Shown here: in pieces, positions 1-29,261 of the stretch
How the letters are laid out: each line of letters opens with the position of its first letter
How positions within the stretch are numbered: the first letter of the stretch is position 1
IMG/VR virus record: IMGVR_UViG_3300044617_001170
Location: 1 to 29,261 of that record
Reading direction: 5' to 3' (one strand)
DNA length: 29,261 nucleotides
Source of the DNA: a virus
Program-made: the position numbers and the translations under genes
The notes under the pieces: model-generated
What the model was told of the DNA's origin: nothing
The model's input: only the letters and a program-made list of their open reading frames with translations
Database searches by the model: none

Positions 1-78
1 AACAGTATCTAATATGCTTGTTTCTATCTCAATAGTATTAGCTACTGGCTCTAAAATTTCCAGTATAAAATCACTCAT
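1..78 (-). CDS. Partial CDS, unknown phage protein (N-terminus only)
   Basis: The reading frame starts at the ATG complementary to 76-78, directly after the TAA of the gene at 79-477 (TAAATG junction), and runs off the left edge. Twenty-six residues are visible, beginning MSDFILEILEP. The zero-gap junction suggests translational coupling with the upstream neck/tail gene. Too little is present to assign a family; by position it is probably another virion structural gene. Confidence 0.6.
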   Translation of the reverse strand, partial: MSDFILEILEPVANTIEIETSILDTV

Positions 79-477
79 TTAGCACACTAGTTCGTTTAAA
101 GATTGACTAAATCGTTTAACAAAAGATATTGTTCCAAATAATGGTCTTATAGTATATTTTCCTCCACTAGTATATAAATCATCTGGGCTTTGTAATTCTA
201 AATCATATTTAGCCATACTAAAAGTATAAGTATTAGTGACTGATGCGGGAATCATAAGAGTTAATTTGCCATTAACTCCATCTATAGTAAATTTATATAA
301 ACTATAATCGGTATTTTTAGAGCTAAAAGTTTGAAAAGCATTAGTATTGGTTTTCCAGACTAATCGGGCACACCAATTAGTTAAATTTATAGGATTTCCA
401 TTAGAATCTTTATAAACTAGACTAATTTTAAATGATGTACCTTGCTCTATAGCAAAATCATATTTACTTGCTGCCAT
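79..477 (-). CDS. Putative virion structural (neck/tail-type) protein
   Basis: This 132-residue protein starts at the ATG complementary to 475-477, with AGGTG 6-7 nt upstream; a GTG nine bases earlier lies inside that ribosome binding site and is less likely. The pattern of an N-terminal beta-rich stretch (FAIEQGTSFKISLVYKD), a GKLTLMIPA strand and YDLELQSP followed by a final strand resembles small beta-sandwich proteins found next to capsid genes in many tailed phages. The first gene after the capsid terminator, it lies in the same direction as the head genes. The family call comes from memory of the sequence pattern, not a search. It could equally be a neck, tail or baseplate component. 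Confidence 0.55.
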   Translation of the reverse strand: MAASKYDFAIEQGTSFKISLVYKDSNGNPINLTNWCARLVWKTNTNAFQTFSSKNTDYSLYKFTIDGVNGKLTLMIPASVTNTYTFSMAKYDLELQSPDDLYTSGGKYTIRPLFGTISFVKRFSQSLNELVC

Positions 478-524
478 AGTATTCACCTATTAGTGTTATT
501 AAGATAAATAGTTATACACCCAAT

Positions 525-549
525 AAAAAAGGCTGGCACTAGGCCAGCC
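525..549 (-). terminator. Rho-independent terminator after the capsid gene
   Basis: On the minus strand a GGCTGGC/GCCAGCC hairpin with a short loop is followed by six T residues (A-run at 525-530 on the plus strand). It lies 37 bases beyond the capsid stop codon and would end or attenuate the head operon, insulating abundant capsid mRNA from the tail genes beyond. Confidence 0.85.
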
Positions 550-585
550 CTTTTCATTGTGATTGCGCTGTAGATGACTATCGGA

Positions 586-1605
586 TCATAGTGAACCAAT
601 TAGAACTCTACGGTTATCTAGAACGGCAAAACCTAGTTCTGCCCAACCGTAGAAACCAGCTCTCTTCTGACGATGTAGTGTCTCGTCTTCGAAGATCTGA
701 ACTTCTTGGCGAATTGGCATTATGAAACTGTCTCTCTTGCGAAGATCAAGACCAACTACGATCTCAGTCTTGCCTGCTGGCATTGAGGCGCCTAGGCCAC
801 CAGAAGCAGAACTGTAGAATAGTTGGTACTGTTGACCAACACCTAGTTCGTCTAGGTCGTGTAGATTAACACCGAATACTCTATTGATGGCTCCGTCGTT
901 AGCTGTATAGATCTCTCTACGAGTTACTTCGTCGATTTGATCAACACCCCAATTACGAATGTCTTCCATAGCTTCTGGACTAACATAAAGATCTGTTAAA
1001 AGACCTCTGTTAGCTGAAGTACTATTACCACCACCGTTACGACGCATAACAGTTTTCATTAAACTGACTAAGCGCTTTGTGAACTGACTAGCGTTGGCAT
1101 CACTATCGTATACAACGATATTACGATCAACACCAGCAGCAAGTAGTGTGTGCCAACCATCATCATTCATCTTCTTAACGAAGGAAGCTTCGAGAACTTC
1201 CATAGCACGACCAACAACGTCCCAACGGGCGTCACGAGCATACTTTAGAAGATAATCGATACTAGCACCAACGTCATAGGTTGGGACCATGACGTAATCG
1301 CCTTCAACATGGCGCTCTGGAATGTAGCCATGATTTGGGATTGTATAGGCAACGAAGTCTTTTTCTGTGCCTGGAGCTAAGAAATCGAGTGGGAATTCTG
1401 GAGTAGCACTTTGAGCTAATTGAATTGGCTCGAAGATACCATCAAGAACATCGCCACTAAGAATACCCTTACGAAGAGGAAGCTCAAGAGCTTTTGCAAA
1501 CTCTGCATTAGCAGCAAGAGCAGTCTCTCTATTAGCCGAACCAGAACGCATTAGAAGGTCTGTTAATTCTGGTGTTGGCTGAAATCTTTCGGTTTTAGCT
1601 GACAT
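586..1605 (-). CDS. Major capsid protein (HK97-fold type)
   Basis: This 339-residue protein would form the capsid shell. Its place after portal, protease-scaffold and decoration genes, its length, and its C-terminal features (GVNLHDLDELG, a glycine-rich loop, then IVVGLDLRKRDSFIMPIRQEVQ and a final EDETLHRQKRAGFYGWAELGFAVLDNRRVL segment) are typical of HK97-fold major capsid proteins. The start has GGGAG 9 bases upstream. Codon use is visibly richer in G/C-ending codons than in the neighbouring genes, as expected for a very highly expressed product. It is followed by a strong terminator. The family-level call rests on context and pattern, not on a search. Confidence 0.85.
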   Translation of the reverse strand: MSAKTERFQPTPELTDLLMRSGSANRETALAANAEFAKALELPLRKGILSGDVLDGIFEPIQLAQSATPEFPLDFLAPGTEKDFVAYTIPNHGYIPERHVEGDYVMVPTYDVGASIDYLLKYARDARWDVVGRAMEVLEASFVKKMNDDGWHTLLAAGVDRNIVVYDSDANASQFTKRLVSLMKTVMRRNGGGNSTSANRGLLTDLYVSPEAMEDIRNWGVDQIDEVTRREIYTANDGAINRVFGVNLHDLDELGVGQQYQLFYSSASGGLGASMPAGKTEIVVGLDLRKRDSFIMPIRQEVQIFEDETLHRQKRAGFYGWAELGFAVLDNRRVLIGSL

Positions 1606-1635
1606 GTGTTTTTCTCCCTTTATTTAAAAAATGAA

Positions 1636-2094
1636 TTATAGGTTAACTGATACTTTGGCATAACCGTCGGCGTCTTTGGCACTGAGGAACTGGCCAATCT
1701 TAACGGCGTTAGTTGAGCTTGTTCCAATTAGGCCGCTGACACCAACATAAGCATCAGCACCAGCAGATGGTGTTGTGCCTGCAACTAGTTGATTTGTGGT
1801 TACTTGACCTACTCTAAGTAGGGTCACCTTGCCACCAACTTGTGTTTCGTCTTTGTGCCAATTGATGTGTTGTCTTGTTAGATCAAGATTAACAACATCA
1901 TTTAATAGAACACCTACTGGCTTGGCGCCAGAAGCTACAGCAGCATAAGCTACTACGGCATTGCCATCATCCATTGAGACGCCGACGCCGCTTGTGGCTG
2001 TTACAACACTAGCAACACCGCCTCTTTCGGCTGTTGTGCTCATGAAGAATGAAACGTCAGTTAAAAGTTCGATACGATCTGGTTTTAGAGCCAT
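1636..2094 (-). CDS. Putative capsid decoration/stabilisation protein
   Basis: This 152-residue protein is rich in Ala, Val, Gly and Thr, with predicted short beta strands (KPVGVLLNDVVNLDL, KVTLLRVGQVTTNQL) and no charged clusters. The gene sits between the scaffold-protease and capsid genes, the usual place of head decoration proteins such as lambda gpD analogues. CGGAGA lies 8 bases before the ATG. Codon use resembles that of the capsid gene next to it, which fits a protein needed in capsid-like amounts. The function is inferred mainly from position and composition. Confidence 0.6.
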   Translation of the reverse strand: MALKPDRIELLTDVSFFMSTTAERGGVASVVTATSGVGVSMDDGNAVVAYAAVASGAKPVGVLLNDVVNLDLTRQHINWHKDETQVGGKVTLLRVGQVTTNQLVAGTTPSAGADAYVGVSGLIGTSSTNAVKIGQFLSAKDADGYAKVSVNL

Positions 2095-2120
2095 TGTAAT
2101 TTCTCCGTATTAGTTGGTTA

Positions 2121-2825
2121 TTACTTGTTAGTTTTCTTGCCTAGTTTACTTGATACAAATTCGACCAATGCTGCTCTAGTTGACTCTAGTGCAGATTCTA
2201 CATCGTTACTGCCAACACCTAGATTAACGTTTGCTTCAACCTCGGCTGTTTCTAGTACCGATGGGTCTGCTTCAATTGAAGTTTCTTCTGATGCTCTTTT
2301 GCGCATCATCATGGCTTCTTCTTCTTTGTCTTTCTTTTTGAATTTTTCTAACCAAGGTGGCAATTTGCCAGCAAAAAGAGAAGTCATAGCTTCAAAAGCT
2401 TCGTCATCCAAACTTTCGAATTTGTCAACTGTTGCTTCAGCTGATTCGTTATCAATACCAGCCTCAATTAAAGTAGCCATTCTCTTCATCTTCTTTTCTT
2501 TCTTCATCATGGCTTCTTCTTTAGCAACATATTCTGCGATAGTGGTAAGAGCAGCCTGTAATTCACTCTTAGCCTTTTTCATATCTTCTTCTTTTTTCAT
2601 TTGCTCTTCGTTCTTTTTGGCTGCTTCTGATTTGATTTGATCAATTTCAGCTAGTAGTGCCTCGTTAGCAACAGTTAGCTCTTCGATTTTTGATGTTAAT
2701 TCTGCGGCATTAACTTCAGCAACTGGAGCAACTTCAGTTTGCTCTGTTACTGTTTCTGCCACTACTTCTGCTACTGTTGGAACTTCTTTGGTTTCCATCT
2801 CTGTCTCTGTATTAGCTGAACTCAT
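2121..2825 (-). CDS. Nested scaffold protein from internal start
   Basis: In frame within the protease-scaffold gene, the ATG complementary to 2823-2825 (residue 282, reading MSSANTETEMETKE) has GGAGA complementary to 2834-2838, 8 bases upstream. This is as good a ribosome binding site as any in the operon. The product would be 234 residues, all coiled-coil scaffold without protease. Nested scaffolds of this type are established for lambda (Nu3 within C) and herpesvirus UL26.5. Here the separate product is an inference from the start signals. Confidence 0.5.
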   Translation of the reverse strand: MSSANTETEMETKEVPTVAEVVAETVTEQTEVAPVAEVNAAELTSKIEELTVANEALLAEIDQIKSEAAKKNEEQMKKEEDMKKAKSELQAALTTIAEYVAKEEAMMKKEKKMKRMATLIEAGIDNESAEATVDKFESLDDEAFEAMTSLFAGKLPPWLEKFKKKDKEEEAMMMRKRASEETSIEADPSVLETAEVEANVNLGVGSNDVESALESTRAALVEFVSSKLGKKTNK

Positions 2826-3668
2826 AATTAAAGTCTCCGATTGTATATTGGATTGAAAATTTAATACACCTGAATTGACAATTTCTTCATTTTTTTCTTC
2901 AATATTATCATTACTAGCAACTGCATTTACTGGAACTATTATGTTTTTAGAAAAAATAACGCTATCTTCGTTGGCCGGTCTGTTCACAAAACCCTTACCG
3001 GTAAAGGTGATATTTCTTAAAACTCTACCAATTTTATAGTTCTCGTGTTCTCCGACTCCTCCATATGATCTTAAAAATTTTGTTAAATATGCAGTATCTT
3101 CATTTCGTCCAAGAACATGATATTGACCAGTGCCATTATCTAATAAGCCATAATCAAACCCCTTAAAGAAGCACTCCATACTAACATATTTAGTTCCGTC
3201 TTCTATTTCTGATATTAATTTCATGGATCTTTCGCGTAAATTTTCGTCGCTAAAACCCTTGTATATAACTGATCCTGTTAAAATGTGATATTTTTCAGGA
3301 AGATTCTCTATTGGGGTATTTTCGTCAATTAAAATTCCATCTTCTGTTATGGGCCAATTAGAAACAATATGACCGATAATAGAGTGCTCATCATGCTCAA
3401 GATTAGTAGGTTTATGTTCTGGGGTATTTTTAGCATTCCATACTTCTACCTTGTCAAAAATGTCATCATTTTTATTCCAAGATGACGAAACTAAAATAGA
3501 TTGAACATAATATAGGTCTTCATCATCAAATGACGCTATGCTTTTAAAGTATTTTGAATCTTTTTTGGAGCCACCATATGGCTCAACAACACAAGCATAT
3601 GATATAGAAGCAGAGGCTTTAAGAGACTCTTCTAATCCATCAAGTTTTTCTTGCTCATATATTTTCAT
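2121..3668 (-). CDS. Fused prohead maturation protease and scaffold
   Basis: The 515 residues fall into two parts. Residues 1 to about 250 look like a prohead protease of the herpesvirus-assemblin/phage type: SILVSSSWNKNDDIFDKVEVW, then a histidine-rich LEHDEHSIIGH (residues 90-100) and YVSMECFF with Ser163, plausible His/Ser catalytic residues. Residues from about 280 to the end are charged, Glu/Lys/Ala-rich coiled coil (for example KKNEEQMKKEEDMKKAK), as in scaffolds that fill the procapsid. The gene lies between portal and decoration genes. An internal ATG with a strong ribosome binding site at 2823-2838 could yield scaffold alone. Catalytic residues are proposed from pattern, not from an alignment. 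Confidence 0.75.
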   Translation of the reverse strand: MKIYEQEKLDGLEESLKASASISYACVVEPYGGSKKDSKYFKSIASFDDEDLYYVQSILVSSSWNKNDDIFDKVEVWNAKNTPEHKPTNLEHDEHSIIGHIVSNWPITEDGILIDENTPIENLPEKYHILTGSVIYKGFSDENLRERSMKLISEIEDGTKYVSMECFFKGFDYGLLDNGTGQYHVLGRNEDTAYLTKFLRSYGGVGEHENYKIGRVLRNITFTGKGFVNRPANEDSVIFSKNIIVPVNAVASNDNIEEKNEEIVNSGVLNFQSNIQSETLIMSSANTETEMETKEVPTVAEVVAETVTEQTEVAPVAEVNAAELTSKIEELTVANEALLAEIDQIKSEAAKKNEEQMKKEEDMKKAKSELQAALTTIAEYVAKEEAMMKKEKKMKRMATLIEAGIDNESAEATVDKFESLDDEAFEAMTSLFAGKLPPWLEKFKKKDKEEEAMMMRKRASEETSIEADPSVLETAEVEANVNLGVGSNDVESALESTRAALVEFVSSKLGKKTNK

Positions 3669-3690
3669 ATTATTTAACCTTTTATTTTGG

Positions 3691-5877
3691 TTAGTTATCT
3701 ATTTCGTTATACACCATAGAATAAAAAGAGGCTTTAGCTTGCTTAGTTTCATCAACAGAAAGTTCTCTGCCTAAATCTGACTGTAGAGCTTTTAGCCATA
3801 AATAATAGTTATTAAGATAAGGACTGGTTGTTGATGCTATAAGATTTATAGTATTATCTTCACTTAGCGCTGAAAATGGACTAATTGATAATAGCACATT
3901 TGTTTTTATGCTTTCTAGTTTTTCAGATTCTATATTACTTAAGCTTCTTAGATTTTTCTTATTAAAAAACTCTAACACTATAGGATTAATTATTTCACTA
4001 ATTTTATCCTGTGCTCCTGATGCCCACATGGATAATTTGGCGCCAGTCTGAGGAGAAAACTTTTTAGTCTTTCTTTTTTCTGTATCTTTGGACAACTTCG
4101 GGCGACCTTCTCCGGACTGCTTAGGCAATGAAGAAGTTTTTGGAGAACCATTACCTCCAACTGGCACTCCTGGAGTTTTCATTTCTAATGCGGGTTTTTC
4201 CCCACCCTTTTTCTTGTCTAGTTCTAAACCAACCTGACTTGGGGCAACTACTCCTGTTTGTAATGCTATTTTCTTTAATGAATTCTCAAACTGAGGATCA
4301 AACCACGGACCAGATTTAGCAACCATTCTATTACTATCTCTTTCTCGACTCTCTCTATTAAGTCTTGTTTTCTCCATATCAGGATCAAATCCAAATTTAG
4401 TTTGTAATAACTCATCACTAATAAGATTACGATCAGCCAACTGAACCAATAAAGCTTTTTCACTATCTTCGTTGCTTAAATCCATTTTATCAAATTCTAA
4501 TTTAGCAGGGTACTTGAAACCCATTGCTTTCTGAACAAGAGCAATTTCTTCTTCCCAAAATTCTATTAATCTGTCTCGACCATATTGAAGTCTTTGAGTA
4601 AGGGTCTTTAAGCTAATGAAATTATTTGTTGTTCCTGCTGCACCAAATGTTCCTGTTAATGTAGGAGGAATACCTAATCCTGCATATATTGCATTAAGGT
4701 GGGGAATATATTTGCCTTCTCCCAAGAAATTATGAACATTGGTATTGCTTTCCATTAATTCTATATCTGGCCCCCAAATCAAATCCATGGTTCCTCCGCC
4801 AACATTATTACCAAGGATCTGGGCAAGTTTGGATGTGGCTGCTTTGGTTGGAGCAATTTTATGCTCTAAGCTACCTAATTTAAAAATTCTAATATTACTA
4901 ATAGCACCGTCAAGAGCTGCCATGTCAGCTAATTTAAGCTTCTCAACAACTGTAATATCGTCCATGATAGCATAGATCATAGGATATGCCCATGCTTGCC
5001 AATCGTCTTTTTTATAATGAAATACTAGTGTCTTATCGTAATCAAGAGGATATGGTTTCTTGTTTTTAGCAGCTTCTATGATTTGTGCAGGTAGGTTCTC
5101 GATAACTCTCTTTTCGTTTTCTGTTTTGGGATTATTAATAACCTTGCGTAATGAGGCTGGTAAAATTAATTCGTATGTTTTATTGTTTAAGAATGATGAT
5201 AATGCACCAGCAGATACCTCAACGCAAACAGGATCTATAAAAGTATATTTCCATGGGATTTCTCTTTTTTCAACACTAATTTCTGGAAGTTCATTCAGCT
5301 GCATGTCTGCTGTTCCAAGGGCTTTATATAATTTATCAGCAACTTTTATGCTTATCTTTGCTGTTCGTCTGTCTATAACTATGTTGCCGCTTTTATATAG
5401 ATTATTAAGAAATCTTTCGCTACGATCTTTGCCATTTATCTTCTTAAACCATCTTCTATAAAATCTTTCTATTCTTTTATTTCTATGAACTAAACGGATA
5501 CCCTGACTAGCAAAATCGCCCATAAGATCTATTACGTTTTTTACTAATCCCACCCTTTGATAAATTCGCTCTGCTCTTTGTAAGATCATTTTGATCTCAT
5601 TAGGAGGAGCCTCTTGTGGTCTAAATGTATAGTAATCGTCTTTTGTTAATCCTGGGCGACTTCCAGTAAGACCATCTAAACTAGAAAAATCAAGACTATA
5701 TCTTCTTCCTCCTGCGGTTGCCTTTTCTACCAGAGTAAATTCGTCTAGTGATGCCCCAGCAGTTTTTAAAGCTTCTTGTTTACTTAATAAATCATCACCC
5801 CATGTTACATAAGCTTCTGGTGGTGCAGTGTTAGATGTGCCTAAAACTTCCTCTTTTGTTCTTTTTTTATTGGCCAT
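3691..5877 (-). CDS. Portal protein
   Basis: This 728-residue protein would form the dodecameric portal at one capsid vertex, through which DNA is packaged. Evidence is its position directly after the large terminase, its size, and a central region with the portal-like pattern RIYQRVGLVKNVIDLMGDFASQGI, a nucleic-acid-facing helix region, and GLGIPPTLTGTFGAAGTTNNFISLK followed by RDRLIEFWEEEI, resembling the segment before the clip/stem helices. The C-terminal 150 residues are basic and low in complexity (KPALEMKTPGVP...SGEGRPKLSKDTEKRKTKKFSPQTG), then helical. The ribosome binding site is weak. No search was possible, but context leaves little doubt. Confidence 0.85.
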   Translation of the reverse strand: MANKKRTKEEVLGTSNTAPPEAYVTWGDDLLSKQEALKTAGASLDEFTLVEKATAGGRRYSLDFSSLDGLTGSRPGLTKDDYYTFRPQEAPPNEIKMILQRAERIYQRVGLVKNVIDLMGDFASQGIRLVHRNKRIERFYRRWFKKINGKDRSERFLNNLYKSGNIVIDRRTAKISIKVADKLYKALGTADMQLNELPEISVEKREIPWKYTFIDPVCVEVSAGALSSFLNNKTYELILPASLRKVINNPKTENEKRVIENLPAQIIEAAKNKKPYPLDYDKTLVFHYKKDDWQAWAYPMIYAIMDDITVVEKLKLADMAALDGAISNIRIFKLGSLEHKIAPTKAATSKLAQILGNNVGGGTMDLIWGPDIELMESNTNVHNFLGEGKYIPHLNAIYAGLGIPPTLTGTFGAAGTTNNFISLKTLTQRLQYGRDRLIEFWEEEIALVQKAMGFKYPAKLEFDKMDLSNEDSEKALLVQLADRNLISDELLQTKFGFDPDMEKTRLNRESRERDSNRMVAKSGPWFDPQFENSLKKIALQTGVVAPSQVGLELDKKKGGEKPALEMKTPGVPVGGNGSPKTSSLPKQSGEGRPKLSKDTEKRKTKKFSPQTGAKLSMWASGAQDKISEIINPIVLEFFNKKNLRSLSNIESEKLESIKTNVLLSISPFSALSEDNTINLIASTTSPYLNNYYLWLKALQSDLGRELSVDETKQAKASFYSMVYNEIDN

Positions 5878-5934
5878 AATTGTTAATTCTAATGTAATGA
5901 GATTGTAAAGTGATTACTGATTTAATAATACACT

Positions 5935-7959
5935 TTATCTATAAATTCCTGTATATACGTCATCATTTGCTCCGTTAACAAACCATTCTGGTCCTCTGTA
6001 CATATTGCCATTGTTTTTAACCGAGTCTTTAGCGTTGGCTCCTATTATATCATAATCAATAGGTTTTAGGCTTTTATTAAGTTGTCTTGCTAACATATTG
6101 GCAATAATTAAAGAACTATAGCGGTCCTTTCGTAATCTTCCTTTTCTTCCTTGTCCTAGTTTAGTTTCTGGTGTGTCCCAGCGATCTCTAGCGTTCGGTC
6201 CTTGACTAGTTTGTGTCATGACTATGGTGGTAAGCTCATTTTTTAATTCTTCAATTTCTAATATGCATTCGCTAACACTATCGTATAATGGATTTAAATC
6301 TGTTTCCAATATGCTTTTGCCTTCTCTTTCTATAGCTAGTCCTAGAGTTAAGTTGTCAAACGCAGGAAATAATAAAGCCTTATCTTCTAAATCTTTTCGC
6401 AACCCGTGATTGGCTTGACTTGTCCATTCAGCTTTTGCAAACTGTATTAATTCTAAAACATGCAATCCTGGTTGATCATCCGTGTCTTTACTTTTATCTT
6501 CAATTGTTGGCCAAATTAATATTTCTCCTTCCTCCAGCTTATTTGGATCGTGCAGCGATTCTTCAATAGCCACACCACCTCCTTGAGCGTCCATCCCTAT
6601 TTTAATGGGCTTAAACGTTTTCATCAAATTTCTAATTTTACGAGCACAGAAACCATAGAAATCATGTTCCGTTATGAGTCCGGTTTTTTGGCGCTCTTTA
6701 AAATTAGCTCTATTAGTAGTCCAGCAATACACGATCTTGGAATGCGTCGGATTAACTTCCAATACAACTATACTAAAATTATCTTGCTCACTAGCAGGAT
6801 CGATACCATATACATATTCTTTATTAGGGTCTCCTTTTGTTATGGCGTCGAACATTACTGGTTTTCCATCTATGATTATTTGGGTGTTGGACACCACGCA
6901 ACTTTCTATTAAACTTCGTCTAAAAAATCCCTCACTATCTTTTACGAAACATGCAGCATATTCCATATTGTATATACCGCTATGTATTGTAGCTTTAGCT
7001 CTACTAACTTGTTTATCATCCATGAATCCTTTTGGAATAAGCTCATAAGGAATTCGAATAATACTATAATCTTTCCAGTTAAAGCTATCAGGAACTTCTC
7101 CTTTGAATATGTCTTCAAGTTTTCTTTTGTCCCCTTTGCTTTCTATGATAGCCTTATATCTTTTCCAATAACTAGCAAAGTGTTTAAAGTCATAGTCTGC
7201 TGTGCCACTAATTATAGCTTGATTTCCCATTTTAGTATTTAGCACTTCTAGCTCTTCATTCCATATTCCTGCTTCTATCATTGCGTTCTTTTTAGCTTCT
7301 TCTTTAACATTTTGAATAGGACTAGCAGATACCGCAGCGAATCCGGAAACTACTGTTTCGTATATATCTGGTGATATGGATGCAAATTCGTCAGCAATAA
7401 TAATATGTGCTCTCAAACCTCTAATCTTGCTTCCGTCGCCCATAGGGATAGCAATCGTCCAACTGTCACCTAGTCTTATAGTGCATCTGTCTACGTCTCT
7501 TCGCGGACCATCGTCGTTACCATTAAAGATACTTCTTAATATCGGACTACTACGCCAAATGGTTTCCATATATTCGAAAATAATTTTACTTTGACGAAAC
7601 GCGGCGCCTACTACAACTATTTTTGTTCCTGGACAAAATGTACATTTGATAATACAATACAAAGCCATTAAGAACGATTTACCCCAGCCACGACTAGCGA
7701 TATACATTGGAAATGGTCTTATCCAAAATTCTTGTAATATTAAAATTTGCATAGGATGCAATTCAATATTGAATAAAAGCTTCACCATACTACCAATATA
7801 CTTTGGATCTTTTAAAACTTTCATCAGATGAAGATCAGGCAGTTCAATATCTCTTTCTGATCTATTGATCATCACATTTTTATTGATTTTAAGTTGACTT
7901 ACGTCGCCCAGACCTAGCCAAGCGTCATCAAAAGATATCTTATTTAACGATTCAGCCAT
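5935..7959 (-). CDS. Terminase large subunit
   Basis: This 674-residue protein is the ATPase and nuclease that packages DNA into the prohead. Visible motifs: Walker A SRGWGKS at residues 89-95, Walker B IIIADEF at 186-192 with its catalytic Glu, a coupling-type SGTADYD near 251, and an RNase H-like nuclease domain with candidate metal-binding acids in YGIDPAS (Asp387) and IGMDAQGGG (Asp457). The start ATG overlaps the end of the ERCC4 nuclease gene by 8 bases. The portal gene follows after 57 bases. Length and order agree with large terminases of T4-like or other headful-packaging phages. Confidence 0.93.
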   Translation of the reverse strand: MAESLNKISFDDAWLGLGDVSQLKINKNVMINRSERDIELPDLHLMKVLKDPKYIGSMVKLLFNIELHPMQILILQEFWIRPFPMYIASRGWGKSFLMALYCIIKCTFCPGTKIVVVGAAFRQSKIIFEYMETIWRSSPILRSIFNGNDDGPRRDVDRCTIRLGDSWTIAIPMGDGSKIRGLRAHIIIADEFASISPDIYETVVSGFAAVSASPIQNVKEEAKKNAMIEAGIWNEELEVLNTKMGNQAIISGTADYDFKHFASYWKRYKAIIESKGDKRKLEDIFKGEVPDSFNWKDYSIIRIPYELIPKGFMDDKQVSRAKATIHSGIYNMEYAACFVKDSEGFFRRSLIESCVVSNTQIIIDGKPVMFDAITKGDPNKEYVYGIDPASEQDNFSIVVLEVNPTHSKIVYCWTTNRANFKERQKTGLITEHDFYGFCARKIRNLMKTFKPIKIGMDAQGGGVAIEESLHDPNKLEEGEILIWPTIEDKSKDTDDQPGLHVLELIQFAKAEWTSQANHGLRKDLEDKALLFPAFDNLTLGLAIEREGKSILETDLNPLYDSVSECILEIEELKNELTTIVMTQTSQGPNARDRWDTPETKLGQGRKGRLRKDRYSSLIIANMLARQLNKSLKPIDYDIIGANAKDSVKNNGNMYRGPEWFVNGANDDVYTGIYR

Positions 7960-8440
7960 CTGATTTTTTAACCATTTCTATATAATGTATTTTCTTAAAG
8001 ATAAATTCAGCTATCTTTTCAGCATTAGACGCGCTACCGCAAAATATAACTTTAATATTATGATTTAGTTGTAGCTCTAAAATATTCTTAATAAGAAAGG
8101 AAGGAGTAATCTTAACTTTATCCCACATTCTTTTAGGAACAGTACTTCCTTCTGGATATATTAATAGATCTTCGAGATTAAATTCTAATAATAAAAATGA
8201 ATATTTAAATTGGCTCAATCGCATCACAACATCTTTGAATCGACTCTCGACAATGTTAGTTGCAAATTCGCTAGAGCTTTTCTTTCTCTCAATAGTTAAT
8301 ATGTGCTCTAAGCCCTCAATACTATAGTCCCCGGTATCTAACTTTTTATGAGCCTTGGTATAGTCGTTAAAATTCCACGGCTGTTGTTCTCTGGTATCTA
8401 TTATTATGGTAAAGTTATTATAGGTATTATTATTTGTCAT
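7952..8440 (-). CDS. ERCC4-type nuclease
   Basis: This 162-residue protein has the ERCC4/XPF nuclease core: IIDTREQQPW (Asp15, Arg17, Glu18), LDTGDYSI (Asp38) and IERKKSSSEF (Glu51-Arg52-Lys53), matching the family signature GDx(n)ERKx3, with Ser-Glu where Asp is usual at the end. It would cut branched or junction DNA. It overlaps the HNH gene upstream by 11 bases and the terminase downstream by 8 bases, so the three are probably translated together. The context suggests a role in resolving branched replicating DNA before packaging, which is inference. Confidence 0.85.
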   Translation of the reverse strand: MTNNNTYNNFTIIIDTREQQPWNFNDYTKAHKKLDTGDYSIEGLEHILTIERKKSSSEFATNIVESRFKDVVMRLSQFKYSFLLLEFNLEDLLIYPEGSTVPKRMWDKVKITPSFLIKNILELQLNHNIKVIFCGSASNAEKIAEFIFKKIHYIEMVKKSDG

Positions 8441-8705
8441 TTTTTGGCTTCTGCTTTATTATGTTATAAAAAACGGCCTCATAATAAGTTTCTACACCAG
8501 TAATCATTTTATGATGATCTTTACAAAGAGTGATTCCGTTATCTACTTCAAATCGTAGTCCCGGACAATCAGCCCAACGACGAACATGATGAGCATTTAA
8601 TTTTTTCTTGCTAGAACATCCTGGCCACTGACAAGTATGATTGTCTCTTGCATAAATTTTGTTTCTCCATTTTTTATATTCTGGATCATTAAAGTTCCTA
8701 AGCAC
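8430..8705 (-). CDS. HNH endonuclease
   Basis: A small HNH protein with CQWPGC (zinc Cys pair), AHHVRRWADCP and NGITLCKDHHKMI, the canonical HNH core with a second Cys/His ligand set. HNH proteins next to terminase genes often assist DNA packaging, for example HK97 gp74. Start choice: an ATG at 8741 adds MIWLVLILNYTLV, but that stretch is merely another frame of the conserved end of the gmd gene and looks non-coding. A GTG at 8705, overlapping the gmd stop region, is preferred. Neither has a clear ribosome binding site, so the start is uncertain. Confidence 0.8.
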   Translation of the reverse strand: MLRNFNDPEYKKWRNKIYARDNHTCQWPGCSSKKKLNAHHVRRWADCPGLRFEVDNGITLCKDHHKMITGVETYYEAVFYNIIKQKPKNDK

Positions 8706-9696
8706 GAGAGTATAGTTCAATATCAGAACTAACCATATCATGAACTAGTTGTTGAAATGTAATTTTAGGAATCCATTTTAGAACTTTTTTAGCTTTGCTA
8801 CAATCTCCTTTAAGATATTCAACTTCGGCCGGTCTATAAAGAGACGGATCAATTGTCACATAATCTCTATAATCTTTATTAACAAAAGAGAATGACTCTT
8901 GTAAAAATTTTTCAACAGTTTGAGCTTGTCCGGTACTTATAACAAAATCATCAGCTTTATCTCGAACTAGCATTAATCTCATAGCCTCAACATAATCTTT
9001 GGCGTGTCCCCAATCTCTTACCGCATTAATATTTCCAAGTTTGAGTTTTTCGTTATGTTCTAGTTTGTTATTAACTAGTCGCCCTATATATTTGGTTATT
9101 TTTCGCGTAACAAAGTTTTCGCCGCGACGAGGACTTTCATGATTAAATAGTATTCCGCTACAAGCATGTAATTTATAAGCCTCTCGATATATTTGAACCA
9201 TTCGGTGGCTAGCAAGTTTAGCTACAGCATATGGACTTTGAGGCAACAAAACTGTCTCTTCGTTTTGATATTTATTACCATCAGAGTCAACTGAATAATT
9301 TCGCCCAAACATTTCGCTGGTGCTTGCTTGATAAAATCGAGTGGTTGAACTAAATTTTCTAATATTTTCTAGTATGTTAATTACGCCAATAGCATCAATT
9401 TCGAATGTGGTGGTTGGCTGTTTAAAGCTAGTTGCCACATGACTCTGAGCGGCCAGATTATAAAATTCCTTGGGGCGATGCTTGGTTATTATATCTGTGC
9501 AATCACTAGGATCAGTAAGATCAAATTCTTCCAATATTAATCGTGGATGATTAACTATGCTTTTAATACGTTCAAAATTGATTGAACTACTTCGTCGGTA
9601 TAGTCCAACAACTCCGTATCCTTTTTGTAAAAGATTTTCCGCCAGATAACTTCCGTCTTGGCCCGTTATGCCCGTGATAATTGCTGTTTTACTCAT
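8698..9696 (-). CDS. gmd: GDP-mannose 4,6-dehydratase
   Basis: This 332-residue short-chain dehydratase would convert GDP-mannose to GDP-4-keto-6-deoxymannose, precursor of fucose, rhamnose-D and related sugars. Motifs: NAD(P)-binding GITGQDGSY (Gly9, Gly12, Gly15), LAAQSHV, catalytic STSE (residues 125-128) and YAVAK (Tyr156, Lys160), then NHESPRRGENFVTRKIT, all hallmarks of GMD rather than other dehydratases. The ATG at 9696 overlaps the preceding gene's stop by 8 bases; a GTG 12 bases earlier is possible. Placement within a morphogenesis operon is unusual. A role in glycosylating virion proteins or remodelling host surface sugars is inference. Confidence 0.93.
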   Translation of the reverse strand: MSKTAIITGITGQDGSYLAENLLQKGYGVVGLYRRSSSINFERIKSIVNHPRLILEEFDLTDPSDCTDIITKHRPKEFYNLAAQSHVATSFKQPTTTFEIDAIGVINILENIRKFSSTTRFYQASTSEMFGRNYSVDSDGNKYQNEETVLLPQSPYAVAKLASHRMVQIYREAYKLHACSGILFNHESPRRGENFVTRKITKYIGRLVNNKLEHNEKLKLGNINAVRDWGHAKDYVEAMRLMLVRDKADDFVISTGQAQTVEKFLQESFSFVNKDYRDYVTIDPSLYRPAEVEYLKGDCSKAKKVLKWIPKITFQQLVHDMVSSDIELYSRA

Positions 9697-10513
9697 TGTT
9701 ATTAACACTCTCTGAGTTTAAAAATGGTTTGTCTACTGTGCCGTCCTGATAATTATGATAATCATAAAGTTTCTGCTTAACCTTACTGGTAGCCATGCTA
9801 AGAATTTCCATTTCTCGTCCTTCTTTTTCTCTTATTTCTTCGTCTTCTAGCATTCGTATTAATCCTGTCCAACTGCTTTTGCCGTCTTCTATTCTTTTGA
9901 TTCGTTGTTCTCTTGTGGCTTTAAGGTCTTTACTAATTTTTTGTTGTTCATTGAGCAGTTTGGTATATTCATTGGTATAATTTGCTATACTGTTTCGGGC
10001 AAAGCTGAGTTGAGTTTCTAAATTGGCTAATTTCGGTATGTCTCTTTCAACTTCTGGCTTGCTATAAATTTCGTCCACCATTCGCTGAAGTTTTTCAGTT
10101 TCAGCAATATGACGTTTTCGTTCTTTCATGCTTCGATTAATAAGAATATCTATAGTGATAAACTGTTTGATCTGCAGTTCTTCAGCGGGCAACACGTCTT
10201 CTCGAAACTGCTTTACCAGATTAATCCATGTGCTTTCAAAGTATTCTAATTCTCCGGTGTCACTATCAAATTGTCGTGTGATTTCTGGCCAAAACGTTTT
10301 ACTATGAAGTTTTTGACTAAGTATCTGATTATCATTACTGCTGTTAATAACTGATAATTGATTTTCGTTAACATATCGCTGTATTGGGCCGACAGTTCGA
10401 TTTAAATGATTTGCTATTTCTTGTAAAGAGGATGAAGTATAATTATCTCGAATGTATTTTTCTTCATCAAGACTTAATTGTCCTCGTTTTTTGGGTACAT
10501 CTCTGCTTTCCAA
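9689..10513 (-). CDS. HTH and coiled-coil protein, possible terminase small subunit
   Basis: The 274 residues begin with a basic start and a helix-turn-helix-like segment (LSLDEEKYIRDNYTSSSLQEIANHLNRT, about residues 13-40), followed by a long alpha-helical, coiled-coil middle (residues about 120-230) and a polar tail. This layout, and its place in the packaging operon, fit a small terminase subunit that binds the packaging site. It is not directly next to the large subunit, so the call is tentative. The start is a TTG complementary to 10511-10513, supported by GGAGA 7 bases upstream; no in-frame ATG fits. It overlaps the sigma factor gene by 40 bases. Confidence 0.55.
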   Translation of the reverse strand: MESRDVPKKRGQLSLDEEKYIRDNYTSSSLQEIANHLNRTVGPIQRYVNENQLSVINSSNDNQILSQKLHSKTFWPEITRQFDSDTGELEYFESTWINLVKQFREDVLPAEELQIKQFITIDILINRSMKERKRHIAETEKLQRMVDEIYSKPEVERDIPKLANLETQLSFARNSIANYTNEYTKLLNEQQKISKDLKATREQRIKRIEDGKSSWTGLIRMLEDEEIREKEGREMEILSMATSKVKQKLYDYHNYQDGTVDKPFLNSESVNNNE

Positions 10514-11136
10514 TTTTTGCTCTCCATTATTTTAACAATGTGGTTTTTTAGTTTTTTGAGTTCTATCTTGTTAACTTTTGATCCGTGTTTCAGTTTGAGA
10601 TAAGTTTCTCTAAATTCTAATTGAATATGATCGTCTAAAAATTTAATTAGCTCTTTATTTTCTAATAAGTTTTCAGTATGTGATGATGGTGCAAGATGAG
10701 ATGATTGGTCGATATATCCTGGTTGAATAATGTTCTTTTTGGCCTCATTTCTTTTTGCCCACGAGGCGTATAGTTCACAGTCATCTTTATTGGAAAATTT
10801 TTCACATTGATTAATGCTAACTTTGCAACCTTTGTCGAAAAAAGGACAAGAATGACAGGGTTTATCGGGCCTTTGATAGTTGTTTCTTTTATAATTAAAT
10901 AGTCTATTACGAACGTGGGTCCAAAGGAAGTTTTCTAAGGGTCTTTTTTTGTCATAATTTTTAAGACCTTCCAATGCAAAAATAGCAGCTTGTTGCTTCA
11001 TATCGTCTATACTATGATATGCGAATCTGAATTTATTGGCTAATCTTTTACTAATATTGTCTAATACTAATAAAAACTCTTCTGTACTAACGCCATTGGG
11101 TAATTCAGGTGGTAGTTTGGTCTTTTTTTTGCTCAT
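10474..11136 (-). CDS. Sigma-70 family-like factor with Cys cluster
   Basis: A 220-residue protein whose residues 28-90 (ISKRLANKFRF, SIDDMKQQAAIFALEGLKNYD, PLENFLWTHVRNRLFNYKRN) match region 2 of sigma-70 family factors, including the -10 recognition helix and the Phe/Trp-rich stretch. This is followed by an insertion with cysteines at 94, 97, 104, 111 and 120 that may bind zinc. T4 gp55-like late sigma factors have the same reduced architecture. A canonical region 4 helix-turn-helix is not obvious in the rest. It lies near the head of the virion operon and overlaps both neighbours, so it probably directs late transcription. Confidence 0.7.
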   Translation of the reverse strand: MSKKKTKLPPELPNGVSTEEFLLVLDNISKRLANKFRFAYHSIDDMKQQAAIFALEGLKNYDKKRPLENFLWTHVRNRLFNYKRNNYQRPDKPCHSCPFFDKGCKVSINQCEKFSNKDDCELYASWAKRNEAKKNIIQPGYIDQSSHLAPSSHTENLLENKELIKFLDDHIQLEFRETYLKLKHGSKVNKIELKKLKNHIVKIMESKNWKAEMYPKNEDN

Positions 11137-11269
11137 TTATTAGTTCTGCTATGCTCTTTCCGTTGTCTAATAATAGGTCATTAATAATATCGTCATTAAT
11201 AGAGCCAGAGGCTTTAACGAATAATACGCTATCAGCAACAATGTCCGGGTCAAAATGGGAGTCTTTCAT
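11105..11269 (-). CDS. Small acidic hypothetical protein, first gene of the minus-strand operon
   Basis: This 54-residue acidic protein starts at the ATG complementary to 11267-11269 with AAGGA 7 bases upstream (MKDSHFDPDIVADSV). It overlaps the sigma factor gene by 32 bases and is the first gene after the putative operon promoter. The composition is helical and acidic, with no known domain. Its tight coupling with the sigma factor suggests a partner, regulator or antagonist of that factor, which is guesswork. Confidence 0.65.
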   Translation of the reverse strand: MKDSHFDPDIVADSVLFVKASGSINDDIINDLLLDNGKSIAELINEQKKDQTTT

Positions 11270-11301
11270 ATTTTTTCCTTGCTCTAAACTGATCAAACCT
11301 T

Positions 11302-11332
11302 ATTATAGTATGTTTTGGGGCGAGATTGTCAA
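11302..11332 (-). promoter_or_regulatory. Putative promoter of the minus-strand operon
   Basis: On the minus strand TTGACA (complement of 11327-11332) and TATAAT (complement of 11302-11307) are separated by 19 bases, longer than ideal. It lies about 35 bases before the first minus-strand gene and divergent from the HTH gene at 11357. If used, it would be read by the host sigma70-type polymerase and would deliver the phage sigma factor early. Confidence 0.5.
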
Positions 11333-11356
11333 CAAATTAAAAGATAGGAGCGATTT

Positions 11357-11593
11357 ATGGCTAATTATAAGAAGTGGACCAATGCTGAGCTAGACTATAT
11401 TAATAATAATCATACTCTGTTATGTGACGAAGGATTGGCAGCCTCATTAAGTAAAATGACTGGCGAAACTATTAGCACAGCAATGGTACGACGCCAGCGA
11501 AGAAAGCTAGCTTTGAAGAAGAGCAGGGGCCGTCCAAAGAAGATTAAGGAAATTAATAGCTCAAGGGATACTGAAGCTACTGCTATAAGTTGA
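11357..11593 (+). CDS. Small HTH/AT-hook DNA-binding protein, candidate regulator
   Basis: This 78-residue basic protein starts with KKWTNAELDYINNNHTLLCDEGLAASLSK, a SANT/HTH-like start as in phage small DNA-binding proteins, then TGETISTAMVRRQRRKL, which fits a recognition helix, and ends with an AT-hook-like SRGRPKK. AGGAG lies 8 bases before the ATG. It is the first plus-strand gene, divergent from the virion operon, and precedes the array of repeated operator modules. It is therefore a natural candidate for the protein that binds them, but nothing in the sequence proves this. A strong terminator follows. Confidence 0.75.
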   Translation: MANYKKWTNAELDYINNNHTLLCDEGLAASLSKMTGETISTAMVRRQRRKLALKKSRGRPKKIKEINSSRDTEATAIS

Positions 11594-11624
11594 AATTTAG
11601 CAGATAAATAATTAAGAGGGCGGG

Positions 11625-11670
11625 ACAGCGGTCACGATTAATAATTTTAGTCGTGGCCGTTGTTGTTTTA
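11625..11670 (+). terminator. Rho-independent terminator after the HTH gene
   Basis: A 16-bp stem (ACAGCGGTCACGATTA against TAGTCGTGGCCGTTGT, with a few G-T pairs), an 8-base loop and a T-rich tail end the HTH transcript. The downstream arm overlaps the probable -35 region of the next promoter. Confidence 0.88.
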
Positions 11671-11690
11671 TGGGGATTGGCCGTTATAAT
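11662..11690 (+). promoter_or_regulatory. Putative promoter of the secreted-protein gene
   Basis: TATAAT at 11685-11690 is preceded 17 bases upstream by GTTGTT/TTGTTT-like sequence at about 11662. The -35 match is weak. The leader is about 35 bases and contains AGGAGACTAGGTC before the ATG at 11732. Confidence 0.5.
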
Positions 11691-11731
11691 AGAGTGATGC
11701 AAGGTCAAAATACTTTCTAGGAGACTAGGTC

Positions 11732-12028
11732 ATGAAAATGTTTATTTTATTAGTTTGTGGTTTATTTTGTGGTGTTGGAAATGATAGCAATGCTTGTGAA
11801 TGGACCAGGGCAAGAAATGTTCAGCCAGTTTATGTTCCTGTTCAGCAAGTTCAACCAGCCATATCGTGGTCTTATGTTCAACAAACATTTGTTAATTATG
11901 TTCCAACAGTAGTTTATCAGCCAGTAGTAAATACTCAGGTAATTGCTATTCCGTCAGTGGTTTATCCTATTTATGCTCCTGTTCCTGTTGTTCCTTATTT
12001 CTATGGATATAGTGTTTATAGATACTAG
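11732..12028 (+). CDS. Predicted secreted Val/Pro/Tyr-rich protein
   Basis: The 98 residues begin with a signal peptide (MKMFILLVCGLFCGVG; likely cleavage near SNA-CEW, residues 20-22). The mature part is rich in Val, Pro, Tyr and Gln (VYVPVQQVQP, TVVYQPVVNTQV, YPIYAPVPVV) and lacks charge. It would be exported, possibly into the envelope or to the cell surface. The lipobox is poor, so a lipoprotein is unlikely. AGGAG precedes the start. It stands alone with its own promoter and a possible terminator. No family was recognised; a role at the host envelope is inference. Confidence 0.75.
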   Translation: MKMFILLVCGLFCGVGNDSNACEWTRARNVQPVYVPVQQVQPAISWSYVQQTFVNYVPTVVYQPVVNTQVIAIPSVVYPIYAPVPVVPYFYGYSVYRY

Positions 12029-12082
12029 GGGGAATTCGGCTAATATAAGTGGTGCAGAATAAGATTTAATTAATGGGGGAAC

Positions 12083-12117
12083 TGGCCAATTGTAATATGT
12101 CCGGCCAATTATTTTTT
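12083..12117 (+). terminator. Possible terminator after the secreted-protein gene
   Basis: TGGCC and GGCCA flank a 14-15-base loop and are followed by ATTATTTTTT. The stem is short but the T-run is good. Confidence 0.45.
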
Positions 12118-12185
12118 AGAACAGGTGTCTATGGAAACATTATTGATACTTGTATCAGTATAAAAATTATTTGTGAAAGATTATT

Positions 12186-12272
12186 ATGGGAAAAATGGCT
12201 AATAAACTGGCCAATTACGTATGGTGGTCCTTATTGTTTTTAGACCACCCGCAAGGTATGGCGATTTTCTAA
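12186..12272 (+). CDS. Possible 28-residue hydrophobic microprotein
   Basis: The frame encodes MGKMANKLANYVWWSLLFLD and a short tail, with a hydrophobic core that could enter a membrane. The ribosome binding site is weak (GAAAG). Listed because similar short membrane proteins are frequent in this window; it may be chance. Confidence 0.25.
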   Translation: MGKMANKLANYVWWSLLFLDHPQGMAIF

Positions 12273-12310
12273 GCCCCTTAATATAAAATGAAAAAACCCC
12301 CTCTTGCCCT

Positions 12311-12458
12311 AAAGTGTTGTGGCGTAAGACTTTACGACGAGTGATGGACGCAAAAGTTGTCATAAACTCTTATGGGGTAACGACTTAGAAAAAACGTAAA
12401 AGCATTTGCATAAATCGAAAGTTTTTCCGCTTGAAACCTAAAGATTGGCCTGTATAAT
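12311..12458 (+). promoter_or_regulatory. Operator module E1 and promoter
   Basis: Site A AAAGTGTT-N7-AAGACTTT starts at 12311 and site B AAACTCTT-N7-AACGACTT at 12364 (53 bp apart). The promoter is TTGAAA at 12431, 16 bp, TATAAT at 12453; the -35 is 120 bp from the module start. CCGATATAAGA follows the -10. It drives the gene at 12491. Confidence 0.85.
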
Positions 12459-12490
12459 ACCGATATAAGAGAAAGAAAGAGAGAAAGAAA

Positions 12491-12712
12491 ATGGAAAAAG
12501 CAACTCATATCAACGATTTTATTGGTAGCCTTCCTAGGATTGTGGAAAAGAAGGTGTGGAAGGTTACGGATAAGGATGGAACGGTTGTTCAGTATGTTGG
12601 CGCTACCGATAACCGTGAGAGCACAGCACAAGCGTACATCAAAGAGAAGTATCCCCAAAGAGATTTGATTCTGACCTTCTCACACTTCAAAGGTTTGATT
12701 ACCCTTCGCTAG
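12491..12712 (+). CDS. Small hypothetical protein
   Basis: This 73-residue protein reads IVEKKVWKVTDKDGTVVQYVGATDNRESTAQAYIKEKYP, a strand-strand-helix layout (small alpha/beta). Its end resembles the 51-residue protein at 16914 (SFSQYDAWIKAKDKYGSDLRI), so the two may be distant paralogs. It is monocistronic under module E1. The leader is purine-rich (GAGAAAGAAAGAGAG). The function is unknown. Confidence 0.8.
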   Translation: MEKATHINDFIGSLPRIVEKKVWKVTDKDGTVVQYVGATDNRESTAQAYIKEKYPQRDLILTFSHFKGLITLR

Positions 12713-12718
12713 AGGGGA

Positions 12719-12746
12719 TTGACAAGCAAAAAAGTTTCTGTAGAAT
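12719..12746 (+). promoter_or_regulatory. Promoter of the 12774 gene (copy 1 of a repeated promoter)
   Basis: TTGACA at 12719, 16 bp, TAGAAT at 12741. The stretch from CTAGAGGGG through the -10 to ATCACCAAG closely matches that at 13347-13400 in front of the 13418 gene, so the two promoters are recent duplicates. It has no operator module. Confidence 0.8.
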
Positions 12747-12773
12747 AACTTCATCATCACCAAGGAAAACAAA

Positions 12774-12962
12774 ATGAACGATCTCAAGAGTCTTTTTCTT
12801 GCTATGGCCGCTGGTAAGTATGCTGGATTCCGAGATACTAAGGGTAAGGGATATATCGGAATCATCAACGGTATCATGCGTGAGGATGGTAGTGGTCGTA
12901 ACTGGATCATTACTGTGACTGAGGGAATCAAAACGAGCAAGGTTTTTATCCACGCAACGTAA
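12774..12962 (+). CDS. Small basic hypothetical protein
   Basis: This 62-residue protein has a helix (NDLKSLFLAMAAGKYAGF) followed by beta strands (GKGYIGIINGIMREDGSGRNWIITVTEG). It has its own promoter, and AAGGA lies 7-8 bases before the ATG. Its stop codon is the first triplet of operator module E2, so the end of the gene overlaps site A. No family is recognised. Confidence 0.78.
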   Translation: MNDLKSLFLAMAAGKYAGFRDTKGKGYIGIINGIMREDGSGRNWIITVTEGIKTSKVFIHAT

Positions 12963-13098
12963 GCCCAATAATCACAAGACTTTACGTCGAGTGGGGGCAT
13001 AGAGGGATGATCTAAACTCTTGTCGCATAACGACTTACGAACCTTGCGATCTTTTAAGGAAACTTTTTGCTTGATCTCTAAGAAATACCCTGTATAAT
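12961..13098 (+). promoter_or_regulatory. Operator module E2 and promoter
   Basis: Site A AAGCCCAA-N7-AAGACTTT starts at 12961 (left half degenerate, overlapping the stop codon) and site B AAACTCTT-N7-AACGACTT at 13014. The promoter is TTGATC at 13071, 16 bp, TATAAT at 13093, 110 bp from the module start, followed by GATATAAGA. Confidence 0.8.
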
Positions 13099-13125
13099 GA
13101 TGATATAAGAGAAAAGGAGAAAAAG

Positions 13126-13341
13126 ATGGATACGACTAAGATCAACAACGCTCTGAAAATGATTTGGGGTAGCGAAACGTACAACGTGGTGCTACTGTAT
13201 ACGGCAGACGGTAAACTGTTTGCAGAATGTGAAGCAACGAATGACCGACGACGAATCACGGAAAGCAACTACGAAGAAATGCTGAACGATATGTTCTATA
13301 ACTTCTGTATGGAAAAGGCCTCTTGGATGGGCGTCTCATGA
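13126..13341 (+). CDS. Small hypothetical protein
   Basis: This 71-residue protein reads KMIWGSETYNVVLLYTADGKLFAECEATNDRRRITESNYEEMLND, beta strands then helix. Translation starts after AAAAGGAGAAAAAG. It is under module E2 and is followed by the duplicated promoter at 13357. The function is unknown. Confidence 0.8.
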   Translation: MDTTKINNALKMIWGSETYNVVLLYTADGKLFAECEATNDRRRITESNYEEMLNDMFYNFCMEKASWMGVS

Positions 13342-13356
13342 CCCCCACTAGAGGGG

Positions 13357-13385
13357 TTGACAAGATAAAAAACTTTCTGTAAAAT
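13357..13385 (+). promoter_or_regulatory. Promoter of the 13418 gene (copy 2 of the repeated promoter)
   Basis: TTGACA at 13357, 17 bp, TAAAAT at 13380. It shares CTAGAGGGG, the A-rich spacer ending TTTCTGTA and the ATCACCAAG leader with the promoter at 12719. A CCCC...GGGG inverted repeat lies just upstream and may end the previous transcript. Confidence 0.75.
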
Positions 13386-13417
13386 ACGTTCATCACCAAG
13401 AGAAGAGGAAAAAGAAA

Positions 13418-13750
13418 ATGGCTACCAAGTTCAAGATTATCGAAGATGCCAAGCGTCAGGTTCGCATGTGCTTTGTTGGTATGGCTACTCGGCATCAGCC
13501 GTCGCTTGCCGATGGATTGTATGGCCCGATTCACAGTGAAAAGATTCACAAGTTCAATCGCAAGGCTCTCCGCAAGGGTAGTAAGGCTAAGGCGGAAAAG
13601 GTTGACTCTCGCTACAATGGGGGAGAGGATACCATGATCGTGGCGGTTGGCAAGCCCGGTTCGGCTGAGCGTAAGGCGGCACTGGCAGACCAGTATGCTG
13701 CGATTATGGCATCGGGCGAGGAACTTTCCCCCTTCGGTTGGAGGGGTTGA
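13418..13750 (+). CDS. Hypothetical protein, basic
   Basis: This 110-residue Lys/Arg-rich protein has a central basic tract (KIHKFNRKALRKGSKAKAEK) and a C-terminal Ala-rich helix (GSAERKAALADQYAAIMAS). Codon use is relatively G/C-rich. AGAGGAA precedes the ATG. The basic nature suggests nucleic acid binding, but no domain is recognised. Module E3 follows directly. Confidence 0.8.
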   Translation: MATKFKIIEDAKRQVRMCFVGMATRHQPSLADGLYGPIHSEKIHKFNRKALRKGSKAKAEKVDSRYNGGEDTMIVAVGKPGSAERKAALADQYAAIMASGEELSPFGWRG

Positions 13751-13753
13751 CCT

Positions 13754-13901
13754 AAAGCCTTACCGCATAAGACTTTGCGACGAGGCCCGCCGCCCGCGTT
13801 TTTCGTAAACTCTTACGCCACAACACCTTGTGAATCTTACGGCATTGTAAGGAAAAATATTCACGACTACCCCTTGCATTGGCCGATAATATCTGTATAA
13901 T
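13754..13901 (+). promoter_or_regulatory. Operator module E3 and leaderless promoter
   Basis: Site A AAAGCCTT-N7-AAGACTTT starts at 13754 and site B AAACTCTT-N7-AACACCTT at 13807. The promoter is TTGCAT at 13874, 16 bp containing GGCCGATAAT, TATAAT at 13896; the -35 is 120 bp from the module start. Only six bases separate the -10 from the first ATG. Confidence 0.85.
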
Positions 13902-13907
13902 CGTGGC

Positions 13908-14114
13908 ATGATGATCACCACCACCAACGAGGACGCCAAAATGCTCCACGACCTTGACGAACCAAACAGCCAACTGAGTTACCTTGCCGAGCAGGGTATC
14001 ATCGAGCCGATGGTCGAGCCGATTGACGATCCTAGTTTGGAAGTGAACTACTGGGATTGGGCAGAAGTGATCGGTATTGTTGACAATCTGGTTCCGGAGG
14101 AGTATGCTGTATGA
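13908..14114 (+). CDS. Small acidic hypothetical protein, possibly leaderless mRNA
   Basis: These 68 acidic residues include QLSYLAEQGIIEPMVEPIDD and NYWDWAEVIGIVDNLVPEE. The first ATG lies 6 bases after the -10, where transcription should start, so the mRNA would be leaderless. An alternative start at 13941 has AGGA 8 bases upstream and would give 57 residues. The next tiny gene overlaps its stop (ATGA). The function is unknown. Confidence 0.7.
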   Translation: MMITTTNEDAKMLHDLDEPNSQLSYLAEQGIIEPMVEPIDDPSLEVNYWDWAEVIGIVDNLVPEEYAV

Positions 14115-14176
14115 GTGCCTTACTGATCGTGGTTTCATACATTGGATTGTGTTTTTGTGTTCTTTGTAAGGATTAG
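14111..14176 (+). CDS. 21-residue single-span membrane microprotein
   Basis: The frame MSALLIVVSYIGLCFCVLCK is almost entirely one hydrophobic segment with a basic end. Its ATG overlaps the previous stop as ATGA, and GGAGG lies 11 bases upstream, so it is translationally coupled. It is one of several such proteins here. Confidence 0.6.
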   Translation: MSALLIVVSYIGLCFCVLCKD

Positions 14177-14178
14177 TT

Positions 14179-14463
14179 ATGAGTCACCCTGACCCTTGTT
14201 TCGATCCCGATAACTCTTATGAGGATGATGATATGAACTACCATGATGACGATGTGAACTACGATGATCACAATGATTTTTGGGGTTTGCCAGAAAATGA
14301 GCTGGATGAAATCCGAGATCAAATGGATGATGATGAGGGTTATGATGACGATTACGATGACCATTACGATGACAGCATGGATGGCGATCACGACTCCGCG
14401 ATGGAATCTGCCGGATGGGGAACAGATGAGGATTACGGCTATTTTGGCGGAGAAGACTACTAG
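14179..14463 (+). CDS. Asp/Tyr-rich very acidic protein
   Basis: This 94-residue protein is dominated by Asp, Glu, Tyr and His (DDDMNYHDDDVNYDDHND, YDDDYDDHYDD). It starts MSHPDPCFDPDNSYEDDD, like the 53-residue protein at 15460 (MSHSDSLCDYEDSDDG), so the two look related. AAGGA lies 7 bases upstream. Highly acidic phage proteins can mimic DNA or chelate cations; here that is speculation. Low-complexity GAT repeats in the DNA are noted. Confidence 0.7.
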   Translation: MSHPDPCFDPDNSYEDDDMNYHDDDVNYDDHNDFWGLPENELDEIRDQMDDDEGYDDDYDDHYDDSMDGDHDSAMESAGWGTDEDYGYFGGEDY

Positions 14464-14467
14464 CCCT

Positions 14468-14602
14468 AAAGCCTTGCCGCATAACACTTTGCGGCGAGGC
14501 GGGCCGCACGATCTTGACGTAAACTCTTTAGGCTCAACGACTTAGAGCAACCGTAGAATCTTTTATTTTCTTGTTGACAGCCTAAAGAACGGGCTGTATA
14601 AT
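14468..14602 (+). promoter_or_regulatory. Operator module E4 and promoter
   Basis: Site A AAAGCCTT-N7-AACACTTT starts at 14468 and site B AAACTCTT-N7-AACGACTT at 14521. Site A can form the hairpin CCTTGCCGC/GCGGCGAGG. The promoter is TTGACA at 14574, 17 bp, TATAAT at 14597, 106 bp from the module start, followed by GTCGATATAAGA. Confidence 0.88.
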
Positions 14603-14637
14603 GTCGATATAAGAACATCACCCCAAAGGAAAAGAAC

Positions 14638-14949
14638 ATGACTCACGCCGAAGCAGTTTCTATGGTTCGTGGCAAGCGGAATAAGGATAGCCGCAAGGTA
14701 GGAAACAACACCTACGCTGAAATCCTGCCGTGTGGATCGGTTGGTATTCTGCTCCACAGTACCTATGTGGTAAAGATTCATTCTGACAATACCTATACCC
14801 TCCAGACTGGGGGTTGGCAAACCAGTACCACCAAGGATAGAATCAACCAGTACAGCCCCGTTCGTGTGTACCAGCACAAGTACGAATGGTTCGTGAAACT
14901 GAATGGTAAGGAATATCCGTTTATGGAAGGAATGGTGGTGGGAGGATGA
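14638..14949 (+). CDS. Conserved phage hypothetical protein
   Basis: This 103-residue protein reads GNNTYAEILPCGSVGILLHSTYVVKIHSDNTYTLQTGGWQTSTTKDRINQY and PVRVYQHKYEWFVKLNGKEYPFMEGM. The combination of a His-strand, TGGWxTxTTKDRIN and a terminal Tyr-Trp-strand is familiar from unnamed proteins of many phages, recalled rather than searched. It is all beta. The following microprotein overlaps its stop. The function is unknown. Confidence 0.82.
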   Translation: MTHAEAVSMVRGKRNKDSRKVGNNTYAEILPCGSVGILLHSTYVVKIHSDNTYTLQTGGWQTSTTKDRINQYSPVRVYQHKYEWFVKLNGKEYPFMEGMVVGG

Positions 14950-15026
14950 TTTTATATCTTGCCGGTTTATATGGTGTTATTCTGCTAAATGCTTTTCTGT
15001 GTTGGATGATTGAAAAAAACAACTAA
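14946..15026 (+). CDS. 26-residue membrane microprotein
   Basis: MILYLAGLYGVILLNAFLCW then a short polar tail: one hydrophobic span. The ATG overlaps the upstream stop (ATGA), with GGTGGTGGGAGG immediately upstream as ribosome binding site. It is the first of four consecutive tiny genes. Confidence 0.65.
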   Translation: MILYLAGLYGVILLNAFLCWMIEKNN

Positions 15027-15041
15027 ACGAAAGGGCTACGG

Positions 15042-15146
15042 ATGGCCGATATATATCTAGACTGGAATAGTTTCGGTGTGGGACTTGTTATTGGCCTTGG
15101 TTGTGCTTGGTTTGTTTGTGATCTTGTTTTTCCATTAAGGAAGTAA
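15042..15146 (+). CDS. 34-residue membrane microprotein
   Basis: A short polar start (MADIYLDWNS) is followed by one span, FGVGLVIGLGCAWFVCDLVF, and a basic end PLRK. The positive C-terminus suggests an N-out or hairpin-free single span. It is preceded by GAAAGG and is 15 bases after the previous stop. Confidence 0.6.
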   Translation: MADIYLDWNSFGVGLVIGLGCAWFVCDLVFPLRK

Positions 15147-15147
15147 G

Positions 15148-15222
15148 ATGACTATTAAGGATAAGATTGTCCTGTCTGTGGCGTTTGTTTGTGGTTGTAT
15201 CGCAACTTTTCTTATGGGGTAA
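15148..15222 (+). CDS. 24-residue membrane microprotein
   Basis: MTIKDKIVLSVAFVCGCIAT continuing to FLMG. A basic start followed by one hydrophobic segment resembles a signal anchor. AAGGAAG lies just before the ATG and one base separates it from the previous stop, so it belongs to the same operon. Confidence 0.6.
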   Translation: MTIKDKIVLSVAFVCGCIATFLMG

Positions 15223-15225
15223 AAA

Positions 15226-15291
15226 ATGTTTTCTGGAATCCCTATGATTGTTGAAGTTTTAAAGAAAATGAACGACTCTAAGGCCAAGTGA
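15226..15291 (+). CDS. 21-residue microprotein
   Basis: MFSGIPMIVEVLKKMNDSKA then Lys and stop: an amphipathic helix rather than a full membrane span. It starts three bases after the previous stop with GGGG upstream. It ends directly at module E5. The least certain of this series. Confidence 0.45.
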   Translation: MFSGIPMIVEVLKKMNDSKAK

Positions 15292-15294
15292 TCT

Positions 15295-15420
15295 AAAGCC
15301 TTGATGCGTAAGAGTTTACGCCAAGGCCCAGCGGCCGCATTTGACGCAAACTATTGAGACACAACAACTTACGATTTTCAAAAAAATATGCTTGACTTCT
15401 AAAGTTTAGGCTGGTAGAAT
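15295..15420 (+). promoter_or_regulatory. Operator module E5 and promoter
   Basis: Site A AAAGCCTT-N7-AAGAGTTT starts at 15295 and site B AAACTATT-N7-AACAACTT at 15348. Site A forms the hairpin CCTTG-A-TGCGTAA/TTTACGC-CAAGG. The promoter is TTGACT at 15392, 17 bp, TAGAAT at 15415, 97 bp from the module start, followed by ACCGATATAAGA. Confidence 0.87.
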
Positions 15421-15459
15421 ACCGATATAAGAAGAAAGAGAAAGAGAAGGAGAAAAGAG

Positions 15460-15621
15460 ATGAGCCACTCTGATTCGCTGTGCGATTACGAAGATTCTGA
15501 CGATGGCTATGATGCTGTGAAAGATAACTACCTGACTAATGGTGGTTATGGGTACAATGATCGTACTCGTCGTGAAGATGCTGAATGGGCTGAGGAATGT
15601 CGCCGTAACAACTGGAAATAA
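15460..15621 (+). CDS. Acidic Asp/Tyr-rich small protein
   Basis: This 53-residue acidic protein starts MSHSDSLCDYEDSDDGYD and ends with a charged DRTRREDAEWAEECRRNNW helix. The start resembles the 14179 protein. GAGAAGGAG lies about 8-10 bases upstream of the ATG. It is under module E5, with the next gene one base downstream. Confidence 0.7.
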   Translation: MSHSDSLCDYEDSDDGYDAVKDNYLTNGGYGYNDRTRREDAEWAEECRRNNWK

Positions 15622-15622
15622 C

Positions 15623-15865
15623 ATGATTACACTTCAGGAAATGAGACTCGCTGCTGCTGATGCTCTTGGAACCATGTCTCATGCTGTTATCGACAATGGT
15701 AACGAGTTTCTTATTGTTACCCTCGACAACTGTAGCATGGGAGAATGTGGTACGTTTTTTGCTGATGATGTTCGCAAGATATCTATCAGGAAGGACAGTA
15801 GCCGTGGTGCTGCTGGTAACCGTATTGAGGATTGGGCTGCTGATATCTTGAATCCGTATGCTTGA
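15623..15865 (+). CDS. Small hypothetical protein
   Basis: This 80-residue protein reads LQEMRLAAADALGTMSHAVIDNGNEFLIVTLDNCSMGECGTFFADDVRKI, a helix followed by beta strands. It starts one base after the stop of the acidic protein, with GGAAA upstream. Its final codons carry the -35 of the next promoter. The function is unknown. Confidence 0.75.
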   Translation: MITLQEMRLAAADALGTMSHAVIDNGNEFLIVTLDNCSMGECGTFFADDVRKISIRKDSSRGAAGNRIEDWAADILNPYA

Positions 15866-15890
15866 CAATGTTTGATTAGTATGATAGAAT
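15862..15890 (+). promoter_or_regulatory. Promoter of the 15913 gene
   Basis: TTGACA at 15862 overlaps the stop codon of the previous gene; 17 bp; TAGAAT at 15885. It has no operator module and no CGATA motif. Confidence 0.82.
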
Positions 15891-15912
15891 ACAACCAAAG
15901 GAGAAAGTGAAA

Positions 15913-16146
15913 ATGACGAAGTGTGTTGTGACGGTTACTGATACGTTTGGTGGTGAGGCTAACTATGGTTGGGTGAAACGGTATGAGTTTCAGCCGCGTA
16001 ATGCTGAGTCTCAACGTAGTGTTATTCGACAGGCCAAGTCTCTGGCGAATATGACTGCGGTAAAGGCTGATACTTACGACTATGGTGATGGATATACCGT
16101 GAAGCCGCGAGGATACAACCAGATTATCTTTGTGGATTTTGAATGA
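15913..16146 (+). CDS. Small hypothetical protein, beta-rich
   Basis: This 77-residue protein reads TKCVVTVTDTFGGEANYGWVKRYEFQPRNAESQRSVIRQAKSLAN, then DTYDYGDGYTVKPRGYNQIIF, a beta-helix-beta layout. AAAGGAG is 9 bases before this ATG; a GTG six bases earlier is too close to the ribosome binding site. Similar small proteins occur in many phages but no named family is recalled. Confidence 0.78.
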   Translation: MTKCVVTVTDTFGGEANYGWVKRYEFQPRNAESQRSVIRQAKSLANMTAVKADTYDYGDGYTVKPRGYNQIIFVDFE

Positions 16147-16151
16147 GCCAT

Positions 16152-16285
16152 AAACCCTTGCTGCATAAGACTTTGCAGCATGGGTGGCCGCCCGCGTTTT
16201 TCTCAAAGTGTTGTGGCGTAAGGACTTACGGCAAAAAGATTTCTTCAAGGTTACCACTTGACAATGCCGATAATAGATGTATACT
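16152..16285 (+). promoter_or_regulatory. Operator module E6 and promoter
   Basis: Site A AAACCCTT-N7-AAGACTTT starts at 16152 and site B AAAGTGTT-N7-AAGGACTT at 16205. The site A hairpin is CCCTTGCTGC/GCAGCATGGG, a compensatory change relative to E4. The promoter is TTGACA at 16258, 16 bp with GCCGATAAT, TATACT at 16280, 106 bp from the module start. Confidence 0.87.
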
Positions 16286-16331
16286 GGGGCTATCTGGTTT
16301 GGTTGGTCTTCACTACACGAAAGGGATTTTT

Positions 16332-16739
16332 ATGAACGATGTTCTTCTTTTTGGTTCGATTGCTACGGTTGTTGTTTGCTGCCTTGCTATGTTTGCTGCT
16401 TATGGCATCTATGGTGGTGTTCATGGGTCGTTGTCAACGGCAAAGGCCGGAGAGTTCTATAACTTTGAATATCTCCAGCCTAATGCTGGTGACCCTGAGC
16501 GTTATCTGGCAAAGGTGCTGAGTGTGCATGTGTTGGACGATAATGCTATTCGCAGGCTGAATGCTCGTAGTGCATATCGTCGCAACGATAGCAACTTTCA
16601 GCGTAGCAATCATCTGGTAACGTGCCAGACTGCGGACGGTAAGATTCGCAACTTCTATGCTGAACGTACCGTGAACTGCCGTAGGCCGCTGTTGGCTGGT
16701 GCAGCATTCAAGACAGGCTTGGCGAATCTGCTCTTCTGA
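16332..16739 (+). CDS. Membrane-anchored hypothetical protein
   Basis: The 135 residues start with one hydrophobic helix (DVLLFGSIATVVVCCLAMFA, residues 3-22), followed by a soluble beta-rich domain (EYLQPNAGDPERYLAKVLSVHVLDD, LVTCQTADGKIRNFYAERT). The domain probably faces the cytoplasm or periplasm while anchored in the inner membrane. GAAAGGGA is the ribosome binding site. It is monocistronic under module E6. No family is recognised. Confidence 0.8.
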   Translation: MNDVLLFGSIATVVVCCLAMFAAYGIYGGVHGSLSTAKAGEFYNFEYLQPNAGDPERYLAKVLSVHVLDDNAIRRLNARSAYRRNDSNFQRSNHLVTCQTADGKIRNFYAERTVNCRRPLLAGAAFKTGLANLLF

Positions 16740-16770
16740 TTTTCTCGTGGTGGTGAAGTGACCTCGCTCT

Positions 16771-16895
16771 AAGTTCTTACGCTGTAAGAGTTTAGGGCGA
16801 GGCACGGCACGGACGCTTGATCTAAAGTCTTACGGGGTATACACTTACAGAAAAGCTAAATAGCATATTGACAACGATCCGATAATCTGTATAAT
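16771..16895 (+). promoter_or_regulatory. Operator module E7 and promoter
   Basis: Site A AAGTTCTT-N7-AAGAGTTT starts at 16771, with longer outer symmetry CGCTCTAAG/TTTAGGGCG, and site B AAAGTCTT-N7-ATACACTT at 16824. The promoter is TTGACA at 16868, 16 bp with CCGATAAT, TATAAT at 16890, 97 bp from the module start. Confidence 0.87.
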
Positions 16896-16913
16896 GCGAC
16901 TAGGAGAAAGTTT

Positions 16914-17069
16914 ATGACTAACACCCAATGTCTTGCCGCAATGTCTTGGAGAGTATATCAACATGGTCGATTTGTTGGCTATGTGGTGTCATTTAGTCAG
17001 TACGATGCTTGGATAAAGGCTAAGGATAAGTATGGTAGTGATCTAAGGATTGAGAAGGTAGTCGGATAA
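16914..17069 (+). CDS. 51-residue hypothetical protein
   Basis: This short protein reads SWRVYQHGRFVGYVVSFSQYDAWIKAKDKYGSDLRIEKV, two strands then a helix, and resembles the end of the 12491 protein. AGGAG is 8 bases before the ATG. It heads a transcript that continues into tRNA-Glu eight bases later. Confidence 0.75.
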   Translation: MTNTQCLAAMSWRVYQHGRFVGYVVSFSQYDAWIKAKDKYGSDLRIEKVVG

Positions 17070-17076
17070 ATATATT

Positions 17077-17148
17077 GGCCCCATCTTCTAACGGTTAGGA
17101 AATCGGATTTTCGCTCCGAGAATCAGGGTTCGATTCCCTGTGGGGTCA
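17077..17148 (+). tRNA. tRNA-Glu (UUC)
   Basis: Acceptor GGCCCCA/TGGGGTC, anticodon stem TCGGA/TCCGA with loop TTTTCGC (anticodon TTC), T arm CAGGG-TTCGATT-CCCTG, discriminator A at 17148. CCA is not encoded. It is probably co-transcribed with the gene at 16914. Confidence 0.95.
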
Positions 17149-17163
17149 TTGGTTTGTATCAGG

Positions 17164-17206
17164 TAATCCTACGGATTTGGGCTGAGTGGGTATAGTCAGC
17201 CAAAAG
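17164..17206 (+). repeat. R2 repeat, copy 1
   Basis: TAATCCTACGGATTTG, then GGCTGA-N10-TCAGCC and AAAAG. It shares TAATCCTACGGATTTG and TAGTCAGC with copies at 19954 and 25608. It lies between tRNA-Glu and the next promoter. AATCC-TAC-GGATT is an inverted repeat. Confidence 0.8.
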
Positions 17207-17215
17207 TTTAGACTC

Positions 17216-17244
17216 TTGACAACCGATAAGATATAGAGTAGAAT
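17216..17244 (+). promoter_or_regulatory. Promoter of the 17264 gene
   Basis: TTGACA at 17216, 17 bp beginning ACCGATAAG, TAGAAT at 17239. It follows R2 copy 1 and has no operator module. Confidence 0.85.
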
Positions 17245-17263
17245 CGCACTAAAGGAGAGATTT

Positions 17264-17767
17264 ATGCCTAACTGGTGTTTGAACAAGTTGACGATTAGCC
17301 ATGAGGATCGGTCTAAGGTTATGGAGTTTGTTCTTGCCTATAAGGAAGGTAAGACTTGTGAACATTATTTGCCCGTACCAAAAGATGAGCAGGGCGAACT
17401 TATTACCGATGAATCTAATCCTGATTATTGGTATAACTGGTGTGTAAATAACTGGGGAACTAAATGGGATATTGGTAGTGATAACGGAGAAGTTCATGGA
17501 TTGAATCCTACCATTGTGGATAATGAGGCCACTATGAGTTTTGATAGTGCGTGGTCGCCGCCTATTGGACTGTATGAGGAACTGGTATTGAGGGGTTTTA
17601 GGGTGATTGCGTCCTATTTTGAACCGGGTATGGGTTATTGTGGCATTTGGAAGGATGGAGATGATTTGTATACTGAATATGGGGATGATAAGGGGTTGAT
17701 TCCTGTTCAGGTATGGGAAGATTATAATCTGGCAGAGTTTTTCTCTGATGATGAGGTAGAAGCCTAA
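17264..17767 (+). CDS. Api92/YubB-like (DUF1281-type) protein
   Basis: This 167-residue protein begins MPNWCLNKLTI and contains WYNWCVNNWGTKWD and SFDSAWSPPIGLYEELVLRG, the recognised pattern of the Api92-like/DUF1281 ferredoxin-fold family found on phages and plasmids. The molecular role of the family is unknown. A strong AAAGGAG is 7 bases before the ATG. It is a single-gene unit between R2/promoter and module E8. Confidence 0.85.
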   Translation: MPNWCLNKLTISHEDRSKVMEFVLAYKEGKTCEHYLPVPKDEQGELITDESNPDYWYNWCVNNWGTKWDIGSDNGEVHGLNPTIVDNEATMSFDSAWSPPIGLYEELVLRGFRVIASYFEPGMGYCGIWKDGDDLYTEYGDDKGLIPVQVWEDYNLAEFFSDDEVEA

Positions 17768-17784
17768 AAAGGCTGGTTCGCTCT

Positions 17785-17921
17785 AAGTTCTTGACTACCA
17801 AGAGTTTAGGGCAAACCGCCGCGGCCGGATTCGACGTAAACTCTTATCTCCTATAGACTTGCATCAAAAAGTTTTTTCTACAGAATATGCTCTTGACAGA
17901 CCGATAATAGGAGTGTAGAAT
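17785..17921 (+). promoter_or_regulatory. Operator module E8 and promoter
   Basis: Site A AAGTTCTT-N7-AAGAGTTT starts at 17785 and site B AAACTCTT-N7-ATAGACTT at 17838. The promoter is TTGACA at 17893, 17 bp with ACCGATAAT, TAGAAT at 17916, 108 bp from the module start. Confidence 0.87.
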
Positions 17922-17941
17922 CATGGCACAGGAGACAAAGG

Positions 17942-18136
17942 ATGTTTGCCACTAAGTTTATGGATCATGCGGCTTACGCTAAAAAGGTTAAGAAGATGAC
18001 TTATTCTGAACTTCTTTTTACCATTAAAGATTGTAGGGAAGTTTTGAAAGCATGGCCTGACCAGCCGAACTATGGCTACTATGCTGATGAAATCTGCTAT
18101 TGCTCTGACGAAATACGACGAAGGCAAAAAATCTAA
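17942..18136 (+). CDS. Conserved small phage protein
   Basis: This 64-residue helical protein reads AKKVKKMTYSELLFTIKDCREVLKAWPDQ then YYADEICYCSDEIRRRQ. The pairing of an S-x-x-x-L-x-x-x-I-x-D helix with GYYADEIxYxxDExRRR is familiar from unnamed proteins of many phages, recalled and not searched. GGAG is 7 bases upstream. It is followed directly by the structured region at 18137. Confidence 0.82.
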   Translation: MFATKFMDHAAYAKKVKKMTYSELLFTIKDCREVLKAWPDQPNYGYYADEICYCSDEIRRRQKI

Positions 18137-18510
18137 CAAACATCCGTGGGTCCATGCGACGGGACTAGATTAGGATAAGCCATTACGATAAACCTACGGC
18201 TGTTACGCAGCGTGGGGTTGACAGCGGGCTTATACGCTGTATAGTAGTGCTAATCTATAAGGGATGGCATCCTCACCACGAGCAATACAACAGATAGGCG
18301 GAGTAACTGAGGCGCTTCTAAGTATAAGTGTCCCGGCCTATCTAAAATACAACCAGTAACCGTTACTAAGAGCCAGACCAGAGCGGGTCTTATGTGCTAG
18401 CAATGCCCGCTTTGCAGGGAGGATTTCCGTGGACGGTTTACACCATGTCCGTAACAGGGTAGCATGGTGAGATAGAATCGGGGCGTAAAAGATTCGCTGG
18501 TATAATAAAA
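18137..18510 (+). ncRNA. Large structured RNA-like region of unknown class
   Basis: About 370 bases without a coding frame contain many complementary pairs, several nested: TAGATTAG (18166) with CTAATCTA (18250); inside it ATAAGCC (18175) with GGCTTAT (18227), which competes with ACAGCG/CGCTGT (18221/18234); GATAGGC/GCCTATC closing an arm at about 18292-18342; AGTAAC/GTTACT (18355); AGACC/GGTCT (18375); CACCATG/CATGGTG (18440-18470); and GAATC/GATTC (18475-18495). A TTGACA-16-TATAGT pair at 18218-18245 could be a promoter or chance. It lies between a gene stop and module E9. It does not match tmRNA, RNase P or group I cores. Strand and ends are inferred. Confidence 0.5.
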
Positions 18511-18524
18511 AAGGGGTTCGCTCT

Positions 18525-18651
18525 AAATGCTTACACTGTAAGAGTTTAGGGCAAACTGCCGCGACCGGATTCGTCGTAAAGTCTTACCCACCAACAACTT
18601 AGGATTGCTAAAGAAAAACCTATTGACAAGCCGATAATACTAGTGTAGAAT
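18525..18651 (+). promoter_or_regulatory. Operator module E9 and promoter
   Basis: Site A AAATGCTT-N7-AAGAGTTT starts at 18525 and site B AAAGTCTT-N7-AACAACTT at 18578. The promoter is TTGACA at 18623, 17 bp with GCCGATAAT, TAGAAT at 18646, 98 bp from the module start. It drives the five-gene operon 18673-19739. Confidence 0.88.
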
Positions 18652-18672
18652 GGTAGAACAAGGAGAAAAACT

Positions 18673-18933
18673 ATGATTGGCTTTGAGCGGTATTGTTTGA
18701 GTGATAAGGTGACCCGAACGGTTGATGGTGAGAATCTTACTTTTTCAGGTTACACCATGAGTGCTAAGCCGTTTAGTATCACTGTTAAACTGAGTGCTGC
18801 TAACGAGTGGATCAATGGTGGTTACCTTCAAGAGTGCTTTCCTCATCTTAATGCTGAACAGCGTGAGATTCTGTTGAGCGGTAACGATGATGAATCTTGG
18901 AACAATATGTTTCCTCCGGAGGATGAAGAATGA
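18673..18933 (+). CDS. Small phage protein, unknown function
   Basis: The first 35 residues are beta-rich, followed by EWINGGYLQECFPHLNAEQREILLSGNDDESWNNMFP, a helical motif with a conserved look (GGxxQxxxPxLxxxxRExxxSG...W) known from unnamed phage proteins. AAGGAG precedes the ATG. It is the first gene of a five-gene operon whose members overlap by 1-4 bases. Confidence 0.82.
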   Translation: MIGFERYCLSDKVTRTVDGENLTFSGYTMSAKPFSITVKLSAANEWINGGYLQECFPHLNAEQREILLSGNDDESWNNMFPPEDEE

Positions 18934-19154
18934 CCGTTAACGAACTGATTGAGCAGTTGAAGAGTTATCCGTCCGATATGAGGGTATTGACTCTTGGGTA
19001 TGAGGGTGGGTATAATGATACTCAACTCAAAACCGATGAGGTTGTATTTAACTTCTCAAAGAATGATACTTGGTATTATGGGCCTCATGAGACTGTGAGA
19101 TATACCGATAGTGATACTGGTACAATGTGTTTGATTATTACGAGGGGAAAATAA
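18930..19154 (+). CDS. Conserved small phage protein
   Basis: This 74-residue protein starts MTVNELIEQLKSYPSDMRVLTLGYEGGYND, a helix-strand pattern shared by many unnamed phage proteins (a NELIEQL-like helix, then a P-xD-xxV strand and GYEGG). The ATG overlaps the previous stop (ATGA), and GGAGG lies 6-9 bases upstream. Confidence 0.85.
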   Translation: MTVNELIEQLKSYPSDMRVLTLGYEGGYNDTQLKTDEVVFNFSKNDTWYYGPHETVRYTDSDTGTMCLIITRGK

Positions 19155-19315
19155 TGAATATTGAAAAGTGTAGACAACAGGAAAGAAAACTTTACGGACT
19201 TTTTAGCGAACTGTTTCATAAGTATGAGAATGGTATCTCTGTAAAAAATGATGATGAGTCTGATGAGACTATCGAAAAATGCTACGAGATATATCGTAGT
19301 TATGGGGGTGAGTAA
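19154..19315 (+). CDS. Small hypothetical helical protein
   Basis: These 53 residues are mainly helix: MNIEKCRQQERKLYGLFSEL and ETIEKCYEIYRSYGG. The ATG overlaps the previous stop by one base (TAATG), with GAGGGG upstream. An earlier in-frame start would lie inside the previous gene without a ribosome binding site. The function is unknown. Confidence 0.75.
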   Translation: MNIEKCRQQERKLYGLFSELFHKYENGISVKNDDESDETIEKCYEIYRSYGGE

Positions 19316-19569
19316 TGGAATGGATTAGTTTTTTTGGTCCTCGTCGCCCCATCAACGGCCAAAAGGTTTATTACTTTGGCGAGTATATTGGGGTGTGGCA
19401 GGGAAGGTATGAGATTCATAAGGATGATCCGGTAAGTGAACATATCTTGATTTGTGAAGAAAGTCCCGGTATAGTAGATCGTATGGATGCTCCGTGGTGG
19501 ATGCCATATGAGGGACAACCAAAACCAAAACGACCAACTACCGATTATCCAAAGGATTATCCATCATGA
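19315..19569 (+). CDS. Small protein, possibly DUF551-related
   Basis: This 84-residue protein has a start MEWISFFGPRRPINGQKVYYFG and a W-rich region APWWMPYEGQPKPKRP that recall the W...P...G/HWMPLP layout of DUF551 proteins such as the one at 28937, but the match is distant. It overlaps the previous stop by one base with GGGGG upstream. Role unknown. Confidence 0.72.
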   Translation: MEWISFFGPRRPINGQKVYYFGEYIGVWQGRYEIHKDDPVSEHILICEESPGIVDRMDAPWWMPYEGQPKPKRPTTDYPKDYPS

Positions 19570-19739
19570 ATGAAGATCGTACAAAGGCTATGATTCATAT
19601 TATTAACTTTTTTAACTCTCGTATGAATGCGATGAGTATTAGTAATGTGGATAAGGTAAAAGAGCTAATCTCTCTGCATGAGATTTATACTAGTGAACTG
19701 GTCGATAAGTATGTTGATCTAGTTTATAAGAACTCCTAA
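19566..19739 (+). CDS. Small hypothetical helical protein
   Basis: This 57-residue, almost all-helical protein (RTKAMIHIINFFNSRMNAMS, VDKVKELISLHEIYTSELVD) is the last of the operon from module E9. The ATG overlaps the previous stop (ATGA), and AAGGA lies about 10 bases upstream. Its stop codon overlaps the start of module E10. Confidence 0.72.
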   Translation: MNEDRTKAMIHIINFFNSRMNAMSISNVDKVKELISLHEIYTSELVDKYVDLVYKNS

Positions 19740-19863
19740 GTCCTTTGCTCGCAAGAGTTTAGGACGAAGGGGCGGGCCCACGTTTGACGTAAAGTCTTAT
19801 GGTTCAACCACTTAGGATTTTTTAAAGAAAACTCTTGACAATGCCCGATAATAGAGATATACT
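19738..19863 (+). promoter_or_regulatory. Operator module E10 and promoter
   Basis: Site A AAGTCCTT-N7-AAGAGTTT starts at 19738, inside the stop codon of the previous gene, and site B AAAGTCTT-N7-AACCACTT at 19791. The promoter is TTGACA at 19835, 17 bp with GCCCGATAAT, TATACT at 19858, 97 bp from the module start. It drives a probable small RNA. Confidence 0.87.
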
Positions 19864-19869
19864 TAGGAA

Positions 19870-19953
19870 GCAATGGACGGGGATAGCCACAATGATATCA
19901 AAAGAGGCTATCTGAAATGTTGGTCGAGTATGGCGGAAGCCGACATTGTTTTT
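19870..19953 (+). ncRNA. Putative small RNA of about 84 nt
   Basis: It starts at the expected start point of the E10 promoter. Two hairpins follow: GATAGCC (19882) with GGCTATC (19906), and AATGTTGGT (19916) with GCCGACATT (19939, two G-T pairs), the second directly followed by GTTTTT, so a rho-independent terminator. There is no ribosome binding site with a start codon and no sensible frame. Target or role unknown. Confidence 0.65.
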
Positions 19954-19996
19954 CCTAATCCTACGGATTTGGCTGGGGTGGCTGTAGTCAGCGAGA
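19954..19996 (+). repeat. R2 repeat, copy 2
   Basis: CCTAATCCTACGGATTTG then TAGTCAGCGAGAA. It begins at the base after the terminator T-run of the small RNA. Confidence 0.82.
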
Positions 19997-20067
19997 ATAT
20001 GTGTACTTTATAAGCGGTGGAAGTCTAAAACACCACTGGACGTTAGACCAGTATAGGTACATTTTTT
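19997..20067 (+). other. Possible pseudoknot followed by a T-run
   Basis: GGTGG (20016) can pair with CCACT (20033) and GTCTAA (20023) with TTAGAC (20043), an H-type pseudoknot topology, enclosed by TGTAC (20002)/GTACA (20057) and followed by six T residues. A competing simple hairpin is ACTGG/CCAGT. It may be the 3' end of a read-through transcript or a leader-type terminator. No gene is present here. Confidence 0.4.
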
Positions 20068-20073
20068 AAGGTA

Positions 20074-20102
20074 TTGACAAGGTTTGGTCGATAAGGTACA
20101 AT
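20074..20102 (+). promoter_or_regulatory. Promoter of the 20121 gene
   Basis: TTGACA at 20074, 17 bp with GGTCGATAAGG, TACAAT at 20097. It has no operator module; it is the second promoter downstream of E10. Confidence 0.82.
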
Positions 20103-20120
20103 GCCCGAAAAGGAGATTTT

Positions 20121-20516
20121 ATGCAAAGTCGAAAGATTGCTATTGGCATGATTGAGGAAACGTATGATGCTTATCGTAATGATTGGATGACACAATCTAA
20201 GGGTGAGTTATCTTATGAACTTAATAAGTTTGATATTCCTGTATGGAATAACATGAGTGATAATACAAAACAGTCTTGTATTGAGTACGTTTATAACAAT
20301 AGGGATACTATTGAACTTCATTCTGGTTTGTGTGCTTCTTGGGTTCAGGCAACAGCCTATTTTATGATTTTTAACTTTGCTAGTTTAATGTGCGACAATC
20401 CGGATATTGAGATATTTTTTGATGATCTGGATTTTATGATGGATAGTGATACTCTGACAGACGGAGATGTTCAAGAACAAATGGGTATTTCTTCGGATTT
20501 CACAGAAAAGTTTTAG
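20121..20516 (+). CDS. Hypothetical acidic protein
   Basis: This 131-residue, mainly helical protein reads MIEETYDAYRNDWMTQSKGELSYELNKFDIPVWNNMSDNTKQ and has an aromatic middle (SWVQATAYFMIFNFASLMC) followed by an acidic end (DIEIFFDDLDFMMDSD). AAAAGGAG precedes the ATG. The hydrophobic middle is short for a membrane span. No family is recognised. Confidence 0.78.
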   Translation: MQSRKIAIGMIEETYDAYRNDWMTQSKGELSYELNKFDIPVWNNMSDNTKQSCIEYVYNNRDTIELHSGLCASWVQATAYFMIFNFASLMCDNPDIEIFFDDLDFMMDSDTLTDGDVQEQMGISSDFTEKF

Positions 20517-20520
20517 GTTC

Positions 20521-20549
20521 TTGACAAACGATTGCCGATAAGGTATACT
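20521..20549 (+). promoter_or_regulatory. Promoter of the 20556 gene, leaderless
   Basis: TTGACA at 20521, 17 bp with TTGCCGATAAGG, TATACT at 20544. The ATG follows 6 bases after the -10, where transcription should start. Confidence 0.82.
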
Positions 20550-20555
20550 ATAAAC

Positions 20556-20981
20556 ATGAAACAGAAACCACTACATGGCGAAGTGCGATTCCACCTGAGT
20601 AACGGGCCTCACTATATGTTTTGGCAAGTTAAAGTTAAGCAGGGTGGAGAAACTGTTGATGTGTATTATTATGACCCCAAAGAATACCAGTTGGAAATGA
20701 GGAGTTGTATCCTGTGGAATAGGCCAAATAAGGCTAAACAGGTATTTGAGGCTGGTGTGCATGATGTTAGTGGGTGGGTACGGTGTGAAGAAGTTATGTT
20801 GAGGAAGGATTTTCATCCTGCTCTACCTATTGACAATCTTGAGAAGTTATACTACAATCCATTGAGAGATCCGCACTGGCGACGAGAAAGCGATAGCAAT
20901 GAGTTTATTTGGGACAATACCGAATACGCCACTTTACTAACTAACGGCAAACAAGTATACATTTTGGAAGAAAGGGTTTGA
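20556..20981 (+). CDS. Hypothetical phage protein, probably leaderless
   Basis: This 141-residue protein is rich in strands and aromatic residues (GEVRFHLSNGPHYMFWQVKVKQ, VDVYYYDPKEYQLEMRSCILWNR, DNTEYATLLTNGKQVYIL). The start at 20556 coincides with the expected transcription start and has no ribosome binding site; an earlier in-frame ATG at 20532 lies within the promoter and cannot be transcribed from it. The next gene starts after two bases. The function is unknown. Confidence 0.8.
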   Translation: MKQKPLHGEVRFHLSNGPHYMFWQVKVKQGGETVDVYYYDPKEYQLEMRSCILWNRPNKAKQVFEAGVHDVSGWVRCEEVMLRKDFHPALPIDNLEKLYYNPLRDPHWRRESDSNEFIWDNTEYATLLTNGKQVYILEERV

Positions 20982-20983
20982 AT

Positions 20984-21361
20984 ATGATTAGTGTGTCTCT
21001 GACTGTTCGTGAGGCTCTGTGGATTCTTTCTAAGATTGAATCCTATGATACGATCTACGACAAGATCTCCATCGCCTTTGAGGATGCTCTTAAGGTGAAT
21101 AGGAACAAGACCGTTACTATCACTGGTGGTATGACTCTGGATAATCGTATCTACTGCATCAAGGCTATCCGAACTCACACCGGATGGGGTTTGAAGGAAG
21201 CCAAGGATTGGAGCGATGTTCTGGTTGGTGGCTGGAAGTACGATACTTTCGTTCCTGCAACTCCAGGCACGAAGAACAGCGTCACTCTCAGTACTCCCGA
21301 AGCGGCTGAGAATCTGCTGCGTGACCTTGTGGATAAGGGTTGTGAGGGTTTTCTGTCCTGA
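20984..21361 (+). CDS. Protein with ribosomal L7/L12 C-terminal-like domain
   Basis: The 125-residue protein ends with CIKAIRTHTGWGLKEAKDWSD (residues 58-78) and STPEAAENLLRDLVDKGCEG, closely following the L7/L12 C-terminal pattern (IKxIRExTGLGLKEAKDLVE ... EAExxKxxLExAGA). In the ribosome that domain recruits GTPase factors. Here it is joined to a different N-terminal part (residues 1-45). GAAAGGG lies 7 bases before the ATG. The gene is coupled to the 20556 gene. It could interact with host translation factors or simply reuse the fold. Confidence 0.75.
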   Translation: MISVSLTVREALWILSKIESYDTIYDKISIAFEDALKVNRNKTVTITGGMTLDNRIYCIKAIRTHTGWGLKEAKDWSDVLVGGWKYDTFVPATPGTKNSVTLSTPEAAENLLRDLVDKGCEGFLS

Positions 21362-21365
21362 GCCT

Positions 21366-21503
21366 AAAGCCTTGCCGCATAAGACTTTGCGGCGAGGACG
21401 GCCGCGGCGGTTCAACGTAAACTCTTATCGTATAACGACTTAGGAACAATCGTGAAAAATACTAATGAGAAGGGGTTGACAGTGCCGATAACTAAGGTAT
21501 ACT
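21366..21503 (+). promoter_or_regulatory. Operator module E11 and promoter
   Basis: Site A AAAGCCTT-N7-AAGACTTT starts at 21366 (hairpin CCTTGCCGC/GCGGCGAGG) and site B AAACTCTT-N7-AACGACTT at 21419. The promoter is TTGACA at 21476, 16 bp with GCCGATAAC, TATACT at 21498, 110 bp from the module start. Confidence 0.88.
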
Positions 21504-21524
21504 GATAGCATCACACGACAAGAC

Positions 21525-21561
21525 TCTGACCGATCACGAAACAAGAAAAGTTCGGATCAGA
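21525..21561 (+). other. Leader hairpin between tandem promoters
   Basis: TCTGACCGA (21525) pairs with TCGGATCAGA (21552, one bulged A) around an A-rich loop. It lies between the E11 promoter and a second promoter at 21564. It may be a short transcript or an attenuator; there is no T-run. Confidence 0.45.
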
Positions 21562-21563
21562 CC

Positions 21564-21592
21564 TTGACAAGTGATGATGGTTTGGGTATGAT
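21564..21592 (+). promoter_or_regulatory. Second promoter of the 21634 gene
   Basis: TTGACA at 21564, 17 bp, TATGAT at 21587. It lacks the CGATA motif. Confidence 0.7.
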
Positions 21593-21633
21593 TACTTTAC
21601 TTGGTTCGATTACACTTTTTGGAGAAGATTGCT

Positions 21634-21894
21634 ATGCAAAAGTTTACTTTCAATGTTGATATTGTTGCCAGCGAACTGGATCGTGATTCGGTTGTGGAGA
21701 GTCTGACCGCTGCCCTGAATGATGCTCTGCCAGGTGATGTTCATGCGAATGTCAAGGCTGGCGAGGTCAAGAGTTTTTCTGAGCAGGGTTATAAGGTGTG
21801 GCGTGCCCGTGTTACTGGTGTGACTGCCGAGGCTGCGGGCGACTCTGCGAATCCTAAGAAGTCTAAGACCGAAAAGGAAACGGTCGAGGCTTGA
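21634..21894 (+). CDS. Small hypothetical protein
   Basis: This 86-residue protein has an alpha/beta start (KFTFNVDIVASELDRDSVVESLTAALNDAL), a strand GYKVWRARVTGVTAEA and a charged tail (SANPKKSKTEKETVEA). The ATG at 21634 has TTGGAGAAG upstream; an upstream in-frame start lacks this. Codon use is G/C-rich, like the 13418 and 26972 genes, suggesting strong expression. A hairpin follows at 21923. Confidence 0.78.
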   Translation: MQKFTFNVDIVASELDRDSVVESLTAALNDALPGDVHANVKAGEVKSFSEQGYKVWRARVTGVTAEAAGDSANPKKSKTEKETVEA

Positions 21895-21922
21895 TCGACT
21901 GATTCTATCATCAAACCGCTTC

Positions 21923-21948
21923 AGCCTCCACGGGAAACCGTGGGGGCT
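21923..21948 (+). terminator. Terminator-like hairpin without T-run
   Basis: An 11-bp stem AGCCTCCACGG/CCGTGGGGGCT with loop GAAA. It is stable but followed by TGCGG rather than T residues, so it may be an mRNA 3'-end stabiliser or a weak terminator before the tRNA promoter. Confidence 0.55.
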
Positions 21949-21975
21949 TGCGGCATTGAATGAGTACGATATAAT
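21948..21975 (+). promoter_or_regulatory. Promoter of the tRNA-Arg/tRNA-Asp pair
   Basis: TATAAT at 21970 with TTGCGG about 16 bases upstream (21948). The -35 overlaps the end of the preceding hairpin. Confidence 0.6.
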
Positions 21976-21983
21976 AGATACAC

Positions 21984-22055
21984 GGCCCCATAGTTAAATG
22001 GAGATAACAGGACTCTTCTAAAGTCTAGTTAGAGGTTCGATTCCTCTTGGGGCTA
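21984..22055 (+). tRNA. tRNA-Arg (UCU)
   Basis: Acceptor GGCCCCA/TGGGGCT (first pair G-T), D arm GTTA-AATGGAGA-TAAC, anticodon stem GGACT/AGTCT with loop CTTCTAA (TCT), T arm AGAGG-TTCGATT-CCTCT, discriminator A. CCA is not encoded. Confidence 0.92.
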
Positions 22056-22058
22056 TTT

Positions 22059-22132
22059 GGGAATGTAGATCAATCGGTTAGATCGCTAGCCTGTCACGCT
22101 AGAGGTTGCGGGTTCGAGTCCCGTCATTCTCG
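22059..22132 (+). tRNA. tRNA-Asp (GUC)
   Basis: Acceptor GGGAATG/CATTCTC, D arm GATC...GATC, anticodon stem CTAGC/GCTAG with loop CTGTCAC (GTC), T arm GCGGG-TTCGAGT-CCCGT, discriminator G. Module E12 starts two bases after its end. Confidence 0.94.
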
Positions 22133-22134
22133 CT

Positions 22135-22281
22135 AAATCCTTATCGGATAAGACTTTGCGTCAAATGGGGGCGACCGGGTTCGACGTAAACTCTTGTAGC
22201 ACAAGCACTTGCAAGTTGTTTCGTTTTCTGCAACAACTGATAAAGTTTTCTCTTGACAATGCCGATACTGTAGTATAGAAT
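22135..22281 (+). promoter_or_regulatory. Operator module E12 and promoter
   Basis: Site A AAATCCTT-N7-AAGACTTT starts at 22135 and site B AAACTCTT-N7-AAGCACTT at 22188. The promoter is TTGACA at 22253, 17 bp with GCCGATACT, TAGAAT at 22276, 118 bp from the module start. Confidence 0.87.
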
Positions 22282-22299
22282 CGTTAGCATAGGAGAAAC

Positions 22300-23007
22300 A
22301 TGATGAAAGTTGCAAACGGTAACGATAAGTTGGGTAAGGGTTGTTTGGTCGTGAGTCGGCCCGTTGGCGATACTTGTCCCCCTACTTGTGTTTATTTGGG
22401 CGACGGTTGCTATGCTGAGCAAACCGAGAAGATGTATCCTAATGTTCGCCCCGCTGGTATGCAAAATCTTATCACTGAGAAGAATCGTATTAGAGCGATG
22501 ATTCTGGAAGCGATTCGTAAAGAGAAGTCTATTCGTTGGCATGAGCGTGGTGATTGGTTCAAGGATGGTCAACTCGACCTTGACTATGTTGCTAATGTAA
22601 CGTGGGCTTGTGAGAGTATTCTTGCCGATGGTACTAGTCTGCCCGATATGTGGTTTTATACTCATATCTATGATAGTCGGCTTGTGGCTATGGAAAAGTA
22701 TATGAATGTATATGCCAGTGTTCATAATGATAATGATATGAATGAGGCAAAGGCTCAAGGTTTCAAACTGTTCGCATGGTGCGATAGTGACGAAAAGATT
22801 GCCAAGAAACGTCCTAAGCGTAAGGCGGCAGCGGAAGTATGGCGTAAGAGTCTGCCTAAACTGGTTGTGCTGAATGATACAAAGTTTATCACTTGCCCCG
22901 AAATCCGTCGTGGTCGTGGCGTTGTGACTTGCACACCGACCGAGGGTAGTGTAGACTGTAACTTGTGCGTCAAGGGTTTGGCTAACGTGTTGTTTCCCTC
23001 TCACTAA
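22300..23007 (+). CDS. Cys-rich phage protein, possibly Gp88/DUF7227-like
   Basis: This 235-residue protein has an N-terminal GNDKLGKGCLVVSRPVGDTCPPTCVYLGDGCYAE and a C-terminal TCPEIRRGRGVVTCTPTEGSVDCNLCVKG. The two Cys sets probably bind metal, zinc or an Fe-S cluster. The NxKLG...TCP...C..CYA start recalls actinophage Gp88-like proteins of unknown role, from memory. Between them are RWHERGDWF and WFYTHIYDSRL. AGGAG precedes two adjacent ATGs; the second, at 22303, has the better spacing. First of three genes under module E12. Confidence 0.75.
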   Translation: MMKVANGNDKLGKGCLVVSRPVGDTCPPTCVYLGDGCYAEQTEKMYPNVRPAGMQNLITEKNRIRAMILEAIRKEKSIRWHERGDWFKDGQLDLDYVANVTWACESILADGTSLPDMWFYTHIYDSRLVAMEKYMNVYASVHNDNDMNEAKAQGFKLFAWCDSDEKIAKKRPKRKAAAEVWRKSLPKLVVLNDTKFITCPEIRRGRGVVTCTPTEGSVDCNLCVKGLANVLFPSH

Positions 23008-23015
23008 GGATAAAT

Positions 23016-23249
23016 ATGAAAAGTTATACTTGGGATTATCTCGACCTACGAGAAGTTTGCGACTATAATAAGTTAGACTATGGTAGTGTGATAGATGCTA
23101 TTAGCAATAGTGATGTTAGTTTTGGTACGAATACTGACACCCTGATTAGCCAAGAAACATTACAATCTATTCTTGACGATAATGATTTTGGTGTTGAGTT
23201 AGATTTTGCTAAGTACGATAATACCGTAGTTATTTCTTTAGGGAGTTGA
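23016..23249 (+). CDS. Small acidic hypothetical protein
   Basis: This 77-residue acidic protein reads YLDLREVCDYNKLDYGSVIDAI and SQETLQSILDDNDFGVELDFAKYDNTVVISL. AAGGA is 7 bases before the ATG, 8 bases after the previous stop, so it is in the same operon. No family is recognised. Confidence 0.75.
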   Translation: MKSYTWDYLDLREVCDYNKLDYGSVIDAISNSDVSFGTNTDTLISQETLQSILDDNDFGVELDFAKYDNTVVISLGS

Positions 23250-23252
23250 ATC

Positions 23253-23492
23253 ATGGCTAAGTATTATGTAAAGAGCGGAACACTAGAAGTTATTCTGTCT
23301 CAACCTAATGCACTAGAGGCTGCTATCTGTGGTTTACTATTGACAAATAAGTTTGATATTATTGACGAGCATTTTTATGTAGATGAACAGGGCTATAGAG
23401 ATTATATTAGTGCTACTCCTAAAACTAATGTAATCGCTACAAAAAGTATAGTTAGGGCCGCAGGGTGGGAACTTTCAAGGGATGATGATTGA
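23253..23492 (+). CDS. Small hypothetical protein
   Basis: This 79-residue protein starts AKYYVKSGTLEVILSQPNALEAAICGLLLTN and continues DEHFYVDEQGYRD, a layout (short strands, a helix with PxEAA, then a DExFYV strand) seen in unnamed phage proteins. GGGAG lies 8-9 bases upstream. It is the last gene before module E13. Confidence 0.78.
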   Translation: MAKYYVKSGTLEVILSQPNALEAAICGLLLTNKFDIIDEHFYVDEQGYRDYISATPKTNVIATKSIVRAAGWELSRDDD

Positions 23493-23500
23493 ATAGCCAT

Positions 23501-23619
23501 AAATCCTTGGTGCATAAGACTTTGCATCAAGGCGGGCCGCGGTGATTTGACGCAAAGTGTTGCGGCGTAAGGGTTTAGGATTTTCTAAAGTTGGTCGGGC
23601 CTTTTGACCGATAAATACT
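23501..23619 (+). promoter_or_regulatory. Operator module E13 and uncertain promoter
   Basis: Site A AAATCCTT-N7-AAGACTTT starts at 23501 (hairpin CCTTGGTGC/GCATCAAGG) and site B AAAGTGTT-N7-AAGGGTTT at 23554. The best promoter is TTGGTC at 23591, 17 bp with ACCGATA, AATACT at 23614, 90 bp from the module start. A TTGACA-16-TACAAT pair at 23640-23667 lies inside the following frame and is less convincing. Confidence 0.7.
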
Positions 23620-23657
23620 CTATGGATGAGAAGCGGGTCTTGACAAGGAACGGAACA

Positions 23658-23990
23658 ATGCTACAATGGGTTGGTGTGCTTATTGCTCTGTTAGGGTTGG
23701 CCTATAATGGTGTAAAAGATTATCAAAGTGGGAATATAAAAATTCCAGAGTTGACTCAACAAAAAGAGTTGACAAAGGTAGTTTATCCGGTACAATACTG
23801 TTTAATGGCGTATGATCCTAACGTAAACAAAGTTTTTTATCAACACGAAAATGGTCAATGGTATGATTACCCTCCACAACAACGACGATATGCGTCCTCG
23901 ACGCAACCACAACGTAATCAAAATCAAGAAAGTTATGCCTTGGGAGATGCGTCAGGGGCATCAGGAACACAAGTTTACCGTGTTCGATAA
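23658..23990 (+). CDS. Membrane-anchored hypothetical protein
   Basis: The 110 residues begin with a membrane segment (LQWVGVLIALLGLAYNGV), followed by a polar domain (VVYPVQYCLMAYDPNVNKVFYQHENGQWYDYPPQQRR) and a Gln/Ser/Gly-rich tail. The ATG at 23658 has AAGGA 8 bases upstream and lies downstream of the likely transcription start; earlier in-frame starts (23604, 23622) would not be on that transcript. Its last 100 bases overlap another frame (23890). Confidence 0.65.
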   Translation: MLQWVGVLIALLGLAYNGVKDYQSGNIKIPELTQQKELTKVVYPVQYCLMAYDPNVNKVFYQHENGQWYDYPPQQRRYASSTQPQRNQNQESYALGDASGASGTQVYRVR

Positions 23991-24057
23991 TCGTCCCAAG
24001 CGTCAGCGTACTCGTTCGGCCCAAAAGCGTAGGGCTTGCGAGGATAATGATTATTGA
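23890..24057 (+). CDS. Small basic protein in an overlapping frame
   Basis: This 55-residue basic protein contains MPWEMRQGHQEHKFTVFDNRP followed by an Arg/Lys-rich RQRTRSAQKRRA. The frame is +1 relative to the 23658 gene and overlaps it by 101 bases. There is no clear ribosome binding site at 23890; an in-frame ATG at 23935 would still keep the distinctive part. The composition looks like a real nucleic-acid-binding peptide. Confidence 0.5.
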   Translation: MRPRRNHNVIKIKKVMPWEMRQGHQEHKFTVFDNRPKRQRTRSAQKRRACEDNDY

Positions 24058-24064
24058 GTATAAT
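24036..24064 (+). promoter_or_regulatory. Promoter of the tRNA-Thr/tRNA-Gln pair
   Basis: TTGCGA at 24036, 17 bp, TATAAT at 24059. It overlaps the end of the preceding gene and lies 10 bases before tRNA-Thr. Confidence 0.72.
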
Positions 24065-24073
24065 AAGGCGATT

Positions 24074-24146
24074 GCCGATGTAACTCAGTTGGTAGAGTAG
24101 CAGTTTTGTAAACTGCCTGTCATCAGTTCGACTCTGATCATCGGCT
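24074..24146 (+). tRNA. tRNA-Thr (UGU)
   Basis: Acceptor GCCGATG/CATCGGC, D arm ACTC...GAGT, anticodon stem GCAGT/ACTGC with loop TTTGTAA (TGT), T arm ATCAG-TTCGACT-CTGAT, discriminator T. One base separates it from the next tRNA. Confidence 0.94.
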
Positions 24147-24147
24147 T

Positions 24148-24417
24148 TCGGGAATGGTGTAACGGTAGCACAAGTGACTTTAATAAACTGGAGTGCTTAA
24201 AAGGAAACTTTTAATGTATAATCTCTCAAATTCGGTGGACGCTGTAAAATGCCAATACCGAGCCAAGCCGAGTAATCGGAAGGTGTAACGACTTGACGGG
24301 AGACACCTAAAACACAAGTAAAGGTGAAGGTAAAGTCTAGACCACAAACCAATAGGGTAACGAAAGTTATAGTGGTAAGTGGATCACTTTGTCTAGGTTC
24401 AAATCCTAGTTCCCGAA
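24148..24417 (+). tRNA. tRNA-Gln (UUG) split by a group I intron
   Basis: Exon 1 is 24148-24180 and exon 2 is 24380-24417. Joined, they give acceptor TCGGGAA/TTCCCGA, D arm GTGT...GCAC, anticodon stem AGTGA/TCACT with loop CTTTGGA (anticodon TTG), T arm CTAGG-TTCAAAT-CCTAG and discriminator A. The splice site lies between positions 34 and 35 of the anticodon, exactly where the cyanobacterial tRNA-Leu(UAA) intron sits. The HNH gene on the other strand overlaps the last 12 bases. Confidence 0.93.
24181..24379 (+). ncRNA. Group I intron (IC3-like) in tRNA-Gln
   Basis: This 199-nt self-splicing-type intron ends in G. P1: exon ACTT plus U pairs with GGAGT. P2: TTAAAAG-GAAA-CTTTTAA. P4-like TTCGGT/ACCGA, followed by GCCAAGCCG, P6 CCGA-GTAA-TCGG, then the conserved core AACGACTTGACGGGAG (P7 5' strand GACTT) with AAGTC 3' strand in GGTAAAGTCTAGACC, P8 CACCT/AGGTG and a P9 arm AAC-GAAA-GTT. 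The order and wording follow the Anabaena tRNA-Leu intron closely. No reading frame lies inside. Splicing is inferred. Confidence 0.93.
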
Positions 24418-25074
24418 TTTGTTATAATATTTAATCCATTTTCTTACAGCATTATCACTAACATTATACATTTTACCAATTGTAGTCATAGGATAATCTT
24501 TTACTAAATTATCTAGTTCTTCTTTGGTTGGTCTTTCTACTTTTCTAAGCCAAGGTTTTGGGCCTTGTTTACCTTTTTTAATTTTTGGCGGTTTTTTAAA
24601 TCTTTTACCAGCGTAAGTATCTGTTTGGCTATGACAGTTTGGACATAAAAAACATAAATTTTCTAGTCTATTATCGTTGGGAATACCATTTTTATGTTCA
24701 AGCTGTAATGATATTTTTTTATTATTCCAAGTATCTTTAAGACCACATGATTCACACTCGTATGACATTAAGTCATTTCGTATAATTCTTTTTTTTATAC
24801 TATCTCTATTAAGAGATCCATTTTTACAAAAAAAATCTTCGTTAGTTTTTTTGGGAGGAAATTTTTTCCCTTTATTTGATCCTTTACCAAGAGCAATATG
24901 AGACATATCTATATTTTCATATATAACTCGTCTTTTAATAGTATGATGGTTTCCACCTTTATTATTTAGATTAAAATAACGTAGTATATCAGCTATGGTA
25001 TTAGATTTAGCAACCAGTGCTTTGAATTCATCTGTGGAGATTGACCATATAATGCTTCTTTTTTTTCTATTCAT
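24406..25074 (-). CDS. HNH endonuclease, possible homing nuclease
   Basis: This 222-residue protein has an N-terminal DNA-binding half (WSISTDEFKALVAKSNTIAD, IKRRVIYENIDMSHI) and an HNH core YECESCGLKDTW, LQLEHKNGIPNDNRLENLCFLCPNCHSQTDTYAG with two Cys pairs, then a basic tail with a helix-turn-helix-like end (TTIGKMYNVSDNAVRKWIKYY). This matches free-standing phage HNH endonucleases. It is convergent on the intron-bearing tRNA-Gln, overlapping its 3' end by 12 bases. AAGGA is 8 bases before the ATG. It is the only minus-strand gene in this part and is AT-rich, so probably a recent insertion. Confidence 0.9.
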   Translation of the reverse strand: MNRKKRSIIWSISTDEFKALVAKSNTIADILRYFNLNNKGGNHHTIKRRVIYENIDMSHIALGKGSNKGKKFPPKKTNEDFFCKNGSLNRDSIKKRIIRNDLMSYECESCGLKDTWNNKKISLQLEHKNGIPNDNRLENLCFLCPNCHSQTDTYAGKRFKKPPKIKKGKQGPKPWLRKVERPTKEELDNLVKDYPMTTIGKMYNVSDNAVRKWIKYYNKFGN

Positions 25075-25099
25075 GATTAATTCCTTATTGGTACCATAT

Positions 25100-25127
25100 A
25101 TTATACACCAATCTGATGTCTTGACAA
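25100..25127 (-). promoter_or_regulatory. Promoter of the HNH gene
   Basis: On the minus strand TTGTCA (complement of 25122-25127), 16 bp, TATAAT (complement of 25100-25105). Its -35 shares the palindromic CTTGACAAG with the divergent tRNA promoter. Confidence 0.72.
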
Positions 25128-25148
25128 GTTGATTTATTATGCTATAAT
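25121..25148 (+). promoter_or_regulatory. Promoter of the Asn-Ser-Tyr tRNA cluster
   Basis: TTGACA at 25121, 16 bp, TATAAT at 25143, 14 bases before the tRNA-Asn gene. Confidence 0.88.
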
Positions 25149-25162
25149 AGCATAAATACAGA

Positions 25163-25234
25163 TGTCCTGTAGCTCAATGGTAGAGCCCTCCGCTGTTAAC
25201 GGAGTTGTTATAGGTTCGAGTCCTATCGGGACAG
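25163..25234 (+). tRNA. tRNA-Asn (GUU)
   Basis: Acceptor TGTCCTG/CGGGACA, D arm GCTC...GAGC, anticodon stem CTCCG/CGGAG with loop CTGTTAA (GTT), T arm ATAGG-TTCGAGT-CCTAT, discriminator G. Confidence 0.95.
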
Positions 25235-25238
25235 CTAA

Positions 25239-25325
25239 GGAAGAATGGCAGAGTGGCCTAATGCATCTGATTACTAATCAGAAGAGGCGTAAAAACCTCC
25301 GTGGGTTCGAATCCTACTTCTTCCG
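25239..25325 (+). tRNA. tRNA-Ser with anticodon ACU
   Basis: Class II tRNA: acceptor GGAAGAA/TTCTTCC, anticodon stem TCTGA/TCAGA with loop TTACTAA, long variable arm GAGG-N-CCTC, T arm GTGGG-TTCGAAT-CCTAC, discriminator G. The anticodon reads ACT; the usual bacterial tRNA for AGU/AGC has GCT. No other register is possible because the arm is symmetrical. Confidence 0.92.
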
Positions 25326-25329
25326 TTTA

Positions 25330-25411
25330 GGTGGATTACCCAAGCGGCCAACGGGGGCAGACTGTAAATCTGCTGGCAATGCCTTCGCTGGTTCGAATCC
25401 AGCATCCACCA
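25330..25411 (+). tRNA. tRNA-Tyr (GUA)
   Basis: Class II tRNA: acceptor GGTGGAT/ATCCACC, anticodon stem GCAGA/TCTGC with loop CTGTAAA (GTA), variable arm around GGCAATGCC, T arm GCTGG-TTCGAAT-CCAGC, discriminator A. Module E14 starts two bases after its end. Confidence 0.95.
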
Positions 25412-25412
25412 T

Positions 25413-25538
25413 AAAGCCTTGTCTCGTAAGACTTTACGACTAGGCTGAGCATGGAGACTTGACGTAAACTCTTTATCTATAAGTACTTAGACCAAGTTAA
25501 ATAATCCTATTGACAAGTGCCGATAACTAGAGTACAAT
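25413..25538 (+). promoter_or_regulatory. Operator module E14 and promoter
   Basis: Site A AAAGCCTT-N7-AAGACTTT starts at 25413 and site B AAACTCTT-N7-AAGTACTT at 25466. The promoter is TTGACA at 25510, 17 bp with GCCGATAAC, TACAAT at 25533, 97 bp from the module start. Confidence 0.88.
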
Positions 25539-25544
25539 ACCAAA

Positions 25545-25607
25545 ACGGAGGCTGGCGTTCTGAGCAGTTTTTGGTGTTCTGCCCAAACAAAAACACCCAC
25601 TGGATTA
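25545..25607 (+). ncRNA. Untranslated leader or small RNA between tandem promoters
   Basis: The start is set by the E14 promoter; there is no reading frame. Pairs such as GTTTTTG (25567) with CAAAAAC (25587), or GGTGTT with AACACC, are possible. It occupies the same place, promoter then RNA then R2 repeat then promoter, as the small RNA at 19870. No terminator T-run is seen. Confidence 0.35.
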
Positions 25608-25650
25608 CCTAATCCTACGGATTTGCGATTGTGGAAGATAGTCAGCGAGA
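25608..25650 (+). repeat. R2 repeat, copy 3
   Basis: CCTAATCCTACGGATTTG then GATAGTCAGCGAGAAA. The middle differs from copies 1 and 2, and the second stem is not kept, so the conserved parts are the first inverted repeat and TAGTCAGCGAGA. Confidence 0.82.
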
Positions 25651-25669
25651 AAAACTATAGTTTGACCTC

Positions 25670-25698
25670 TTGACAAGTCGATAACTCTAGAGTAGAAT
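25670..25698 (+). promoter_or_regulatory. Promoter of the 25717 gene
   Basis: TTGACA at 25670, 17 bp with GTCGATAAC, TAGAAT at 25693. It follows R2 copy 3. Confidence 0.85.
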
Positions 25699-25716
25699 CC
25701 CACCAAAGGAGAGAGT

Positions 25717-25902
25717 ATGAAAACCATTCGTTTCTATAATATGTTTAGTGAAACTGCTATTGGTTCTGAAAAGATTATGACAGAGTGCCGGTTGAGTATG
25801 CCAGAAGATATTGATTTGAATGATATGTTCGATGTGCTATCTCAAAAAACTGGGTATCCAATAGAGTCCTTCTCTTACGAAAATGTAGGGGTTGACAACT
25901 GA
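25717..25902 (+). CDS. Small hypothetical protein
   Basis: This 61-residue protein starts MKTIRFYNMFSETAIGSEKI, has a strand-helix layout (ECRLSMPEDIDLNDMFDVLSQKTG) and ends FSYENVGVD. AAAGGAG lies about 7 bases before the ATG. The next promoter's -35 lies within its last codons. The function is unknown. Confidence 0.75.
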   Translation: MKTIRFYNMFSETAIGSEKIMTECRLSMPEDIDLNDMFDVLSQKTGYPIESFSYENVGVDN

Positions 25903-25919
25903 AAAAATGCCGTTATAAT
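25892..25919 (+). promoter_or_regulatory. Promoter of tRNA-Lys
   Basis: TTGACA at 25892, 16 bp, TATAAT at 25914, 11 bases before the tRNA. It overlaps the end of the preceding gene. Confidence 0.88.
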
Positions 25920-25930
25920 ACGGCTAAGTT

Positions 25931-26003
25931 GGGGCTTTAGCTCAGTTGGTAGAGCAAGGGTCTTTTAAACCTTTGGTCGTGGGTTCGAGTCCCACAGGCC
26001 CCA
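25931..26003 (+). tRNA. tRNA-Lys (UUU)
   Basis: Acceptor GGGGCTT/AGGCCCC, D arm GCTC...GAGC, anticodon stem AGGGT/ACCTT with loop CTTTTAA (TTT), T arm GTGGG-TTCGAGT-CCCAC, discriminator A. The next promoter starts two bases later. Confidence 0.95.
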
Positions 26004-26004
26004 C

Positions 26005-26033
26005 TTGACAATCGTTGATCGTTGGTGTAGAAT
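26005..26033 (+). promoter_or_regulatory. Promoter of the 26055 gene
   Basis: TTGACA at 26005, 17 bp with GTTGATCG, TAGAAT at 26028. Confidence 0.85.
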
Positions 26034-26054
26034 AGTGGTTGAAGGAGAGGTATT

Positions 26055-26213
26055 ATGCTTTATTATGATGATCGTGATTATTATGATTCTAGTAACATCG
26101 ACGAGTTGTACGATGACGATCTCATTTTTGAGGATGATAACGATATTGAAGATATGAAAAACTCTTGGGAGTTTGATTATCACTCTATTGCTAACGAACT
26201 GGATGATGAATAA
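26055..26213 (+). CDS. Very acidic Asp/Tyr/Glu-rich small protein
   Basis: These 52 residues read YYDDRDYYDSSNIDELYDDD and continue with more Asp and Glu, ending in NELDDE. AAGGAGAGG precedes the ATG. Its composition groups it with the acidic proteins at 14179 and 15460. No fold is predictable; a nucleic-acid-mimic or cation-binding role is speculation. Confidence 0.72.
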   Translation: MLYYDDRDYYDSSNIDELYDDDLIFEDDNDIEDMKNSWEFDYHSIANELDDE

Positions 26214-26223
26214 ACTCTCTCGT

Positions 26224-26308
26224 TACGGATGCGACTTGGTGGGACAAGTATCTATTATAAGGATTATCCTTTCTCTCTTCTAGTACGTTCGAATCGTACC
26301 GTCCGTAT
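26224..26308 (+). tRNA. tRNA-like element, degenerate or atypical
   Basis: A convincing T arm (GTACG-TTCGAAT-CGTAC) is followed by an acceptor strand CGTCCGT pairing with ACGGATG at 26225, and a D-like arm ACTT-GGTGGGAC-AAGT. The anticodon arm is weak (ATCT/GGAT around ATTATAA, which would read UAU) and position 8 is C, not T. The variable region is long. It may be a decayed tRNA or a tRNA mimic. It ends four bases before the phosphoribosyltransferase gene. Confidence 0.4.
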
Positions 26309-26311
26309 TTT

Positions 26312-26803
26312 ATGAATATTATGAATAGCCCAATAGAAGATGTTCGACAAACTGGTTCTGGGATTATTCAAGGTGCAAGCCACACTTGCCATGTGTTGAA
26401 TCATAAGGTAAGAAATAAGATTATTATTAAGGCTGTGTGTGATCTGAGGAAGATTGCCAAAGATTTTGATAGTATCGCTTGTTGCGGAGTAAGCGGTCTG
26501 ATGGTTGTGCCACAGATTGCCGAGATTCTTAATAAAAACATTTTGGTGGTACGCAAAGATGAAAGAAGATATAGCGATTTTACAACTGAGGGGGTTGCTC
26601 CTTTTAGGTACGTGGTTGTTGATGATCTTATTTGCTCTGGAAAAACGATAAAGCATATTCAGGATACCGTTAAAGAAGAATATCCAAGAGCAAGAGCATT
26701 GGGCGTATATTGCTATATGCCAGAAGAATGTGGATATCCTGCTACTGACGAAGGATCTAAACTTTGTGAGCGTGATTTGGGGCTGCCTCTCCTAAATCTA
26801 TAG
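26312..26803 (+). CDS. Phosphoribosyltransferase-like protein
   Basis: This 163-residue protein has the type I phosphoribosyltransferase layout: CCGVSGLMVVPQIAEILNKNILVVRKDE (an early PRPP-pyrophosphate loop region and Lys) and the PRPP-binding signature VVVDDLICSGKT at about residues 100-111. It would transfer phosphoribose to a base or act as a regulator. No clear ribosome binding site precedes the ATG; a second ATG follows at 26321. It lies directly after the tRNA-like element and its end overlaps module E15. The substrate cannot be predicted. Confidence 0.85.
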   Translation: MNIMNSPIEDVRQTGSGIIQGASHTCHVLNHKVRNKIIIKAVCDLRKIAKDFDSIACCGVSGLMVVPQIAEILNKNILVVRKDERRYSDFTTEGVAPFRYVVVDDLICSGKTIKHIQDTVKEEYPRARALGVYCYMPEECGYPATDEGSKLCERDLGLPLLNL

Positions 26804-26929
26804 CCCGTAAGACTTTACAACAAGTCTGCGGTGCCCGCCTCGACGCAAACTCTTGGCAGCAAACGACTTACGACGAATAGTTTTTTTCGCAAGTTTGCCT
26901 GTTGACACGCCGATAACATACTGTATAAT
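26794..26929 (+). promoter_or_regulatory. Operator module E15 and promoter
   Basis: Site A AAATCTAT-N7-AAGACTTT starts at 26794, inside the last codons of the previous gene, and site B AAACTCTT-N7-AACGACTT at 26847. The promoter is TTGACA at 26902, 16 bp with GCCGATAAC, TATAAT at 26924, 108 bp from the module start. Confidence 0.87.
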
Positions 26930-26971
26930 CAGTGCATCAGAGAACGAGAAACCTACACGAAGGAGTTAGAT

Positions 26972-27919
26972 ATGCCTGCTGCTGTTGAACAGATGATGTT
27001 TGTTGGTGCTACCCCTTGGCACGGTCTTGGCAATAAGGTCGATGCTGATATTAGCGTCGAAGATGCTATTGTCGCTGCCGGTCTGGATTGGGAAGTTGGA
27101 CTTAAGGATCTGCAAACCGTTGACGGTGTTCCGGTTTCGCATCGTGCTACATACCGTAAGACTGACGGTAGTATCCTTGGCGTTGTTGGGCCGCGTTATA
27201 CGCCGCTCCAGAATAAGGATTCTTTTGATTGGTTCCAGCCATTTATTGACGCTGGTGAGTGCGGCATCCATACCGCTGGTTCGCTCCACAGTGGTCAAAA
27301 GGTTTGGGTTCTCGCACAACTCAACCGTGATAGCAGCGAGATTGTTCGTGGTGATGATGTTAGTAAGTTTATTCTGCTTAGTAACTCGCACGATGGCACA
27401 ACTGCGATTCGTGTTGGCTATACGCCTATTCGTGTCGTATGCGTGAATACTCTGGCTATGGCCCATAATAATAAGAGTAGCCAACTTATTAGGATTCGCC
27501 ATACTCGTTCCAGCAAGAATAATCTGGAACAGGTTCGTGATATCATGGATAATATCAATGCACAGTTTGAGGCTACTGCGGAGCAGTTCCGATTTCTTGC
27601 GTCGAAGAACTTTAATCAGGGCGATATTCGTCGCTATGTAAAGACGATGCTTGGTATCGAAGGTACTGTTGATGATGATATTAAGACTCGCACCCGTAAT
27701 ATCATGGACGAGATTCTGGCCCTCGTTGAAGGCCCGAAGCAATCGGCCACGAATGTGCGTGGTACTTGGTGGGCTGCTTATAATGGTTACAATGAATATC
27801 TGAACTATAATAAGGGTCGAACTGAGGATAATCGCCTCGACTCTCTCTGGTTCGGTGCTAATGCTAACGACAATATCAAGGCCTTGGAAAAGGCGATGGA
27901 GTTTGCGAACGCCGTTTGA
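26972..27919 (+). CDS. DUF932 phage/plasmid-like protein
   Basis: This 315-residue protein is recognisable as DUF932 (TIGR03299-type) from its start (PWHGLGNKVD), then RTHRATYRKTDGSILGVVGPRYTPLQN-like wording, GECGIHTAGSLHSGQKVWVLAQL, LLSNSHDGTTAIRVGYTPIRVVCVNTL and a helical C-terminal half. The family is common on phages and plasmids; its biochemical role is not established. AAGGAG precedes the ATG. Codon use is strongly G/C-ending compared with neighbours, suggesting high expression. It has its own promoter (E15) and terminator. Confidence 0.92.
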   Translation: MPAAVEQMMFVGATPWHGLGNKVDADISVEDAIVAAGLDWEVGLKDLQTVDGVPVSHRATYRKTDGSILGVVGPRYTPLQNKDSFDWFQPFIDAGECGIHTAGSLHSGQKVWVLAQLNRDSSEIVRGDDVSKFILLSNSHDGTTAIRVGYTPIRVVCVNTLAMAHNNKSSQLIRIRHTRSSKNNLEQVRDIMDNINAQFEATAEQFRFLASKNFNQGDIRRYVKTMLGIEGTVDDDIKTRTRNIMDEILALVEGPKQSATNVRGTWWAAYNGYNEYLNYNKGRTEDNRLDSLWFGANANDNIKALEKAMEFANAV

Positions 27920-27944
27920 TCTTCGTGGCAGGGTGATCTGAGGG

Positions 27945-27983
27945 GAACCGCCGTGGGAGCAATCCTGCGGCGGTTCTTCTTTT
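27945..27983 (+). terminator. Rho-independent terminator after the DUF932 gene
   Basis: GAACCGCCG/CGGCGGTTC stem (9 bp), a 14-base loop and TTCTTTT tail. Confidence 0.9.
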
Positions 27984-28004
27984 GATATTTAGACCACTCG
28001 ACGT

Positions 28005-28135
28005 AAACCCTTATCAGACAAGACTTTGCGAAAAACGGGGCCGCGAAATTTTGTCATAAACTGTTGTGGCTACTAGACTTAGCGAAAGTATCTCACAACC
28101 ACCCTATAGACGGCGGGCCAGATTGACGATACAAT
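28005..28135 (+). promoter_or_regulatory. Operator module E16 and weak promoter
   Basis: Site A AAACCCTT-N7-AAGACTTT starts at 28005 and site B AAACTGTT-N7-CTAGACTT at 28058. The best promoter is TAGACG at 28107, 17 bp, TACAAT at 28130, 102 bp from the module start. The promoter assignment is uncertain. Confidence 0.75.
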
Positions 28136-28173
28136 GGATGTAAGTGCTGTGTCTGTAAGGAGTTAGGACAAGA

Positions 28174-28272
28174 ATGATATTTGATATTTTTAGTGTGAGT
28201 CTTATTACAATATATCTTATTCCTATTCTTTTGTCCTATGTAATCCACCAGATTTGCTGCCGTTGCTGTTAG
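28174..28272 (+). CDS. 32-residue membrane microprotein with Cys-rich end
   Basis: MIFDIFSVSLITIYLIPILL continues to a short tail ending ICCRCC. One membrane span is followed by four cysteines in six residues. AAGGAG lies 11 bases upstream. It fits the microprotein series in this window. Confidence 0.55.
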   Translation: MIFDIFSVSLITIYLIPILLSYVIHQICCRCC

Positions 28273-28313
28273 TCAGCCAATATTCCACAATAGTAATATG
28301 GTAGACTTGTCGT

Positions 28314-28363
28314 AACCCTATGAAACACAAGCACTTGCAACGAATAGTAACATGTGGTATAAT
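28314..28363 (+). promoter_or_regulatory. Partial operator (site B only) and promoter
   Basis: AACCCTAT-N7-AAGCACTT at 28314-28336; nothing like site A is present 53 bp upstream. The right half overlaps the -35 TTGCAA at 28335, followed by 17 bp and TATAAT at 28358. This placement differs from all other modules. Confidence 0.6.
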
Positions 28364-28481
28364 GGAGAGTGATGCAGGATAATAACCAGGTGGAATATTA
28401 TATAACGATTATTTATTCCCTAAAAATATTTTGCTATATGGAGTAGTCAAGGGTAGTCTGGATTGTTATGGGAGTCCTTAT

Positions 28482-28673
28482 ATGAAGCTTATTAAAGTTG
28501 TGATTGAATTGGGTGTTGATGATGAATATTGTTTAAATGATACCAGTACCGATGGTAACTATTACGACAAAGAAAAAATTGCTAAATATCTAAGTGATCA
28601 ACTTTATATTGATCCTGAGTTCTTTGGGGATTTTGGGCCAGAAAATATAGAGAATATTACGGAGTTAGAATGA
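28482..28673 (+). CDS. Small acidic hypothetical protein
   Basis: This 63-residue protein reads MKLIKVVIELGVDDEYCLND and ends with an acidic FFGDFGPENIENITELE. The ATG at 28482 has GGGAG 7-8 bases upstream; a TTG further upstream lacks this. It is the first of three overlapping genes. No family is recognised. Confidence 0.7.
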   Translation: MKLIKVVIELGVDDEYCLNDTSTDGNYYDKEKIAKYLSDQLYIDPEFFGDFGPENIENITELE

Positions 28674-28756
28674 TTACTATACTAATAATTTTGTTCTATG
28701 TGTCTTTTATAGCTTCTGGATTTCTTCTGTATAATTATGGAGGCACAAGATTGTGA
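28670..28756 (+). CDS. 28-residue membrane microprotein
   Basis: MITILIILFYVSFIASGFLL then a short polar tail. One span; the ATG overlaps the previous stop (ATGA) with GGAG upstream. Another member of the microprotein series. Confidence 0.62.
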   Translation: MITILIILFYVSFIASGFLLYNYGGTRL

Positions 28757-28950
28757 AAAATATTAATCAGATTATGAAAAGTCTAGAGAAAAAAGGTTTT
28801 ACGATTCAATATGGCAATGGTAGTATTGCTAAGATTTATCCTATTGATAATAGTCAACCCTTTTATTCTTTACATGTTGGTGAACGGGCGATTCATCCAC
28901 TGAAAAGATTTGCTAAGAAAAAATGGAATCTAGATATTAAAGATCTTTAG
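28753..28950 (+). CDS. Small basic hypothetical protein
   Basis: This 65-residue basic protein (MKNINQIMKSLEKKGFTIQY, AIHPLKRFAKKKWNLDI) resembles a small nucleic-acid-binding or toxin-like helix-strand fold: helix, two strands (IQYGNGSIAKIYPID), helix. It starts with GTG overlapping the previous stop (GTGA), with GGAGG 9 bases upstream. Its end overlaps the convergent DUF551 gene by 14 bases. Confidence 0.7.
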   Translation: MKNINQIMKSLEKKGFTIQYGNGSIAKIYPIDNSQPFYSLHVGERAIHPLKRFAKKKWNLDIKDL

Positions 28951-29131
28951 GAGCATCTGGTAAAGGCATCCAGTGTGTTATTCCTTTTATATTATTCAGT
29001 GGAGTCATTTTATTCTCTGGTTCTTCAAAATAATTTACAACATCAACATACGAATTTTTACCAATAAGTCTATGAATAATAATTCTGGTATATTGCTCTG
29101 GTTTTATTTCTGAAAATACCTTCCATTCCAT
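28937..29131 (-). CDS. DUF551 domain protein
   Basis: This 64-residue protein starts MEWKVFSEIKPEQYTRIIIH and ends GITHWMPLPDAPKDL, the recognisable DUF551 pattern (W, a strand, then ITHWMPLPxxP). The family is small and common in phages; its function is unknown. It is the second gene of a minus-strand block entering from the right, four bases after the partial gene. Confidence 0.85.
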   Translation of the reverse strand: MEWKVFSEIKPEQYTRIIIHRLIGKNSYVDVVNYFEEPENKMTPLNNIKGITHWMPLPDAPKDL

Positions 29132-29135
29132 AATA

Positions 29136-29261
29136 CTATTTTTTCTCAGAAACTTTTGCTGCTCCGAACGCTGGGGCTTGCGGTATTTGACTTTCTAATT
29201 CTGCTATCTTAACTCGTTGAGCTTCTATAATTCTCTGATAGTTTGTAAGTTCCAGATATAA
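29136..29261 (-). CDS. Partial CDS, coiled-coil C-terminus
   Basis: Forty-one residues at the right edge read YQRIIEAQRVKIAELESQI followed by an Ala/Pro linker and FGAAKVSEKK then stop. The heptad-like helix suggests a coiled coil. The N-terminus lies outside the window. Confidence 0.65.
   Translation of the reverse strand, partial: LYLELTNYQRIIEAQRVKIAELESQIPQAPAFGAAKVSEKK

Follow-up and report, generated by a model that had tools for sequence, protein, structure and literature searches.

Paired operator-like modules with a fixed 53-bp step, placed upstream of predicted promoters in one island of related phage genomes

A stretch of 29,261 nt from an uncultured virus (IMG/VR record IMGVR_UViG_3300044617_001170; hereafter the window) carries 16 dispersed copies of a module made of two sites, A and B. 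What is this element, and what might it do to the genes that follow it?

Structure of the modules in the window

The initial annotation gave the A to B offset as exactly 53 bp in every module, and all 16 pairs were found where it had placed them (Table 1). The pairs score 41-59 bits, whereas the best score in 50 mononucleotide shuffles of the window was 15. Because these 16 pairs also served to train the matrices, independent testing comes from the relatives described below. The proposed consensus, AAANYCTT-N7-AANRACTT, is approximate only. Several sites deviate from it, for example the A sites AAGCCCAA, AAGTTCTT and AAATCTAT and the right half of the B site of the module at 23501 (AAGGGTTT). 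A symmetric site near CGTAAGNCCTTA-N5-TAAGGNCTTACG describes the unit better. The corresponding symmetric matrix, applied with its own thresholds, recovers 15 of the 16 pairs in the window; it misses the module at 28005, whose B site scores too low.

Other parts of that first description needed correction. The modules were said to all face the same way, but the sites are nearly palindromic and are matched on either strand, and the direction belongs to the following promoter. The stretch separating A from B, said to be mostly not conserved, does contain a G/C core at A+34 to A+41, where at least seven of the eight positions are G or C in 13 of the 16 modules. The modules were said to sit between transcription units, but those at 12961, 19738 and 26794 overlap the last bases of the preceding ORF. 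Additionally, the window has two extra single sites, at 28142 and 28314.

Table 1. Modules, single sites and a candidate gene in the window. The strand of a module is that of its following promoter; promoters are predicted.
Feature	Coordinates	Strand	Sites, core or description	Predicted promoter	Remarks
Module 1	12311..12386	+	A 12311-12333, B 12364-12386; middle only 5/8 G/C	12431-12458	
Module 2	12961..13036	+	middle only 5/8 G/C	13071-13098	
Module 3	13754..13829	+	core CGCCGCCC	13874-13901	
Module 4	14468..14543	+	core GGCCGCAC	14574-14602	
Module 5	15295..15370	+	core CAGCGGCC	15392-15420	
Module 6	16152..16227	+	core GGCCGCCC	16258-16285	
Module 7	16771..16846	+	core CGGCACGG	16868-16895	
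Module 8	17785..17860	+	core CCGCGGCC	17893-17921	
Module 9	18525..18600	+	core CCGCGACC	18623-18651	
Module 10	19738..19813	+	core GCGGGCCC	19835-19863	
Module 11	21366..21441	+	core GGCCGCGG	21476-21503	
Module 12	22135..22210	+	core GGGCGACC	22253-22281	directly 3' of tRNA-Asp gene
Module 13	23501..23576	+	core GGCCGCGG	23640-23667	-10 at A+161
Module 14	25413..25488	+	middle only 5/8 G/C	25510-25538	directly 3' of tRNA-Tyr gene
Module 15	26794..26869	+	core GCGGTGCC	26902-26929	upstream of DUF932 gene
Module 16	28005..28080	+	core GGCCGCGA	28107-28135	weak -35 (TAGACG); -10 at A+125
Single site	28142..28164	+			just 3' of the -10 of the module 16 promoter, at the predicted transcription start
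Single site	28314..28336	+			right half overlaps -35 (TTGCAA, 28335-28340); -10 TATAAT ends 28363
78-aa protein, candidate DNA-binding	11357..11593	+	predicted three-helix HTH, RGRPKK tail		island edge

Conservation of the spacing and location in one island

Loss of the 53-bp offset in homologous phages had been named as grounds for abandoning the paired-site idea. The offset is kept: when related uncultured phages were scanned with a matrix that does not encode spacing, 336 distinct multi-site groups were obtained, of which 323 contain sites exactly 53 bp apart. This spacing in divergent relatives, together with the helical phasing to promoters described below, supports the view of the modules as paired operator-like sites, which we infer to be bound, probably by dimers.

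The idea of a genome-wide regulon is not supported. In four long records (G003, G004, G009 and G010; 223-231 kb), each with 15-17 pairs, all pairs are inside a single island of about 19 kb that extends from near terL to slightly beyond a DUF932 gene, and none is outside it. Inside islands, moreover, many predicted promoters lack a module (182 have one, 289 do not). The scan covered eight long records (three of them, with the second kind of module, class 2, are partial), and each has a single island; the module copies are scattered across about 13-20 kb. An upstream ORF of at least 55 aa ends near the module in 183 of 258 cases (median distance 10 nt, commonest 3-4 nt). The flank TTGACGTAA itself provides a TGA or TAA. 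A blastn search of phage records found no similar module; 11 records gave short matches, eight of which are listed at E values of 0.9-3.

One locus per genome with many palindromes might also serve replication, packaging or partition, its intergenic position being incidental. We consider this very unlikely, as the copies are dispersed and each precedes a promoter, to which most are phased.

Phase relative to predicted promoters

For the sigma70-type promoter that follows a module, the preferred places of the -10 box are A+120, +130 and +141, about one helical turn apart. Offsets in the window are 119-121 (five modules), 125 (one), 128-132 (six), 141-142 (three) and 161 (one), and 157 family-distance combinations from 17 island sequences in 16 records peak at 120, 130 and 141. 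Some promoter families shift among these three values between phages. In this first set R was 0.52 for the 107 distances within 150 bp, against 0.13 for a jittered null, with a poorly resolved period (R 0.49 at 10.5, best at 11.5). The result was replicated with 197 new promoter families. Over all 238 of their distances R was 0.57 at 10.5 bp, compared with 0.18 in the null, and the 200 distances within 150 bp gave 0.62 at 10.7 bp, compared with 0.20; the jitter p value was at its floor of 1/2001. Class 2 modules are phased also (R 0.77 for 53 distances within 110 bp and 0.57 for all 71). Restriction to one face of the helix, as for activators of class I type, is a strong tendency and exceptions exist.

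Taken together, the phasing, the G/C core, the second kind of pair and the repeated switching between kinds (see below) favour a protein-bound upstream regulatory module. We put at roughly 0.55 the probability that paired dimers touch RNA polymerase from upstream and, probably, activate. The module would be an upstream regulatory element of double-stranded DNA in which two 31-bp palindromic sites, five helical turns apart, flank a G/C-only hub. Each site would probably be bound by a dimer, or a pair of dimers, of one sequence-specific protein, and the complex could touch RNA polymerase because it would sit on a fixed helix face relative to the promoter, at one-turn steps. The centre of the last half-box is about 60, 70 or 81 bp before the start of transcription, all starts being predicted, and class I activators such as CRP have sites at -61.5, -71.5 and -81.5. 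The helically phased upstream positions are alike; the two sites at 53 bp, the G/C hub and the tens of modules per phage are unlike CRP. The targets would be the small genes, probably early ones, and the tRNAs of a single island, and the likeliest net effect on their promoters would be activation or timed boosting. At the island's far end, where single sites overlap promoters, repression is probable and would give feedback.

Several observations count against activation from upstream. Several promoter families are out of phase (one has distances of 134, 142, 188, 214, 220 and 234; another has 11 members over 133-214), phasing is looser past about 150 bp, and 24 of 257 modules have no above-threshold promoter at 95-240 bp. 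The predicted promoters with a module score about as well in their cores as those without (means 9.39 versus 9.24), and such good cores are not typical of activator-dependent promoters. In favour of the upstream reading, the DNA preceding module promoters is A/T-rich (0.725 versus 0.566) and CGATA occurs in the spacer of 138 of the 182, compared with 74 of the 289 that lack a module.

Repression or immunity is a strong rival to activation, although on balance we think it rather unlikely. A phage repressor on the modules would silence the entire island, through looping or by trapping the polymerase, and the two kinds of module would mark heteroimmune groups. The strong promoter cores agree with this, as do the single sites, which overlap the -35 box (39 of 147 distinct singles have their best -10 at +43 to +45) or follow a -10 (50 of 147, with a peak at 12-13 bp), both positions being typical of repression; 58 of the 147 fit neither arrangement. 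Site class is all-or-none per locus, as expected of immunity types. The paired modules, however, are 60-140 bp upstream and off the core promoter, no repressor gene was found, and the 17 long records, several of them partial, show no sign of a temperate phage, with no integrase above the family cut-off and one match below it (in G001).

We also considered that the modules act at the RNA level, ending the upstream transcript with a terminator or a processing hairpin. Modules are located after stop codons and tRNA genes, the A region folds better than shuffles and the stem of sum-35 pairs covaries modestly in the window clade. However, an intrinsic terminator, with a hairpin and T tract at each module, was not seen: one of 16 terminator-like matches between 12001 and 28500 is inside a module (16181-16194), and their total is near chance (16 versus 11.5). 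Furthermore, B folds little, changes in the class 2 palindrome are often uncompensated as judged by eye, and the phasing would be left unexplained. Covariation between box 2 and box 3 (18-57, 19-56 and 20-55) is probably a clade effect, two site subtypes being mixed, as it is absent from the top stems within the window clade. We rate an RNA element as highly improbable. Half-site pairs inside one site (3-19, 4-18 and 5-17) are absent from the 40 strongest complementary column pairs, which counts for the protein-bound module, a reading that leaves unexplained the hairpin potential of the A half (z -1.9 on the plus strand and -1.5 on the minus strand) and some covariation in its flanks.

Two kinds of module and comparison with known systems

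Class 1 sites are of the TAAGNCCTTA type, 31-bp palindromes at 53 bp, whereas the class 2 pair is TGCCAWWWTGGCA twice, 13-bp palindromes 29 bp apart. Among 81 loci, 59 have class 1 only, 12 have class 2 only, none has both and 10 have neither. Class 2 pairs occupy orthologous places, with the same genes and promoters, indicating an in-situ swap, and site class has switched repeatedly on the DUF932 tree. A core of 7-8 bp, nearly all G/C but degenerate, is within half a base pair of the dyad. As a tentative proposal, which we hold to be possible rather than probable, the module may be an enhancer with two operators and, between them, an invariant 7-8-bp G/C hub, the operator type serving as an interchangeable 'key'. 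Whole arrays of 10-20 modules would be converted together: 13-bp sites at 29 bp would take the place of 31-bp sites at 53 bp, and the genes, promoters, hub and helical phase would be retained.

An array of site, spacer and site, after stop codons and in the same direction, might instead represent attC-like recombination sites of a cassette array. Modules do begin soon after stop codons, and junctions of mosaic modules are in or near modules (294 one-sided pairs). Mapping showed no single crossover point; the breakpoints are spread out, the majority from -10 to +95, although the pairs are not independent. No tyrosine recombinase was above cut-off in the 17 records, whereas 14 of 14 control genomes were positive; the stop codon can come from the module's own flank, and neither promoter phasing nor the in-situ class swap would be explained. 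The breakpoint mapping and the integrase search led us to reject the cassette idea, the least probable of those weighed here.

A regulator was sought by comparing ORF presence and absence between the four class 1 records named above and four class 2 records (G005 and the shorter G018, G019 and G020, 122-159 kb), and no convincing candidate emerged. There were six class-1-specific and 12 class-2-specific ORFs, most of them small; several overlap modules or have the wrong strand for the island, and none is regulator-like by inspection. The conserved genes 3' of single sites encode small proteins, none recognised as DNA-binding by inspection. The 78-aa HTH protein is present with both classes and so does not follow site class; Foldseek gave no match for it at E<=0.001. 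Pfam and PHROGs assigned no family to three of 10 island or edge proteins and, in a second set, to four of six.

Repeated intergenic elements are known from other phages. The SAS/ESAS elements of cluster K mycobacteriophages are mostly in one orientation and conserved with the following gene, about half with an inverted-repeat pair, but the ESAS spacer is described as variable and tied to translation starts (PMC3203893), whereas the modules have a constant 53-bp offset and are phased to the -10. In the window the 13-bp SAS, GGGATAGGAGCCC, has one match with three mismatches, compared with 3.1 expected. L5-type stoperators, as described in PMC9283540, are likewise dispersed sites (more than twenty) for one phage regulator whose specificity diverges between relatives. 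Those sites are asymmetric, 13 bp long and distributed genome-wide, and a monomer binds them, whereas the modules are palindromes (31-bp or 13-bp) in fixed pairs in one island, and an L5-type stoperator was rejected on both site and spread. SPbeta, likewise a large phage, has the SPBRE, a 15-bp regulatory motif repeated in intergenic regions, to which a single master regulator, MrpR, binds, but its description in the text consulted (PMC10516654) includes no fixed pairing. An MrpR-type tyrosine recombinase was not found in the 17 records by Pfam PF00589 above cut-off, a search that a diverged MrpR could escape.

A fixed double operator with a G/C hub, helix-phased and swapped as a full set between close relatives, was not found in the open-access literature searched. 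The exchange of the site sequence throughout the block in relatives suggests a dedicated, replaceable control system unlike the described systems compared here. Dispersed phage operators are already known; the modules add an example, visible in sequence and open to testing, of viral gene control with helical phasing, and they raise the question of how some fifteen scattered modules change specificity together. If the proposed exchange of keys is true, it would be a regulatory specificity system of large-genome phages that evolves by concerted replacement, resembling heteroimmunity yet acting from upstream.

Paired sites and their island

All sixteen modules of the window described in the initial annotation, each with its sites A and B 53 bp apart, were recovered at their exact coordinates. 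With matrices trained on the window's own sites they score 41-59 bits, against 15 bits for the top value among 50 shuffles. Relatives were collected by searches with terL (at least 80 loci) and DUF932 (80 further loci) and scanned with a symmetric site matrix without a spacing term, seeded with the window sites and then trained on the terL loci together with the window (background, 3 matches in 1.18 Mb of shuffled sequence). After removal of near-identical copies and grouping of sites at gaps of 110 bp or less, the 161 sequences (160 loci and the window) gave 451 groups: 115 single sites and 336 groups with at least two sites. The exact 53 bp step is present in 323 of these 336 groups, showing that the spacing is kept in relatives, and 9 of the other 13 have a step of 51, 52 or 54 bp. 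Extra third sites, the majority beside the DUF932 gene, have no set distance from the pair: most are 71-105 bp from B, and in four groups the third site lies 73-86 bp ahead of A. A distance of 82-85 bp (10 groups) comes close to a whole number of turns and one of 99-100 bp (11 groups) does not; therefore nothing was drawn from these sites.

Whole-record scans of four long relatives found 17 (G004), 15 (G003), 17 (G009) and 17 (G010) pairs, each set confined to a single block of about 19 kb. The modules therefore belong to an island, a block of small genes running from near terL to just past the DUF932 gene, and the proposal of a genome-wide regulon does not hold. With a model search the module turned up in 17/17 long records among the matches listed, G005 having only two weak matches. 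In G002 (L180, L181) the island runs across both ends of the record (228,972 bases), which makes a circular or circularly permuted genome probable. The pattern also occurs several times in L265, L266, L268 and L271, contigs assigned to MAGs labelled Rhodobacteraceae, Planctomycetaceae and Alphaproteobacteria; these are probably phage fragments, so their host need not be the one that the label suggests.

Features of the 29,261-base IMG/VR virus record
Feature	Position	Strand	Remarks
Virion genes		minus	
terL (our own reading)	5935-7959	minus	terminase matches at 21-32% identity
Neighbour of the 78-aa protein	9689-10513		weak match to D5-like regulator family (E 7.5e-4)
Neighbour of the 78-aa protein	10474-11136		sigma region 2 match below Pfam's cut-off
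78-aa protein	11357-11593		island edge
Small ORFs (many) and tRNA genes (eight)	~12.3 to 28.4 kb	plus	
CCTTAC-N4-TGTAAGG-like palindrome	13828-13860		directly 3' of some modules; also in L027, L049, L071
CCTAATCCTACGGATTTGGC...GTAGTCAGC element, four copies	17155-17205, 19947-19997, 25601-25651, 28232-28282		may be a structured RNA; copies 2-4 63-75% alike to copy 1; similar elements in relatives L118, L153
Group I intron	24171-24355		Rfam score 50.4, gathering threshold 50; a tRNA gene appears, by eye, to be interrupted by it
Protein after the intron	24406-25074	minus	weak HTH and HNH matches
Lone site	28142		3' of a -10
Lone site	28314		-35 overlaps site
65-aa ORF	28753-28950		HicA-like by eye; PHROGs match not found

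Promoter phasing and the G/C hub

Within the window, the start of site A precedes the start of the -10 box by 119-121 bp (five modules), 125 bp (one), 128-132 bp (six), 141-142 bp (three) or 161 bp (one). For 233/257 modules in 17 island sequences (16 records) a promoter lies within 95-240 bp, and the 157 distances left after grouping by promoter sequence peak at 120, 130 and 141 bp. Some promoter families shift peak (11 members: 130 bp eight times, 141 twice, 120 once; 8 members: 141 bp seven times, 120 once) and others are out of step (six members: 134, 142, 188, 214, 220 and 234 bp; 11 members: 133-214 bp). A second set (L085-L164, L264-L273 and L274-L353), which shares records with the first, took in only families whose promoters differ from the first set's and comprised 197 families and 238 distances. 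The peaks are the same; the phasing statistic R reaches 0.62 at 10.7 bp when the 200 distances within 150 bp are taken (jittered null 0.20) and 0.57 at 10.5 bp over the full 238 (null 0.18), phasing being less clear at farther promoters. We know of no explanation that does better than double-stranded DNA on which proteins make contact or form loops.

Within islands a module lies 95-200 bp ahead of 182 predicted promoters, and 289 others lack one; the same test on the reverse strand gave 4 matches. The motif CGATA in the -35/-10 spacer, possibly another binding site, is strongly tied to modules (138/182 promoters with a module versus 74/289 without). Near modules in L027, L028 and L060 there are TTGGCAC-N4-TTTGCT-like repeats on both strands, which resemble the sigma54 -24/-12 consensus.

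Across 148 distinct modules the G/C content of columns 34-40 is 89-98% (column 33, 83%; column 41, 81%). The letters vary between modules, and the stretch has its centre at 37.0, half a base away from the module dyad at 37.5. In the window at least 7/8 bases at A+34 to A+41 are G/C in 13/16 modules, and three modules have 5. In an outgroup of seven more distant loci (L148-L154) most class 1 sites (those of the 53 bp pair type) are single, and 27/41 sites (orthologues counted repeatedly) carry a G/C core of at least 7/8 at the exact module offset on one side, compared with 0.7% of 8-mers in these sequences. In L148, five of the six sites with a right-hand core face a CCCC-N6-GGGG palindrome on the far side of the core, an arrangement that the other loci of this group do not show. 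In L085-L145 such a core accompanies only 7/67 distinct single sites. This suggests, from a small sample, that the hub is part of the upstream module and that the operators flanking it can be exchanged.

A second class of module

Pairs were tallied in 81 loci (80 DUF932 loci and the window, near-copies included). Twelve have islands with two TGCCAWWWTGGCA palindromes at offset 29 (class 2) in place of the 53 bp pair (class 1), 59 have class 1 only, 10 have neither and none of the 81 has both. The offset is 29 in 95/99 close TGCCAWWWTGGCA pairs in the 21 loci looked at. Six class 2 records have 10-18 occurrences of the class 2 pattern on each strand, and the four class 1 records scanned have none. 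The class 2 module too has a G/C core (columns 17-23, 92-100% G/C; centre 20.0, dyad 20.5). It is likewise phased to the promoter: of 71 family-distance values, 10 fall at 77-81 bp and 37 at 87-91 bp, R being 0.77 when limited to the 53 values within 110 bp and 0.57 for all 71.

When a class 1 locus is compared with a class 2 locus, large syntenic stretches flank the modules on both sides, and at two aligned places the preceding and following genes are the same, the promoter is similar and the module is exchanged. On the DUF932 tree class 2 requires five changes, three of them forced by well-supported branches. The arrays have therefore switched kind more than once, the count being a guide because DUF932 could itself have recombined.

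Candidate binders and the sign of regulation

The 78-aa protein has a predicted three-helix HTH (mean pLDDT 84) and an RGRPKK tail. It was found by tblastn in 60/168 sequences (160 loci, many too short or elsewhere in the genome, and 8 joined records), including 8/8 joined records of both classes. Comparison of class 1 and class 2 records found no convincing gene that follows class.

At its DUF932 end the island also has lone class 1 sites, which are kept in the class 2 genomes G005, G018 and G019 and not in G020. In 39/147 distinct singles a -35 overlaps the site, with the best -10 at +43 to +45; 50/147 lie 3' of a -10 (peak 12-13 bp) and 58/147 are in neither arrangement. Sites that overlap a -35 or just follow a -10 usually repress. 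Repression of promoters by the modules is therefore a serious rival to activation: lone sites overlap promoters, and the promoter cores are strong other than at the last window promoter, which has a weak -35 (TAGACG). This weak -35, the A/T-rich DNA ahead of the -35 at module promoters and the class-I-like positions of the modules make activation our first choice.

Tested features that define stoperators, SAS/ESAS and attC set the modules apart from all three. The literature covered was that of open-access PubMed Central. Judged from sequence, the modules would work as upstream operator pairs placed in helical phase.

Follow-up and report, generated by a model that had tools for sequence, protein, structure and literature searches.

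The window, as we call the whole stretch of 29,261 nucleotides that was analysed, is a 29-kb piece of the genome of a tailed phage, with a terminase and a portal identified by PHROGs and with scattered tRNA genes. One of them, a tRNA-Gln(UUG) gene on the plus strand (24148-24417), carries a group I intron inserted between nucleotides 34 and 35. The first exon terminates with ..AGTGACTT, the last base being U34; its acceptor, D and anticodon 5' strands pair with the second exon, and it is identical in a relative of the phage, G046 (see below). The second exon (38 nt) reads TGGATCACT..TTCCCGAA. The tRNA reads CAA, the more frequent of the Gln codons in the eleven genes counted (CAA 84 vs CAG 37). 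The elements of the locus are:

24074 to 24146, plus strand: neighbouring tRNA-Thr(UGU), 98.6% identical to G046, within the patch shared with it
24148 to 24180, plus strand: exon 1 of tRNA-Gln(UUG), nucleotides 1-34, ending in C32 U33 U34
24181 to 24379, plus strand: group I intron of 199 nt with no ORF (Rfam RF00028; comparison of 55 introns)
24380 to 24417, plus strand: exon 2 of tRNA-Gln, U35 G36 G37 A38 .. A73 (ARAGORN on the spliced sequence)
24406 to 25074, minus strand: HNH endonuclease (HNH-A), 222 aa, PHROG 10822 (E-value 4e-48)

The joined exons form a tRNA of 71 nt with all stems paired, recognized by ARAGORN as tRNA-Gln(ttg), i.e. the canonical host tRNA is restored when the splice position is placed at 34/35, as the original prediction had proposed. 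ARAGORN run on the unspliced gene did not list a tRNA-Gln; its intron mode reported a mis-split tRNA-Ser, and the group I boundaries were preferred to it. With these boundaries the intron is preceded by U and its last base is G24379; a splice site after U35 would give it a terminal U instead of G and was discarded for this reason. Interrupted tRNA-Gln genes of the same kind are present on independent contigs (L218/L232, L299, L581, L582 and L583), which excludes an assembly artefact. Archaeal tRNA introns are short, usually lie 3' of the anticodon and exhibit a bulge-helix-bulge motif; an intron of this type was also considered and discarded, the 199-nt group I fold at 34/35 being found instead.

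The Rfam family Intron_gpI (RF00028) matches positions 24171-24355 with 50.4 bits (E-value 3.4e-10 for the whole window), a score barely above the Rfam cut-off of 50, and the search of the whole window revealed no second match. Because the cut-off is exceeded by so little, the group I assignment is based on comparison and not on this threshold. Chance matches to the same model in the uninterrupted portal gene of relatives define a noise level of 18-25 bits, and the weak matches of this size in G004-G007 were discarded as noise. The covariance model thus supports the intron narrowly by the Rfam cut-off, and clearly by the E-value together with the comparative evidence. Both core motifs quoted in the original prediction were located (AACGACTTGACGGGAG at 24287-24302 and AAAGTCTAGACC at 24332-24343). 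The structural alignment, built from 55 distinct introns related to that of the window, revealed the following helices:

24177 to 24194, plus strand: P1, exon bases A31 C32 U33 U34 (24177-24180) with the guide GAGU (24191-24194)
24197-24203/24208-24214, plus strand: P2 hairpin, with compensatory changes at every pair
24222-24227/24298-24303, plus strand: P3, enclosing P4, P5 and P6/P6a, with up to 6 pair types per position in the 55 introns
24232-24237/24256-24261, plus strand: P4, inside P3
24241-24242/24251-24252, plus strand: P5, inside P3
24262-24270/24277-24284, plus strand: P6/P6a, inside P3
24290-24293 (GACU)/24334-24337 (AGUC), plus strand: P7, pseudoknotted with P3, paired in 55 of 55 introns
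24304-24307/24323-24326, plus strand: P8, between the P7 strands, paired in 53-55 of 55 introns
24341-24345/24372-24376, plus strand: P9, with an inner arm at 24357-24361/24366-24370

Helices P2, P3, P4, P5, P6, P8 and P9 are kept throughout the 55 introns with many compensatory pairs (in P2, P3, P6 and P8, and most notably in P2 and P3), in agreement with the P2, core and P9 arm drawn from the single sequence. The predicted U before the intron, the terminal G and the U-G pair of P1 are likewise kept, the wobble at the 5' splice site being U34-G24191. Compared with more distant introns in Gln and Leu tRNAs, 8-12 stem pairs of the window intron are changed on both sides and still paired, with 0-1 broken. 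By every feature that could be tested it is a group I intron in a new host gene, and on these comparisons of sequences we regard the class assignment as nearly certain. One could argue from the Rfam score near the cut-off that the tRNA-Gln is a pseudogene holding the degenerate relic of an intron that no longer splices, but all core helices are intact, both splice-site rules are obeyed, compensatory changes preserve the stems relative to several relatives, and three phages with introns that differ by 8-13% share tRNA-Gln exons of 100% identity. We therefore consider decay extremely improbable.

The guide sequence varies with the insertion site: it is GAGU in introns that follow ..ACUU (U34), GGUC in those that follow ..GACU (U33), and GCAGC in those that follow ..GCUGU (U35). 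In the window intron, the CUG directly 5' of the guide pairs with UGG of exon 2 to form P10. Over 83 introns we counted 164-166 contiguous P10 pairs, compared with a mean of 76 and a maximum of 110 in 5000 shuffles, and 99 pairs after de-duplication (shuffled mean 52, maximum 79), the shuffles leaving some relatedness among the introns in place. Such matching of P10 to different anticodons is the pattern that selection for splicing would leave.

Relatives of the intron were collected by two exact-pattern scans of IMG/VR with pieces of the intron core, followed by a cloverleaf search in which the anticodon loop was completed across the intron; their fit to the splice-site rules reflects the search itself, which required U before the intron and G at its end. 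The scans yielded at least 112 interrupted tRNA genes in viral contigs, at least 85 of them distinct and covering ten anticodons; these counts refer to contigs classified as viral, and IMG/VR may include some bacterial sequence, while the phage origin is secure for the terminase-bearing relatives and the named phages. Among the matches listed, the cut lies after U34 in nearly all Leu(UAA), Gln(UUG), Arg(UCU), Lys(UUU), Glu(UUC), Thr(UGU), Ser(UGA) and UCA tRNAs, after U33 in CAU tRNAs and after U35 in Asn(GUU). Examples from named phages include a tRNA-Leu(UAA) of Agrobacterium phage Atu_ph07 (MF403008.1, 112959-113220) that is absent from the annotation and holds a group I intron of 278 nt, and an Arg(CCU) gene of Microcoleus phage My-WqHQDG, cut after nucleotide 36, for which the annotation shows only a 286-nt tRNA-Arg. 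A related intron identified by blastn in the 735-kb phage LR756501 is 85.5% identical to that of the window and also lies between nucleotides 34 and 35, but it resides in a different tRNA, a tRNA-Leu(UAA) with a long variable arm, in a different phage, and in a record that carries no annotation. The same genome contains a second, stronger group I match (LR756501.1, 718159-718390; 96 bits), where the cloverleaf test placed no tRNA. Introns of the same family apparently also divide a capsid gene into two annotated "capsid protein" CDSs in pelagiphage HTVC120P and in a phage from the deep sea (MH598807, 19653-19799; KT997847, 22130-22203). In plasmids and isolates, matches were confined to the intron core.

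On a quick tree of the introns, in which many forks are weak, isotype labels cluster, still with 30 changes (shuffled mean 52), and on account of these 30 changes the introns have probably moved repeatedly between tRNAs. Bacterial tRNA introns are scattered among the phage introns and interleaved with them; in our bacterial sample, tRNA-Gln was not convincingly encountered as an intron host. The original prediction had likened the intron to the ancient tRNA-Leu(UAA) intron of cyanobacteria and plastids. Of this comparison the insertion at 34/35 stands, while the closest introns found belong to other phage tRNA genes: the neighbours on the tree, which did not include cyanobacterial tRNA-Leu introns, are phage Gln, Leu and Lys introns.

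Searches with the terminase revealed many relatives of the phage, the nearest named phages being less than 30% identical in this protein. Five of the seven relatives larger than 190 kb carry an intron in a tRNA with the anticodon UAA (L209-L213); in each of these five, the interrupted tRNA has a short (5-nt) variable loop, unlike the normal bacterial tRNA-Leu. G046 (230 kb, 79% terminase identity) contains an interrupted UAA tRNA together with the same split tRNA-Gln as the window, with identical exons and an intron 86.6% identical. Empty sites are also present among the relatives: G045 (200 kb) has an intronless tRNA-Gln in a syntenic position, after a tRNA-Thr and the same upstream gene in the same layout, and the tRNA-Gln of G009 (89% terminase identity) is intronless; the intronless gene of relatives is represented by L219/L489 and L475. 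Pattern searches for a tRNA-Gln of the window type detected it without an intron in at least 120 contigs and interrupted in 6, including the window.

The comparison of these genomes revealed a mosaic patch. In the upstream gene, G046 is closer to G045 (87.6%) than to the window (78.8%). At the start of tRNA-Thr the relation changes: the similarity between the window and G046 becomes 85-97%, and that of both to G045 only 66-76%. The patch spans tRNA-Thr, tRNA-Gln, the intron and the HNH gene, with 98.6-100% identity between the window and G046 over the tRNA-Thr and the tRNA-Gln exons. The pattern fits co-conversion around a putative break in tRNA-Gln, although general recombination between tRNA arrays would leave a similar picture. 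Another contig (L501) has nearly the same tRNA-Thr allele, yet its tRNA-Gln is intronless. Between the window and G046 the introns are 87% and the HNH genes 81% identical at the nucleotide level, both lower than the tRNA exons, which indicates that the transfer was not recent; the identity of the exons may in part be due to constraint on the tRNAs.

The HNH-A gene, missed in the original prediction, is convergent with tRNA-Gln; the final codons of HNH-A run 12 bp into the acceptor/T arm of the tRNA. Homologues 69-81% identical to the window protein occur in the same place and orientation at the split tRNA-Gln of G046, L581, L582 and L336. Members found at the Gln site share a conserved C..C / H / N / CPNCH motif and a C-terminal helix-turn-helix tail, which is absent from most homologues at other tRNAs. 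The AlphaFold model (pLDDT 84.6) gave only weak Foldseek matches, to HNH nucleases and helix-turn-helix structures, and a sequence search against the PDB gave no match. A second likely HNH endonuclease ORF, with an LNAHHVRRW..LCKDHH motif, was recognized by eye elsewhere in the window (8430-8741, minus strand).

In phage tRNA arrays, genes for homing endonucleases are frequent in any case. Among the matches listed that have enough downstream sequence (for the interrupted gene, the pattern retrieved five contigs and the window), HNH-A adjoins 4 of 5 interrupted tRNA-Gln genes and 0 of 97 intronless ones, and either HNH family adjoins 1 of the 97 (HNH-B in G045; Fisher p 6e-6), while over all isotypes at the same loci an HNH gene lies within 100 nt on the 3' side of 23 of the 71 interrupted tRNAs listed and of 13 of the 268 uninterrupted ones (odds ratio 9.4, p 3e-9); both tests are weakened by the relatedness of the loci and by HNH profiles seeded from the window locus and G045. 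HNH-B (L219:1611-1955, plus strand) is a different HNH protein of 114 aa that follows the intronless tRNA-Gln of G045. No HNH-A gene was found near the tRNA in L583, an intron-bearing tRNA-Gln with room to look, or in L284.

We propose that the locus harbours a self-splicing intron mobilised by the neighbouring homing endonuclease, an explanation that we hold to be probable as a whole; its homing half, according to which the separate HNH gene spreads the intron, we find somewhat more plausible than not. Splicing activity, the HNH target and homing at the tRNA-Gln locus are what we infer from the sequences. Upon transcription of the tRNA array, P1 would dock U34 on the intron core, guanosine would attack after U34 in the first step, and the freed U34 would then attack after the terminal G while P10 keeps exon 2 aligned, to yield a normal tRNA-Gln. 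The HNH enzyme is predicted to cut intronless tRNA-Gln genes that co-infecting phages bring in, at the anticodon site or close to it, while the intron would shield its own copy of the gene from this cleavage, and repair would copy the tRNA exons, the intron and the endonuclease together. As exon 2 is only 38 nt long, an HNH gene outside the intron lies about as near to the insertion site as one encoded within it. An endonuclease frame within the intron would make the latter about four-fold longer, while the outside placement would keep the ribozyme small and still allow both to be copied in break repair.

The same data may be read differently: the group I intron would be functional, but the HNH protein would be one of the usual free-standing endonucleases, its gene having invaded the tRNA array as in the case of SegB in T4/T6, and intron and tRNA would move by general recombination or reverse splicing. 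HNH genes do occur beside intronless tRNAs (HNH-B in G045 and the 13 controls mentioned above), and homing to a single site offers no explanation for the isotype changes on the tree, for which reverse splicing could account. The linkage of HNH-A to the intron at tRNA-Gln, and the location of HNH genes at about 0-100 nt from the 3' exon in several isotypes, argue against this possibility, which we judge to be rather unlikely but deserving of serious consideration.

A few of the interrupted genes encode suppressor-like tRNAs with the anticodon UCA (L277/L327 and L305/L330), with a group I intron at 34/35. Reading TGA as sense raises the coverage of these contigs by open frames (L277 from 0.50 to 0.80, L327 from 0.41 to 0.70, L305 from 0.62 to 0.88), and a tail-sheath-like frame (L277:5546-7822, minus strand) contains five in-frame TGA codons. 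The maturation of a code-changing tRNA may thus depend on a ribozyme. These tRNAs from contigs that apparently read TGA as sense, and the invariable position of the interruption in the anticodon loop (which the search required), might suggest that the intron benefits the phage, either because it conceals the anticodon from anticodon nucleases of the host until the tRNA is spliced, or because it sets the time at which the tRNA is supplied. However, bacterial tRNA introns occupy the same loop without any such known role, and the great excess of intronless tRNA-Gln genes is as expected for a selfish element, so we regard a benefit of this kind as improbable.

A review from 2014 located all phage group I introns then known in protein genes, despite the many phage tRNA genes (PMC3984707), in agreement with what the original prediction had stated about their usual location. 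Introns of unclassified type, called enigmatic, were reported in 2019 in tRNAs of Lak megaphages (PMC6784885), which share with the window the presence of introns in tRNA genes of a phage; Rfam gave a single group I match in Lak-A1, which by the cloverleaf test does not fall in a tRNA. A survey from 2026 described tRNA introns in recoded jumbo phages (PMC13037316). In the open-access literature we found no description of a group I intron in a tRNA of a phage, or in a tRNA-Gln. The known bacterial tRNA introns (in Leu(UAA), Arg(CCU), initiator Met and Ile2; PMC8450103, PMC3984707) are likewise small group I introns in the anticodon loop, with U before them and G at their end; in the window, however, the host gene is a tRNA-Gln, the host is a phage, and an HNH gene abuts the tRNA. 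The arrangement resembles the collaborative homing described in cyanophage S-PM2 for F-CphI and the psbA intron (PMC6083498), where a free-standing endonuclease also lies beside an intron-bearing gene and the intron should shield the target, but F-CphI has an Endo VII motif, whereas the window enzyme belongs to the HNH family, its target is a tRNA gene and the cleavage is predicted. SegB from the tRNA region of T4/T6 (PMC13096335) is another homing endonuclease encoded in a phage tRNA array, but of the GIY-YIG family and with no intron. What is new is a group I intron with tRNA-Gln as the host gene, combined with an arrangement of the endonuclease that has been described for a protein gene of a phage.

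In a broader perspective, we speculate, with our judgement evenly balanced, that phages carry a large family of ORF-less group I introns, most of them unannotated, which pass from the anticodon loop of one tRNA to that of another via a re-tuned guide and are paired with tRNA-aimed HNH enzymes encoded just outside the 3' exon, forming a modular homing cassette, which in some phages interrupts a UCA suppressor-like tRNA of an apparently altered code. Large phages often have interrupted tRNA genes, which ARAGORN misses, while tRNAscan-SE is, according to its authors, not meant to detect such introns (PMC8450103); tRNA counts, and perhaps suppressor-tRNA calls, are too low for large phages. The cultured jumbo phage Atu_ph07 provides a ready system for testing splicing. 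The finding makes it testable how ORF-less tRNA introns move, and whether the tRNA introns scattered among bacteria have a reservoir in phages.
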